The notes under the pieces were generated by a model that was given only the letters and a program-made list of their open reading frames with translations, did no database searches and was not told the DNA's origin. DNA of 64,000 nt from Cristatella mucedo (taxonomy: Eukaryota; Bryozoa; Phylactolaemata; Cristatellidae), in NCBI GenBank assembly GCA_009760855.2, contig WPIO01000138.1, positions 682,001 through 746,000 of the forward strand, given 5' to 3'. Each line of letters begins with the position of its first letter. The stretch's first letter is position 1. Positions 1 to 64,000 of the stretch are shown here, one piece after another. The position numbers were made by a program, and so were the translations under genes.

Positions 1-590
1 ACATTGCAGGAATCGAGCGTACTTTTCAATGCTTACTCTTGGTTAACATGGCTGTTTTTTGTAAAGCTCAAAGTGCAGATGGTAGCACGCTTTTCGCACG
101 AAAAACTTGGGCTTTCATGGTACCACCTTGACTCTTCTGTTCTTTTCTGTGCGTGCAGGTCATGAAGCAGGTATCAGTAAGAAATGCATTAAGCTTCGAC
201 CGATTGCCGTCATTAAAGGATAGGTTGGTCGTATGGCATTAAGCCAAAGATGGCAGTCTTGAAACTAAATTGTCATTAATCGGATGGCCAGTGTCTCTTA
301 GTGGAAGCTGCTGGCTGCAGACCACTGGTAACAAATTTGGACTCCTTATGGTCAAGCCAGCGCTGAGCTGCTGCTGCTACTTTTATTCTTCTTGCTCGCA
401 ACACTTTGTCTGTCGTCCGTTGGTTTTTATCTTTCAGGCATTCTCATGCCTATTGCTGCAGGGACTACTGCTAAACATCACCCCGTGACTGCGTGCGTGT
501 CAGCTTAGATTCCAAAAGAGGCATGCACCGTCTCCTTATGCTCGCCAGACCTGCATTTGATTTTTAAAATAAAGTTATGTTATTATTCGA
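1..590 (+). other. Possible 3' end of an upstream gene (3' UTR)
   Basis: A pyrimidine-rich tract ending in gtgcag at about 150-161 looks like a splice acceptor. It is followed by about 80 nt open in one frame to a TAA near 240. An AATAAA at 568-573 could be the poly(A) signal. I recognise no protein in the short reading frame, so this could equally be a non-coding last exon or chance. Weak support. Confidence 0.2.
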
Positions 591-889
591 CATGGGATGT
601 TTTTTATTTCAAAAGTGCTTGGTTTACTGTTTGTGTTTTTTGACACTCGGTTTATCGCCGGCAATTGATTAAAGTGCTCAAACGAGGTGCAGTTTTAGAT
701 TGCATCCCACTTCTTGCAGTTCAATCTACTCGAGAACTTTCGACAGCAGCTGCCAGCAGCTAGATTAGGGAGGTCTGTGCTCAGATCTGAGAGAGGCTCA
801 GCCGGAAGCAGGCCCTCAGCATTCGCATGATACTGGACTACGGCAGAAGTCTAGAAAGTCAACTATATATGTATTAAGTCTTAACAGGT

Positions 890-1185
890 TTTCGCGGCCC
901 TGGCAGAAATGTGGGGACATTAAATCACCTACTTATCACAACATTTAGTGGGTCCGTGTGATTTGTCCTTTGCCTTCTTACCCATGCTGACACCGTGCAC
1001 AAGCATGATGCCACTAGCCGTAGTTCCATGCGATCCTGTGCACGTCACCTCTAACCATCTTATCTATGTTGTCATTGAACATCGTGCAACTAACCATTCT
1101 TCCTTGCAGCATGTGTAAAATGCCTAGAAAGAGATTAGGCTCTTTGAGGCTGCTATACACATAATTACTATTATTATTACATTTG
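890..1185 (+). mobile_element. LINE family A 3' UTR and tail
   Basis: This matches the 3' ends of the other family A LINEs in the window. It shares the 'gcatttagtgggtccctgtg' block, the 'gcatgctgacac' repeats and the 'gtaaaatgcctagaaagagatta' block, and it ends in an ATT-rich tract. No coding sequence is left. It is a severely 5'-truncated insertion. Confidence 0.75.
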
Positions 1186-1339
1186 GGTGACCTAAGGTGT
1201 CTGCTGACTTGACATGCAAGAGAAGTTGACATCCCATCTGTTTTTGCATCATCTGGTCCAAGTGAATCATCCTTTGTGTGCTTATGGTTACTGACACTGT
1301 CGGTGTCAGTATTCATTTTATGTGCTTCTTTTTCAGCAT

Positions 1340-1550
1340 ATCCAACGTGAGCCAGATTTAGTTCTCTTAGGGAGCTACTATGGCTCATCCTTTTCAGCGG
1401 TCGTGAGCTGCTACTTCCATGCTACTCACAACCTCAACTGTTCTCCTAACTCGGCTATGCTTCCCACTTTCTCTTTGCTGCGTGAGACAAAGTCTATTGG
1501 CTGCCGAATGCGTACCGCAGCCGCTTATGCACATTATCCCTAATACTGTA
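1340..1550 (+). mobile_element. LINE family B C-terminal fragment
   Basis: The translation matches the extreme C-terminus of the family B reverse transcriptase ORF, including 'FSAVVSCYFHATHNLNCSP' and 'LLRETKS'. The same segment recurs at 17983-18201 (-), 24903-25150 (-) and 59100-59309 (+). Only the last ~70 codons survive. Confidence 0.7.
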
Positions 1551-2329
1551 TTCCAGTAGTAGTACAGTTATTATGATAAGTCTTTGACTTACGGTAAGGT
1601 GCAATTCGTCCATCGTTCCTGCTAAAAACATTGAGAGTGGTATACCTGACAGTTCCGAATGCGCGATCGTTGGGTTGAAGCTTCGGCAAGGAAGCTTCTC
1701 GAATACTATTACACCTTTTTGACCTGATCCTGACGCCGGGTAAACGTATGCGAGCCAGCACCTTTCAGGTACTTGACTGGTACAGGCTTAACATTTTCTG
1801 CTTCAGAGTGGGAAAGGTCCAGGATGCCTTCTTCCCCATAGCTTCCTAAAAGCCTGACGTAGGCCACCTTCTAGATGCACCACGAACCCAAACACTGATC
1901 CAGGCCGCCTATAAGCATCCGCCTGAGTTTTTCATCCGCATGCATCTTTAACTTCGCTGCTGCTTGCCGAAGTGCATTTCCCTCTACAGCAGATGATGCG
2001 ATTGTCACTGCAGCAGCTGACCAGTGTAAATTATTGTCACTTTGCCTTACTTGTGGTGCGGATAAAGCCGTGATGTGTGATCACTGAATGTGCTTGGCAT
2101 GACTTGCGTCATGTGCATACTGTCCAGTCTAATGCTTCATGTTGCTACTTGTGCAATCCTCCGTCAAGGCCAAATAAGATCGAACTCTATACCTGTGCAG
2201 GCTCAACCCTGTCAGTAAGGAGCGAAGATGAAATCCCTTTAGTGCACAAAAGAGCTAGAACAGAAGACACCGGAATTAAATTGTGTAAATTAATACTTGC
2301 CAGCACTGAATAGCCTCAGAGGATTGGGC
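1551..2329. other. No recognised gene
   Basis: Short open frames on both strands, none with a recognisable motif. The stretch directly precedes the gypsy pol relic and could hold its decayed gag or protease part, but I see no zinc knuckle or DTG motif to support this. Confidence 0.3.
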
Positions 2330-3710
2330 ATTATCAAGGACAGGGCTATTATATAGGCTACTCCATGTCATGCCACTGTCTAGGCAAGACGACTTTTTCC
2401 ATCTCTAATTGGTTGGGACACATTCATGGTGAATACAAAGTACAGCTGTCCCTGGATGTGCAGCAGATTTTCAAGTCTGAGCATCTAGCTATTTCGGTTT
2501 CATGCAAGCCTGGGAAGGGGTACTTGTCAAAGCTACTTGGGCATCAGAATGGGTCAGCTCGATTGCATTGGTAATAAAGGCTAGCATAGAGAAACTCCTG
2601 TTATGCATTGACTCGAGGGCACAAAATCATGTCATGCATTTTGGCTCCAAGTACTTCATTACCTTGGATGCTGTATCTTGATTCAGCCTCACGTGTGTTT
2701 CACATACAATTATAACGAGTAACTTTTCAAACATACTAGGTATTCATAAAACATTGACATTCTTGGGAATGGATCCACAATTGAGGAAAACGCCACTTGC
2801 CTGCGAGAGGATTTAGCCAAGTCACGTGAGATTAACGTGAGCCGTACTGCAGATAGGTGCAAGATTGATTAGACAGTAAAATGCTGCAGAAAAGCGCAAG
2901 ATTGGCGAGAAAGAGACGTCTTGTCAGGGTCTAGTCTCATCGGCCGGGGTCATAAGATCAAACCCTGCCAAGGTGAAGATCGTCAGAGCCTTTGCATTTG
3001 CCTTCATCAATGGTCGATGTATTGTGGCTGCTAGGCATGGCTTATTACTTAAGTCAAGTTTTGTCCATGTTAGCTGAGGTGCTTACACCTTTACTTCACT
3101 TGGCGCACGCAGAGAACACGTAGTTCTGGGACGCCAACCGTGCTCAAGCCTTTGACGACAAATATAGCCAAGGGATTAATTCACCACTGCTTGGCTCATA
3201 CGTCATAACGTTCGCCATTGCACTGTCGGCAGATGCCTCTTCATGTGGCTTTATGGAATTATGGTTAAAATTAGCATTCCGTCGCCTATGATTTTCGAAC
3301 AATGAGTCTAACTTGGAATAATATATGCTTAAATAGAAAGGAGTGATGGCACTTCAATTTAACCCTGACCATAGTTGACCAGTTTATTTGTGTGCAGAGC
3401 AGTGGAGTTCTTGGGAACCATCAGCCACTACAGTACTTAGCATCTTAAATAAGCATATCGCCAAGGTCTTACCGTGATTGCAGCGGATGAGACTTTGTTG
3501 CCTACGTGATCACATCACCCAATTCTATAAGCCAGAGAAAGAGTTCGTCATGGCGTCTGCTTTTCACCAGAGCCTACCTGAGCATACGATCAAAGCGAAG
3601 CCTGCAGACGAGCAGCAGCTACAGACATCACACTTCAAGTATTGCTTCCATTTCTTGCAACAGTGCCGCAGGATAGGTACCGACAGCTGCTCTCCTAGTT
3701 GAAATCTTAG
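2330..3710 (+). pseudogene. Decayed Ty3/gypsy pol (reverse transcriptase to RNase H)
   Basis: Colinear gypsy pol landmarks can be followed across frameshifts and stops. They include 'GEYKVQLSLDV' at the start of RT (about 2430); 'WVSS', 'VIKAS.EKLLLCIDSRAQN' (the K-L-R-I-C-I-D-P-R-D-L-N block, 2545-2630); 'KYFITLDA' (2650); and 'NPAKVKIV' followed by 'LLGMAYYLSQVLSMLAEVLTPLLHL' split over two frames (2960-3100). RNase H follows with 'WDANRAQAF' and 'ADASSCG' (3130-3250), and then 'LQRMRLCCLRDHITQFYKPEKE' (3478-3550), the usual RNase H C-terminal block. No complete domain remains and no LTR was identified with certainty. It is an old copy, unrelated in detail to the gypsy element at 6.5-11 kb. 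Confidence 0.6.
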
Positions 3711-3849
3711 TGAGCTGTTTTGCATGATTTGTCAGTGGCAGATCTTAAAATAGCAAACAGAAGGGCTTCCCTCGGTCATTTCACCAGCAGGTCTAGCAAC
3801 TCCTTCCTGAAAGCTATGTCGGTATTTTAAAAATGTCTGGTTACCAAAA

Positions 3850-4115
3850 TGAAAAAGCCTACCTGTGCCCAAGCCACAGTAGGTAGACCACAGATGGGTG
3901 GGCACCTGCCTGTCCTTAGGCCACATCCACCAGCTGTTCAATCCTGGCTTGGTGGATGACACTACCGGTCTGCCTGAACCTGCCGAGTGCTAGCGTTTCT
4001 AGTAATCTAGAATCATGCACGTACTCAGAAACACAAACCACATCTACCTCGGTCTCAAGAATCAGCATCATGCACACAGAGGAAAAACTTGGCAGCCTTG
4101 CCTCAACCTTCGTTA
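3850..4115. repeat. Diverged direct repeat, copy 1
   Basis: Shares ordered blocks with 5310-5550, such as 'aagccacag', 'caccagctgtt', 'cctgccgagtgc..gcgtt' and 'aatcatgca...cagaaacac.aacc'. Together the two copies flank a low-complexity region about 1.2 kb long. They could be old LTRs of a small non-autonomous element or a segmental duplication. Confidence 0.4.
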
Positions 4116-4175
4116 GTCACAGTGCCTATCTAGCACGGAGTTTGGTAACGTGCTGGCTATGTATGGCACCAGCTT

Positions 4176-5211
4176 TCAAGCATCACCGTCCCATACACAT
4201 TTCTGCCTCGCATGTATCTGCATCGCTAGTGTGTGTGCCCCTGGGGGCGTGTAGCTGGTGCTCTCTGCCATCGCTGTTTTGCTGGCGTTCGCCACCACTG
4301 CTCCTCGCTCGGCCCCAGCAGCCTCTGCGAGCTCTGCCTTTACCACGGACTCTGTCTTCAGTGTTGGCTCTGCCTTCACTGCCGGCACTGCCTTCACTGC
4401 CGGCTCAGGCTTCACAGCTGGCTATGCTTTAACTGCCTGCTCAGCCACCACTACGGGCTCTGACTACGGCACTCACTCGCTCTACGGCACTCACATAGCC
4501 ACCGCCGTGGTCTTACTAGCCTGCCCGCATCGTAGCCCACGGGCTGGTTGCGGCCCACATACTCATCGTGGTTCACCGGCTCGACGCAGCCCACAGGCTC
4601 GGTCAAAAACCACTGGCTCAACGCAGCCCACCGGCTCGACTAAGTCCATCGGCTCGTCGCAAAACACTGCAGCATTGATGCTGGACGCCACCACCTCTCT
4701 GGCAGAGACCTCTAGTTGCTGCCGCGTCTGGATGATTTTTCGGCCTCTTCAGTCCAACCAGCTTGTACCATACCAGCGCGCATCAGCCATGCTTTAGCGG
4801 CCTATTGCTTCAACCACTCTTGGACCGTCGCTTGAGCTTAAGACACACTTGCAAGTACGGCCCCAAGACACCTCTCCTCAATTTCGGGGCTTGCGAGCAC
4901 CTTCACGAGCGCTGGGCGTAGTCCTCCTGCACTGACTCTGGAAGACAACCAGAGTACAAGAATACTAGGAATACGTATATATATATATATATATATATAT
5001 ACGCATGCCACTTAGCTGGATCGAAGCCTTTCTCGTCCAGCCGTAGCTCCGAGTCGTGCAGCCTGCTGACAAAATCATCCCCGACGTGGTAGTACTCCAG
5101 CAGCACCTTTATCCGGGCTAGACAGTCGCTTCCACTGAAAAATAGGTTGTAGATCAATGCACTCCCAACAGCATGTACGCAGAAACAGGCAAAATACCGA
5201 AATTGGCTCAC
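4176..5211 (-). other. Degenerate gag-like or low-complexity coding relic
   Basis: On the minus strand, 5150-5010 encodes a patch containing 'LLEYYHVGDDFVSRLHDSE'. Lower coordinates (about 4660-4190) encode a Lys/Glu/Pro/Ala/Val-rich degenerate repeat with units like 'AVKAVPAVKAEP'. Acidic-basic Pro/Ala repeats next to a short globular patch are seen in retroelement gag proteins, but no zinc knuckle is visible. A (TA)n microsatellite lies inside at 4975-5001. The plus-strand frame over the same DNA (Ala/Thr/Ser-rich) is probably its shadow. Function unassigned. Confidence 0.25.
4975..5001. repeat. (TA)n microsatellite
   Basis: An uninterrupted run of alternating T and A. Confidence 0.9.
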
Positions 5212-5309
5212 TTTGACCTATATTCTTTCTGGTGCCTACTGCAATCCTTAAATAGCCGTTCTCTCCTGCGTTCTGCCTGCTCTTTCCCAGCCGCAGCCCA
5301 TCCCCGTAG

Positions 5310-5550
5310 GTTAGAGGAGGGACAAAGCCTGCCTGTGTCTAAGCCACAGCCACCAGACTGGACACTGGCCCATCTCCCCCAGGCCACGTGTATCAGCTGT
5401 TTGACCGTGGGCTGGGCGAGGAGGCTACGGGTCTTGCCTGCACCGGCCGAGTGCCGGCGTTCAAACTGATCTACAATCATGCAGACACACAGAAACACGA
5501 ACCGCAGTTATTGAAGCTTGAGTGCTGCTACCTTCGCCGGATACCTTCGT
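5310..5550. repeat. Diverged direct repeat, copy 2
   Basis: Partner of 3850-4115. This copy is more GC-rich and less interrupted, and its minus strand is open for about 95 codons (5208-5498), with no domain that I recognise. Confidence 0.4.
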
Positions 5551-6488
5551 GAAGCAGTAAGTTACCTATGAATCGGCAGCCGTGCTTCGAGGCGCCAGCT
5601 CCGCTAGTGCCAGTCGCACATTCGCAGCCAGGACTAGCAACGTTACGGGCGCTGTGTTTTTAGCGACAGACTTAGGTTCAGGATCCGCAACATTGGTTCA
5701 CAAAAAAGCGAGGCATCGGCTTCTAGAGGCGACTGTCGTTGATTTCAAAATGGCTGCCACTTTTTCCGAAAAGACCGAGAGCCTATTCTAATTAGATCAG
5801 TCTGCCAGAGGCCTGCCACTGGGCAGTAATGGCCTTGAGATGCATAGCTGCAGGCCCCCACCCCTGCCCGAGAAAGATATAGTGCCAGCACAGTTCCGAC
5901 CACCTTGTCCGCCGTCGATTTCTCGTTTTCATTTGGCACACCAGCAATTTTGTTCTGGCAGGTGCTTAAGGTGTCAGCTGTGCTGCGACCCCTCGGGGAG
6001 CAGCTTCCGGTTCGTGGGAATTTGAACATTTGTGGATCCGCAATAGACGTGCTAAGAGTGTTTGTGTGCAGCTCTTGGGATCGAAGCGTTTCACCTGGGG
6101 CTTTAATTTGGCTTTGAGCAGATCAAAACTAGTCGGGCAGAAAGCAGGCCTTCTCTGCGAAACTAACGGTGCTTCGCGTGGGGGATGCCGGCATCTAATT
6201 TCTCAATGGTGGAACCAAAGAAGTCTTCCGAGAAGCATGCCCTCTAAATATACGTTAATACTCACACGAAACAGGCTACACAGTTTTTTGAATTACGCTG
6301 AGATTGATGTGAGACAGAGAGCTACAGAGAGAGGTAGAGGGAGAGATGTAGGTGAGAAAATGAGTTGGTCTCGAGGTGAGTGGCCAGACCGTGAATTTAA
6401 TTAATAAGCTGCTTGATCGAGAGCCAATGCAGGGCTGTGAGGCTTGGCGAAGTAAGGAACTTTTAATGTTCACTACAGATTTGCTCAG
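5551..6488. other. No recognised gene
   Basis: Several overlapping short frames, none with a known motif. A purine-rich GAGA tract lies around 6310-6350. The stretch ends at the 5' LTR of the gypsy element. Confidence 0.3.
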
Positions 6489-6681
6489 TGTTGGGTCCGC
6501 CTGGCCCATTCAGCCACCGAGCTCTTCCGCTCGAGACAGGGGACCCACTTGCTTGCAGCAATTGCTTGCAGGCCTGCGTGCAGGCCGTGCGGCCCGGTTC
6601 CAAGATTCCGGAATAAACTGCATCTGGCTGAACCGTCTTGATCTGTGCACGGCTGCCCGCACACATATAACAGTGTCGACA
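6489..6681 (+). repeat. 5' LTR of gypsy element
   Basis: Begins TGTTGGGTCC and ends ...ACA. About 193 bp, matching 10809-11001 in length and order of blocks ('tggcccatcca', 'cttgcttgcagca', 'aataaac.gcatctg', 'cttgatctgtgc'). AATAAA lies inside. No matching target-site duplication is evident beside the two LTRs. Confidence 0.75.
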
Positions 6682-6709
6682 AGCTGGATTTTTCGTTGAC
6701 CCATAGCAA

Positions 6710-7443
6710 CTCGCGAAGGCTTCACCTCCTTTGATGAAGAAAGGCAGGCGTTCGGCGACTACCTGGGTATGTTCAAACAGTACGTGCCAGCTCAGGAGAT
6801 TCCGGTAGATCGCCATCAAGCCGCATTTCTGAATTCTATCGAGCTAAGGTATACGCCCTGCTGCTGCGTAGCCTTGTATCAACGGCCAAGCCGTCGGCCT
6901 ATTGGAACTCACGCAAGCACTTACGGACCATCTTATGCTAGCACCACTGGAAATTGCTGAGACCTACAAGTTCCACTGTCGTCGTCAACGACCAGGTGAA
7001 ACAGCGAGAGAATTTCTAGCCGCCGTGCGTCTTCTGGCTCAGCACTGCGAATTCGACTAATTATTGCCGACAGCTCTTCGAAACCAGCCGGTATGTGGCC
7101 TTTCGTGCAATGCTACTCGGCAAAGGCCATTGACAGTAAACATTCTGACACTGGAGGTAACGTTAGAAATTGCGACAGTGGCAGAGTAGATGCAAAAAGA
7201 GGATTCAGCGATGGAAAATGGTTTGGAGCGTTCGACTGTCGAACCTTTGCCTGTTGACAGGATGAGGGGAATGTACTCTAAGGTAACCGACCGCGAATGC
7301 GCCTCTTGCGGATCAGCACAGCACAAACAGTTCAGATGCCCCCTCATTACCTCAGCATATGCCACATCTGCAGGTTATAAGGTCATATCTAAAGAGTGTG
7401 TAGAAGTGAAGACCGGCAACCTATGCGAGCGGCAGGAAAGGTG
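6710..7443 (+). pseudogene. gypsy gag relic with CCHC zinc knuckle
   Basis: The gag capsid-like region is spread over several frames. The clearest part, 6950-7058, contains 'YKFHCRRQRPGETAREFLAA' and then a LAQHCEF patch, the classic gypsy gag block before the zinc knuckle. At 7298-7339 the frame encodes C-x2-C-x4-H-x4-C ('CASCGSAQHKQFRC'), a nucleocapsid zinc knuckle. Capsid and knuckle lie in different frames, so the ORF is broken. Gag normally packages the RNA in the cytoplasmic particle. Confidence 0.7.
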
Positions 7444-7444
7444 A

Positions 7445-7830
7445 TTGCCAGAGAAGCAAATTCACACAACTCAGCGGACATCAGAAAAGTGTCAGGCAAC
7501 GTCATTTTTATTCATTCTGCGAGAAAGGCGACACAAACCGTGCATGATACGGGTCCATGTTGAAGGAACACGTGTTCACATCGAATCCGACACGGGATCT
7601 AGCATTTCTCCACTATCCTTGCATGAGTATAAACATGTCTGTCCTCACCTCTCCCTGGAGCATACGAATATTACACTGCGGCCGTGTGGTGGTACTGAGG
7701 AGATATCTCCTATTGGTGTAATTCATCCTCAGGCTGAATACCAAGGAAAGAAAGTCCAATCTCAACTTTTCGTCCTTGCCAAAACTGACGTACCGCTGTT
7801 CGGCAGAGAATGACTGGTGGCTTTTGATCT
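7445..7830 (+). pseudogene. gypsy aspartic protease region
   Basis: An open frame of about 120 codons contains 'IESDTGSSISPLS', the DTG active-site block of retroelement aspartic proteases. It ends 'PLFGRE', a typical boundary before RT. A TGA at 7811-7813 interrupts the reading into the RT. In an intact element this protease would process the Gag-Pol polyprotein. Confidence 0.65.
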
Positions 7831-8089
7831 CGATATCGGCAGGGTGGTCTCTACGAATTTATTGACAGAGAATCGTCACTTAGATGCTCTTCAACAACAG
7901 CATGACGATCTCTTCCACCAACAATGGGTAACTTCAGCTGCGTCAAGGCAAAGTTGCATGTTCGAGAAAATGTTGTACCCTTGCATATCAAATATCGAAC
8001 TGTGCCATTTACTATACGCGAGAAGGTAGTGGCTGAGCTAAACAAATTGCTCTATGACTGGGTCATTTAGCGGGTTGAGCAGAGCAAAT

Positions 8090-8820
8090 GGGCGACTCTA
8101 GTAGTGCCAGTAATTAAGCCTGACGGCTCGATCCGCATCTGCTGGGACTACGAAGCGACACTGAACCTAAAGCTAATAGTTGATTCATACCCAATGCCTT
8201 CGATTGACGACTTTCAGGAGAAACTAAATGGCGGGACCTTGTTTTCAAAGCTGGACCTATCCCGTGTATTTATGCAGATCGAACTTGAGGAAGCACCTAC
8301 AGTTTTTGTCACCCTTACTACCCAGGTTTTTTCTTAAAAATACAACCGCTTGCCGTTTGTTGTGGCCTCCGTTTCTGCTATTCATCATTGAGCAATGGAT
8401 CATTTGCTGTCTGAAATGTCCATTATTTTGTGCTACTAGGATGACATTGTTGTGACAGGGAAGGTTCGAACTTCTCACATCCCTAATATGGCTTTGGTGA
8501 GGGCAAAACTGCAAGATGCTGGCCTCCGTGTAAGCAGAGAGAAGTACGCCTTCTTCAGATCGTCTATTGTATACATTGGGCATCAAATAGACACGAATGG
8601 CATACATTCCACGGAGGACAAAGTGGCAGCCATAAAAAATGCTCCACCATCAACAGATGTCAGTGGTCTCTGGTCATTTATAGGGATGGTGCAATACTAT
8701 CACAAGTTCTTGCCCAACCTGGCACAGGTGTTGCACCCATTGTACGAATTACTTCAAAAGCAAAGCAGGTGCTATAGACTGTTCACTGCTAACGGGCTTT
8801 CACAAAAGTTAAGGAGATGA
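8090..8820 (+). pseudogene. gypsy reverse transcriptase, disrupted
   Basis: N-terminal RT blocks are clear at 8104-8310: 'KPDGSIRICWDYEATLN', 'YPMPSIDD' and 'FSKLDLSRVFMQIEL'. After 8337 the frame shifts. The catalytic block at 8434-8460 reads Tyr-stop-Asp-Asp-Ile-Val-Val-Thr-Gly, so the Leu of the YLDD box has become TAG. The thumb follows in another frame (8452-8730) with 'IGHQIDTNGIH' and 'LWSFIGMVQYYHKFLPNLA'. The enzyme cannot be made. Confidence 0.8.
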
Positions 8821-8879
8821 TTAGCTCTGAAAGCGTTCTAGCAGCATACAGCCCCAAGGAAATGCTCGTGCCAGCTTTC

Positions 8880-9462
8880 TGTTTTATCTCATCAATTATC
8901 CGACGGACAGGAGAGACCTATTGTATTTGCTTCCCGTACGCTATCCACAAACGAGAAAAGCTATTCGCAGATTGAGAGAGAGGCATTGTCACTAATTTTC
9001 GGTGTTATGAGTTTTCATCTATATTTGTATGGGCGGAAGTTTTTGCTGCTTACCGATCACCACCAAATTATTACTATCCTTGGTCCTAAGACCGACATTC
9101 CGCCTATCCCTGCCATGCTTATGCAGCGTTGGGCTGTGGTGCTGTCGGCATATACATATAGCATCGAGTACAGGCGGTCAGAAGATCATGCTAATGCTGA
9201 TGCTACGTCCCGACTACCATTGCCTCATAAGGAAGACCCCTGTCCAGAGACCACCTTGTTCCACGTTGATCATTTTGCTGTGCTTCCTGTGACTAAGCAA
9301 ACGGTTCGGGCAGCGCTCAGAAGTGACCCAACGGTGTCGGCTGCTTACGACACAACGATGAGGGGATGGCCAGCAAGAAATCTGTCACCAGCCATGACCC
9401 CATACTATAACTGCAGACAGGAGCTGGCAATACATCATGGGTGTCTGCTTCGGGGCACGTGA
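8880..9462 (+). pseudogene. gypsy RNase H domain
   Basis: Contains 'RPIVFASRTLSTNEKSYSQI' and 'REALSLIFG', then 'HLYLYGRKFLLLTDHHQI' and 'RRSEDHANADATSRLPLP', the standard gypsy RNase H signature ending just before the integrase. The frame 8986-9462 is open. In an active element it removes the RNA strand during cDNA synthesis. Confidence 0.75.
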
Positions 9463-9489
9463 CCAGTCATACCTACTTCCCTACGCGGC

Positions 9490-10627
9490 CAGCTATTGCA
9501 GGAGCTTCACGACGGCCATCTCGGCATAGTTAAAATAAAAGTGACTGCCAGAAACTACGTCTGGTGACCGGGCACAGATAGTGACATAGAATATGTGTGC
9601 CGTAGTTGCTCTCATTGCAACCAATTGAGGCATACACCACCAGCAACCTCACATAAGTAGAGTGACGGACCATGGCAACGTATTCACATTAATTTTGCCG
9701 GGACACTTGACAACCACTATTTCCTAATAGTTTTAGATGGGCTCTCGAAGTGGCCCGTGATGTTCCACATGAGAGATGCAACGTCTGGCACCACAATTTT
9801 GACTTTACGGACACTCTTTGCCCGATTGGGTCTACCCAGGGTTATTGTGTCTGACAACGGATGGCATTTCACATCTCATGATTTTGCTAGCTTCCTGCAG
9901 GCTAACCACATCCGGCACTTCTTTTCGGCAAACTATCACCCACAGAGCAACGTACTAGCTGAGTGCTTTGTACAAACTTTAAAGCAGGCATATGCAAGTG
10001 ATCCGCAGTGATAGTGCAAGTGATCCACAGCAGCTCATCGACCAGTTCCTGCTAAAATACTGCTCCTCTGAGAATGCTTCGACCGGGTCCACTCCATCGC
10101 AGCTACTTCTGGAACAAAAGTTTCGCACATGCCTGGATCTGCTTCGTCCGGCCACTGAAGGTGCTGCATTACCTTCATCTTTAACTAGGCCTCACAGATA
10201 TGCAAATGGAGACCTGGTGTGGTACAAGAATTACCACAACAGGACAACAATATTGTCTCCAGGATCCATAAAGGCAGCCAAGGGCAATGTAATGTATTGG
10301 GTAGAGCCAGAAAATGGTGCGGACTGCTTGATTCGTCACCAAAACCAGGTTCACCAGCAAGATTGTATGCCATACGCTGACCAGGCGACACAGGGAAGGG
10401 CTGAGCAGGGCCCTAGAACACGAAAACCTGCTACCAGTTATACAAGCAATGCCGGTGTTAATAATAATGCTTCATCTGAGGCAGTAGGCGCTGACATGTT
10501 CAGCCAAGGGCCTATTGTAGCAGCTGAGAGTACCATGACCGGCACTGACCCGCAGCTACACCTTGATACGGCTGACAATAATGGTGTTATTACTGGTCCA
10601 TTAACAGAGAGCCTCAGTGAACATTAG
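9490..10627 (+). pseudogene. gypsy integrase, interrupted
   Basis: The zinc-binding part (about 9500-9640) has the H-x3-H motif in 'LHDGHLGIVKIK', and the C-x2-C in 'SSHCNQL' is preserved in part. A stop (TAG, about 9658) precedes the core. The core has Asp in 'VLDGLSKWPV', Asp in 'VSDNGWHFTS' and Glu in 'NVLAECFVQTLKQA', the D,D-35-E triad. A TGA near 10010 separates it from the C-terminal part (9992-10627), which carries 'YANGDLVWYKN' like gypsy integrase C-termini. It would insert element cDNA if intact. Confidence 0.75.
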
Positions 10628-10808
10628 GAGGCAGAGGCATCCAATGGTGGAGCTGGATTTCTCTCGGACTGCTCGGAGTGCCACCGACTCTAGCCGACAT
10701 GCACTGCACCCTCAACGACCCATATAAACCAAGGACACCGTCCTACGTACCTACGGGACTTAGTACTGTGAGACCGGCGCTTTATCGGCCACTGTTGGAA
10801 AGAGGGGA

Positions 10809-11001
10809 TGTTGGGTCCGTCTGGCCCATCCACCCACCAAACTTTTCCGGTCGAGACAGCGGACCTACTTGCTTGCAGCAGTTGCTTGCAGAACTGCATG
10901 CTGGCCTTGCCGCCCGATTCCGCATTTCCGAAATAAACGGCATCTGCCTGAGCCATCTTGATCTGTGCGCGACTGCCCGGGCAAACATGACACTCAGCAC
11001 A
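10809..11001 (+). repeat. 3' LTR of gypsy element
   Basis: Begins TGTTGGGTCC right after the polypurine tract. Same length and block order as 6489-6681, with scattered substitutions. Confidence 0.75.
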
Positions 11002-13200
11002 AGTCTTGCATTAACTGAAAGCACTCTTTTTGTTCAAGAAAGAAGCCGAACAACTAGTGTATTCTAAAAGACAAAACGTCTATATTTAGAGATTGCTTTG
11101 CCCCAATTGAAATTTCAGAACAAATTATCAAGACTGCAGCGTCTGATGGAGAAGGTTGGATTTTGCTTTCAGCAAAAGTCGCAGTACCGAGTAATTTAGC
11201 TGCTGAAACAGAGTTTCCGAATTGTTCTAAGCAAGATTAGGAAATGATTCCACGGTCCAAAACCTCTCACTTTTTTGCTGCCTTTTATGCGAAGTTCCGT
11301 CTATTTTTTTAACCTTGTGTTACTTGAAACTAACTGCCTCAGTGCAGGCAGTTGCCACTATTTCGTACCAGCCCACAGTCCTTGACAGGTGGGTAAAAAT
11401 TCACAATTGTTCATGTTTTTTCGCTTGAATGTCTACATCAATTTATAATAAACCTCGACTGAATTAGTTCCTACTATGAGTTAATCTGGTTGCACTCATT
11501 TCAAAATTCGAAGGCAATCTTAGGAGTGATTCAGCAACGCTGTCCAGCTTCCATGAAAATGCGAAGAGAATGAAAGAAGAAATTTAAAGATAAACCAACG
11601 GTTTATTCTCAATTAACGCCAAAGAACATGAGAAAGCTCCAGATATCCATGAGCGATCGTTTGGCTTCCGGTGCTCATAAAGCATGAACCACAAGCAAAT
11701 TAAGTTTCCAAGAAGCACAACCCGTAGTCGATCCATGACTGGCCTGTGGGTCGGAGCTGATTCAGAGGCACCAAGAACCAGGCACCAACGATTCTGCATT
11801 TGAGGCTGCTAAAAGGGCAGGGGTCACGATAATAGTGATGGGCTAGTTCGTGGAAGGCTAGTTGTTAACACCATCACTTCATTCTCTCACCTATTTAGCA
11901 GGTTGTTAATTTTGTTTTTGCTAATCCTGGGACAAGCGAACTTCTTCACCTCGCCCAAAGTGAGTACTGGCAGAGCGAACGCTTAGTGGAGTTACCATCG
12001 TAGCTGCTAGTGGTGCATAGTTGCCAAGGCCTTGCTGTGCCTAAACTTTATAAAATAACGAATGAGCCAGAAGCATATGACCAGGAATCGGTTGCCCCGA
12101 TGTGCCAGAAAGTGAATGGTGACAGAACTGATTCGGTTCTACAGAAGAGAGACTACAAGCTAGCCATGAAAATATCTTAAAAACCTGGCCTGTCGCATTG
12201 ATTCACTGGGGATGGAGAAGAGTGGACTTTCGCACTGACGTTGAAGAAGCTTAACTCCTCGGAGTAGCTCCCGGGCTCACCAAATCTCCTGCTTCGGGCT
12301 CTAAAGGTATGATAGAAACTGCAGCATGCCGTATTGTGGTAGTTGTACGAATTTCTAAGCCCCTGGAGAAAACTCGTAACTGCGTGACGTGAAAAATAAG
12401 CCATTTTGCGTGCTAAGCAAGCTAGGCTCACAACCAACCATGGCTATTTGACTGGCCCGGCTATCCTTTGTCGATGAATAAGGCTGTATGTAACCTGCCG
12501 CCGACCAAAGAGGTGTTTTGAAGGAAAAGGTCGTAGCGTCTAGGCGAGCTCTTATTTTTGACATCCCAACTAATTGCAGATAGTGTACCCATAAATTCTT
12601 GACTCACCAACTTTTAAAATTATCCACTGATGACAAAATGCGTAGCATGTGCAGGGGTCATGAAGATCCAGGGTCTTGGTACCCAAACTGCCACGTCGGA
12701 ACACTTCAGAGCCCCGTCGGCAGAAAACCCTTCAGGAAAAGATATAATCTGATTTGAGTTAGTTTTTTTGGAGAGCTACCTTTATGCAAATACAAAAAAC
12801 ATAGCGAAGAGCCTGATGCCGCCAGCCTTTCCGTGCCAGATTTAGTGCATTTGATCTACACTTCAAATATAATTGATGGATTGCCTTGAGCAGTGATGCG
12901 GCCGTAGGCAATTTTGGGTCTGATAATGGCATGAGCTGGGGAGCTATGAACGAATTCCAGGAAGTCCAAACAGGGTTTCATTGGGAGTTAGCGAGAATTG
13001 AGCTGCTGCAGTCGAGCCTATATGCCTCTGGGCATGGACTAGCTCGGCCGTCGCTCGTCAATCCAGACAGTCCCAATCCGGGCTATATGACTTAGTCGCA
13101 CCCTATGACGTCAGCTGATTTCAGATCTATGCTTCAGCTGCAATTGAGGCACACACATTTTGGTGAAGGTGCACAGATTAGTAAGCACTTGCGCTGTCTT
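11002..13200. other. No recognised gene; upstream of the plus-strand peptide gene
   Basis: Only short frames without motifs. A perfect CRE-like palindrome TGACGTCA lies at 13106-13113, about 100 bp upstream of the peptide gene's ATG. It may fall within its predicted 5' intron. Confidence 0.3.
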
Positions 13201-13208
13201 CTTTTTAG

Positions 13209-13939
13209 ATAATAATGAAGTCTACGATTATCTTTTTTGCTGCGATTGCGCTCTGTAATCTGATGCTGACGGAGGTGAGTAAATTGAATTCATTTCAGCT
13301 TCATAGGTCGTGGTCAAAAGTCGATATCAACGGAGTACAGTTCAAACGTAATGGGATCGAGTTGTGAATTACTTTGTTGCAGCAAGCGATACATTTTTGT
13401 TATGCATTGTAAACGACACAATCCAAGTGCGATGTCTATTTCAGGGTGTTCAGGAAATTCGTGAGGTGGGCCCTGAACAGGAACTTGACAAAGAAGACTT
13501 TTTCAGAGGTAATGTATCTTGAGATAGATTCTGTAAAAATGCCAACGCCTTTCGTTTTGTTGCCGAAACCAGTGAGATTGTTATTCACTACATTCTCAAA
13601 CGAATCTTGTTTTAGAGTACAAAGAAGAGAAGAAATTTTTGGAAGAACTTAAAGCTGCTGGAAACAAAGCAATCAAACTAGGTCAATATTTCATTAAGTA
13701 TTTTCCAGCGATTGTGCAGGAGCTTGGAAAGTAGAAGAAGCTTGCATTGGCCACAAGAAATCTATTTTCAATATTCTCAGCTCATCTTCGTGAATTATTC
13801 TAAAATTTGAAGACTTCACGTATTTCTTCGTGGCATTTGAGAGAAATGTCTACGACGCCATGAATGCGACGATCGAAAAACACCTTAAGATGTCTTACAA
13901 AGGACATTTTGAAAAAAGGGCTTGAAAGGTGGAAATAAA
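13209..13939 (+). CDS. Small secreted amphipathic-peptide precursor (three coding exons)
   Basis: Coding exons 13215-13274 (60 nt), 13445-13508 (64 nt) and 13616-13734 (with TAG) join in phases 0 and 1 to give 80 residues. Exon 1 encodes a 20-residue signal peptide starting MKSTIIFF and ending at a gtgagt donor. Exon 2 is acidic (VGPEQELDKEDFF) and ends at gtaatg. Exon 3, after a tttag acceptor, starts Glu-Tyr, has a Lys-Lys at its residues 5-6 and then a helix-prone stretch with spaced Lys. The C-terminus is Gly-Lys before the stop, a usual amidation signal after trimming. An acceptor (ttttag) ends at 13208, 6 nt before ATG, so a non-coding first exon is expected upstream. AATAAA is at 13934-13939. 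Probably secreted; antimicrobial-, venom- or neuropeptide-like activity is inference. The only family copy on this strand. Confidence 0.65.
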
Positions 13940-14740
13940 TAAATGAAAGAATGCCTTCCAGACTGGGGCATAACAGTAGTATTTCAATACCACTAGTCAT
14001 ACATTTTGTAGTCCTGTGGAAGGTACAGAGTTTTGAATTTTTACTTATTGCGATACACGCATAATTTCGCCAAGTAGAGTAAAAAGCGTGAAATTAGTAA
14101 CGATCTATATGAAAGGATACTGGAAGGGCTGCTTATGCTATGTCTTATTTCTGAGCGGCTATTATCAATGCTATTAGCAAAGTTCAGTAAAGAGCTTTTG
14201 GAAATCCATTAAAGTTTTCATCAAAGTTCTTGAAATTAAGGAAAGAAAGTGTAGGCTTTTTGTTCAACCACATAAATTCCATATAATAAAAACTAACGGA
14301 ATATTTTCTGTATGAGTAGTGGTAAAAACCAAGATTTTTATAGGTGTTAAAAAACTAAACATCAGCATTTCACATCTAATTATTTTGGGTCCTGGCAAGA
14401 CATTCACTGTAGGTGGAACTTAAACGTCATTCAGGATTCAATTATTAAGAAGTTGAGTAGCATTCTAGATGATTGCATGTTCGCAAATTACCCACTTCTA
14501 ATACAATGTATACAAGTTCAGACGGAATCAAATATCATGGTATCCAAAATTGCACTGACTAAAAGTTGCTGAAAAACCACGTAATGCTAGCGACACCGAC
14601 AAATGCAAGCACAAAAAACCCGGGAGGATTATTTAGTTTATTATTTCATTGATTTAGCCGGCTTGTTGTCTTCCTATTTGATTACTATTTTAACAAAAAG
14701 AAATAAATATGACATTGTACGGCTGGTGTGGAAGTAATGA
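13940..14740. other. No recognised gene
   Basis: AT-rich sequence without a frame or repeat that I can assign. Confidence 0.3.
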
Positions 14741-14744
14741 CGGT

Positions 14745-14900
14745 GAGCCATGATGGCACACTAGGTAAGGTGGTTGCTTTCATGACCTCGGCCCCGAGGT
14801 CGTGGGTTAGATTCCTGCGGTGGGCGATCCTTTATCGCTACCGCACGCGGTGGAAGTAGCCGTAAAGGCTCTTCTGTCGCTATAAAAAGAGGCTATTTAA
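14745..14900 (+). mobile_element. tRNA-derived SINE-like element (type 2)
   Basis: Carries an A-box-like block (tggcacactaggt, 14754-14766) and a B-box-like block (ggttagattcc, 14805-14815), about 40 bp apart as in tRNA genes. The strong stem 'gacctcggccccgaggtc' lies in the anticodon-arm region. Followed by about 80 bp of unrelated body. It differs from the SINE at 34.4 kb. Confidence 0.5.
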
Positions 14901-15464
14901 TCAGCTATGATTTGTTTTATAATAGCACGTCTAATTTCGTTAAGTAATAACAAGCAAAATTTGAATTCGGCATATATAATGTCAGATTAATAAGACAATC
15001 GGTCAGAATGCCTATTCAACTATTTTATATGTAGTGAAGCAGGTTGAACGCTTGTTTGAAAAAAGAAACACATATTATACGAACAGTTTTAACTCGGTAC
15101 CAAGCAGAAAGCGACATAAATACAGAGAATGTTTTTACTGGTATTTGACTCATACTCGACACGTTTACACGCTTGCTGAAATTTTTAGGTCAAGCTAAGT
15201 GTGTGAAGCTCGTTAAGGTGCATGCTTGCAACTTTTACATTGAGTCATTTTCAGTATTTCTCTGTGGTTAGTAAATTCCGTAATCTGAACTACAGGTCAA
15301 AGATTTTAGAAAATGAATCTTTTTAAACTTCGATGACAGGTATAGAAAACCTATCAAACTAAAGTTAGAATTAGTAGTACGCTGTGGTACAAGCAGAGCT
15401 GAAATTGCATTTTAATTTCACTCTGATCCGTGAAGTATTAGAAGAGCAATGGAACTGACAAGGC

Positions 15465-16255
15465 TGATTTATGCAGTTGGTTGTCTAATGAACCTACGAC
15501 TACTGACCCTACGATAATTGGCTTGTACCAACCTTCAACTACATTGATCTACACACCATCTGGTCTGCAACTATCGGATCTACGTCAACTGACCTGTAAT
15601 AACTGACACATACGAAAATTGATCTATATTTCAATTGATAAGAATAATACACAATTTTTAATAAAATTTCTTTTTACAAACAATTAAGAATGAATTACTT
15701 ACGGTTTGCATTTTTTATATTTATGCAACAGAATTTTTAGTAAAAAATTTGTTCTCTTAGAAGTGTTAAACAATGTTCATCACGTTCTAGATAAAATCGA
15801 TCTTAATGTTACTGTCGCTTCTCAAATAACTATTGCGACAAGTATCGTAGTGCCGCTTGAATTAACGATTAGTTTTCAGTATTTAAAGTTTCTACATATC
15901 GCAGTAGCATTTACAAGCTCGGAAATTTCGTACTGTATTGCTGATTCCATGATTTATAAATATTATTATGTCAATCAATTATTGACTTCACAAATGATAA
16001 ATGTTATTAATTTATCCTAGCTAATATCAAATTAGTATAATAGTCTATAAACTAATTTAAATATTTATATTTATAACCTACTTTGACCTAATAAAACCGA
16101 CCTGCACCAGTATATTTGTATTGCATATTTCTGCTATTAGGGCCACTTGTCAAAGATCAGTTGTCATATAGGTCAATTGTCATGTAGGCCGGTTGGTGCA
16201 TGCCGATTGTCGTAGGGCGAGTTCAGTTGTCAAGTTCAACTGCCGGTACATAAAT
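15465..16255. mobile_element. Non-autonomous DNA transposon (MITE-like) with sub-repeated inverted ends
   Basis: The left arm (15465-15625) and right arm (16135-16255) are imperfect inverted repeats. Left 'cctacgataattggcttgtaccaacc' pairs with right 'ggttggtgcatgccgattgtcgtagg'. Each arm is built of short units around 'ctgacctacgacaattg'. The AT-rich core has a 104-codon frame (15706-16020) with no motif, so I do not call it a gene. Confidence 0.5.
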
Positions 16256-16300
16256 TTCAACTAAAAATCTACTGTAAATGCAGTTTTTATATACACACAC

Positions 16301-16302
<2 letters not shown>

Positions 16303-16345
<43 letters not shown>
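16303..16345. repeat. (AT)n microsatellite
   Basis: A long uninterrupted AT dinucleotide run just outside the inverted-repeat element. Confidence 0.9.
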
Positions 16346-16347
<2 letters not shown>

Positions 16348-16814
16348 CATATGTATATATTTTTATATCTAGGTTATATTGTCAATGTAGTTGAAAAGTC
16401 ACAAGAATGCTCAATCGCAAGCTTGAATATACTTACCGGCTCAAATTCTGGTAGCTATTTAAAAAATCCAAGCATTACCAAACGGCAGGATCCAAGCTCA
16501 TGCTGCAAACAATAGAAAAGCTTCTTCCAAAGGTGATTTGTCTACTGAGTTTACTTGGATCTCACGACATGAAACACCACACGCAAGATCTATATTACTA
16601 TTAGCAGAGTAAGGACGTCAGAAGAATGAAATCAATTAGTTAATATCACGATAATGTTTTCCATTTCAAAGCTGATCATGGGAATGGGAAATAATTTAGC
16701 ATTACAACATTTACGAATCGAAAGAGGGGTAAGTTTTTTTCTAATTACTATGTGACATATGTCAACTTTATTTCATTGGTTCAAAAGCTTTATACTTTAA
16801 TCACATATGCCTAA

Positions 16815-17920
16815 ATAAATAATAATAATAATAATACATTAGTGTAGCACCCTCAGAGAACTTAATGTATTTCCTATATTTTACATGTGCTGAAAAGGAA
16901 GAATACATTAGTGTAGCACCCTCAGAGAACCTAATGTATTTCCTATATTTTACATGTGCTGCAAAGGAAGCATGTTTGAATGGTTAGTGGTGGTATGCTC
17001 AATGAAAACAAGCGTAACATGGTTAGAGGTTACACGCGCAGGGTCAACAGGCAAATAAAAATAGTGGCTGCATGCACATTGTCAGCACTGATTAGCATAC
17101 AAGAAATGGATCACATTAAACCCTTAAATGCTACACAAGTATATGTTTTTAACAGGTTTTCAAATGTCGACAAGTAACGGGGTAGTCGTAACTCATGTCG
17201 GAAGTGAGTTCCTGACTTTTGGAAAATACAAAGTTGGGGCGCGGTCTTCAAAGGATAACTGCTCTATAAGCGAAGCCGTTAAATCAGCTAATGTTGATTG
17301 ATTTATCTGGCCTGGTGGAGCATAGTATAGTATAAAGAGGCTAAAGACGGAGAATGTCATGACCTGAAAGTCAGTAACAGAACCTTGAAGTCGATATGCT
17401 GCTTGATTTGGAACCAAAGCAGTTCGGTGAGAAGTGGGTTGATTTTTAAAATTTGACGATCCCGAAAAAAGGCCTAGCTTTAGAGTTTTGCGACAGCTGT
17501 AAGTGCCTGATTGCACACGGTGGTAGACCAGCAAGCATTGAAATTTACAAAAGTAGAGACGTGATGTTACAAATGCAAAACAAAATTGGGATGTAGTGTT
17601 CCAGGTCTAAGCACGTCAAAATCTTAGCCTTATGATGTTGATCAAAATAGGCGTAATTGACTGAGCAGCTGATGTGTTCACCTAATAAATGGTCACTTTG
17701 GTGTAAGACGCCTTTATTACGAGTAGAATCAACTGGGGATGTGATAGCAGATCCAATATTGAGCGATACTGTTTATAGTTTCTGAGCCACACTTGCCATT
17801 TTCGATATTAGCAAGTTGGTTACGTCGTCTTCAAATTCGAGATGGCTCAAAAAAGGGACAATACAGTATCATCTTCTTAGAAGTGGAAGCCTAGATTGCG
17901 CTTTGCGATCACATCGAAAA
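16815..17920 (-). mobile_element. LINE family A 3' fragment
   Basis: On the minus strand, 17920-17190 covers the end of the RT domain and the C-terminal region, as 'YADD'-adjacent sequence and then 'LAGLPPCAIRHLQLSQNS' in broken frames. The 3' UTR and an AAT-rich tail follow at 16815-16835. The tail is tandemly duplicated (16833-16970). Confidence 0.7.
16833..16970 (-). repeat. 69-bp tandem duplication of a LINE 3' tail
   Basis: Two near-identical copies start with 'aatacattagtgtagc' at 16833 and 16902. The unit is the conserved LINE A terminal segment. Confidence 0.85.
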
Positions 17921-17929
17921 GCGGAAGCG

Positions 17930-19385
17930 CATGTATGTACCTCTGTCTGTAACTCCACAAAGTCATAAAGACCGTGTGGGTGTTACGCAGGAGAATTTTG
18001 TATAGCACACTCACAGCCTAAGCGGCTTTCGATATCCATTCGGTAGCCAACAGACTTCGTCTCACGCAAAAAAGAAAAAGTGGGAAGCATAGCAGAGTCA
18101 GGAGAGCAGTTGAGGTAGTGAGTAGCATAGAAGTAGCAGCTCAGGACTGGGGAAAAAGATGTGCCATAGCCGGCAGTAGGAGAGTAGTTGTCGTTGCTCA
18201 AGAATTGTCAAAGCGAGTTCCACAGTCTAGGACCTGCAGAGCTAAAGCTTCTGTCGCCAACTGTCTTTAAGCGGAAGAATGGGACAGCTAATTTATTGTC
18301 CACAGAGGACCTCTGGGCACAAACAGGCTGAAACTGATGCAGCAGTTCAGCTAGGTACGAAGGAGCCAAGTCGTGGCAGGCCATGTGGGTCAGCGTAAGA
18401 ACTTTGCTCTGTATCCTTTGCTCAACCGGCAATCATCCTAGTTCTTTCAGCAAAGGAGACACGTGCACAAACCGCTGGGACTTGAAGACCAGCCTTGCAA
18501 CCATATTCATAGTTCGCTGTAGTGTCATGATAGCTTTCTTTGGCAGCCCAGCCATAAGGGAATTACAATAATCAAGCCGAGACAGACCTAAAGAGCTAGT
18601 TAAATTGTTTACAAGCCACTGTGGGAGACAGCTTCTAATCTTCGATAGGGATCGGATGTGGTGGCTAGCTGTAAAGGCAGTCTTCTGAATGAAACTTTTG
18701 AAATTGAGGCAGCTGTTGAACACGACACCTAAATTACGAGCACATGGTTAACGTCGCACAATAGCATCTCCTATTAGAACAGCAAAGCCTTTTAATCCAG
18801 CCACACGCTTAGGCTGTTCTATGAGCAGCAGTTTGGTTTTATCATTATTTAATTTCAGGAAGTTTTCCGACATCCAGGATCGAATGTCGGCAAGGCAAGC
18901 ATTCAGTTTATCAGTTTCAGCAGCAGATTCCGACGGTTTGAATGGCAAATACAACTGAGTATCATCAGCATAGAAGTGATATCCAATTCCATGGGCCGTA
19001 ATCAATTTACCCAGAGGTTGTGTATAAATGGAGAACGGCAAGGGACCGAGTACAGACCCTTGAGGGACTCCACAGGTTACCCTTCTCGTGTGTAAGACCT
19101 GACCCCCACACGACACGGATTGAACACGATCAGACAAGTATGATTTAAACCACGCCAGTGCTTCGTCTGCCAGACCGATCGTTGTTCTCACCGTTCAAGC
19201 AGAACTTCGTGCAGCGACATTCCCGTCGTCGTTGCCATGAACAATATCATTGTTAACAGGTAGGAGAGCAGTTTCAGTAGAGTGCTGCCTTTTGAACCCT
19301 GATCGAAATGTTTCTGACACTCCATTATTAAAAATATGTTCAACTAGCTGCTTAGCAACAATTTTTTCAAGAATCTTTGATTAGA
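17930..19385 (-). mobile_element. LINE family B fragment, reverse transcriptase to 3' end
   Basis: Minus-strand frames 19191-18748, 18723-18433, 18432-18208 and 18201-17983 are colinear. RT blocks include 'AWFKSYLSDRVQSVSCGGQ', 'GVPQGSVLGPLPFS', 'YHFYADDTQLYL' and 'FLKLNNDKTKLLL'. The C-terminal region has 'SLGLSRLDYCNSLMAGLP' and 'RLWNSL'. The N-terminal part of RT (19380-19195) survives only as 'KILEKIVAKQL' and nearby sequence, with about 40 codons missing before 'TIGLADEALAWF'. It is a CR1/L2-like non-LTR element, separate from family A. Confidence 0.8.
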
Positions 19386-22005
19386 ACAGCAGAAGGGAAA
19401 GAGTGCAACTGTGAACAGAAGAAGACTGAGCTGAGAGTTGTTCAGTAATTTGCAATTCAGTGGTTCTTCGAATGATCCTTGTGCATTCTTATCAATACTC
19501 TGGAGTTTCCCATTAAGATAAGATCTTTACAAATAATGTTGAGTGCCAGTGGTGCTCAGGCGAAGTGAGATATGCTCAAGAAGTACACTGTGATTGAGTG
19601 CTTCAACTGCTGCAGACAAATCAAGTCAACCATGCCGAGAGCCTTTACCCAAGCCTGCATTCATGAGAGGGTCGTTATACAACCTGAGCAATGCTGACTC
19701 TGTGGAGTGAGTAGTTCTACTTCAGCAAGGAATCTACTTCTTGGTTTAACATTACCACATAATATTTCAGGTAATCTGCCACGGCCCCTTCTAGCACTAG
19801 ACCAAGAGAACTTGGGCAACTACCGCCCACTCTCCCTTCTACCATTCCTACAAAAGACACTGGAACGAGTCATGGCGGACCAGCTGAACTCATGAATTGA
19901 AACTTCAAACCTTGCTAGTAAGTTCCAGTCTGGCTTTAGGGCCGATCACTCCACACAGTCATCGATGCTTAGGGTATACAACGACCTACTTAGGAGTGCG
20001 GACATGGGTAGACTGTCTGCTTGTTTTGCTCGATCTTTCGGCAGCTTTTGACACCAACGATCACAAAGTTCTTCTAGAGCGCCTCTCATCTCGCCTGGGC
20101 ATTACTGGCACTGCTCTGCAGTGGTTCCGGTCCTATCTCAGTGGGAGACTCCAGAGTATTGACGTGAATGGAAAAAGATCATCTGAAGTACCTCTAAAAT
20201 ATGGAGTACCTCAGGGCTCCGTGCTAGGTCCGGTTCTTTTCACGGTTTATACTCTCCCTCTTGCTGATGTGATTGCCAAGCACAATCTAGGCTTTCACTT
20301 CTATGCGGATGACGCTCAGTTGTAACTTTGATTTGATCCCTCCCTGCCTTTGAGCACATAGAATTCTCTCAATTTACTTGCTGCATGTATTGATGACATC
20401 CGCACATGGGTGGCAGCAAATATTCTAAAACTAAGCGATGATGAAACTAACTTACTGCTGATGGGTAAATCCAATGCGATTCAGAAACTGAAAGGCTGAC
20501 CATAAAAATTGGCTCTGCAAGCACATCTCCAGTTGAATCAGGTCGAAATCTAGGTTTCATGTTCCAAAGGAACCCCTCGTTAGACGACCACATCAGCTCC
20601 TCAGTCAAATTGTCCTAATTTCAGCTACATAACATAGCTAAAATTCGGGCTTGTTTAGAAAAAGATACCACGTCTAAGTTGGTTGATGCATTTGTGACAT
20701 ACCGTTTTTACTTCGGGAACTCACTGCTTGCTGGCCTACCGGCACGTGCAATACGGCGATTACTGCTGGTGCAAAACTCTGCAGCTAGGCTTGTCTGTTG
20801 TGAGCTTCGCAGCTGCCAATTCACAATAATTATTGCCGACCTGCACTGGCTACAAGTCAAGCAACGGATTGACTTCAAGATTTTGTTGCTCACTTTTAGG
20901 TCACTTCATTCTTTGACTCCAGCCTATCTCTCAGATATACTCCGCCTACAGGCCAGCATCGCATCACCCGTTTTTCGGAATACAACAGTCGACAAATACT
21001 TCGCACAAGACTAAAATGCTTTGGTGACCGTGCATTCAGTTCGTATGCTCCAAAAGCCTGGAACTTCCTTCCCACTTGCGTCAGAACATCCCCTGACTCG
21101 ATCACATTTAAAAAGATATTAAAAACACACCTATTTATGACAGCATTTAGTGGGTCCCTGTGATTCGTCCTTCATATGGTTTTGCATGCTGACACTGCAT
21201 GCTGCCACTAACCACACTCGCATGCTGACCCTGTCATGTCACCCATAACAATGCGATTATTATTATTATACTGTTATTCATGTTGTTTATCAAGCTAGAT
21301 ATTACTCACCATTCAATTGCATTTCCCTTTGCAGCAAATGCAAAGCGCATAGAAAAAGGTTGAGTTTTCTGAGGGCGCTTTATCAAGTGCATTAACAGTA
21401 TTATTATTATTAGTGTCTTAGGTTGGAGTGGAAAAAGGGAGACTGAGGCGGAGATACTTAATTTCTCCTGATCTAGTACCACTTTTTTAATTACTGACCG
21501 AACAATAGTCTTTTCGAAAGCTGGAGGGAAATGACATGAAGGTCAGAACATGTTTACCATGTGAGTATGTATGACAGTAGCAGGTCTATGCATCGTAGTA
21601 GTTTTGGAATATGGCTTAGAGGACTCGTAGTCTCCTTTGACTGGGAGATGAATTTAAGAATAAGGTCGCTAGTGGCCTCCTAGAATGTAGACGTTGAGGT
21701 AGTGCACGGTATAGAGGGACACAAGTCTTCTTTTGATGTTACTGAAGGATAAGAGTCCAGAAGAAATACCTTAGGATTGGGCTCTCTGATCTTGTCCATC
21801 TTGCTGACAATGAAGCTGAAAGGCCTTCTGCACAGGTCACCACAAGAATCACTAAGTACGGAGCTAACCTGGGAGCGGTAAAAGAGGTGGCTGATGGTAG
21901 ACATAAGCATTTTCCAGATCGTGCGTGTGCAATTCAGCAGTAGCTCTGTAGAAGACGGACTTGCAATTTGCTAGGATCGATTAGTACTATCTACAGAAGA
22001 AATAT
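19386..22005 (-). mobile_element. LINE family A (minus) split by a plus-strand family A copy
   Basis: Minus-strand pieces 19386-19705 (RT N-terminal part, 'LDLSAA', 'VLLEHISLRLS') and 21421-22005 (region upstream of RT, matching 37321-37880) are colinear parts of one old element. Between them sits the plus-strand copy 19706-21412. About 100 bp of the host LINE, around the 'ERVMADQL' block, is absent at the junction. Confidence 0.65.
19706..21412 (+). mobile_element. LINE family A, 5'-truncated, nested insertion
   Basis: Encodes 'NYRPLSLLPFLQKTLERVMA', then 'LLDLSAAFDTNDHKVLLERL', 'KYGVPQGSVLGPVLF' and 'LGFHFYADDAQL' in shifted frames (19707-20325). The C-terminal part is at 20679-21014 and the 3' UTR at 21130-21400. 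It ends in (ATT)n at 21401-21412. Frames are broken, so it is inactive. Confidence 0.8.
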
Positions 22006-24845
22006 CACGTAAGGCAGTGGCGCCGCTTGGATTTTCAGGTGGGGACAACGCCTACAGAAAACAATCAACAGTGGAGACTTGAAGACTTTTATTTAAGCAG
22101 AGAGCGGTGGCTGAGAATAAATTAAAACCGTGTAATATTATAATATTATAATATTAATATTATAATATATAATATTATTATAATATTAATAAATTCGTAC
22201 TCATCACTTCACCCTCTTTCTCAGCATACAAGAGTGAGGCATCGATGAGGCAGTCCGGCACCCGTCGTAGTTCAATGGTTCGTCTTGGATAATTTGTAAT
22301 ACCCTGAGCACTCGTTATGCCTTGGCGGTCGACACTGGTAGTGCCAAAGTAAGTTGCACCAGCTTAGATGGTAGTTCTTAAGCAGCCTCAGTTCAACCTG
22401 ACTCTGCCAGCATGACTACAAGATCAAAATCATGCTGGCGCAGCACACCTGTCGTCACCTATGGATAGTGGTTCACAAAAGCCAGCTGCTATTTCTTGTT
22501 CACATCAAGTTAATGCAAAAACCACAATCCGGTCCTCTTGGTTTCTATTAAAAACTTCTTAATCCCTTCTTAACGGAAATTTTCGTGTTTCTGCGCTCCC
22601 TAGTTATCGTCATGACCCTGAAGGAGAAGCGATACTGCACAAAATAGGACCGAACAGAATGCTGCGCAACCAGCTCAACCCAACTCAACTGCCCATTCCA
22701 CGTTACACGTAACTGTTCGCTGCAGTAGGTTTGGCCACTCATTCTCTGGAATTGCTGTTTGTTGCTGAGCTCGTGAAGGAGAAGCTCAGAACTCTTTCAT
22801 GGGTTCTACTTTTATTATCTCCCCGTCTAAACCCAAACTCAGAGATCGCCACCAACGCTTGGTGACCGTACTTCAGTTCATTGATCAAGCTCATTTGCTG
22901 GACAACCATAGCTGATGGCATCCCTTCATCTTCCTAATAGCCAAACATCCTGCTTAACGCAGTGTATTAGTTGGTAAACACACTATTTCCTACAGTATCT
23001 CTTGGTTTATTTTCGCACCTAAGTATGTCTGTTGGATTCATTGCAACCGAGCTTCATCCTAACATTTGGCTCTCAGTGGACCTTTCAAGTTAAATGCAAA
23101 CCGAGCGAGCTAGTACGTGCATAAGCTTTAAACAAAATGATGCAAAACGACCTTGATCATGTTTATTAGTGACAGTGCTCCTTCACAAACTTGGGCGGTA
23201 GCAACTCTCTGCCCCCTGACTCCACCACCGAATCCAGTGCAATTACACGAAATAGTTGTAAGTAAGCCCAAAACGACATAATAGCTTTGCGGAGCTTCCA
23301 GAAGAAATGGCAGGTGGATCGCAGTTTCAAAGGTTTGAGAAACTAGCCCAGGCAGGCTCTTGGAGACAATTTGCAAGACTAGATTCTTGAGCAATAGCAT
23401 TCAGTTTGGTGATTTAACCCGGATCAACTTTCTTGATACTGTGAATTAGGAATTCTCTATGAAACGGCAAGACGATCACAACACGCCAAAGTTATTCGCA
23501 GCACCTAGTGTACCTTCAATCTCTCTAAAATTGACTAATATATACTGAAAACTTGGCAAAGATGTCCATAGCTGTGATCAGACAAATGAGTGAGCATGAG
23601 ACGGCAAAGTGAATAGCGAATCGATAAATTGCAAATTCATTACATAATTTGGTATTTATTCGTGGGACTAGTTTCTCCTTTTGACATCAGACGCCATGAC
23701 CAAGAAATAATAATAAGAATAATGAGAATACAGCGAAGCGAAAAAATTTTCGGTCTTTAAATTGATAGAGCAGCACCAAGAGTGGCAGCTAAAGTGACTG
23801 AGACATGCAAAGCAGATGAGGCAGAAGGAGGTAGGTGTGACAGTGCTAGTAGGAAGGGGTGTTCGAGTGTTGCATTAGCGTTTTTGGGCTGGTGAAAGAT
23901 AGGGAAACCTGGCTTTGGAGCACCAGAGAGGAAACTATCCTGGCGACTGTATCGCCAAACGCCGGAAGTGCCGACGTAAGCAATAGTGTCAGTGGAGAGG
24001 TCTCAGGAGACTACGATTACCAAACTCTTGCAATCCTAAACGCAGAGTGAAGAGGCAGCAAAATTTGGAGATAGACGAGCAGGATAGGTTGCAGAAGGGA
24101 CCGCATAAGGCGATGTGCCGCTTATGCTGACCGAGTATGCAAGAACTCAGGGAAACAGGGGTCCGAGTTGCAGTGCTATGTGATCATGGACTTCGAGAAA
24201 CGCTTACTCCCAAGGGACGAAATGGGAAGCAAGAAGAGAATTATTTTTCAACTTGAAAGTTTTTCTTGGTATCTGTCTTCCTTAGCTAGCTAACGATGAG
24301 GCCAGTAAATCTGATGTCCTCAGTCAAACCGAGTCAAAAAATCTCCCTCGATTGGTTTATGCTGAGATCTGCACTTATACAGTGCAAGATATAACTGCAA
24401 ATTTAAGTGCTTCATGTGTAGTATAACGATAGGTAAAGTGCATACAAGTAGACTTCGGGTCTTTTAGAACGCCATACAATTGTAGTTCTTAATGGAGTGC
24501 AGAAACCGTAGGCTTTGGAAACGACACTCCTAATAAGGAAGCAGAGATTGATAGCAGGTTGGCCATTTTCCCATTCCTGCTTAAGTCGTCATGCGCAAGA
24601 AGCGATTCCTCCTCAAGGCACTCAGCTGGTTCCCAGTAGCTCTCCTGGGAGCTCTCACCTTGAAGCTAAGCGTTACCCGAGCGATTAAAGGCGAACGCTT
24701 TGGCGGATGGTGAGGAGATATTTCAAAAGTTATCTATAGATGATAGTTACTGCGCCCTAATTTTGATAGTCATCGTACAGTCCACGGAAACTGAGATACT
24801 ATCATGTTTAATTCTATAATAATGCATCAATTAACATTAAAAAAA
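22006..24845. other. No recognised gene; AT-palindrome and a possible DNA-transposon end
   Basis: At 22015-22055, 'cagtggcgccgcttggattttcaggtgggga' resembles the terminal repeats of some hAT-like elements, but no partner end was found. At 22137-22195 there is a run of ATT/AAT palindromes. The rest has only short frames. Confidence 0.3.
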
Positions 24846-24849
24846 TATG

Positions 24850-26790
24850 TGTCTATGTAGCTCCGTCTGTAGCTCCACAAAGCCATAAAGACTATGTGGG
24901 TGTTACGCAGGGGAGTTTTGTATAGCATACTCACAGCCTAAGTTGCTTTCGGTACGCATTCGGTTGTGAACAGATTTCGTCTCAGGCAACAAAGAAAAGT
25001 TGGAAAGCATAGCAGAATCAGGAGAGCAGTTGAGGTTGTGAGTAGCATGGAAGTAGCAGCTCAGGACCGCTGAAAAGAGTGAGCCATAGTCAGCAGCAGG
25101 AGAGTAATTGTCGTTGGGTAAGAATTGTGGAAGCAAGTTCCACAGTATAGGACCTGCAGAGCTAAAGATTCTGTCACCAATGGTCTTTAAGCGGAGGAAT
25201 ATATAAGCTTGCCGTTGCATCAGATCAGACGCATCTATATCAGTCTGCCTAAGCACAACGTTTTTGAGGGGATATAGTTGTTTCTGTAGCACAAGTAAGT
25301 GGACCTGAGTGATGCGAGCTGCAAAAGGATGAACGGTATGTTGCGTGGATGACCGGTGTTCATAATGGTGCTCGGTTAACTGGTGTTTACTCATCACGTT
25401 TTTGTTTGAGACATGCATAACATGCGACCTACATTGTGCTAAGATGCCTTTTGCTATAGTGGCCTTAATGTCTGCTTCCACTGGCAAATATGTGCTCATG
25501 TGTGTTAAGTATTGATCATGCCTCATACCTAGCTTCTTAAAAACTTTCAAGGGAGTGCACATTTTGTGGCTTATGATTATTTCGGCATTAGAAACTACTT
25601 TTTCTTCTGAGCTCCTGTCACATAGAGAATGGTTGTTTGCTCCTAGAAGTGTCGGAGTGACACAAGAACGGGCTGGTAGTTTGTGATTCGTCCTACGTGC
25701 GAGTATGCCAGCTTACACTGTGTCCCTATTGCTTGCGGATTTTTCCACAAATCATCTGGTAAAGCTTTCTGTAGGGCATCTGTAAAGTGCCTAGAAAGAG
25801 ATTTAGTTCAAGGAGGATGCTATGCAAATGTATTATTAAGTGAGCCTGTTTTAAAGGAAAATTGTAGCAGTCGAAAGTGCTCAACAAGCGGCCTTGATTA
25901 AATCAGGGTGATTGGCAATGGCAATGGTGCACTACAATAAGCAGGCATGTTTATTAATCAAGCAAATATGAATTTGATCTTCACTTTAAAGTATAGCCAA
26001 AATCTGAAAGCCAGTTACGCTCTCCCAAGTGCTGCTTGATCACTTAATTTTCCGCAGTCATACACATTACCTTACTTTGATTACCTGAAGACGGCATGCT
26101 TGTGTAGTATAAAAATCAAGCAACACATGTGAGCACAATAATATAGAAAACACTTTCTTAGCGAGAAATCTGTACACTTCACGAAAGGATCTTTCTATTT
26201 TCCGTGTTAAAATGACTTTTTGCTCTACTCTTTTCTCACGCATTCACTTTCTTACGTGCATGAAAGTTACTCGCTGCGGCCAGCATAAACGTGCGGTAAA
26301 ACAAACTCAAGTCACGAATACGAACGTATACGAAACTCATCTGAGTGTCAAGTCAAGACAAAGTCTTCTGGCAATTTTAAAGTAATAAGGAACCGCAAAA
26401 GACAGTTCCTAATCTTCGACATGAGTCAGACGTGATGGCTAACTGTGGAAGCAGTCTTCTTAACGAAACTTTCACAATTAAAGAAGCTGTTAAAGACGAC
26501 ACCTAAACTCCAAACAGATGGTGATGGTCACACAAAACCGCCAAGTTTTAGCAGAACAAAACAATTTAGTCCAACCACACGCTTAGGGTGGTCAATGAGC
26601 GGCAGTTCAGTTGTATCTCCATTTAGTTTAAGGAATATGGCTGACATCCAGGACCGAATGTCGGCAAAGCATGTTTTCAGTTTATCAGAAGATGCAGCAA
26701 TTTCCTTTAGTTTAAATGACGAATGCAGCTGCATATTCCAATGTCACCAGCTAGTAAGATCACTTGCTAGCAGTTGGCATGACATCAAAA
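24850..26790 (-). mobile_element. LINE family B fragments, interrupted
   Basis: 24850-25215 encodes the C-terminus on the minus strand ('RLKTIGDRIFSSAGPILWN', 'LFSAVLSCYFHATHNLNCSP'). 26396-26790 encodes part of RT ('ADIRSWMSAIFLKLN'). Between them lie 1.18 kb of other sequence. A 219-codon frame (24903-25562) runs through the LINE end into the insert; its first ~130 codons are not LINE-like and not recognised. Confidence 0.6.
25674..25845 (+). mobile_element. LINE family A 3' tail
   Basis: Shares 'gtgattcgtcct', 'ctgtaaagtgcctagaaagagat' and a terminal 'tattattaag' with the family A tails. No coding part. Confidence 0.6.
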
Positions 26791-26799
26791 GCAAATAGT

Positions 26800-28450
26800 A
26801 AGAAGGACTTCAAACACGCAAAGAAAGATTTGACAGGCCATAAGCATTGAGCAAAGAATTCATCTAAGCAGAGATTTAAATGATGCAAACTCTCAAAAGG
26901 TAGTGGCTATATTCAGCATAAATTTCCATACCTTAAGTGCCTAAGATTTGAGTTCAGTGGAAATGATGCATAAATTACTGAAATGCAGGGAAGCAGGTGA
27001 TGCTAGAGTACACTGAAAATAACCTAGAAATGTTGACCTTGAAATTACGAAAGAGGACCCAAATGAAAGATTGTAAAGTCGATTCGATGCTTGATAAGGG
27101 GGCCACTGATGCTCAAGCCGCCGTGACGTGACGAGCATGCTACACCCTTGAGTAATAGAGAGAACAGCTTCTGGGTTTTTGTGGTCATTGGTGCGAAATC
27201 CTCCTAATAGATCTCAGAGTAAAAGGAGAGTGACGGTAACCGAAACTTGAGTCCTAACCAAGCCTAGACATAGTCTGTGTGCCTTTTAAGAGATAATCTG
27301 CCCAAACAATGCAGCAATAAATGAGCCACCTCCACATACTAGCTCATTGTGTGAGACCAGCAGCTGCTAGTTGCAAGCAACTTAGTCACAGGTCGCTTGC
27401 CAGTCGCTTGCCAGCATGTGTCACTACCGCCTGCAGTGAAGGGCCTTTGAGTTTGTAACGGTCAAGCTCCAACGCTCACGTACCATTACTTGCCTGTAAG
27501 GCATGAATTGCCTTTTTAAATTTCTCATCGTACGTTGAAAATCATCTACTTCGTTGATAGTACTAACACCCGTGCACAGCAAAATCAGAATTATGCTGCA
27601 CACCTTTCCCTCCATATTTTTGGTATGATTCGCTATCAAGTGGGTGAGGGAAGTTGAATTTCTAATGACTTTACTCAAATTAAACTCAGATAAGGTGGTG
27701 CAACCTTACCTATAATTATATTCAAAAATCATGATATTTATATAACAAGATAACAACTTTGTGGTGAAGAAAACGTTGAAGTGATAGAATCTCTTTTCTC
27801 GGTAGTGCTCGATGCTAGTTTTCCAGTTTCACACATGCAGCATGTGGCAATGCGCCACCGTCCAAATTGAAAGCCTAAACCTTAGAAATTAGCTATCCAA
27901 GCTGCGAAATGTATTTAGCAGTACAGAAGTTGGAAAATTGTCGTAGGTTTTGAAGTTATAGCTAAATACATGAAGCTGCAGCCTATGTGAAGTGACATAA
28001 CATCTTCCTGAAAGAAACACTACTCTAGACGTTATTTAGGAGTGAGAAGCAAAAATAGTAGCCAATTTTGGCTAAACAGGTTTTGAGTGACCACAAATAC
28101 TAATTAGACTAGTTGTGGTTCTAGTGTTGACAACTTGTAAAGACAAAATAAAATGAATTATTCTACAAAAATTCGTTACGGTGTGATACGAATGAAATGC
28201 TCATAGGGGCATACCCAGTGTTGTTATACCACAGGTTACTTCGTTAGGCATGTGAAACTGAAATACAGGTTTCATATGCAAGGGTAGCAATACGTGCTAT
28301 AAAAATCGAATTTTTTGTTAGCATGCTGGCTATTATACGATATATTAATTTTTCCCTCATACAAATGGTGCTACTGCATACGGGTAGCTAATAGAGGTAC
28401 AGCTGCAAAATGTCTAGTGCCTTTTCTCTCAGATGGTGAGTGCAAGGTAT
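26800..28450. other. Mostly no recognised gene
   Basis: Apart from the doubtful ORF at 27424-27615, only short frames are seen. No repeat boundaries could be placed. Confidence 0.3.
27424..27615 (-). CDS. Doubtful small secreted protein ORF
   Basis: From an ATG at 27615 the minus strand encodes 63 residues. The N-terminus looks like a signal peptide ('KVCSIILILLCTGVST'). A short acidic stretch (NEVDDF), a Lys-Arg and a basic tail with two Cys overall follow. A possible donor (gtacgtgag) lies about 50 nt before the stop, so the true gene could be spliced. It has no sequence match to the MKS peptide family. The frame also extends upstream to another ATG. May be chance. Confidence 0.25.
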   Translation of the reverse strand: MEGKVCSIILILLCTGVSTINEVDDFQRTMRNLKRQFMPYRQVMVRERWSLTVTNSKALHCRR

Positions 28451-28453
28451 CGT

Positions 28454-29470
28454 CATGTATTGATGACATCAGCACATGGATGGCAGTGAATTTTCTAAAA
28501 CTAAATGACGATAAAACTAACTTACTAGTTATGGCAAACCAAGTGTGATTCACAAATTAGAAAGGCTGACGCTCAGAATTGGCTCTGCCAGCATATCTCC
28601 AGTTAAATCAGCTTGAAATCAAGGTGTCATATTCCAAAGCGAACACTCGTTAGACGACCATATCAGCTCCACAGTCAAATCTGCCTATTTCCCGCTTCAT
28701 AATATTTAAAATTTGGACTTGTTTAGATAAGGATACCACATTTAAGTTGGTCCATGCATTCGTTACATCCTGTCTCAACTTCTGCAAGTCACTGCTCACT
28801 GGCCTACCGGCATGTGCGATCAGGCGCTTGCAGCTGGTGCAAAACTCTGCAGCTAGGGTTGTCTGTCGTGAGCGTCGCAGTTGCCACATTACTCCCCTTC
28901 TCGCCGACCTGCACTGGTTACCAGTCAAGCAACGGATCGACTTTAAGGTTTTGTCGCTCACTTTTAGGTCACTTCGTTTTTCGGCTCCAGCCGATCTCTC
29001 AGATATACTCCCCCTTCAGGCCAAGCATCACACTACCCACTTTTCGGAATCCAACAGTCTACAAAAACCCGTACAAACCTCAAATTCTTTCGAGACCGTG
29101 CATGTAGTTCGTATGCTCCCAAAGCCTGGAACTCCCTCCCGACCTGGGTCAGAACATCATCTGACCTGACCACATTTACAAAGAATTTAAAACACACCTA
29201 TTTAGGATAGCATTTAGTGGGTCCCTGTGATTCGTCCTTGATGTGCTTTTGCATGCTGACACTTTGCATGCTGCCAATGACCACATTTGCATGCTGACAC
29301 TGTGCATGTCACCCCTAACCATGCTATTCGTTTTGTTTTTTTATCAAGCATGATTTTACTCACCATTTAATTGCATTTCCCTGTGCAGCAAATGTAAAGT
29401 GCCTAGAAAGAGACTAAGTTCTATGAGGGCGCTTTATCAAGTGCATTATCATTTTTATTATTATCATTAT
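28454..29470 (+). mobile_element. LINE family A 3' fragment
   Basis: Starts inside RT after the YADD box ('CIDDISTWMAVNFLKLNDDKT'), then covers the C-terminal region 28747-29169 ('LLTGLPACAIRRLQLVQNSA', 'LLADLHWLPVKQRIDFKVL'), the 3' UTR and an ATT-rich tail near 29450-29470. Frameshifted. Confidence 0.8.
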
Positions 29471-29474
29471 GTCA

Positions 29475-30815
29475 AAGGAAACTCAGTGGACGCAGCCTGG
29501 TTGCATTGAAATACGGAAATTGCATAGATTTAGTGCTTATTCTGTTGCCTTTATTGTTTCGTCATTTTTCAAATAATGACCAAGAATTTATTTAAAAAAT
29601 CGTGACTGATTTCGGTATGCTATTTGAGATAACTCTGAAGCTCAACTGCCAAGCGCCAAGACAGCGAATGCCTTGTGATCAAATTCTTTTCTACTTAATT
29701 CGATAAGTTGCTCGCTGCAAGCACTAATGTAATGGAAGATTAATTAAATACTTCTAATGTAACTATCCACCCATCAGTAGTGAACGACTCTTGAGTTAGC
29801 AGGAATTTTAACCATCCGGGTTGATTTGAAAATATCATGACTTATATTAGTTGCTAGGTAAGAAGTTTTGCTCAGATATATAATAATTTTCACCCTACCT
29901 CGGCTCCTTCTAAACCATCATTAACGTCGTCGGCTCCTTTATAACCTTTTAGAGTTAAGTGGCTTATCGCAACGGAGGTATATTTTGCCTGGTGTCCATC
30001 AAAACGTTTCCAAACCATTTTTGAATTCATTACACGAGCAGTAAAACTCGTCTTGTTCTAGAAGATATTGCTATTTGTTTTACCTGACTCAACATAATGA
30101 AGCGCTTCCAAAGACCTATTAGGATGAAGCTGTCTGAATCCGCCGGCCTTCTTTCTCGGGTTTTAGCCCACTGAAATGCTTGTTCAAAAGACCAAATGGT
30201 TTCACTGGTCAACAATTTTTTTTGAGTGTACTTCATAACTTGCTATGTAATCCCATTTTTGCGCAAATAAGTTTTGAGGCTGATATGCATATTTCATCGG
30301 TCAAATATCGCTGTGAGTAATGTTTAACAAGTACGAAGCAGAATATCCAAAAAGCGAGTCAAAATTAATGATCGTGTTCACCTGTTTTTTTTTGATGAAT
30401 AATAACGGTAAAATAAATCCCCATGCTGTAAAGCAAAAACTGAATTATTTTATGCTGAATAAGTTATGTGACTAATAAGAAAACCAGAATATTTATGAGT
30501 CTCATATACTTCCCCAAATTAGCCGAAGTTCAGCATGAAAACGAGCTTAATTAGGATGTTGCCTTCTTATGTGCTTGAATGGTAATACGTTAATTTTAAT
30601 CTATTAATGTGATCCCAGAGAATAATAGTATCGTGCTGTACACGTTATTCGAAGACAGACCTTCAGAGGCTTTGTAAATAACATCGTTCTATGATTCAGC
30701 CAATTACATTGTCGTTAAGCAACATGGAATACAATTATACTGTTTTCTAATGCCATTTATTTCTTTAAATCTATCACGAAAGTTAGGTCAGCAGCGACTT
30801 TTGTAAACACAAACA
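29475..30815. other. No recognised gene
   Basis: AT-rich, with short frames only. It lies downstream of the peptide copy at 30.8-31.4 kb. Confidence 0.3.
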
Positions 30816-30821
30816 GCGTAC

Positions 30822-31395
30822 TTTATTGTTGCATTCTAAAGTAGTCCTCCAAGTACTTCAAAAGTGTTAGTCCATACTTAAAAGCAAAATTACCTCCCGT
30901 TCTGAATACCTGTTGAAGCGTTTTCGCCATGTCCCTCTTTGCTTTATCGTATTCTGAAACGAAGCAATTAAGCAGCGACAATACTCATTTAAGTTGTTCG
31001 TATTGCTCAATAAGAGTCACAAGAGCTACAGCCTGCTCAGCTGGCCCCGCTCTTCCTTTAGTTACCATTGATAAATTCATCCGCTTCCGCTTTCAACTCA
31101 TGGCTGAAGTCAGCATTCGCTTCAGCAAACTCAGCAAAAAATTTATGATGCTATGTTCTGTGGCTACGATGCATTATAAACTATATTATCAGCCAATAAT
31201 TTAGTGTCAACTCATGGCATGGGCAATTTGTTATTGTTGCTGTTCATTATTCCAACCCGTGAATAGGTTACGGCGGAAAATGTTATAAGCCAAGTTCATT
31301 TGTTCAGGTGAAAGCTAAATTAAACCTACTACGGAAATCACAAGGCTTAACAGCATCACAGCGAAAGCAGTGATAGTGAGGGACTTGATTTTTAC
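30822..31395 (-). pseudogene. Secreted-peptide gene copy, intact except the start codon (ATC)
   Basis: Minus-strand exons 31389-31330 (60 nt), 31129-31066 (64 nt) and 30953-30823 (with TAA) join in phases 0 and 1, with donors gtaggt and gtaact and acceptors ag and tttcag. The signal exon reads Ile-Lys-Ser-Leu-Thr-Ile then a hydrophobic core; codon 1 (31387-31389) is ATC where the relatives have ATG. Exon 2 is acidic (ELKAEADEF). Exon 3 starts Glu-Tyr, has Lys-Arg at residues 6-7, then 'TLQQVF' and a Tyr/Phe/Lys-rich helix-like end. AATAAA overlaps the stop (30822-30827). An acceptor ends at 31396, 6 nt before codon 1. With every other feature intact this is a very recent loss, a sequence error or unusual non-AUG initiation. 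The next in-frame ATG would leave only about half of the signal peptide. Confidence 0.55.
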
Positions 31396-31399
31396 CTGA

Positions 31400-34300
31400 A
31401 GAAGTCGGAGAAAACGTAATTAACCTCCATTTGCACAAGCTGAAGAACTTAAGTAGTCCATTAAGTCTTTTAAAGCTCTTCAGTTTAACGCTGGCAGTTG
31501 TCGCATGCTGCAATGTTGAGATTCTGAGTTAGGAATCTACTGAGTTAGGGTAGTCATTGAGCGACGATCTTAGCCTATTAGGGACGTGTAATGCCATTTC
31601 CTGGACTAAAGAAAAACACGGCCTATGCCGTTGTTTATAACAAGCAGCCTTGAGCAAACCTCTAGGAAAAATGATTTCTGATTGACGGACATTGGCGTGG
31701 TGTATTGTGCTATATGTGTGAATTTTCAGAAGAAAAACACCTAAACAAGTGCTTTCTTCACTGGTATTATTTCATCAATAGCTTGTGATCCATTCAGTAA
31801 AGGATCGACGGAAGACATCTTCTAAGTAATGATTAGCCAAGAGAAATTTACGTTCGCAAAAGAATACGCACTTGCAGCAAGCATAATAGTCAAGCAGTAT
31901 ACAGACAATACAATGAACGCTTAAGTAATTAGAATTTAGTGGCCATTAAATATAACTTTGAGTAATGTCCGGATACGTTACGGAAATTCAATTTCACTCG
32001 TGGTCTGTGTGCCTTCAGTGCATATGCATACTGATAGGACAGTATCATCGATGGCATCAGGAATGAGTTAAAATAACATTTTATTTAGCAAAGAATGCAA
32101 CATGCCGAGAAAGGCAGCATGTGCTTTTCGCAAACTTGTGAACTCGTTGTCTGGAGGAAGGGACCAGCCGTGGTGTTTAGTATGTTGACAATGTTACCCA
32201 AAGTGATGACGAGAAGTCTACTTAATGGAGACCGCTGCACATTTGAGTCACTTTTTGGATGGAGTTAATAAAATTAGCAGAAGGGTATCTGTGTTTGAGT
32301 TATGACCTGAATGTAGATGATGACCACTGGGTGAAGATTATATTAAATCAGCTTTATTCAGAACCAAGGTCCAAAAATCTCAAGCAATAATAATATAGCA
32401 TTTTCTGGCTTTTTCTCTTACGCCGAATGACTCAAAGCTTGCATTGGCTTAATACCTCTCAAGGACAGCGATACATTGTTTCACGTGCGCCTTCGAGAAA
32501 TGCAGACGGGGCTCATTCAAAAAGAGCCGAAGGTACTGCAATCGAGCAGCTCCCCTAAATTCACAAACTGCAAGTACGTCAAACTGTTAGCGAACAATAT
32601 GTGAATAAATCGTGAACACCTCAGAGAAAAAATGAACACTCTACGGCCAAACTATCTCACTCACGATCGCGTTGGTGCGTCTAATGTTGCAGCACCCACG
32701 CCAGACTAGAAAATAGTTTTACAGCGACATTGCAAGCTAAAGTTTTGTTAAAGTTGCCGTTCCTTGTGATTGCTGCGAAGACTGGAAAACGCGAAATAGA
32801 AAACCGGAACAGAAGAAGCGGAAGACAAACGAAGCACAAGCAGCACGAATTAGGCATGATGAGAACCCATATAAATCGGAGTTGAGGGCTGGGTAAGTCT
32901 TCAAACAGCTCCTGTGCTAAACAAGCAAGACACTTCTGACATCTCAGCTGGAGGCGACGAGTGCTGACTGGCGTCCGCTAGCACTATACATGACCTAACG
33001 TTGACTCAGAATGTTCGATCTGACCACGACTGCCTTCGCGGCTAAAGTGCTGCTCCTCCAACGTGCTGTTGGTGCAGCAAGGACCTCCACAGCGATGCGA
33101 TGTAGTAGGCGTAGTTGGCTTGGGTGACAGGCTGCTCGTATTTCATTTGAAATTTAACCCCGATATGCCGCCGAACTTGGAAATAGACTCTACTTCAAAG
33201 TTCGGCGACATCTATTTAATAGAGGGATGGATGTTTTCAATATCTACCAGCTGTTTTTTTCGGTCACTTATCCCTGTTTTTACAATTTGTGGCTTAGTAG
33301 TATAGCTGTTGTCATGTTATCTTTGCTTAGGTAATGCTGCTTGCCGATCTAATTACGGTAAAACGTTCCATTTAAGAGACAATTTACACAGCCAGTCATA
33401 TCGCTCGGTATCTGTGCAAGATTTTGGAAGACCACTACGAAGACTGGCTAGAGATATTTTCAAGTTACCTTGTTCAATGAGAATAGCACTTGAATAATTC
33501 AATTAAGCTGAGCCAGCAAGAAAATAATACGCACAAAATGCGAGATCTATGGCTGAACTTAGTAAAAGGTGCCACAAACTTAGCCGTTCGCCCTTGGCAG
33601 AAAAGCTGCGATAACTTTGGATTGATAAACGAATGCAGATCGAAATTCTTACTCGAACTCACAAGATCCATCCACCCATCAGGCTCGGCTTCTTAACATT
33701 TAGATGCACTGCTTCACCATTTTTAGATCGCCGGTATCCCAAGGTACGCTTCAGATGAAAAATAAATTAACTATCTGGTTGTTATACTTCAATGAACTTC
33801 AGCGACATATGATTTTCTGCTGACAATCTTCGACTAAGGATTTTTCGCACACAACTCCTTAGCAACTGCGCTTCTACCACGCTTCAGACTCTTAGCATAT
33901 CTTTTGAAGCCATCGGGAGCTGCTGCTAGAGCTATAATAAATTTTTAGACTGCACTATTGACTCCCGTGCATTCCACTTTCCTTGTACATGCTGAGATAA
34001 AGTCAATTGGCTACGTTATGTGTAGCGAATGATGCTTATGCTTTGAGGTTTGCGCAAATAAATCTACCGCGTAACATTTGTCTAGTCCTCGTTGAGGTTT
34101 CAACTTGATACCGATAGAGAAACGCACCCAAATTGATTAGCCAATTGAAAAAATTGAGAATTATTTCACCTTTCAAGGATCTTTGAATAAACACATTGTG
34201 ACTGTGCAAAATAATTTGGTTTCATAGGCTACGTTTTCTTTTTTATTGTAACGACGGTTGAAATGACGCCTTAGGCTGAACTTACATTAACATGTCTCTT

Positions 34301-34435
34301 CTAACCACTATTTCTTTCATGCACCAGAATTACACTTATTTTCAGATTTTCGTCCTGATAAAGCTGCTTTATTCTAGAATCCTGACTCCACAACAATATG
34401 CTGCGCTCGGTATTAGCATTCAAGCTTCAAAGGCA
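31400..34435. other. No recognised gene; one isolated TATA-like promoter
   Basis: At 32871-32877 on the plus strand there is 'catataaatc', followed 20 nt later by a donor-like 'ctgggtaagt'. No downstream coding exon could be tied to it. Otherwise only short frames. Confidence 0.25.
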
Positions 34436-34438
34436 AAA

Positions 34439-34560
34439 TGCCGAGCTGGTTTGGTTCAACGGTTAGGGTGCTCGCCCCGATCAAGGTTTGGCTGAAGTCG
34501 TGGGCTCGAGCCCGGCGGCATATGTCAAGCGCCGGAGTGGGTGCTAATCTAATGAATTAT
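34439..34560 (+). mobile_element. tRNA-derived SINE (type 1)
   Basis: A box 'tggttcaacgg' (34452-34462) and B box 'gggctcgagcc' (34502-34512) sit in a tRNA-like head that also has an anticodon-arm region 'cgccccgatcaagg'. After the head, 'ggcatatgtcaagcgcc' resembles the start of the LINE A 3' segment. Sister copies: 53541-53690 (-) and 49927-50070 (+). Confidence 0.65.
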
Positions 34561-35300
34561 TTATATAAATGGCAATTAATATTTTGTATTTTTTTCTGGT
34601 CGATAAGATAGGGCTACACGCCTGACACGAATATTGAATTACCTGTACTCCTCATTTGTCCTAAACCTAAGATCCAGCTGCTAGGGGTCTCTTCCAATTG
34701 ATTTTTTGAATTTTTAGTTGGCTATCGCGATTTCTACTTTGGTCATATTCCATTCCAATGTAACTGATTAATAACCGCATCTCAGCTTTATTGTAATGCA
34801 TTTGGCGGAAAGTCAAATAACGTATTCAGATTCCCTTATGATACCCAATGCAACCGTAAAGCATGGACGGCGTGCAAACTTCGTTTTTAGAACGCTTAAT
34901 GCAAAGCTGTGCTTTCGAACGATATAAATTCCAAGCTATCTAGCCTAATTTTTTCCTAGTGCAAAGTGCACTGATTATGCAATTATATATTACATACATA
35001 TATATACAATTATATATACATACGTATATATACAATTATACAATGTAATTAAAAGCCTCACTTTAAACAGTTTTTTCCACTCAAGTAAATGCCGACAGCA
35101 ACTTCAGCGCCCAAGTGATTAATTGGTTGAGCTATTAGCCGTATTCGCGGCTATCGATTGCAGTGAACTGCTCATGAGTCAGCGCCCGCGATTTCAAATA
35201 ATGTTGCTGGTAAACGTAAACGATTGAGTAGCATAATATGCAATCCACGTTGAAGCTTCGCCTTGCAGATTGCCTAATTCATTTGCAATGCATTCGAGTG
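34561..35300. repeat. AT-rich, with a TATATACAAT/TACATA short repeat
   Basis: 34985-35045 has repeated 'tacatacatatatatacaatta' units. No gene seen. Confidence 0.5.
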
Positions 35301-35302
35301 AA

Positions 35303-35728
35303 TTATTGTGAACTTTGGTAGTGGTCAGCGTATTTGCAGTCTATTTTGTAGTTTGAGTGTATGCCGGCTCCTCTGACGAGCCTGTGATCTGGCATGGACA
35401 CAGGCCGGTAACCCACTGGTGGCCGGCCAGATGGTGGATTCACCATCTGGGTCTGCCGGTGCACAGCTATGTTCCGCCTGTGATGTGGTATATACACAGA
35501 CCGGTAACCTGGTGGTGGGGAGATGGTGAACCGGAGGAGTGGAGGAGGAGACTCGAGTGTGAGAAGGGGGCGAAGGGAGTCTGGCGGCTTGCTGCGCCAT
35601 GCCTTGTGCAATAAGCCGTTGGCGTTGTTCTGGGCCAGTGTTCTGTATGCCGAACCAAATATTTGGATTGTAATATTTTTCGCAATGGCATGGGAACTAG
35701 TGGACGTACTGCATTGGCATCCTGCCAA
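35303..35728 (-). other. 141-codon ORF with an internal 96-bp-spaced repeat, unassigned
   Basis: GC-richer than its surroundings. The ORF contains two related segments, 'PPPGYRSVYIPHHRR' and 'PPVGYRPVSMPDHR'. They are encoded by direct DNA repeats whose plus-strand copies start at 35381 and 35477, 96 bp apart and so in the same frame. No domain is recognised and overlapping frames on both strands are also open. It could be a repeat-derived frame rather than a gene. Confidence 0.25.
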
Positions 35729-36273
35729 TTTCTGGCTGATTTTGGTAAATAGGTGTAGATAGAGGTGGGTTAATAATAATAATAATAATAATATTGTGTT
35801 GATTAAGCGCCCTCAGATAACTTAATCTCTTTCTAGGCGCTTTACATTTGCTGCAAAGGGATATGCAATTGAATAGTAAATAAAATCATGCTTGAAAAAC
35901 AAACAAAATGAATAATATGGATAGGGGTGACATGCACAGGGTCAGCATGCAAATGTGGTGAGTGGCAGCATGCACAGTGTCAGCATGCATAAGCACATCA
36001 AGGACGAAACACAGGGACCCACTAAATGCTGTCCTAAAGAGGTGTGTTTTTTAGTTTCTTTTAAATGTGGTCAGGTCGGGGGACGTTCTGACGCAGGTCG
36101 GGAGGAAGCTCCAGGCTTTGAGAGCATACGAGCTAAATGCACGGTCTCCAAAGGATTTAAGGTTTGTACGAGGTATTTCTAGACTGTTGGATTCCGAAAA
36201 GCAGGTAGTACGATGCATGGCCTGCTGGGGTAGTATATCTGAAAGATCGGCTGGAACCATAGAATGATGAGAC

Positions 36274-37209
36274 CTAAAAGTGACCGACAAAAACCTTGAA
36301 GTCAATCCGTTGTCTCACTGGTAGCCAGTGCAGGTCGGCGAGAAGTGGAGTAATGTGGCAACTGGGACCGTCACGACAGACAAGCCTAGCTGCAGAGTTT
36401 TGCACAAGCTGCAATCGCCTGATCGCACATGCTGGTAGGCCAGTAAGCAGTGAGTTGCAGAAGTCGAGACGGCATGTCACGAATGCATGAACCAACTTGG
36501 ACGTGGTATCCTTATATAAACAAGCCCTAATTTTAGCAATGTTATGAAGCTGAAAATAGGCGGATTTGACTGTGGAGCTGATATGGTCGTCTAACGAGAG
36601 ATCGCTTTGGAATATGACACCTAGATTTCGAGCTGATTCAACTGGAGATATGCTGGCAGAGCCAATTTTGAAAGTCAGCCTTTCCAATTTGTGAATCACA
36701 CTGGGTTTTCCCATAACTAGTATAGTTTTATCATCGTTTAGTTTTAGAAAATTTGCTGCCATCCATATGCGGATGTCATCAATGCATGCAGCTAGTGAGT
36801 TGAGAGAATTTGAGGTGCTCGAAGGCTGGGAGGGATCAAAGCAAAGGTACAACTGAGTGTCATCCGCATAGAAGTGAAAGCCTAGATTGTGCTTGGCAAT
36901 CACATCAGCAAGAGGCAGAGTATAAACCGTGAAAAGAACCAGACCTAGCACTGAGCCCTGAGGTACTCCATATTTTAGAGGTACTTCAGATGATCTTTGT
37001 CCATTCACGTCAATACTCTGGAGTCTCCCACTGAGATAGGACCGGAACCACTGCAGAGCAGTGCCAGTGATGCCCAGGCGAGATGAGAGGTGCTCTAGAA
37101 GTACATTGTGATCGATGGTATCAAAAGCTGCCGAAAGATCGAGCAAAACAAGAAGAGACACTCTACCCATGTCTGCATTCCTAAGTAGGTCGTTGTATAC
37201 CCAAAGCAA
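36274..37209 (-). CDS. LINE A reverse transcriptase, long intact segment
   Basis: A 311-codon open frame carries the RT palm. It contains 'LLVLLDLSAAFDTIDHNVLL' (first catalytic Asp), 'YGVPQGSVLG' and 'GFHFYADDTQLYLCF' (YADD catalytic Asps), then 'FLKLNDDKT', 'NLGVIFQSDLSLDDHI' and 'LLTGLPACAIRRLQLVQNSA'. A single TAA just upstream (in the 'HSTE-ALLWVYNDLL' region near 37212) separates it from the preceding RT blocks at 37809-37321. It would copy LINE RNA at the nicked target. Best preserved coding segment among the repeats, so probably the youngest LINE A here. Confidence 0.8.
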   Translation of the reverse strand: MLWVYNDLLRNADMGRVSLLVLLDLSAAFDTIDHNVLLEHLSSRLGITGTALQWFRSYLSGRLQSIDVNGQRSSEVPLKYGVPQGSVLGLVLFTVYTLPLADVIAKHNLGFHFYADDTQLYLCFDPSQPSSTSNSLNSLAACIDDIRIWMAANFLKLNDDKTILVMGKPSVIHKLERLTFKIGSASISPVESARNLGVIFQSDLSLDDHISSTVKSAYFQLHNIAKIRACLYKDTTSKLVHAFVTCRLDFCNSLLTGLPACAIRRLQLVQNSAARLVCRDGPSCHITPLLADLHWLPVRQRIDFKVFVGHF

Positions 37210-37896
37210 TGCTTACTCTGTGGAGTGATTAGCTCTGAAGTCAGACTGGAACTTACTAGCAAGGTGTGAGGTTTCGATATATGAATTAAGCTGGTCTGCC
37301 ACGACCCGTTCCATTGTCTTTCATAGGAATGGTAGAAGGGAGACTGGGCGGTAGTTGCTCAAGTTCTCTAGGTCTAGTGTAGCTTTCTTGAGAAGTGGCC
37401 TGACTACAGCTTTTTTGAAAGGTGCTGGGACATGACCTGAGGCTAATGACATATTAATTACGTTAGTTATGGATGGCAGCAGCAGATCAATGCAACGTAG
37501 GAGCAGGACAGTGAGAATAGGGTCCAGAGGACTTGTTGTTTTCTTTGATTGAGATACGAACTTTAGGACTAGATCACTAGTGACCTGCTTAAATGCAGAC
37601 ATTGAGGCGCAGCCAGGAACCGAGAAACAGCATTCTAGTGGGAAGTTTGTCATCGCAGGGATGGATTCCCTGATCTTGTCTATCTTCTGCACACAGAATC
37701 GAGAGAAGCGATCGGCTAGATCATCACAAGGATCATCAGAAAAGGAGCTAACCTGGGAACGGTTAAGGAGATGGTTCATTGTCGACATCACCTTTTTTGT
37801 ATTGTGCATCTGTGATTCAACAATGTTTCTATAGAAGCTAGACTTGGCCTTTGCTAGGATCGATTGGTACGACCTACAGTAGTCTTCATATGCCTG

Positions 37897-38869
37897 TCAA
37901 TGCACAGTTAGTCCGGATCTTTTGTATGCCTTTTCAAGCTTTCGTTTAGTTGACTTGGCTAGTTTAATGTCTGTGGTAAACCATAGGCCGTCTGGGCGGG
38001 GGCGCACAGTGCGCTTTGTCAGAGGGGCAAACTCTTCGAGCGTGTCAGCTAGTGTCGTGTTGTAGCAATCTACAAGTGATGACAGATCGGAGGGAGGACT
38101 GAGCAGCAAAGGTGAAGCAGATATTCTCGCACGTACAGCATCGATGTCAAGGGTCTTGAGGTTTCGCGATTCACAGGTTATTTTAGAGGAGGATGTGGGC
38201 ACACACTGTAGATTGAATGAGATCTGCATGTTGTCAGATAAGAAGGATTTGGTGATGATTGGTGATGACAAAGTGCAGTTATATGAGAAAATTTGGTCGA
38301 GTGTGTGACCCTTGATGTGGGTAGGGCCATGCACACGAGCCACAAGAGACAATGAGTCAGTCAATGCACGGAATTCGGTGCTGAAAGCGTCAGATATAAA
38401 AGTGAACGTTGAAATCACCCATAACTAGGAAGGATCGATTTATTGCACACAGAATCAAAATGAGATCGGAGAAATCTGAGATAAAAGAGGATTTGGTACC
38501 TGGTTGGCCATAGACTACTGCCACTATCGGTAGCTTGTTTTCGGGTTAGACCAGGACAATTGATTCAAAAGACAGCTTCGATGGTACCGAAAATGGCTTG
38601 AAGTTGAATTTCGAGCTCACGTTAATAGCAACTCCACCTCCAGTTTTGATTGATCTAGGGGTGTGAAAGAACGAGAAACCAGATGGAGTAGCGTCTTTAA
38701 TTGTCGGGCAGTTTATCGATTTCAGCCAAGTTTCAGTTAGGGCGAGCAGGTCGTTACCATTTTCAGAAATAGGGTCGTTTATTACTAGAGGTTTATTGCA
38801 CATTGAGCGAGGATTCCAAAGGCAAGCGTTAAGTCTGGCCGATTGGGTTATAACAGGCCTGATGAACAC
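37897..38869 (-). pseudogene. LINE A apurinic-like endonuclease domain, frameshifted
   Basis: 38869-38546 encodes 'LNACLWNPRSMCNKPLVIND' and 'DLLALTETWLKS' (the ETWL block of LINE endonucleases), then 'GGGVAINVSSKF'. After a break the frame continues as a pGTKSSFISDFSDL-like segment and 'VMGDFNVH', then 38418-37897 with the linker towards RT. This domain nicks target DNA in active elements. Two breaks make this copy non-functional. Confidence 0.7.
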
Positions 38870-39344
38870 TAAGTTAGAGAGATTTACAGTGAAGCATGCG
38901 GGGAGCGTGCTGAGCGGTTCGAGACAATGCTAGGAATACCAAACGATCGGTGTCTGAGCTGGCGGTTCCGGCCACCGCGGCGGCTACGGGGTACTTTCCT
39001 TTTGTTAATGTATAGTTCATGAATCTTAGCAACAACATAGTATCTAGGAATGCATTTGATATGCGATGACGAAGCGATAGCAGCTGCTGACGATCATAAC
39101 TAACAAGTAGGTTACTAGCCGCCGGCGTAGCTAAGGCAGCCGCCGGCGTGGAAGACCCAGCAGCCGAAGCGATAAGCGTTTAGATGTCGATAGGCACGTA
39201 GTTTCTTACGCGCTATGGTCAAATAACAATCAGATTAACTTTAAACAGGTCTTAGCTGTATCGTTTCCGTATACGATGTTCGCAAGAACTTCGGTTTTCG
39301 GAAGAATTCTGCAACGAACACGAACGCATTTTAGAGTGCTCTAT

Positions 39345-40490
39345 TGTAGCGCCCGGCTGGCTTTGGCTGAATTTTAGTGCGAACAAGAGCTGTTCGGCGG
39401 CGGGCTAGAGCCCCTTTGTCCTGGAGCAGTGAGCCAGAGAGGAGCGTCAGTGCGGTTAGAGAGGAAGCGCTTAGGAGCAGGCCAGGAAGCTCTGAGACGA
39501 GCGGCGGCGATTCGGCCTTTAGAATTGGTCCGATACTCGCGGAAGCTGCTGATAGATGTTGGCTGGCCTGTCAACCCCCGCCTTCCCTCTTTCCAAGAAA
39601 GAATCTTCTGGAACCCATTCGCCATTCAAGCTGGACGGAGGTGCCCTGCCAGTGGCCTGGGAACGGTAGTCATTCCTTTCCGTAATGGGCCAAGGTGTCC
39701 GGGCCCAATAATAATATATAATAATAATAATAATATTGCACTTGATAAAGCGCCCTCAGAGAACTTAATCTCTTTCTAGGCGCTTTACATTTGCTGCAAA
39801 GTGATACGCAATAGAATACCACTAACCTCTTGCCCCATTGTCTCAGCCAAGTATTTAAGAGTCGAGCGACGCTCGCTCTGGGTCTTTTGTTTCTTTTGTG
39901 TCGTGTGTGTGCGCGCTAGCACGTGGTCTCGGCATAGTGATTTGCCGGCGCGAGCTAGGCGTAGTTGGCGTGTGTGGAGTATTCCGGTCGCACTGGTGGA
40001 AACCGAGTTCTAGTTCACCGGGTAGGGTTTAGACTCCGGTTCGCACTTCAGTGTGGAGAAGTACTCCCTCCGCTCGAGTGTTTAAGTTGGCGTGTTTGGG
40101 GTATTCCCTCGGCACAGGTGGGAACGGATTCCTAGTTCACCGGTTAGGGTTTAGGGTCCGGGTCGCGCTTAGTGTAGAGGAGTATTCCCTCCGCAAGAGT
40201 GTTGAACGTGCGAGGAGTGTGGAGATAAAGCTGAACTAGACGCGCAGCGACTTTGTGCGCTTGCGAATAAAGTTCAGTAAAATCCCCAATTTGTGTGTCT
40301 TGCTTCCAATTCACGCCGCGGACTCACGACCCCTTTTAGTAACGGTAAGCAGGTCAGCGCCAGAAACGCTCGTTTCGTGGCGGCCAGCTTATTTCGCGGC
40401 GTAGGCGCGCACCAAACGGCATTAGGCGATAGGCTACGCCGCTAGGTAAGCGGCAGGTCAAGCTTACCCCGCCGAGCCTTCGGCGTTACA
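39345..40490 (+). mobile_element. Solo LTR with 4-bp target-site duplication
   Basis: Starts TGTAGCGCCC and ends GGCGTTACA. The flanking CTAT at 39341-39344 and 40491-40494 is a target-site duplication. Inside are a TATA-like TATTTAAGA (39852-39860), a poly(A) signal AATAAA (40266-40271), two ~122-bp tandem units (39964 and 40086) and an inserted LINE A tail (39707-39822). No internal region is present, as expected after LTR-LTR recombination. Confidence 0.75.
39707..39822 (-). mobile_element. LINE family A tail inside the solo LTR
   Basis: AAT-rich tract, then 'gcgccctcagagaacttaat' and 'ctctttctaggcgctttaca', the minus-strand LINE A terminus. It is only about 115 bp. Confidence 0.8.
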
Positions 40491-40494
40491 CTAT

Positions 40495-41440
40495 GTCAGG
40501 AGGCGAGACTAGTTGTGGTAAAGGGTTGCACCATACCCCACGTTCGTTTTCACAAAGAAATCTAAGTTTTCGCCGACCTTAGTAGCAACTCCCCAGCATT
40601 GGCCTATTGTGTCTGTTTGGGTCGAAGTCGATTTTTAAGATGAAATATTGGTTTAAATGCAGTGCCCGGCTCACAGGACTGGCTGGACAGAACGAGGCCG
40701 CACACACCATACTCGTAACGGCTCTAGTTGCAGCTGGCGTACGACAAATGCTAATGATGTCTAACCCAGTACAGGTTCTAGTGACTGATGGGTACGGCAC
40801 CAATGCACCTAGGTATGCCGGCATTAGCAGAAAAACTGTGGCGATGAAGAGTGGTCATACTTTACGTAACGCATCCGTAACCATAAAATCGACAAGTTAC
40901 TTAACAGCGCCGAATAACTACAGGTGTTCAAAATCAGCTTTAGCTTACACCAACGGCTATTTGGCCTAGAGCTCGTTATACATTCTTAAATTATCACTTA
41001 ACTGGTTCCTAGCAGCTGCAATTAAGGAACCAAAAATAACGATCTTCAGCCAAAATGGGGCTGCTTTAGCCGGTGCCGCTGATTAACTATGGCTTAGTCC
41101 AAGATAGTTAGCTTGGTTCGCACTGCTGCGATCTCAGCGTTCCGCATCAGTAGCTTTGAAGAACGAGTGAAGGTTACATTGATCCCTAAACGATGACGGA
41201 CACGTCGCGTTTTTCATGCACTGCTAACGTCATGCCGGATAAAAGAAGTTTGATAAGAGCAAAACGCTGCTCTGCCATGTTAAAATGCTTATAACATCAC
41301 ATCAGCAGTACTCGAGCACTATACAGGGTATACGAAGACAGATTTAAGAATCTTCCCTTACTTTATGAAGGCTATTGTTAAATTGTTTAGCCGAATTTTT
41401 TATTTGAGGCGAACGAAAAGTGAGGAAATTATTTTCAAAT
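40495..41440. other. No recognised gene
   Basis: A 120-codon plus-strand frame (40607-40969) has no motif, and an 81-codon minus frame overlaps it. Not supported as a gene. Confidence 0.25.
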
Positions 41441-41524
41441 GACGTTTATTGCTTAAAATTGTGTGCACAAGTGAAGCCGGAATGTGATTATAATTAGGAA
41501 GTGCGTTACTTTGATTGCAGCGGA

Positions 41525-42073
41525 CTAAAGTAGTCCAGCAATTACTTTTAAAAGTGTTGGTCCGTACTTAATAGCCAGAGCAGTTCCCGTTAATAGTAGG
41601 TTTTTGAAAGTTGTCACCAACTTCGTCGTATTCTGAAACGAAACAATGACGCTGATATGATACTCGTATATGTTGCACTCATGACTCAATATGCATAACA
41701 GCTACAGCCAGTTTAGAAGGTCCAGCTGTCCTGTTAGTTACCTCTGATAGCTTACGCTCCACTTCGACTTCCAAGTTCAGTCATCAGTTCATTATTCAAG
41801 TCACAATTTTTTTGAAACTGCAATATAGCTACAATGCCATAGCATTTGGCCACGTTCCATTTAAAACTTTAAAATCAGAGCTGAAAGTCCATGTAAAATT
41901 ATGACACAGACAATTGTGTATTGTTAGTGTTCAGTTTGATGAAAAAATTAGGTATCATGCATTCAATTTTCATCAGCCGACGTCATTTTAAGTATAGGCT
42001 AAACACAACTTCCCGCCACATCGCCAGATTAAACAGGAGCATAGTTTAAAACAGCGATAGTAAGAGCCTTCAT
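41525..42073 (-). pseudogene. Secreted-peptide gene copy, frameshifted pseudogene
   Basis: The minus-strand structure is still visible. Exon 1 (42073-42014) starts Met-Lys-Ala-Leu-Thr-Ile but meets TAA at codon 15, and its donor is damaged (ggaagt). Exon 2 (41817-41742, 76 nt) opens after ttgcag but hits a stop. Exon 3 (41632-41525) starts Glu-Tyr after gtttcag and then needs a frame change to reach 'AIKYGPTLLKV', which is close to 'AFKYGLTLLKY' of the 31-kb copy. Intron 2 is 109 nt. The acceptor before the ATG (ttttag, 7 nt away) and a poly(A)-like AATAAA (41445-41450) remain. Three separate lesions, so dead. Its nearest relative here is the 31-kb copy. Confidence 0.7.
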
Positions 42074-42906
42074 CTTTCACCTAAAAAAGAAAAAACCTAT
42101 GATCATACTTTAAAAAAAAACCGAAGAACTGAACTAGGCAATATAGTTCTTAGTCAAGCTTAAAATAACTTTTTTAATCCCGTAGCTTTTCTGTCATAAA
42201 AAATTTACATCTTAAAATACCTCAGTCAAACATATATTGCAAGAGATGCCATTTAGGTTGCCACGTGAGGATTCTAACATGAATTGCACACTCGCTTAAA
42301 CAGTTTGCAAAACTTGGCAATGGATTTAGCTAGCAGGAGGTACAAGATTTGCATAAAAATGGTTCAGTTTCAAAAATTGTTCATGGGAGTCTGATATTTT
42401 GTACAAAAATATTTTAACAAAATGAAAATTTCATTCTTAATAGATTTCATTTAAACGAGCAGTCATATTTTACAGCTTTCAAAAGCATGGATGCAGCAAG
42501 AAATCAACCTTCCAATGAGGTTTACAGATGGTTTTCACCTCAATTGTCGCACCGACTTGCATGCAGTGATCAACCGAGTTAGCAAGCACCCAATCAACAT
42601 TACTATGACCGTTACTATTACAAGGCGATTAAAAATGCCGGGGATGCTGTTCCGTCAAAATAAGCATCGCTAGCAGTTTGTAACGGGATAGCTGGGTAGT
42701 TGTTTCGAGCTTTGAAAGCCGCTTAGCTCACCCACACGCTTACATCAGCATTTGTATAGCAATAACACATTTTTGCCCCATGACCAGCTCTCGTGAGAGG
42801 TCGGCATGCTAGAAAAATAGATTCTCGAAGGCTTGAAAAAGTTGCCAATTGCAAATTATTACCGTTTGGTAGGATAAAATGCTTAGGCTGCTGGAAGACA
42901 CCTAGT

Positions 42907-42942
42907 CCAGTGAAGTTTAACTACCTTAGAAAATTCTGGTTG
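42907..42942 (-). promoter_or_regulatory. Decayed promoter block of the 42-kb peptide copy
   Basis: 'ccagtgaagtttaactacc' and the following 'ttagaaaattctgg' match the blocks at 63803-63842 and 49023-49063, including the TATA position (here TTTAACTA). It lies about 830 bp upstream of the pseudogene's ATG. Confidence 0.45.
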
Positions 42943-44935
42943 TATACTTGAACATGCCATCACAATAGCTAGTTGATAAATGAAATTTTACGAATTAAGT
43001 CAATGTTTTTTAACGTTTTTCAAAATTACTAATAATGTTTGATTAAAAGGTATATCTGCTTCGGAGGATTTGCTTAATTTTTTTCAATACTCGTTTGCTG
43101 TCGTTGGCCTCTAAAAACCCAAGAATGCATTATTGTTAAGAAAGGATTATAAAAACGAACAATTGTTACAACAATAAAGAATTAATTTGTATTATATGAT
43201 GACATAAAAAAGGAAATTACCAAAATATTTGAAAATCTAACAGCGAAGGTTTAGCCACAGCAAAGTACAGAAGAAAAGTGGTTCGAGTAAAACGATCCAA
43301 TTTTTACAATTAGGCGTTTCAAGATTACCTGTGGCTTTGCCATATGCACTGGTTGAAGTCGCGCGAAACTCTATACATGGAGAGTCGTTATTCTTTTTAC
43401 AATTTATTGCCTATCGGCAGAAGCTGACGAAGACTTTTTGCAAATTTTACTCTTTGGATAGCCACTACCTAACACCAAACCAACGTTTTTCTAGCAATCA
43501 GGGTGTCAGCAAACTCTATGGGCCTAACGAAGCTCTGAGGTACATTGTCCACGAACATGTTTCAATTTAGGGATTAAAAATTCGTGTGGCCGTCAACTAT
43601 CCATGCTGTACGTATATAAAAAATGTATCACAAGTATTCTTTTTATCTTATCTTTAGTGGCTTAGTCATCACTGGTCAAGGGCTGAAATTGGTTCACATC
43701 AATCTAAATGAGCCCCACCAGAGTAAAGACATAAATTCATGTAATTCAGTTCAGGAGCCATCTAAGTTATGGTAACACATTACGTCCAATAATTTTGTTA
43801 TCTGTGTCACTCATTGTGATTAAAAAAGTCGTGCGCCGACGCTATTCCCTATCTCCACGTTACTGCATTATTACTAACCCGTTTCAAAATCGTTCCAACA
43901 TAATTTTATTTCAGTCTCAACGGAAGAATCGTGCGTTCGAATTCGTTTTAAACTATTAGGAATCCTTGAATTTAAGAAAACCTCATTGTAATAATTCAGC
44001 CGAGTATACAATATACTTACAAGACGTCAATTTCCGCATTTAATGTTGTCTGTGCAGTTAGTTCCACTTCTATAATATGATTTGCAAGGCTAAATAGTTT
44101 GTAACTGACAAAGACCCGTCAGGTCTACCTATTTTCGTCCCTCAATATAAATGAAAACAAGCTAAGGGGTTTCCATTGCCCGCATTCTTCGTTTAATTTT
44201 CAAGCGCATTCATTCACACGGAAGTGCTCTTTTCTAGATCTTGTTTCAGGTACTTACGACACCGAGTCAATTGTGAAAGTAATTTATGGTCCACCGGCAC
44301 TGGTTCCTCGTGATTCTCAGATATATCTTTGACCCAAGGCATTTTTTCGTGCAACAAATGAAATATGTACTTGTTACACGTGAGCCATATTTTAATGTGT
44401 AAACGTTGTATGCCATCTTAAGTGTTGCATTGCAAGCACTGACTTACTTTTTGACTGGCTCACATGCTTAACCTTTTCGCTGCAACGGCCAAGCACTCAA
44501 TAAAATTTTGTCACACGTAGGGAACGCTGGCATTCCCTATCATCAATAAATTCCACTAGGGCGGACTCGCACCATTCTCAGTTAATATACAGTGGGTGCC
44601 CCATCCTCTTATTATAACTTCTGGTAATCGCCTATCCTCTAGAAACTTTACAATGATGCCGTTCCGTCAAAAATATTATTAATGCCGCTGCCTCACCATC
44701 CTCTTCCACACAGTTATCATTTTTAAAGTCGTTGATCACGATCCTTGCGGGCTTGGTCCAAGGTAGGAAGTTATGATGAGGCATACTGTGCACTCGTTGA
44801 CAGCCGGCCAACGGTGTTTCCAGCAATACTTCTGTTTGATCTGCTGCTGCTGTAACTACATAAATAAACAATTAATATGCCATTAGCCTCAGTTCATGAT
44901 CTCGAAACTCTCTAAAAGGCTTAAGTTAGGTCACT
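42943..44935. other. No recognised gene
   Basis: AT-rich, short frames only on both strands. Confidence 0.3.
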
Positions 44936-44939
44936 AGTC

Positions 44940-46790
44940 AAGAAAGCAATGCTAGGCCAAAAGAACTTGAGAAACTTTCGCCCAGTCTTTCATCTACCGT
45001 TCCCATTAGAGAGACCTAAAAGAGTCGTGAAGACAAGTTGAACTCATAAATTGAAACTTCAAACCTTGCTAGTAAGTTCCAGTCCGGCTTTAGATTGAAT
45101 CACTACACAGAGTCAGCATTTCTGTGGGTGTACTGCGACCCACTTAGGAATGCTAAAATGAGAAGAGTGTCTCTGGTTGTCTTGCTCGATCTTTCGGCAG
45201 CTTTTGATCCTATCGATCACGAAGTCCTTTTTGAGAGCCTCACATGTCGACAGGGCATTACTGGATCTGCATTGAAATGTCTCGTCTCCTCGTTCAGTGG
45301 GAGAAACTAGTTTGTTGATGTGAATGGACAAAGATCACCAGAGGACCCTCTGCAATATGGGGTACCTCAGGGCTGTGTGCTTGGTTCAGTTATCTTCGTG
45401 GTTTATATTTTTAATCTTCTTGACGTGATTGCTAAAAATAATCTAGTCTTTCAATTCTATGTTAATGACATTTAATTGTATCTTTGCTTTGATCCCTCGC
45501 AGCCCTAGAGGACATTGAATTTGCCGAACTTCTTTATGTATTGATGTTATAATAATAATAATAATAATGCACTTGATAAAGCACCTCAGAGAACGCAATC
45601 TCTTTCTAGGCGCTTTACATTTGCTGCAAAGGGAAACGCGATTGAATGGTGAGTAATATCATGCTTGAAAAACAACATGAGTAACATGGTTAAAGGTGAC
45701 ATGCACAAGGTCAGCAAGCAAATGTGGTTAGTGGCAGCATGCACATTGTCATCAAGCATAAGCACATGACAAACGAATCACAGGGACGTAATAAATGCTG
45801 TCCTAAATAAGTTATTCCACATGGCTGATAGCAAATATTCTTAATTTAACTAATAGTAAAGCGACTTACAAGTCATGGGGAAATATAATGCGATTCAGAA
45901 ATTGGAAAGACGAATGCTCAAAATCGACTTTGCCAGCACATCTCCTGTTGAATCAGCACGAAACCTACCTTTTTTTAGACGACCACATCGGCTCAACAAT
46001 TAAATCTAATTAAATCCAGCTCCATAACAGTACCAAAATTTCTGCTGGTTAAGGAAGGGATACCATATCTAAGTTGGTCCATGCACTTTTTGACTTCCTG
46101 TCTTAACTTCTATACCTGACTGCTTGCTGGTCTCCCATGATTTGCAATCAGGGGCTGACAGCTGGTGCCAAACTCTATAACTTCTCCTGTCTACCTTCAG
46201 CGTCCAATCAGTTGCTACATCTCACCACTTCTCGCCGACTTGCAGTGGCTAACAGTCGTGCAACACATCAATGTCAAAATTTTATCGATGACTTTTAGTG
46301 CCAGTCATTCTTTTTCTCCACCCTATCGTTCAGATCAACTTCCTCACCGCAATAAGCATCGTACCACCAGCTTTTCGGAATCTATCTGTTTACCTATACC
46401 TTGAACAAACCTCAAACTGTTGGGAGGCCGTGCATGTAGTTCGTGTTCTCCCAAAATCCGGAAATTTCTCCGGATGTCGTCACGACGTCCCATGACTCGA
46501 GCACACATAAAAAAAATTAAAAGAGCACGTATTTAGCAAAAAATTTAGTGGGTCCTTGTGATTCAACCTTCATGTGCTGATGCATGCTCTCACTGTTTAG
46601 GCATCCACTGACCACACACTTGCATGCTGACCCTGTGCGTGTCACCTTTAACCATGTTATTCTTATTGTTTGTTGAGCACACTACCACTAACTATTCTAT
46701 CGTGTTTTCTTGGCAGAAATTGTTAAGCGCCTTCAAAGAGAGTGCGATCTCAGCAGGCGTTTTATTATGTGTGGTGTTATTTTTATTTTT
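44940..46790 (+). mobile_element. LINE family A, 5'-truncated, with nested tail insertion
   Basis: RT blocks 'LLWVYCDPLRN'-like and 'VVLLDLSAAFDPIDHEVLFE' (45095-45310) and the 'GVPQG'-like segment (45360) lie in broken frames. The C-terminal region is at 46165-46490, the 3' UTR at 46500-46790. A minus-strand LINE A tail (about 45549-45815) interrupts the RT just after 'CIDV'. Confidence 0.75.
45549..45815 (-). mobile_element. LINE family A 3' UTR/tail nested in another LINE A
   Basis: (AAT)n, then 'gcacttgataaagc' and the conserved terminus, then reverse-oriented 3' UTR blocks ('gcatgcacattgtca', 'cacagggacgtaataaatgctgtcctaaata'). The host RT sequence resumes at 'ccacatggctgatagc'. Confidence 0.75.
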
Positions 46791-47147
46791 AAAAGTTATC
46801 CGTAAGTCACCGTTTTAAAGCCAAGAGAAATGTTATAGCTAGCCAGAAATGATTATGCCAAACGTTTTACGTATTTAAAGCCAGTAGATTTGTTCCTCAA
46901 ATTTTGAAAACTGCTGCGATGATAATAAAAGAATAAGCTGTCATTTAAGTATAGTAGATGAACTTTTTAATGATTTCTGAATAAGGCGGGCATAAAGTAA
47001 AAAAGATAAAATAAAAGACACAGTGGCTTGAAGACATATTTTGACTATTAGTGTTAAGCACGGTGGGTAGCTGAACACATATAAGGTATTTTAATTTCTT
47101 GGTTCAATATCAAATATATAAAAATTCAAAACTTTGAAGTTGAACAA

Positions 47148-47149
<2 letters not shown>

Positions 47150-47192
<43 letters not shown>
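47150..47192. repeat. (AT)n microsatellite
   Basis: A long AT dinucleotide run. Confidence 0.9.
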
Positions 47193-47195
<3 letters not shown>

Positions 47196-47289
47196 TTAAG
47201 ATGTCATGTCAGCGGATTTCAAAGGTGAAAGCTTACAGCATGTGCCCACCCATATAGAATTGTTCATATAAGGAGTTATCGATCCAAAT

Positions 47290-47400
47290 ATTTTTTCATT
47301 TACTTGCTAGGCTTTCTTTGCAGCAATTGTAAAGGGATTACAATAGGATTGAGATCTCTGACGGCCCTTAATGCAATATTTAATTATTACTATTTTTATT
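47290..47400 (+). mobile_element. LINE family A terminal tail
   Basis: 'ttgcagcaattgtaaag', 'gagatctctgacggccctta' and an ATT-rich end match the LINE A 3' terminus. It sits directly downstream of the minus-strand peptide copy. Confidence 0.6.
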
Positions 47401-47648
47401 AGGCTGCACATTAGCATTGAATGTAGTCTTGAGGTGGAGTAGGTTTATGTCTTATTACTCCTATTACTAAGCAGCAACAACTTTAATTTCCAAGTGTAAA
47501 CACAGAGAAAAACTTGTTTGCTCAGTCTCAGATTTTAGTTAAAGAAGATTGAGTTTTACCTCTATCTTTAGAAACCTATTCTTTGGTCGGAGTAACTGCC
47601 TTGAAATAGGTGAGATTAAGGTACGAATACAATCGCAGTATACTACTT

Positions 47649-48200
47649 TCAATTGACAATCTTTTTAAATTTTCGAGCGTGCTTAAGAAAAAGCTTCTTT
47701 CTAGTGTGGTGGAGAGCCTTTCTTAGCTTCTTAAAGAATTTTCTGATAGTTTCATTATATTCTGAAACGGAGCAATCAAAAGGAGTTTTCAATAATTTAA
47801 TCCGTGCTCACACTGCAATTAATCGAAAGATCACCTGGATGAGCTGATCCTGGTCAAGTTAGTTGCCTTTGAAGGTATAACTACTTCAGCTTCCAGCTTA
47901 GGATTCCAATTCAAATCTTCCTCCAGACTCTGCAATACCGCAATAGTGTAATTGTGTTTGCTAATTTAGTATACAAAGCATCGGACATATAGCAGAAAAT
48001 AGCAAAAATAGATTTAAATCATAACCTTGCAATGATTGTATGGCTGATACCCAGGAGACTGGCGAATGTAAGCTCTCCAGTTTGTTATGCAGTCATAGGC
48101 CAATTATATTCAAATTGTTAAGCATGACCATAACTTACCACAGCCGTGACGAGATTAAAAAGCAGCACAGCAAAATAATTAGTGGGAGACTTCATTTTCA
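47649..48200 (-). pseudogene. Secreted-peptide gene copy with highly cationic exon 3
   Basis: Minus strand: exon 1 48195-48139 (57 nt; Met-Lys-Ser, hydrophobic core, donor gtaagt), exon 2 47929-47867 (63 nt; begins SLEED, acidic), exon 3 47761-47649 (TGA). Exon 3 read in the family frame starts Glu-Tyr and then has 14 Lys/Arg and 3 His in 36 residues with almost no acid, a strongly cationic amphipathic helix pattern ('KFFKKLRKAL'). But exon 2 is one nt shorter than the family's 64 and its donor is GC rather than GT, so as read the junction is out of frame. Intron 2 is 105 nt. An acceptor (tttcag) lies 5 nt before ATG. Either a young pseudogene whose peptide exon has not decayed, or a gene with an error or unusual splicing in exon 2. 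Confidence 0.55.
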
Positions 48201-49785
48201 CTGAAATGAAAAGAAAAAATCTGGTTGAGCTCTTTAGCTTAAAAGTCGACAAAATAAAAGATTAAATTAAAACGTTGTTGTCTGAGGCGTCACATATTTA
48301 TATGTGCATTGAATTTCACGACTGGAATAGTAAATTGGCACCGAAGTTTCTCAGGGAAGCCAGAAGTTAGCAATCAACGCCATTTCGGTACACACTTTGG
48401 GACTATACTATGTAATACACGCTCTGATAATCAGGTAAAGAAATTTCCTACCGAATTTTTATTGCAGTAGTTGCTTTATACCGAGGTGAGGTAGCGTAAT
48501 AATTGAATCAGTAGTACACGTTGTAAAAAGAGTTAAAGTGAAGGAAAGTTCTGCTTCAGGTAAATCTCATTAACGGAGAATAAAAATCACTAAAGGAAAA
48601 TATATTTGATGGATATTTTTAAAAGCATGGATGCGGAAGTAAATTAAATTATGACAATAATACTGATAGCGTTCATTTAAAAGGTCAAACTTATTAGCAT
48701 ATCGTGATCAGCTGATGCTGCGGGCTCCAAACCAACAACAACCATGGCCGTTATAATTACAAGGCATATACTATTACCAAGGACATTAACCGCACGTACC
48801 AGGCAAAGACAGCAGGGTCTTTGTCGTCCATAGCTAGCGTATTGACAGATTGAAAATCGGTCGAACTCACCCACCCTCTTACTATCCTACGGCTTTAATT
48901 AAATAGTACAATCCCGCCCATTGTCCCCTGCAAAGCAATTATATCTAAAGTTTACATTCTCGAAAGCTATGCAACTGCTCACCATTTGGTCCAATTTAAT
49001 GCAGGCGCTAGTAAAAGTAGCATATTCAGTAGAAGTATATATAGCTTTTAAAAATGCTGGCAGTAACCTTGAACGCACATCCAAAATAGTTGACGGATTA
49101 GTCAGACTCAGTTGGTGGGCAGACAGAGGTAGAGGCGACAGCACAAGCAGAAAGAGCAAGGGCAGCTTGCACTGCGAACTGAGGGTGCGTGAGAGTCTCA
49201 CCTTGTCGGCTGATGATAGATACATACTAGCAGGAAAGCCGTAAATAAGCAGCTAGCAGTGAAAGGCATGTATCTAGTCACCCAGTAGCACGCTGCTGAT
49301 GAGTTGCAACATATTCTACGAGCTGCAGCACTATGCAAGTATCGGCCAAAGCAGTTGATGATTTTGCAATGTGGCCGCTGCTTCCACAAAGCAGCAGAAG
49401 GCATCAGCAATGTGCCTGTATTTTGAAAATACTTAGTCTGCTGCCAATGCTGCCTCTGCCACGAAAGAGAGGATAATGCCTCAAACGATCGATTCACACT
49501 TTCCAGTGATACTAGTGACAAAGGCCAGACATGGTCTAGTCCTATACCATTCAGTTTAGGCTGTGAACGATCACTTCAAACTGCTGAAAACTGTTTACGG
49601 GCATCTTGACGTCACAAGCAGCCATCTGCAACTGAACCGAGTCGTTCACGAAACTCCTTTCAGGACTACAGATTACATTAATCAAGCGGCCATACTTTTG
49701 ATCTTGACGAGGATGCCACATAAATGCCACTATCAAATCATTTTTAAGTGTTCAGTGAGTGTTGAAAAACGTCTTCTGGATCGAT
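48201..49785 (-). promoter_or_regulatory. Duplicated upstream region of the 48-kb peptide copy
   Basis: The block 48620-49230 is similar in order to 63320-63990: 'agcatggatgc', 'atcagctgatg', 'attcagtagaagt', 'gttgac.gattagtcaga.tcagt' and 'gaaagagcaag'. A TATA box (TATATATA, 49036-49043) lies in the minus-strand orientation for transcription towards the gene. No coding sequence was recognised here. Confidence 0.45.
49023..49063 (-). promoter_or_regulatory. Predicted core promoter of the 48-kb peptide copy
   Basis: 'attcagtagaagtatatata', then 'gcttttaaaaatgctgg', matching 63803-63842. On the minus strand a TATATA box is followed about 60 nt later by a donor-like 'aaatggtgagc', which fits a non-coding first exon spliced to the acceptor near 48201. 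Confidence 0.45.
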
Positions 49786-49926
49786 GCTTTAGAGTGCCTC
49801 AGCTGCTTCTGCTAGATCCATCGGCTGCCTTTGACATAATAGATCATTTACTATTTATGAGCACATGACATCGCTACTGGGCACCACTGGCCTTGCTCTT
49901 CGATGGATGAGATTGTATCTCAGACG
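49785..49926 (+). mobile_element. LINE reverse-transcriptase fragment
   Basis: Encodes 'LLLLDPSAAFDIIDH' followed after a stop by 'LLGTTGLALRW' in a neighbouring frame, the RT block A region of the CR1/L2-like LINEs here (probably family B). Confidence 0.6.
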
Positions 49927-50070
49927 CCATGGCTCCGGCCAAGTGGTTACCAAGACTAGAACAATGGTCAAGCAGTATTTATTTGATGACCGAGGTCATG
50001 GGCTTGAGCCTCCAAAATTTGTAAAGCACTTGAATAGACGTTAGATTCTCTTAGGTCTAACTACAAACGA
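49927..50070 (+). mobile_element. tRNA-derived SINE (type 1), diverged copy
   Basis: A-box-like 'ggccaagtggttacc' (about 49937) and B-box-like 'gggcttgagcc' (50000-50010) are followed by 'atttgtaaagcacttgaatagacgttagattctctta', which matches the LINE A 3' terminus. Confidence 0.55.
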
Positions 50071-53000
50071 ATAATGTTAAGACGGTCTTAGTAATTTCTT
50101 TTCAATGGACGACATTCAACAAAGGAGCTTCACTAGTACGAAGGGTTCCAAGGATCTGCATTGGATGCAATACCTAAATATTGAAAACTGTCTCTAGTTT
50201 TTTCTGATTTAAATTATATATAAAATATTAGGATTTATTTTTGAGGTAACTGAAGCAGCTGCTAGTGCTTATATTCATCTGTGACTCCCGCTTTTTCAAA
50301 TTCCCTGAGCAACCTAGCCATTCCGGTCGCCCTGCAGTTGCAGAATGTGCTTCCGTATTGAGCGACCATGGAAGGAACCCGTTAGTTAGGAAATAAACAA
50401 GGGGTACCGAAAATTAGAATGCACAAACCCTTATGATGGGCCGGGCTACCATTTATCAGGAGCTTAAGTACGACTGCTAAAAGAATTTTTCTGATTTTTC
50501 ACTAGACGGCCACATTTTCCTTTGCAGTTTAGCCTGCCCACCCCTGGATAAATAAAGCGTGCTCATACCGTTTTCATTAATGATATTGGATTCTCGGAAC
50601 TCTCTCTGTCATGCAGGCTGGAATTCTTTGTTTGAGAGACTTCAACTTTAAGAATAGTACAAGCAGCAGCTGGCAGACTATTTTGATAAGTTTGCATGGA
50701 CATATGGGAACCGTTTTCAGAAACGTATCACATACGTGCTTCGAATAGCACCGTTATATCAGTGAACGTGGCTATGCCTTACAAAATCTACAGAGTTTGA
50801 ATAAGACCTCTAGACAACCTTATCTGAATGCAGGTGCTTCACGAATACCACGGCGCTCAAGCCAACAAGCTAGGTCAGAAATCTTTTGGGCGTGCACCTT
50901 AGCCTTTGGACCAAAGCACATCGGCATGTTTTTTACTTTTCAATCTTTGGTGGCTAGGCATTTCGATTAGCATTGTTACACCATTTTTCGGATATAGATA
51001 CATCCGAAATTTAACTCTAGATTCTTTATATGTGAAATGAGTAGATATTTAGATATATTTCGGAGACAGTGGAGTAAAGTGACAGCACAACGTGTTGGTA
51101 ATTTAAAAGGGATGAGATCACAGACCAGCTCATGACAACAGACCATATTGGTGGAATTCTTATCGCATGGCCTGTGTTGAAGCTACCCTCCAGTCTTGTC
51201 AATTGGATCCCGCTTCAAAGTTACAAGCAACAGAAAGAGTGAATAGTAAAAAGCTATAGAACATCACGTCCTCATTGTAAATACTTGTATCTCGCCTAAT
51301 CTTTCCAAAGAGCCCCACAGTTTTGTTTTTATTCTGATTTTGCCGGTGGAACTGTGTACGATTACTGAAAGATGATTACCTGATGTGGAATACAATTTAG
51401 TTTTTGCGGGAAATATTTGAAGAACAGTTTGAGTATACAAGAGAGAAAATTCCTGAGAGTTGCTCCTATCAATTCACTTACACAAATTTTTTGGCTGATA
51501 TAGTTTATCTTTTAAGTAAGGTAGAAGAACTTCAGTGGCTATAGCCATATTTTGAAATGTACAACCAGAATTATCCATTCCTGAAATTGAAGCCCCGACA
51601 TGGATTCTAAGAGTTTTTGTCACGGCAAATCTAGAGGCAATGTTGATGCCTTTAGGTCTAGAATCACTTTGCTTGAACTTAAGATATAGATGACATCTGA
51701 TTTTTCATAGTATTGCTAGTGCGGCTATGCAGGGAAACAGGCATTACGTCAGGCTTAAATCAATAGTCATTATGTTAAGGATTATTTTTGCATTTTCCCG
51801 AGTAAGAGCGGCGTACAATAGTAATTAATACAACTTAAAATTAATAGGAAGCTCGATTTTTACTGTGCAAAATTTATATCCTTGAGGTCTGGGCAACGTT
51901 GCATTGACATTACCTCGTTATTCTGTGATGCTCAGTGAGAAAGCCACTATCACACGTAAATCACATGGAAGCGTGAAAATAATAAGAATTTAAAGTTAGA
52001 AATTTTAAGGATTAGCACTATTTATCAGTATGTTTATTGCACTGTAAGAGATTCGACGGTCTCAAACCTTTGCAGTGATAGATAGACCTAAAATATTCTA
52101 GGCGAAGCTGCATGAAGCTACGGCCTCCCCAATGAAACATTTTAGTTGATGTGATGTTGATGTTATGGCGGACAAAGAGATGAGAAGCTGGAGTAGCCAT
52201 TTTTATAGGGCTGCAGTAATAAACCTTGGTTAGTGATTTCAGATCTCATTTAGGCACTTTGCAGGCGTTAGATGGCCTTACAATGGTCCTTGCCACAACA
52301 GAGATGGATATCAAATTGTGCTCCTGCTGTTTGGCACCACTGAGCAAAGAGTAAGTAGCCAGATGTAAGCACCGTTGCATGGTAAGGGCATGAGGCAAGG
52401 GTAATATCACAAAGGGTGACGAATAGTTCACGAAGTGTGAATCCTAAGTTTTCAAAACGCATTCCTAATTCATTGCACATTTAGGCAGTTTCATGTAATT
52501 CACAGTACCATCAATCTACTTTTTTTATTAAAGAAATTGAAGGCATGGTCTTCCGACGAATTTTGAATCATTTGCTCTCTGAATCTGTTGCCTCTTTCCT
52601 GCGTCAACCCACTTCTATAAAAATTAACAGAAGGCTAATTGACTTCCCTACGAAAGTCGTTTGTCTTAGTAATGCTTGATGAATAGTTGAACCTACACAT
52701 TTTGCCCTCAAAAACCGATATGTTGGTAGGCTTGATCTGTCAAAAGTCGAGAATGAATGAATCTCACCAAGTAAGAGTAAGGATACTACGTCAGGCAGCT
52801 GAAATTCATGGTTTCCTGCAGTGGACATTCAGATCTGCGATTACGTATCGGTAAGTCAATATAATATCCAGCACAAAGAAGGCCATAATGTCTCCTGAAA
52901 ATAATTCATGTCACTGACATATAAACGAAAGTTAAGATGCATTCTATTTGTTTTCCCCATGAACCAGAGCTCGACGTGAAAGCAAGCCTACATTTGGTCG

Positions 53001-53325
53001 TCGTATTACTTCTATAATGAATCTACCATATTTTACTCTAGGAGTGTAATTTCAGAGAGTACTATTTTCTCACCATTCGCAAAAGTTAAAGTAAGATTTC
53101 AGACTCTTCACTAACTTTGTGAAAGCAATTTGTCAATCGTCAAACTTTTTCTGCATATATCACTAGGAAGCAAAGTTGATGTTTTTAACAGTATTTCCTT
53201 TTTTAAAGGATTCACGAAAGAGAAGCCACGCAGTAAAATTCATCAACAATAGAATTATTTCTTATTTAGCAGTCAAAATAAGTCATGTGACAGATTTTGT
53301 AAGTTGCATTCCATAAATGGTAGTG
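50071..53325. other. No recognised gene
   Basis: About 3.2 kb with only short frames. No signal-peptide exon of the MKS family was found on either strand by eye. Confidence 0.3.
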
Positions 53326-53329
53326 ATTG

Positions 53330-53724
53330 CACCTCCCTTTAGGCTACCTGGCCTAGCGTTTGCTGCAGTTCCTCTCTGATTCGCCGGATTCTGAAACAAA
53401 GCTATCATGCGCTGAGAATAATCCTGTAAACATTATTGGTAGCTCAATGTATTCCACATTGACAGCCGATTGAGCTGGCCCTACTCAGAAAGTGATTACC
53501 AAAACATATAAATGAATAAAATTCATAAAATATATATATAGCGCCCCAAGAGAACTTAATCTTTATTCAGGCACTTCACATATGCCTCGGGGCTCGAGCC
53601 TGCAACCTCAGATAGACCTTGGTCGGGGCGAGCACCTTAACCGCTGGATCAAACCAGCACTAATGAAAGGTTCCTCTACTTTAGCTTTAAGCTCAGGGCA
53701 CAAGTAAGCTTTTTCCTCTATACT
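53330..53724 (-). pseudogene. Secreted-peptide gene relic, split by a SINE
   Basis: On the minus strand, exon 3 begins after gtttcag at 53390 and carries an 'LQQTLGQVA'-like patch in a shifted frame before stops. Intron 2 (from about 53500) matches the 31-kb copy's intron 2 ('gtaa..., gggccagct.a..ggctgt'). Exon 2 begins after a tagcag acceptor at 53724 with an acidic SIEEK start close to SLEED of the 48-kb copy, and is interrupted by a SINE (53541-53690). No signal exon was found where the intron length would place it (about 53900-54000). A dead copy, important as the fifth minus-strand member. Confidence 0.6.
53541..53690 (-). mobile_element. tRNA-derived SINE (type 1) inserted in a peptide-gene exon
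   Basis: On the minus strand: A box 'tggtttgatccagcgg', B box 'caggctcgagccccg', then 'ggcatatgtgaagtgcctga' and 'taaagattaagttctcttgg' with 'ggcgc', the LINE A 3' terminus, then an AT-rich end. A short TTCATT.A-like duplication borders it. Confidence 0.7.
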
Positions 53725-55095
53725 CTGCTATACAACTACAAGAAGATAGATATACAGTCGCCACTCTGCATGCAGAAGTCTAGATTGCTTTCAAAAATTT
53801 GCTATCAAATTATGGCTCGGGAAGCTGTTTAATTAACGCCTTAATGGAAAAGAATAATTTAAAAAATGGAGCAAAAGTGGATCAATTTATCGGGTATAAA
53901 GGGCGATGCATCTGTACACTGCATTTCAAATATCATTTTAAGAGGCAACTATTTGAAGGAATTGGATTGAAAACAATCGAGGCTTATTGACAAACTCAAA
54001 TAACATTAACTGCAGTCGTGCAGAAAATGCGTCCGGGAGGCCACCTAACCAGCAGAGCTTATATGAGCAGAATTTAAGCAGATACAATCAGTGTGCCTTA
54101 CCTAGACGAATTGGCCCGCATTGGTACGCTTGGTCATGTGCGAAGCTCTTCATCTAAAGAGATAAGCTGGCATAGTCAAAAGCAGTGAACATTTTTCAAG
54201 ATTTACGACCAGGATTCTTAGAACACCCACTCAAGCCATATTCCTAAAGCCGTGTGCAGGCCTTGCTTAAACTGACTAAAAAAACAGTCTGGGGTTGAAA
54301 ACTGTGCTGTCTCATTGAGCCTACCATACTACAATAAGCAACGACAATGGCTTGATCTCTTATGAATTCGGAGATAATATTGTAAATGAATGCATTTACT
54401 TACGTATTACTGATGTCTCTAAAATAGTTTTAATCCCTTACTAGCCTTAAGGTCATCAGTTTGGCATACTGCCAATTTGGCCGAAAATAGTTCCTGTTAT
54501 TCTTGCACCGTTTAATTGCCCTATACTAATGAATATTGACTGGTATATCAGTCATGCCTACACTTAACTAAGAAAATTCAAATCTCATCCAAATACTTTG
54601 CTCATATTAAACGATTTATATAACTAAACTTGCATTTTTTCCAGAACTGTGAGAAAACAGGGTGTCTTTTGGCATGCATAGGTTCATTTAAGGCGGCTAA
54701 GAGTTTGACAAGATGGTGAATTATAAAATGAAGATTGTGTTACTTAGATGAGAATAATTATGATTGATTAAAAATCCACCAAGGCACTAGATTTAGGATT
54801 ATTCAAAACGACAATTTGACAAGTGGGGTACAGTAATTATGGTTTGCGGAATACAGTTATCCATTCGTTTGTAGTGAGCCAAAAGTTCCTCTTTTCCTGT
54901 TGTTTCCGGTTTGTCCTGTTATCGCGTTGAATGAGGGAGTCGTTAGTGTGCTCCGAGTCAATTGATGAGACTGACCACCGAGCCAAATACATGCAAACGT
55001 GAATACAAGCCAGTTCACCACAGTCGCCCAGTTTTTGGACAGCCTCTTCAACTCTGGCTACTAAATGTCCGTTTGCTGAAATCGAGGGGTTACAT
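53725..55095. other. No recognised gene
   Basis: Short frames only. Located between the peptide relic and LINE B. Confidence 0.3.
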
Positions 55096-55099
55096 ATTG

Positions 55100-58000
55100 T
55101 GATCACGTGATCCAGGAGTGTCTAGATGCATTTCTGCTTATCGAAACTTGGATTACGCGCCTTTCCAGTGGCTTTATATCTGAGACCACTCCATCCGAGT
55201 TCTCATTTTATCAATCCAAGCGTTCTTGCAAGGTTAGTAGCTGGTTGGAACTGTCGTTCGCAAATCGTTTGGCTATAAGATGTGCAGGTTTTTTGCATGG
55301 GCCATCGTTTCAATTGGTTGCAATCAGGTCTTCATCAAACACAATCCCTCTCACTGCTGTGATATACCGGCCTCTTTCTGGCTGCCTAAACTTGTTAAAG
55401 GACAGTTTTCCGAGTACCTCGTTAAAATACTTAAGTGTGACAGGCCGTTACTGATTGCTGGAGACTTTAATATCTACGGCTACCCTATCAGCAGCCAGAT
55501 CCGCTCATTTCTTGACTGCCTGGATTATTTTGATTTGCTCCAACACGTTAATCATACCGCCCAAGACGGTGGCCATATTTGAGACGTCGTAATCACTAAG
55601 GATGTCCTTCCACTGACCGTCTTGTCGGCTGTCTGCCCAATGACCCTCTCAGATCGTTGTTCAGTCTTGTTTGACATTCCCGTTCGCGTCTACATATAGC
55701 CTAATGTTGAACTTGTCGAGCAACGTAACTTACTAAGCATTGACATAGACAAGTTTTTTAAATTCGTTTGTGGTGCAGGTCTTCTTGATCGGCATTCAGA
55801 CTCAATCGGCAGCCTCGATACCCTCACTGATGCAGTGAACGTGACAGTCAGTAGTGCCCTTGACATGCATGCTCCTGTTTATTCTATCCGTGTTCAAAGT
55901 CAAAAATATTCCTTTATCTTTACAAAAAACTTATAAAGATGTATCGAGATAAGCTCCGGCTTGAACTTCATTTAAGGAAAGAAGGGTCGGATGCAGATCC
56001 TGCCAATTTCAAAGGCTGCCTTTGAGTTTGCACCTGGAGGCTTAACAAAGCCAGGGCTTCTTATTCCACTCGATAGCTGAATTCTTCCCAGTCGGACCCT
56101 AAACAGATTTATATGACAGTAAAGCATTTACTGGCGAATGCTGAAAGGTCCAACTCCCCAGCTATTAAGCGCTCAACCGAAAAGTTTTTGGTCTTCTTTA
56201 CTGAAACGATAGTGCACATTTGTGCCTCCATAAAGTCCCTTCCGACTAAAGAAACAGCCGTATCACAACCTGCGAACTTCCTGTAAGTTTTTCAGAGGTT
56301 TCTGCATGCAATGTCGATACCTTAATACGTCTAGCAGAAAGAGCTCGTCTCCTGGAGACCCTATACCATTATCTCTGTGGTCTTCACTGACAGACCAAAT
56401 TACCGCTGCCATAGCTGAGATCTGTTAGCCTTCTTTGGGAAAAGAGGTCGTCCCCAAGTCCTTTAAATCGGCAATCGTTAGACACATGCTTGAAAACCGT
56501 GGATTAGATACACAAGTCCTCACAAGTTAACGCACAGTTTTCCGTATTTCTTTCTTGTCAAAGATTCTTGAATAAATTGCTGCTAATAGGCCGGTTGAAA
56601 ATATTGAAAAACATGTCAAATACATTGTTATCAGGGTTCGAGAAGCAGCAGTAGACTAAAACGGCTATCCTAAGTGTTAAGGATGACATTCTATATGGCA
56701 GAAATAACTGGAATCTCACTGCCCTAGCTTTGTTAATACTGTCAGCTGCGATCGACTCCATTTATCACGATGTTCAACGTGAGCGATTAAGAACGAAGAT
56801 CGGTCTGTCAGACGTAGCAATACAATGGTTCTGATCCTTACTTGTCTAATCGTGTACAATCCATGTCGTGTGGGAATGATACTAATAATAATAATAATAA
56901 TAATAATAACAATGCACTTGATAGAGTGCCGCCGGAGAACTCAATCTCTCTAGGCGCTTTACATTTGCTGCAAAGGGAAATGCAATTTATTGGTGAGTAA
57001 TATCATGCTTGATGAAAAAAAAGTGACTAACATGGTTAGGGGTGACATGGACAGTGTCAGCACCCATAAGCACATTAAATACGACTCACAAGGATCCACT
57101 AAATGCTGTCCTAAATAGGAGTGTTTATAAGTTCTTTTTAAATGTAGTCAGGTCAGGGGATCTTGTGACGCAGTCAGGAGCGAGTTCCAGGCTGTGCGAG
57201 CACACGAACTAAAAGCACGGTCTCCAAAGGATTTGAGGTTTGTACGAGGTAGTTGCAGACTCTTGGATTCCGAAAGCTGGCGGTACGATGCCTGGCCTGA
57301 AGGGGGAGTATATCTGAGAGATAGGCTGGAGCCAAAGAATGGAGTGACTTAAAAGTGAACGACGAGACCTTTAAGTCAATCCGTTGCTTGACTGATAGCC
57401 AGTGCAGGTTGGCGAGAAGTGGTGTAATGTGGCAACTGCGACGCCCAAGACAGACAAGTATAGCTTCGTAGTTTTGCACCAGCTGCAATTGCCTGATCGC
57501 ACATGCTGGTAGGCCAGTGAACAGCAAGCTGCAGAATTCGAGACTGGATGTCACGAATGCATGGAGCAACTTGGACGTGGTATCCTTATCTAAACAAGCC
57601 TGAATTTTAGCAATGTTATGAAGCTGAAAACAGGCAGGTTTGAGTGTGGAGCTGATATGGTCGTCTAGCGAGAGGTTGCTTTGGAATATGTCACAAGGAT
57701 TTTGATCTGATTCTAAAAGAGATATGCTGGAGGAGACAACGTTGAGCTTCAGCCTTTTTAATTTGTGAATCTCACTGGGTTTGCCCATAACTAGTAAGTT
57801 AGTTTTTATCATCGTTTAGTTTTAGAAAATTTGCTGCTATCCATGGACGGATGTCATCAATACTTGCAGTCATTGAGTTGAGAGAATTTGAGGCGCTCGA
57901 AAGCTGAGAGGAATCAAATCCAAGGTACAATAGAGTGTCATCCGCATTTAAGTAAAAGACTAGACTGTGCTTGGCAATCACATCAGCAAGAGACAGAGTA

Positions 58001-59345
58001 TAAACCGGGAAAAGAACCGGACCTAGCACGGAGCCCTGAGGTACCCACATCTCAGAGGTACCTCCAGATGATCTTGGTCCATTCACATCAATACTCTGGA
58101 TTCTCTCACTGAGATAGGACCTTAACCACTGCAGAGCATTGCCTGTGATGCCCAGACGAGATGAGAGGCGCTCTAGAAGTACTTTGTGATCGATGGTATC
58201 AAAAGCTGCCGAACGATCGAGCAAAACAAGAAGAGACACTCTACCCATGTCTGCATTCCTAAGTAGGTCGTTGTATACCCGAAGCAATGCTGACTCTGTA
58301 GAGTGATAAGCTCTAAAACCAGACTGGAACTTACTGTTCTCCATTTATACTGAACCTCTGGAAAAATTATTAACGACCGTAAAATTGGATATCACTTTAT
58401 GCTGACGATACTCAGCTGTATTTGTCCTTCAAGCCATCGCAATATGCTGCAGCAAGTGAGAAACTGAATGGTAGCCTCGCCGAAATTCGATCGTGGATGT
58501 CGGATAACTTCTTGAAACTAAATAACATAAAATCCTACCTGCTTTTAATAGGACTCCCTAACAGTGTGGCTGGATTATAAGGCATGGTTTTTCTAACTGG
58601 TAATGCGTTCCGAAGATTCCTTCCACAGCTAGCCATAACTTCTGATCACTATCTAAGAGTAAGAGCTGTCTTCCACAGTGGCTTGCAAAAGATTTAACTA
58701 GCCCTTTACTTCTGTCTCGGCGTGATCGTTGTAATTCAATTTGCTGGGTAAAAATATAGTGCAACTATGCCACTGCCGCAGACCATGAATATGGCTGCAA
58801 GGCTAGTCTTCAAGTCACACAGTTTTAAGCACCTGTCTCCTTTGATGAAAGATCTAGGATGAATGCTGGTTGATCACGGCACGGAGTAAAGTTCATATGC
58901 TAACCCACAAAGCCTGCCACGACTTGGCTACTTCGTACCTTATTAAACTTCTGCACCAGTTTTAGCCTCTTAAGGCCCTCAGGTCCAGTGAGGATAATAA
59001 ATTAGCCGTTCCGTTCCCACGCTTAAATACCGTTGGCGACAGAAGCTTTAGCTATGTAGGTCCAGCACCGTGGAACTCGCTTCCACAACGTTTTCTCTAG
59101 GCAACAACACACCAGCTGCCGACTATGGCTCATACTTTTCAGCAGTCGGTAGCTGCTATTTCCATGCTACTCACTACCTTAACGGCTCCCCTGACTCTGC
59201 CAAGCTTCCCGCTTTCTATATGTTATGTGAAACGAAGTCTTTTGTAAACCGGGTGTATACTGAAAGCCGCTTAGGCTGTGAATGTACTGTACTCAACTAT
59301 CCAGTCTAACACCGACATAGTTTGTATTGCTTTGTGGAGTTACAG
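55100..59345 (+). mobile_element. LINE family B, longest copy, interrupted by LINE A
   Basis: The endonuclease region (55107-55680) has 'LDAFLLIETWITRLSSGFIS', 'TTPSEFSFYQSKRS' and 'LLIAGDFNIYG'. The linker and RT N-terminus follow to about 56880, ending at 'LIVYNPCRVG', which matches 'SDRVQSVSCGG' of the 19-kb copy. A minus-strand LINE A (56883-58338) interrupts. RT resumes at 'FSIYTEPLEKLL' (58339) and goes through 'YHFYADDTQ' and 'EIRSWMSDNFLKLNN' in shifted frames to the C-terminus (59070-59309). About 25 codons around the 'GVPQGSVLG' motif are missing at the junction. Many frameshifts. Confidence 0.75.
56883..58338 (-). mobile_element. LINE family A nested inside LINE B
   Basis: (AAT)n tail 56883-56909, 3' UTR, then minus frames 57812-57174 and 58344-57799 with 'LLVLLDRSAAFDTIDHKVLL', 'VPQGSVLGPVLFPVYTL' and 'FYLNADDTLLYLGF'. 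The YADD box reads NADD, so the catalytic motif has a Tyr to Asn change. 5'-truncated at 'KFQSGFRAYHSTESALLRVY'. Confidence 0.8.
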
Positions 59346-62300
59346 ACGGAGATACATTAGGTTGCCCAGTTACAGCTAGGCAGCCCCACAGTCTTCATTG
59401 AGTTGGTATGGCTGTGCATAATAAACCTGCAGATGGCAAAGTTTATTTATTATTAAGCAATGCCGTAGGCCCGAAGACGACGGCTTGGATGCAGCATTAT
59501 CAGTTATAGCCCTCCCACAGTACATGCAGAGGGTGGTGGTACGAGAGAATACGATTCCTAGAAAAAAACCTTAAATCAAACTAAGAGGAAAGAAAACTAA
59601 TAAGCGATTACCTTAAGCATATGCGTCATCTAGATAGCGAAAAAAGTCTAAACGGACTCAGCCAAGATGGCACGGCCGGCAAAAAAGGCAAGCTCCTGCA
59701 GGACTCGAGCTTGCTGCAGCGTTCATGTTTATTTCCTGTATAGTGATATCATAGCTAACTTTGATCTTAGCAAAACCAGAATATCACAGACTCGGCTCCC
59801 GATAAGTAAAAAATGTGAGAGCCACTTCCTTGGATGTAGCATGAAATATTCAATCTCTAATGATTAAAAAGTACGAATACCGTCAAGCCAAAATTGAGAG
59901 TAACTGCTTGTTATTGTAGGTCAGATTTTATAACCTACTGAATGTCTGGGACGTCCTTTCGTTACTTTAATTGTCTTCATCTGCCTTATAATCATTTCAT
60001 TCAAAAATATCCTGGAAGATACCTGTAACTAAGGAAGCTTGGCAAACAGTGTCCAATACCTATCAGTTATTAGAGTGACGAATGACATATTTGCAGGCAT
60101 CCTCGTACTAATAATCCAATGGTGCTGAGTTAATAGCAGTGACTGCATAAGCAGACATAACTGCATTTTCCTGAATGTCAAGGAGAACTGGCACACATAT
60201 CTGAATCTTTCTAATAAGTGTTCGGCCACTAAGATATTTCAAGCATATATTTACCTCAATGGCAGTCGTCATTGTCATTGGGATAACTTATGGTCAAATC
60301 CTGGATTCCCAGCGACCTTTCCGGTGTTGTCACAAGAACACTTTATGGGTTAACATGCTGTACAGTAATTTGAGAAGTAGATGTGTTTCTATGCAGCATT
60401 TACTATTATCTACAAACTACAACCTACTCCGCTCTAACGATAACATTTTACCGCTATTTATTGATATGACAGAGTAGCGACTTCAATTAATCTTCTGGGA
60501 GTATAAGAAACTCAAGCCGCATTACTTTAACCATAGTGGCGCCTAGCGTTGCAGTTAATGCAACCTAGCATGCAGATTGCTAATCTAAGCGCTTATCCAT
60601 CGTCTTAGGAAAACGTACAGTAATAACACTTGCAGGGGTACAGAAAATATAATCTTCGGAAGGGCTTATATAAAGTAATCTTTTCTGATGCTTAATGCAT
60701 GGATGGAGTCACAACCTTAGTGCGACAAGAATAAAAGAGCAGTATTCAAATACTTTATTAATGTATTATGGTGGTGAAATGCAGCACATACACTTAAGTT
60801 CCTTTGATCAAATTGAATTTATTTCTTAGCATGTGCGATAATTTAAAGGTTCAGTCGTACGCCTCTTCACCTATGGTTTGGCTAGTGTTTGCACAAGTTT
60901 AATTTTCTGAGAATACTCAGGGAGTTTGTACATTTGTTGAATGGAATCTAAACGAGGCTTAGTAGGAAGGAAAACAAAGGTAAGCAGTGAAGGGAAGCAA
61001 AACTTACATGTCACATAATGTCTGGCCTACCATTAAGGTTCGTGCTGAAAACTAGTTCCATGAAGATGTTATGATGTGATTACACTTTTACGCAGTTTTG
61101 AATGACTCTAGCAATTCCGAAAGGTTCAGCACGGTCCGGCTTCGACAAATTAATTCAACTCCGATTTCACAAACGTTGGTGACTCTTTTGAATACCTAAG
61201 GTGGTTTGCCTATGAAAGAATATCAGGATTCGGGTGTAACACAGGGTGGTCTTGCATGTCGACGGGACTCTTCAAGCTCGTGTTTTGTGAAGCCTCTATG
61301 TTGCTGTAGGTCACAAAAGCAGCAAAGTAAATTTGGCAGGAAATATTTGAAATAAAATGAAAAAGATCTATTACAAAACCGTCATGGGGAAAAAGTAATT
61401 CAGAGATAAATATCGTTGCAAGGCTTCAATATGAGCTAAGAAAATCTTAAAATGTGGCCGAACTTGGAGCAAAACAGCTTAAATTAGACCAAGTCCCTAA
61501 AGCAAAACCTTGACGTACTTTGTGTGGTATTATCAAATGAAATCCTAGCGAACGATCGGAAATAAATCGACTCATAGCTTAATTTTGAGGTCGGGTATAT
61601 TTGAAATCGTCCCACTAATTGAAGAGCGTTGAGAGCTACTCGTGACTTGTAGCCTCTGCTAATTCTCCATATATGCCGTCTCCTAAGAGGCCGTACGTGC
61701 TGATGAAAACAATTCACAACCAGAGAGTCTGGCCTCGCTTCATGCTCAAACTAAGTGAGTGAAGGCGATTTACGTGAAGATACTTTGATACTTGGGTTAC
61801 TTTTGTGGTTTTTTGTCAATCGATTTACTTAGGAATCGAATTAAGAACACTTCCTGGCAGTTGGGTCAGGAGAAGTCTATTAGCTATCGCAAAAGTACCC
61901 ACATTTGCTATGGCTTTGACTGGGCCATGGAAATCACCCGTGCCTAACATCCAATTAGTTAGTGTAGCCAAGTGGAGATTCTTCCTAAGATACGTTCTGA
62001 AATACCAGAAATGAGAAGGATCGAACGTTCCTTTGTCAAATTTTGATTTCCCTTGTAATTTAAATTCATCAGACACTGATATTTCTCATTTGAGCAGTGA
62101 GGCTCCTTAAATGGATTAGGAAACCAGAATCATCTTTACTAATATATTGCAAAGGTTTGCTTTACCTATATCCCCTGATTATGGGAACAATCGAACGCTG
62201 AAATTTCAAGCAGAATAAATTATCTGATTTTGAGTCAACAGAAAATTGAGTGCTCAGCTTTCAGTAGAGGTACCGGCACATAATGCCGTAATTGGCATGC

Positions 62301-62490
62301 TATATCTTTGTCGTAATTGCGTTTAATTTATTCCATAGCGATTAATACATTCACTGATTTCCTTCAATTATTGAGCCGAATGTGTACTTAAAATATTCCT
62401 AGAATTCTGTTGCTGTTCTTATAACTAAGCAAAAGATTCATCTAGTGAGCAATGACGTGCTGCACGGTCGAGTCCAAACAAGAAACTAGG
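59346..62490. other. No recognised gene
   Basis: About 3.1 kb of AT-rich sequence. Frames on both strands (such as 61825-62076 minus) have no motif. Confidence 0.3.
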
Positions 62491-62509
62491 ATCGTCATTT
62501 TGAATGAAA

Positions 62510-63138
62510 TTTATTGTCACGAATTCTGCAAGCACAGCCTATTATTCATTGTGTAGAGCTGTTTTAGTATCTGTGTCTGTTACTATATTACCAGTTACCG
62601 TCCCAAAAGGAGATGTGGCGACTGTGTTAAAACTCGACCAAAACTGTTGGCTACCTGTTGTAAATTGGAAGAAAGACTCCTCTTTGCTCGGGCGTATTCT
62701 AAAATGATAAGATGGAAAATGGTTATATTTTTAATAATTACCTTGTGATGCAGAGTTTTAACTCAAATCGAGTCGGAATCGCTTCGCTGTCCCTAAACGT
62801 ACCTTTGAAATTGTCTTCTAATTCTGCTAGTAACTCAATGGTTACATCATGATTATCAACCGAATTCTGTAAATGAGCGAAGCTACAATCGTCTTAGTTT
62901 CACGGTTGCTATCAGTCAACATTGAAACAGAAATATAACAGCTGTCATGGAATCTTACAACTTCCATACCACTTTGGAATAATATTTTTCTTTATTAATT
63001 GATCACATGTATGTTCAATTCATTCTGAAATCTTATATCAACTGCAAACTAAAACACGCCTATCTCTACTCACCTCAGACAGTACTGCATGAAAGAGAAG
63101 CCCTACGATGAGAGCGACTGTGAAGGACTTCATTTTTC
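62510..63138 (-). CDS. Small secreted-peptide precursor (three coding exons), intact
   Basis: Minus-strand exons 63133-63074 (60 nt), 62866-62803 (64 nt) and 62698-62595 (with TAA) join in phases 0 and 1 to give 75 residues. The signal exon starts MKSFTVALIV and ends at gtgagt. Exon 2 is acidic (ELLAELEDNF), donor gtacgt. Exon 3, after ttttag, starts Glu-Tyr and has Lys-Arg at its residues 6-7. The presumed mature part carries 'NLQQVANSF' and ends in Leu-Leu-Leu-Gly-Arg, a usual amidation signal. Intron 1 is 207 nt and intron 2 is 104 nt. An acceptor 5 nt before ATG predicts a non-coding first exon, and a promoter-like block lies at 63803-63842. AATAAA is at 62515-62510. Likely secreted and processed; activity unknown. 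Short and weakly charged, unlike the 48-kb copy. Confidence 0.65.
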
Positions 63139-63261
63139 CTAAAAGCACAAGAACATATTCCTGATGCTACAGTTTTTATCAAATCTCAAATAGTGAAATA
63201 ATTTAAAAAAAGATGTTGTTAAACAGTCATAAAGTATCCCCTCCTCGGGCGCAAACCCATG

Positions 63262-63266
<5 letters not shown>

Positions 63267-63299
<33 letters not shown>

Positions 63300-63302
63300 C
63301 TT
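63267..63302. repeat. (CA)n microsatellite
   Basis: A CA/AC run with one G interruption, between the peptide gene and its predicted promoter. Confidence 0.9.
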
Positions 63303-63624
63303 ACGTCCACAGACACACAGTGAAGCATGGATGCACCAACAATACGGCAATCCATCCAACATAATCAGAGAGATTGTATTTTTGAGCAACTCACCTTATG
63401 ACAGGATACAAACCTGGCAATAGATACAAAAGCTGCCTGCATAGCAATTTATATAGTAGAGAGATGTAGCAATCAGCTGATGTACGGGCAGCAAAGCAAA
63501 CGTAAAAAAAGTCGTTAGAATTTCAAGACAAATACCATCACCAAGAACAGTAACCACACATACCAAGCAGAGCAAGCAGGGACCTACTATGCCACTTGCT
63601 AGTTTGGCTACAATATACACACCG

Positions 63625-63647
63625 GTCTCTCTCTCTCTCTCTCTCAC
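63625..63647. repeat. (TC)n microsatellite
   Basis: An uninterrupted TC dinucleotide run. Confidence 0.9.
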
Positions 63648-63802
63648 AATTATCAGGTTTTAATCAATCAGCACACTCCTGCCTGTCGGCCGCTAGAAAG
63701 CTAGTATAGTCAAAACTTACGATTATCGAAGGTTAGCAGACGAGCTAATATTCACTGCTCGATGTATGGTGCAATTTTGCAGGAGCTGGTGAAAAGGACC
63801 TA

Positions 63803-63842
63803 TTCAGTAGAAGTTTAAATAGCTTAGAGAAATGCTGGTAGC
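63803..63842 (-). promoter_or_regulatory. Predicted core promoter of the 63-kb peptide gene
   Basis: 'ttcagtagaagtttaaatag' followed by 'cttagagaaatgctgg'. TTTAAATA sits where the 48-kb copy has TATATATA, and flanking sequence on both sides is also shared with 48.9-49.2 kb. About 680 bp upstream of the ATG, consistent with a spliced leader exon. Confidence 0.45.
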
Positions 63843-64000
63843 GGCAGTGAAAACACCTCTGCGATAGTTGACAGATTAGTCAGAATCAGTAGGAGGCCAG
63901 GTGGAGGTCAGTGTGAAAGCGCCAGAAGAAAGAGCAAGACAAGCTTGGACTGCAAACGGAGCATGCTTGAGAGTTCAAGATTGGTGCCTTATGATCGCTA

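Follow-up and report, generated by a model that had tools for sequence, protein, structure and literature searches.

The window, the whole stretch of 64 kb that was analysed (C42:682001-746000, C42 being the label of the contig that carries it), belongs to an assembly of 572,011,866 bases in 688 contigs and holds six loci of a multicopy gene family, named here by kilobase position as g13, g31, g41, g48, g53 and g63. Its base composition is 42% GC with a CpG observed/expected ratio of 0.75, and it also carries LINE reverse transcriptase and LTR-retrotransposon RNase H sequence. The COX1 gene, located on a contig of 21,008 bases, is read with TGA as Trp and AGR as Ser, a code that speaks against vertebrates and tunicates. 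The coding plan of the family comprises a 60-nt signal-like exon 1, a 64-nt acidic exon 2 and a last exon opening with Glu-Tyr over a phase-1 junction; the coding sequence contains a phase-1 intron because the 64-nt exon 2 comes after a phase-0 junction. Intron 2 spans 104-112 nt in five window copies (g13 107, g31 112, g41 109, g48 105 and g63 104 nt), and intron 1 measures 170 nt in g13, 207 nt in g63 and 209 nt in g48. Remeasurement on the window copies thus reproduced the exon and intron lengths and the Glu-Tyr phase-1 junction of the initial annotation, which was also right that no window copy forms one open frame, so that annotation from open reading frames alone misses them all.

Intact, damaged and related copies in the window

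Two of the copies, g13 and g63, are intact, with the following features.

13215..13274, forward strand: g13 exon 1 (signal peptide), 60 nt, GTGAGT donor
13445..13508, forward strand: g13 exon 2 (acidic), 64 nt, net charge -4
13616..13734, forward strand: g13 exon 3 (Glu-Tyr, basic site, last segment ending in Gly-Lys), 119 nt
13934..13939, forward strand: g13 AATAAA signal
63074..63133, reverse strand: g63 exon 1 (signal peptide), 60 nt
62803..62866, reverse strand: g63 exon 2 (acidic), 64 nt, net charge -5
62595..62698, reverse strand: g63 exon 3 (Glu-Tyr, Lys-Arg, last segment ending in Gly-Arg), 104 nt, the fastest-diverging segment of the gene

The g13 precursor reads as a signal MKSTIIFFAAIALCNLMLTE and an acidic part GVQEIREVGPEQELDKEDFFR, followed by EYKEEKK and a 32-residue end closing with Gly-Lys, and that of g63 as a signal MKSFTVALIVGLLFHAVLSE and an acidic part NSVDNHDVTIELLAELEDNFK, followed by EYARAKR and a 27-residue end closing with Gly-Arg. 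A mechanical search of the window for the whole plan, with criteria set after the family had been seen, returned only g13 and g63, whereas 200 shuffles gave no match. A protein search of the genome found the exons of the g13 precursor at the g13 locus only. Exon 3 of g13 alone was predicted by AlphaFold2 (single sequence) as one helix covering residues 2-37 with a mean pLDDT of 91.7, a prediction of small weight because short peptides easily fold that way.

The other four copies are damaged.

31330..31389, reverse strand: g31 exon 1, start codon lost
31066..31129, reverse strand: g31 exon 2, 64 nt
30823..30953, reverse strand: g31 exon 3, open
41419..42139, reverse strand: g41, damaged copy, whole gene span
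48139..48195, reverse strand: g48 exon 1, 57 nt
47867..47929, reverse strand: g48 exon 2, 63 nt, GC donor
47649..47761, reverse strand: g48 exon 3, 113 nt, strongly cationic, frame not joined to exon 2
53664..53831, reverse strand: g53 remnant, end of intron 1 and exon 2 (DNA profile E 4.2e-8)
53182..53485, reverse strand: g53 remnant, end of intron 2 and broken exon 3 (DNA profile E 1.7e-15)

Besides the loss of its start codon, g31 has a weakened exon-2 acceptor, and the first donor of g41 is spoiled and its frame shifted. The frames of g48 fail to join because of the GC donor and the 63-nt exon 2. In g53, intron 2 carries a SINE-like insertion, exon 3 is broken and no exon 1 was detectable.

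All six loci are homologous on sequence comparison. The minus-strand copies match one another directly at the DNA level (g31/g41 E 2.8e-28, g31/g53 E 9e-12, g48/g53 E 4e-5), and a DNA profile built from g31, g41, g48 and g63 recovered both of the copies left out, that is, the two g53 remnants at the E-values listed above and g13, on the opposite strand, with E 3.5e-7. Among 100 dinucleotide shuffles of the window, none reached the score of g13 (22.6 bits, compared with 9.2 for the best shuffle). When g13 was left out of peptide profiles for exons 1 and 3, it did not appear among their seven best rows; its kinship therefore draws on the DNA profile and the shared plan, and g13 is the most remote member of the window set by these sequence measures. 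Global alignment of g13, g31, g48 and g63 for exon-versus-intron identity was uninformative, the sequences being too diverged. The proposal that six loci share one plan consequently stands as a statement of ancestry and fails as one of six working genes, as only g13 and g63 are intact.

Several hundred bases upstream of g41, g48 and g63, and within the window beside these three only, lies a common block.

42466..42972, reverse strand: g41 upstream block common to g48 and g63 (E 5.5e-27)
48707..49222, reverse strand: g48 upstream block, TATA-like box at 49043, 67% identity over 532 columns with 63472-64000
63472..64000, reverse strand: g63 upstream block, TATA-like box at 63821, cut by the window edge

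The blocks of g48 and g63 match with E 4.9e-63, and those of g41 and g48 with E 2.8e-10. Outside the window, the block was found inverted at L006:5390-5794 on the forward strand, with no adjoining gene copy in that orientation. In several copies, an acceptor-like AG lies a few bases 5' of the ATG, an arrangement that, with the upstream TATA-like boxes, would fit a probable additional, non-coding first exon. The AATAAA signal occurs downstream of g13, g31, g41 and g63, and was absent downstream of g48 and g53.

Copies across the genome and their predicted precursors

The family comprises at least 34 loci on three contigs, with 22 on C42, 11 on C122 and one on C592. A profile of 11 copies, run over the window with 200 kb of flank on its right and 20 kb on its left, detected 19 loci from C42:695152 to about 882.8k and none in C42 882.8-946.0k or 662-682k. 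Searches of the genome added three C42 loci (610.4k, 618.4k and 624.1k), 11 C122 loci from 559.2k to 1457.7k, confirmed in extracted sequence, and the single C592 locus at 423.2k; the C122 stretches 788-798k, 740-750k and 864-872k contained no family loci. The figure of 34 is a lower bound which includes the loci at C122 860.1k and 862.7k, almost identical to C42 loci and possibly an assembly duplicate, and which counts L008a and L011, two fused half-copies each, once each; L029 was examined at two exons only. Two C592 protein matches (E 1.6 and 1.07), three short C592 DNA matches and weak matches on other contigs were left out. Inspection of the sequence classes at least 20 of the 34 as damaged, fragmentary or doubtful. 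Elsewhere in this same genome, in which the recurrence was checked, further copies repeat the exon lengths and phases proposed for the window copies.

Nine distinct precursors have open coding exons (g13, g63, L009b, L036, L041, L042, L043, L044 and L049), the L009b precursor being identical in L010d and in L028 (C122). In all nine, exon 1 is 60 nt and exon 2 is 64 nt long (L036 also permits a 57-nt exon 1), the acidic exon precedes the last segment, and the last segment is free of cysteine. Lys-Lys or Lys-Arg stands ahead of the last segment in 8 of the 9; the exception, L049, has Thr-Arg in place of the basic pair and a GC donor in intron 2. Six of the nine end in Gly, Gly-Lys or Gly-Arg, compared with 112 of 2255 open-frame ends in the window (a test chosen after the data had been seen), and the remaining three lack a Gly end. 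Examples of the predicted ends are GLWSKVKQLAIKYGPTALKIAKVL-amide (L043), GFFKNIAKLVFKGAKYALKYGPQVVEAIV-amide (L049) and KLFKKILKKLLHRKKHAYKHALKFGKILS (L036). The multicopy arrangement of signal, acidic spacer, basic site and amphipathic tail read by the initial annotation as a prepropeptide is thus borne out, and its amidated end only in part, as a prediction for six precursors.

The predicted products are mostly amphipathic and 24-32 residues long. Across eight precursors (L049 not included), net charge ranges from -3 to -7 in exon 2 and from 0 to +11 in the last segment, with only 0 or +1 in the last segments of g13, g63, L010d and L042. The helical hydrophobic moment of the last segment exceeded that of shuffles at p<=0.05 in six of eight precursors (p = 0.16 for L036 and 0.06 for L043), with a combined p of 3e-6 in which sister copies are not independent. 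The last segments of L010d and its sister L010e differ by a 22-nt gap, so that damage may account for the short end of L010d, and the last segment of L042 shifts frame relative to its sisters.

Divergence of the last segment

The hypervariability of the last segment is real at the sequence level in some sister groups. The clearest measurements come from L043 and L044, which are identical in exon 1 (60/60) and exon 2 (64/64) and nearly so in intron 1 (192/195) and intron 2 (108/109), so that 444 of 448 aligned positions (99%) are the same from exon 1 to the basic site, with introns at 98-99% and the 3' flank at 91%. By contrast, their last segments share 50 of 78 positions (64%) and differ by a 21-nt gap, an excess divergence with p 4e-14. 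Pairs of L042 with its sisters gave last-segment excesses with p 1.6e-4 and 3e-5. Among g63, L006a and L017, the latter two of which are damaged themselves, identity is 0.55-0.61 in the last segment (84 aligned positions, gapless), whereas intron 2 reaches 0.77-0.82 (p 0.002-0.003 for this contrast) and exon 2 reaches 0.75-0.84. For g63/L017, divergence of the last segment outpaces that of pooled non-coding DNA (p 0.001) and also that of the 3' flank (p 0.037). Between L010d and L010e, identity is 0.54 in the last segment, with its 22-nt gap, against 0.81 in intron 2 (identities only). No last-segment excess was found in g31/g41, g31/L015, g48/L012 or g48/L008b, in which the rate resembles that of non-coding DNA, and the exons of g31 and g41 are no better conserved than intron 2.

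Selection and recombination are both possible causes. The dN/dS values in the g63 group (0.73/0.27, 0.83/0.34 and 0.88/0.33) give ratios above 2, with a marginal excess of non-synonymous changes (one-sided p 0.046, 0.073 and 0.029). For L043 and L044, dN (0.53) is about equal to dS (0.48), so positive selection acting point by point is insufficient on its own. These two loci would fit a cassette mosaic, since synonymous changes are raised as much as non-synonymous ones. Tentatively, conversion or focal mutation might keep the promoter, signal exon, acidic exon and introns near-identical while the segment behind the basic site is swapped or hypermutated, which would amount to a self-renewing arsenal; we regard this as possible, if somewhat doubtful.

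Comparison with known peptides and probable role

Searches of about 5.8 billion proteins with g13 and g63 returned no match at E<=10; as a control for the collection, the LINE reverse transcriptase of the window matched named fish and limpet entries. In Pfam, with its antimicrobial families covered, g13, g63, the exon-3 parts of g31 and g48 and another five precursors (L042 and L049 not scanned) all fell below family cut-offs, as did g13 and g63, the two queries used, in NCBIfam. Rfam gave no match at gathering thresholds, no tRNAs were detected when looked for, IMG/VR viral contigs contained no relative, and a set of 5.39 million open-access papers contained none of the six peptide strings sought. 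Within these databases and this literature, the description of the family as undescribed and of no named family holds; beyond that scope, a description elsewhere is possible. PDB gave weak matches only, and last segments other than that of L043 had no antimicrobial relative there. The top row for L043 (8vd6, E 0.00042) was set aside, as its score adds up five repeats worth about 3 bits apiece. The L043 last segment shares a Lys-Tyr-Gly-Pro-Thr stretch and a terminal Gly with the sheep cathelicidin peptide 1fry, at an E of 0.4 that is not significant as homology. However, the L043 precursor has no Pfam match, and thus no cathelin domain, and its acidic exon is just 64 nt long. The resemblance is a lead, which may represent convergence or chance rather than kinship.

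Cysteine-stabilised antimicrobial peptides are defined by disulphide-forming cysteines in the mature part, which the nine precursors lack. Sea-urchin centrocins and strongylocins contain cysteine, unlike the last segments here. They resemble the present family in their short anionic propeptide, which neutralises the cationic peptide according to the accessible text of PMC10608444. By plan, the closest kinds are the myticalins, the Hydra peptide clusters and the ant venom genes, each of which is set apart by a defining feature or likened by description only. The available part of PMC12294457 describes the myticalins of Mytilus as linear, lineage-restricted and clustered, with many pseudogenes, a non-coding exon 1, a phase-1 intron, a dibasic site and Gly before the basic site. 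By description, these features are paralleled here, except that a non-coding exon 1 is a prediction. However, in the same source the anionic part of myticalins is a C-terminal extension after the mature peptide, whereas here the acidic part precedes it, and their coding sequence occupies two exons rather than three. The arminins and periculins of Hydra, as presented in the portion of PMC10945409 that was available, are secreted peptides of uneven charge encoded by clustered, fast-duplicating paralogues with a shared exon structure; secretion, uneven charge, clustering and lineage restriction are likewise descriptive likenesses. In that account, most Hydra antimicrobial peptides have a complex cysteine pattern, unlike the cysteine-free last segments here, and arminins and periculins reportedly occur in Hydra alone. 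Helminth defence molecules were also considered; the accessible text of PMC3093369 gives no gene structure.

The combination of the pre-pro plan with a basic site, Gly ends and an amphipathic segment, in a cluster that is large and decaying and has a fast-changing last segment, favours a host-defence reading ahead of neuropeptides, venom or a dead family. The loci probably represent a lineage-restricted family of secreted peptides of the host-defence (antimicrobial) type, with a cysteine-free, amphipathic and often predicted amidated mature part, evolving by birth and death. The fit is weaker for g13, g63, L010d and L042, whose low charge is poor for a classical cationic antimicrobial peptide. 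Expression would proceed from a TATA-type promoter through a non-coding first exon; the signal peptide would be removed, and the acidic spacer could hold the peptide inert until a proprotein convertase cuts after Lys-Lys or Lys-Arg. The basic residues would then be trimmed and the C-terminus amidated, and the product may adopt an amphipathic helical fold at microbial membranes. Growth and decay of the cluster would proceed through tandem duplication, with the last segment changing and the pre-pro part remaining constant.

The same processing would serve neuropeptide or peptide-hormone precursors, whose product acts on a receptor. Signal, spacer, basic site and amidation form a neuropeptide signature, represented here by the basic site in 8 of 9 precursors and the Gly end in 6 of 9. 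However, neuropeptides usually conserve the mature part best, whereas in the g63 and L042-L044 groups it is the part with the lowest conservation; at least 34 loci with many broken copies would be unusual for a hormone, and amphipathic products of mostly 24-32 residues also argue against this role, which is unlikely. Venom or skin-secretion peptides of the same architecture are a further, rather improbable, explanation. Ant venom peptide genes are likewise arranged in tandem, with TATA boxes, amidation signals and pseudogenes, including one loss of a start codon, but most of their prepro-sequence lies in exon 1, unlike the 60/64-nt plan, as far as the available text of PMC10800049 describes them, and the window holds no sign of a venomous animal.

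A largely dead family, in which relics dominate and a few open frames survive by chance, is suggested by the predominance of damaged loci, by the lack of exon conservation over intron 2 in g31/g41 and by the altered last segments of L010d and L042. Against it, nine distinct precursors keep their frame and their 60/64-nt exons, L043 and L044 are identical across both pre-pro exons, and under neutral decay at 0.25 substitutions per site only about 1% of copies would keep an open frame and four splice sites; we consider it quite improbable. A mobile or satellite-like repeat, to which the many copies with introns and flanks and the solitary inverted upstream block at L006 might point, is very improbable, as copies are confined to C42, C122 and C592 among 688 contigs at the sensitivity of the searches used, the upstream block in the window adjoins only three genes of the family, and nine precursors retain their coding frames and splice sites.

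L043 and L044 make selection versus recombination directly testable. Since every copy is divided among short exons, a search confined to single open frames overlooks the family; this suggests that invertebrate genomes contain more such families than are currently counted. If expressed, the family would be rich in unlisted amphipathic peptides that lack cysteine, and would offer a compact natural example in which the mature peptide changes and the pre-pro part stays fixed.

Intron 2 donors and copies of the peptide genes

The intron 2 donor is GC rather than GT in g48 (window 47866), one of the damaged minus-strand copies of the secreted-peptide gene, and also in L049, a copy outside the window whose frame is otherwise intact. 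The same junction carries a GC donor in two family copies located on different contigs. The intron 2 of L044, another open precursor, has three short matches at C592:2398788-2419970, spaced about 10.5 kb apart, with 77% identity over about 80 bases, and these may possibly represent a further array. In addition, near-identical blocks (99.6-100% identity) were found at these positions:

L009:8537-9813, near-identical block
L010:6540-7816, near-identical block
C122, ~858.7-864.6k, near-identical block

Among them, a block of 1277 bases is 100% identical, and the three represent either a recent segmental duplication or an assembly duplicate.

Mobile elements and repeats in the window

Retrotransposons were identified in the window, with coding sequence lying between the direct repeats of the Gypsy-like element:

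6489-6683 and 10809-11003, direct repeats (81% alike) of a Gypsy-like LTR element
8845-9462, RNase H domain inside this element (E 2e-20)
36274-37212, minus strand, LINE with a reverse transcriptase domain (domain E 1e-17)

Among the top matches listed, the LINE reverse transcriptase shares 48-55% identity with its best relatives in the protein collection, and further copies of this LINE occur near 17-21k, 28.5-29.4k, 45k, and 57-58k. A SINE-like insertion (~53535-53658) is located within intron 2 of g53, another damaged copy, and its tail is similar, by eye, to the 3' end common to the LINE copies (repeat family D15). Two 69-base units also lie in tandem at 16833-16970, with 97% matches.

COX1 in the assembly

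C688:15615-16955, mitochondrial COX1, on a contig of 21,008 bases

This gene reads with TGA translated as Trp and AGR codons translated as Ser. Four further contigs (C166, C83, C549, and C299) also match COX1 in part, and these matches look like nuclear copies.
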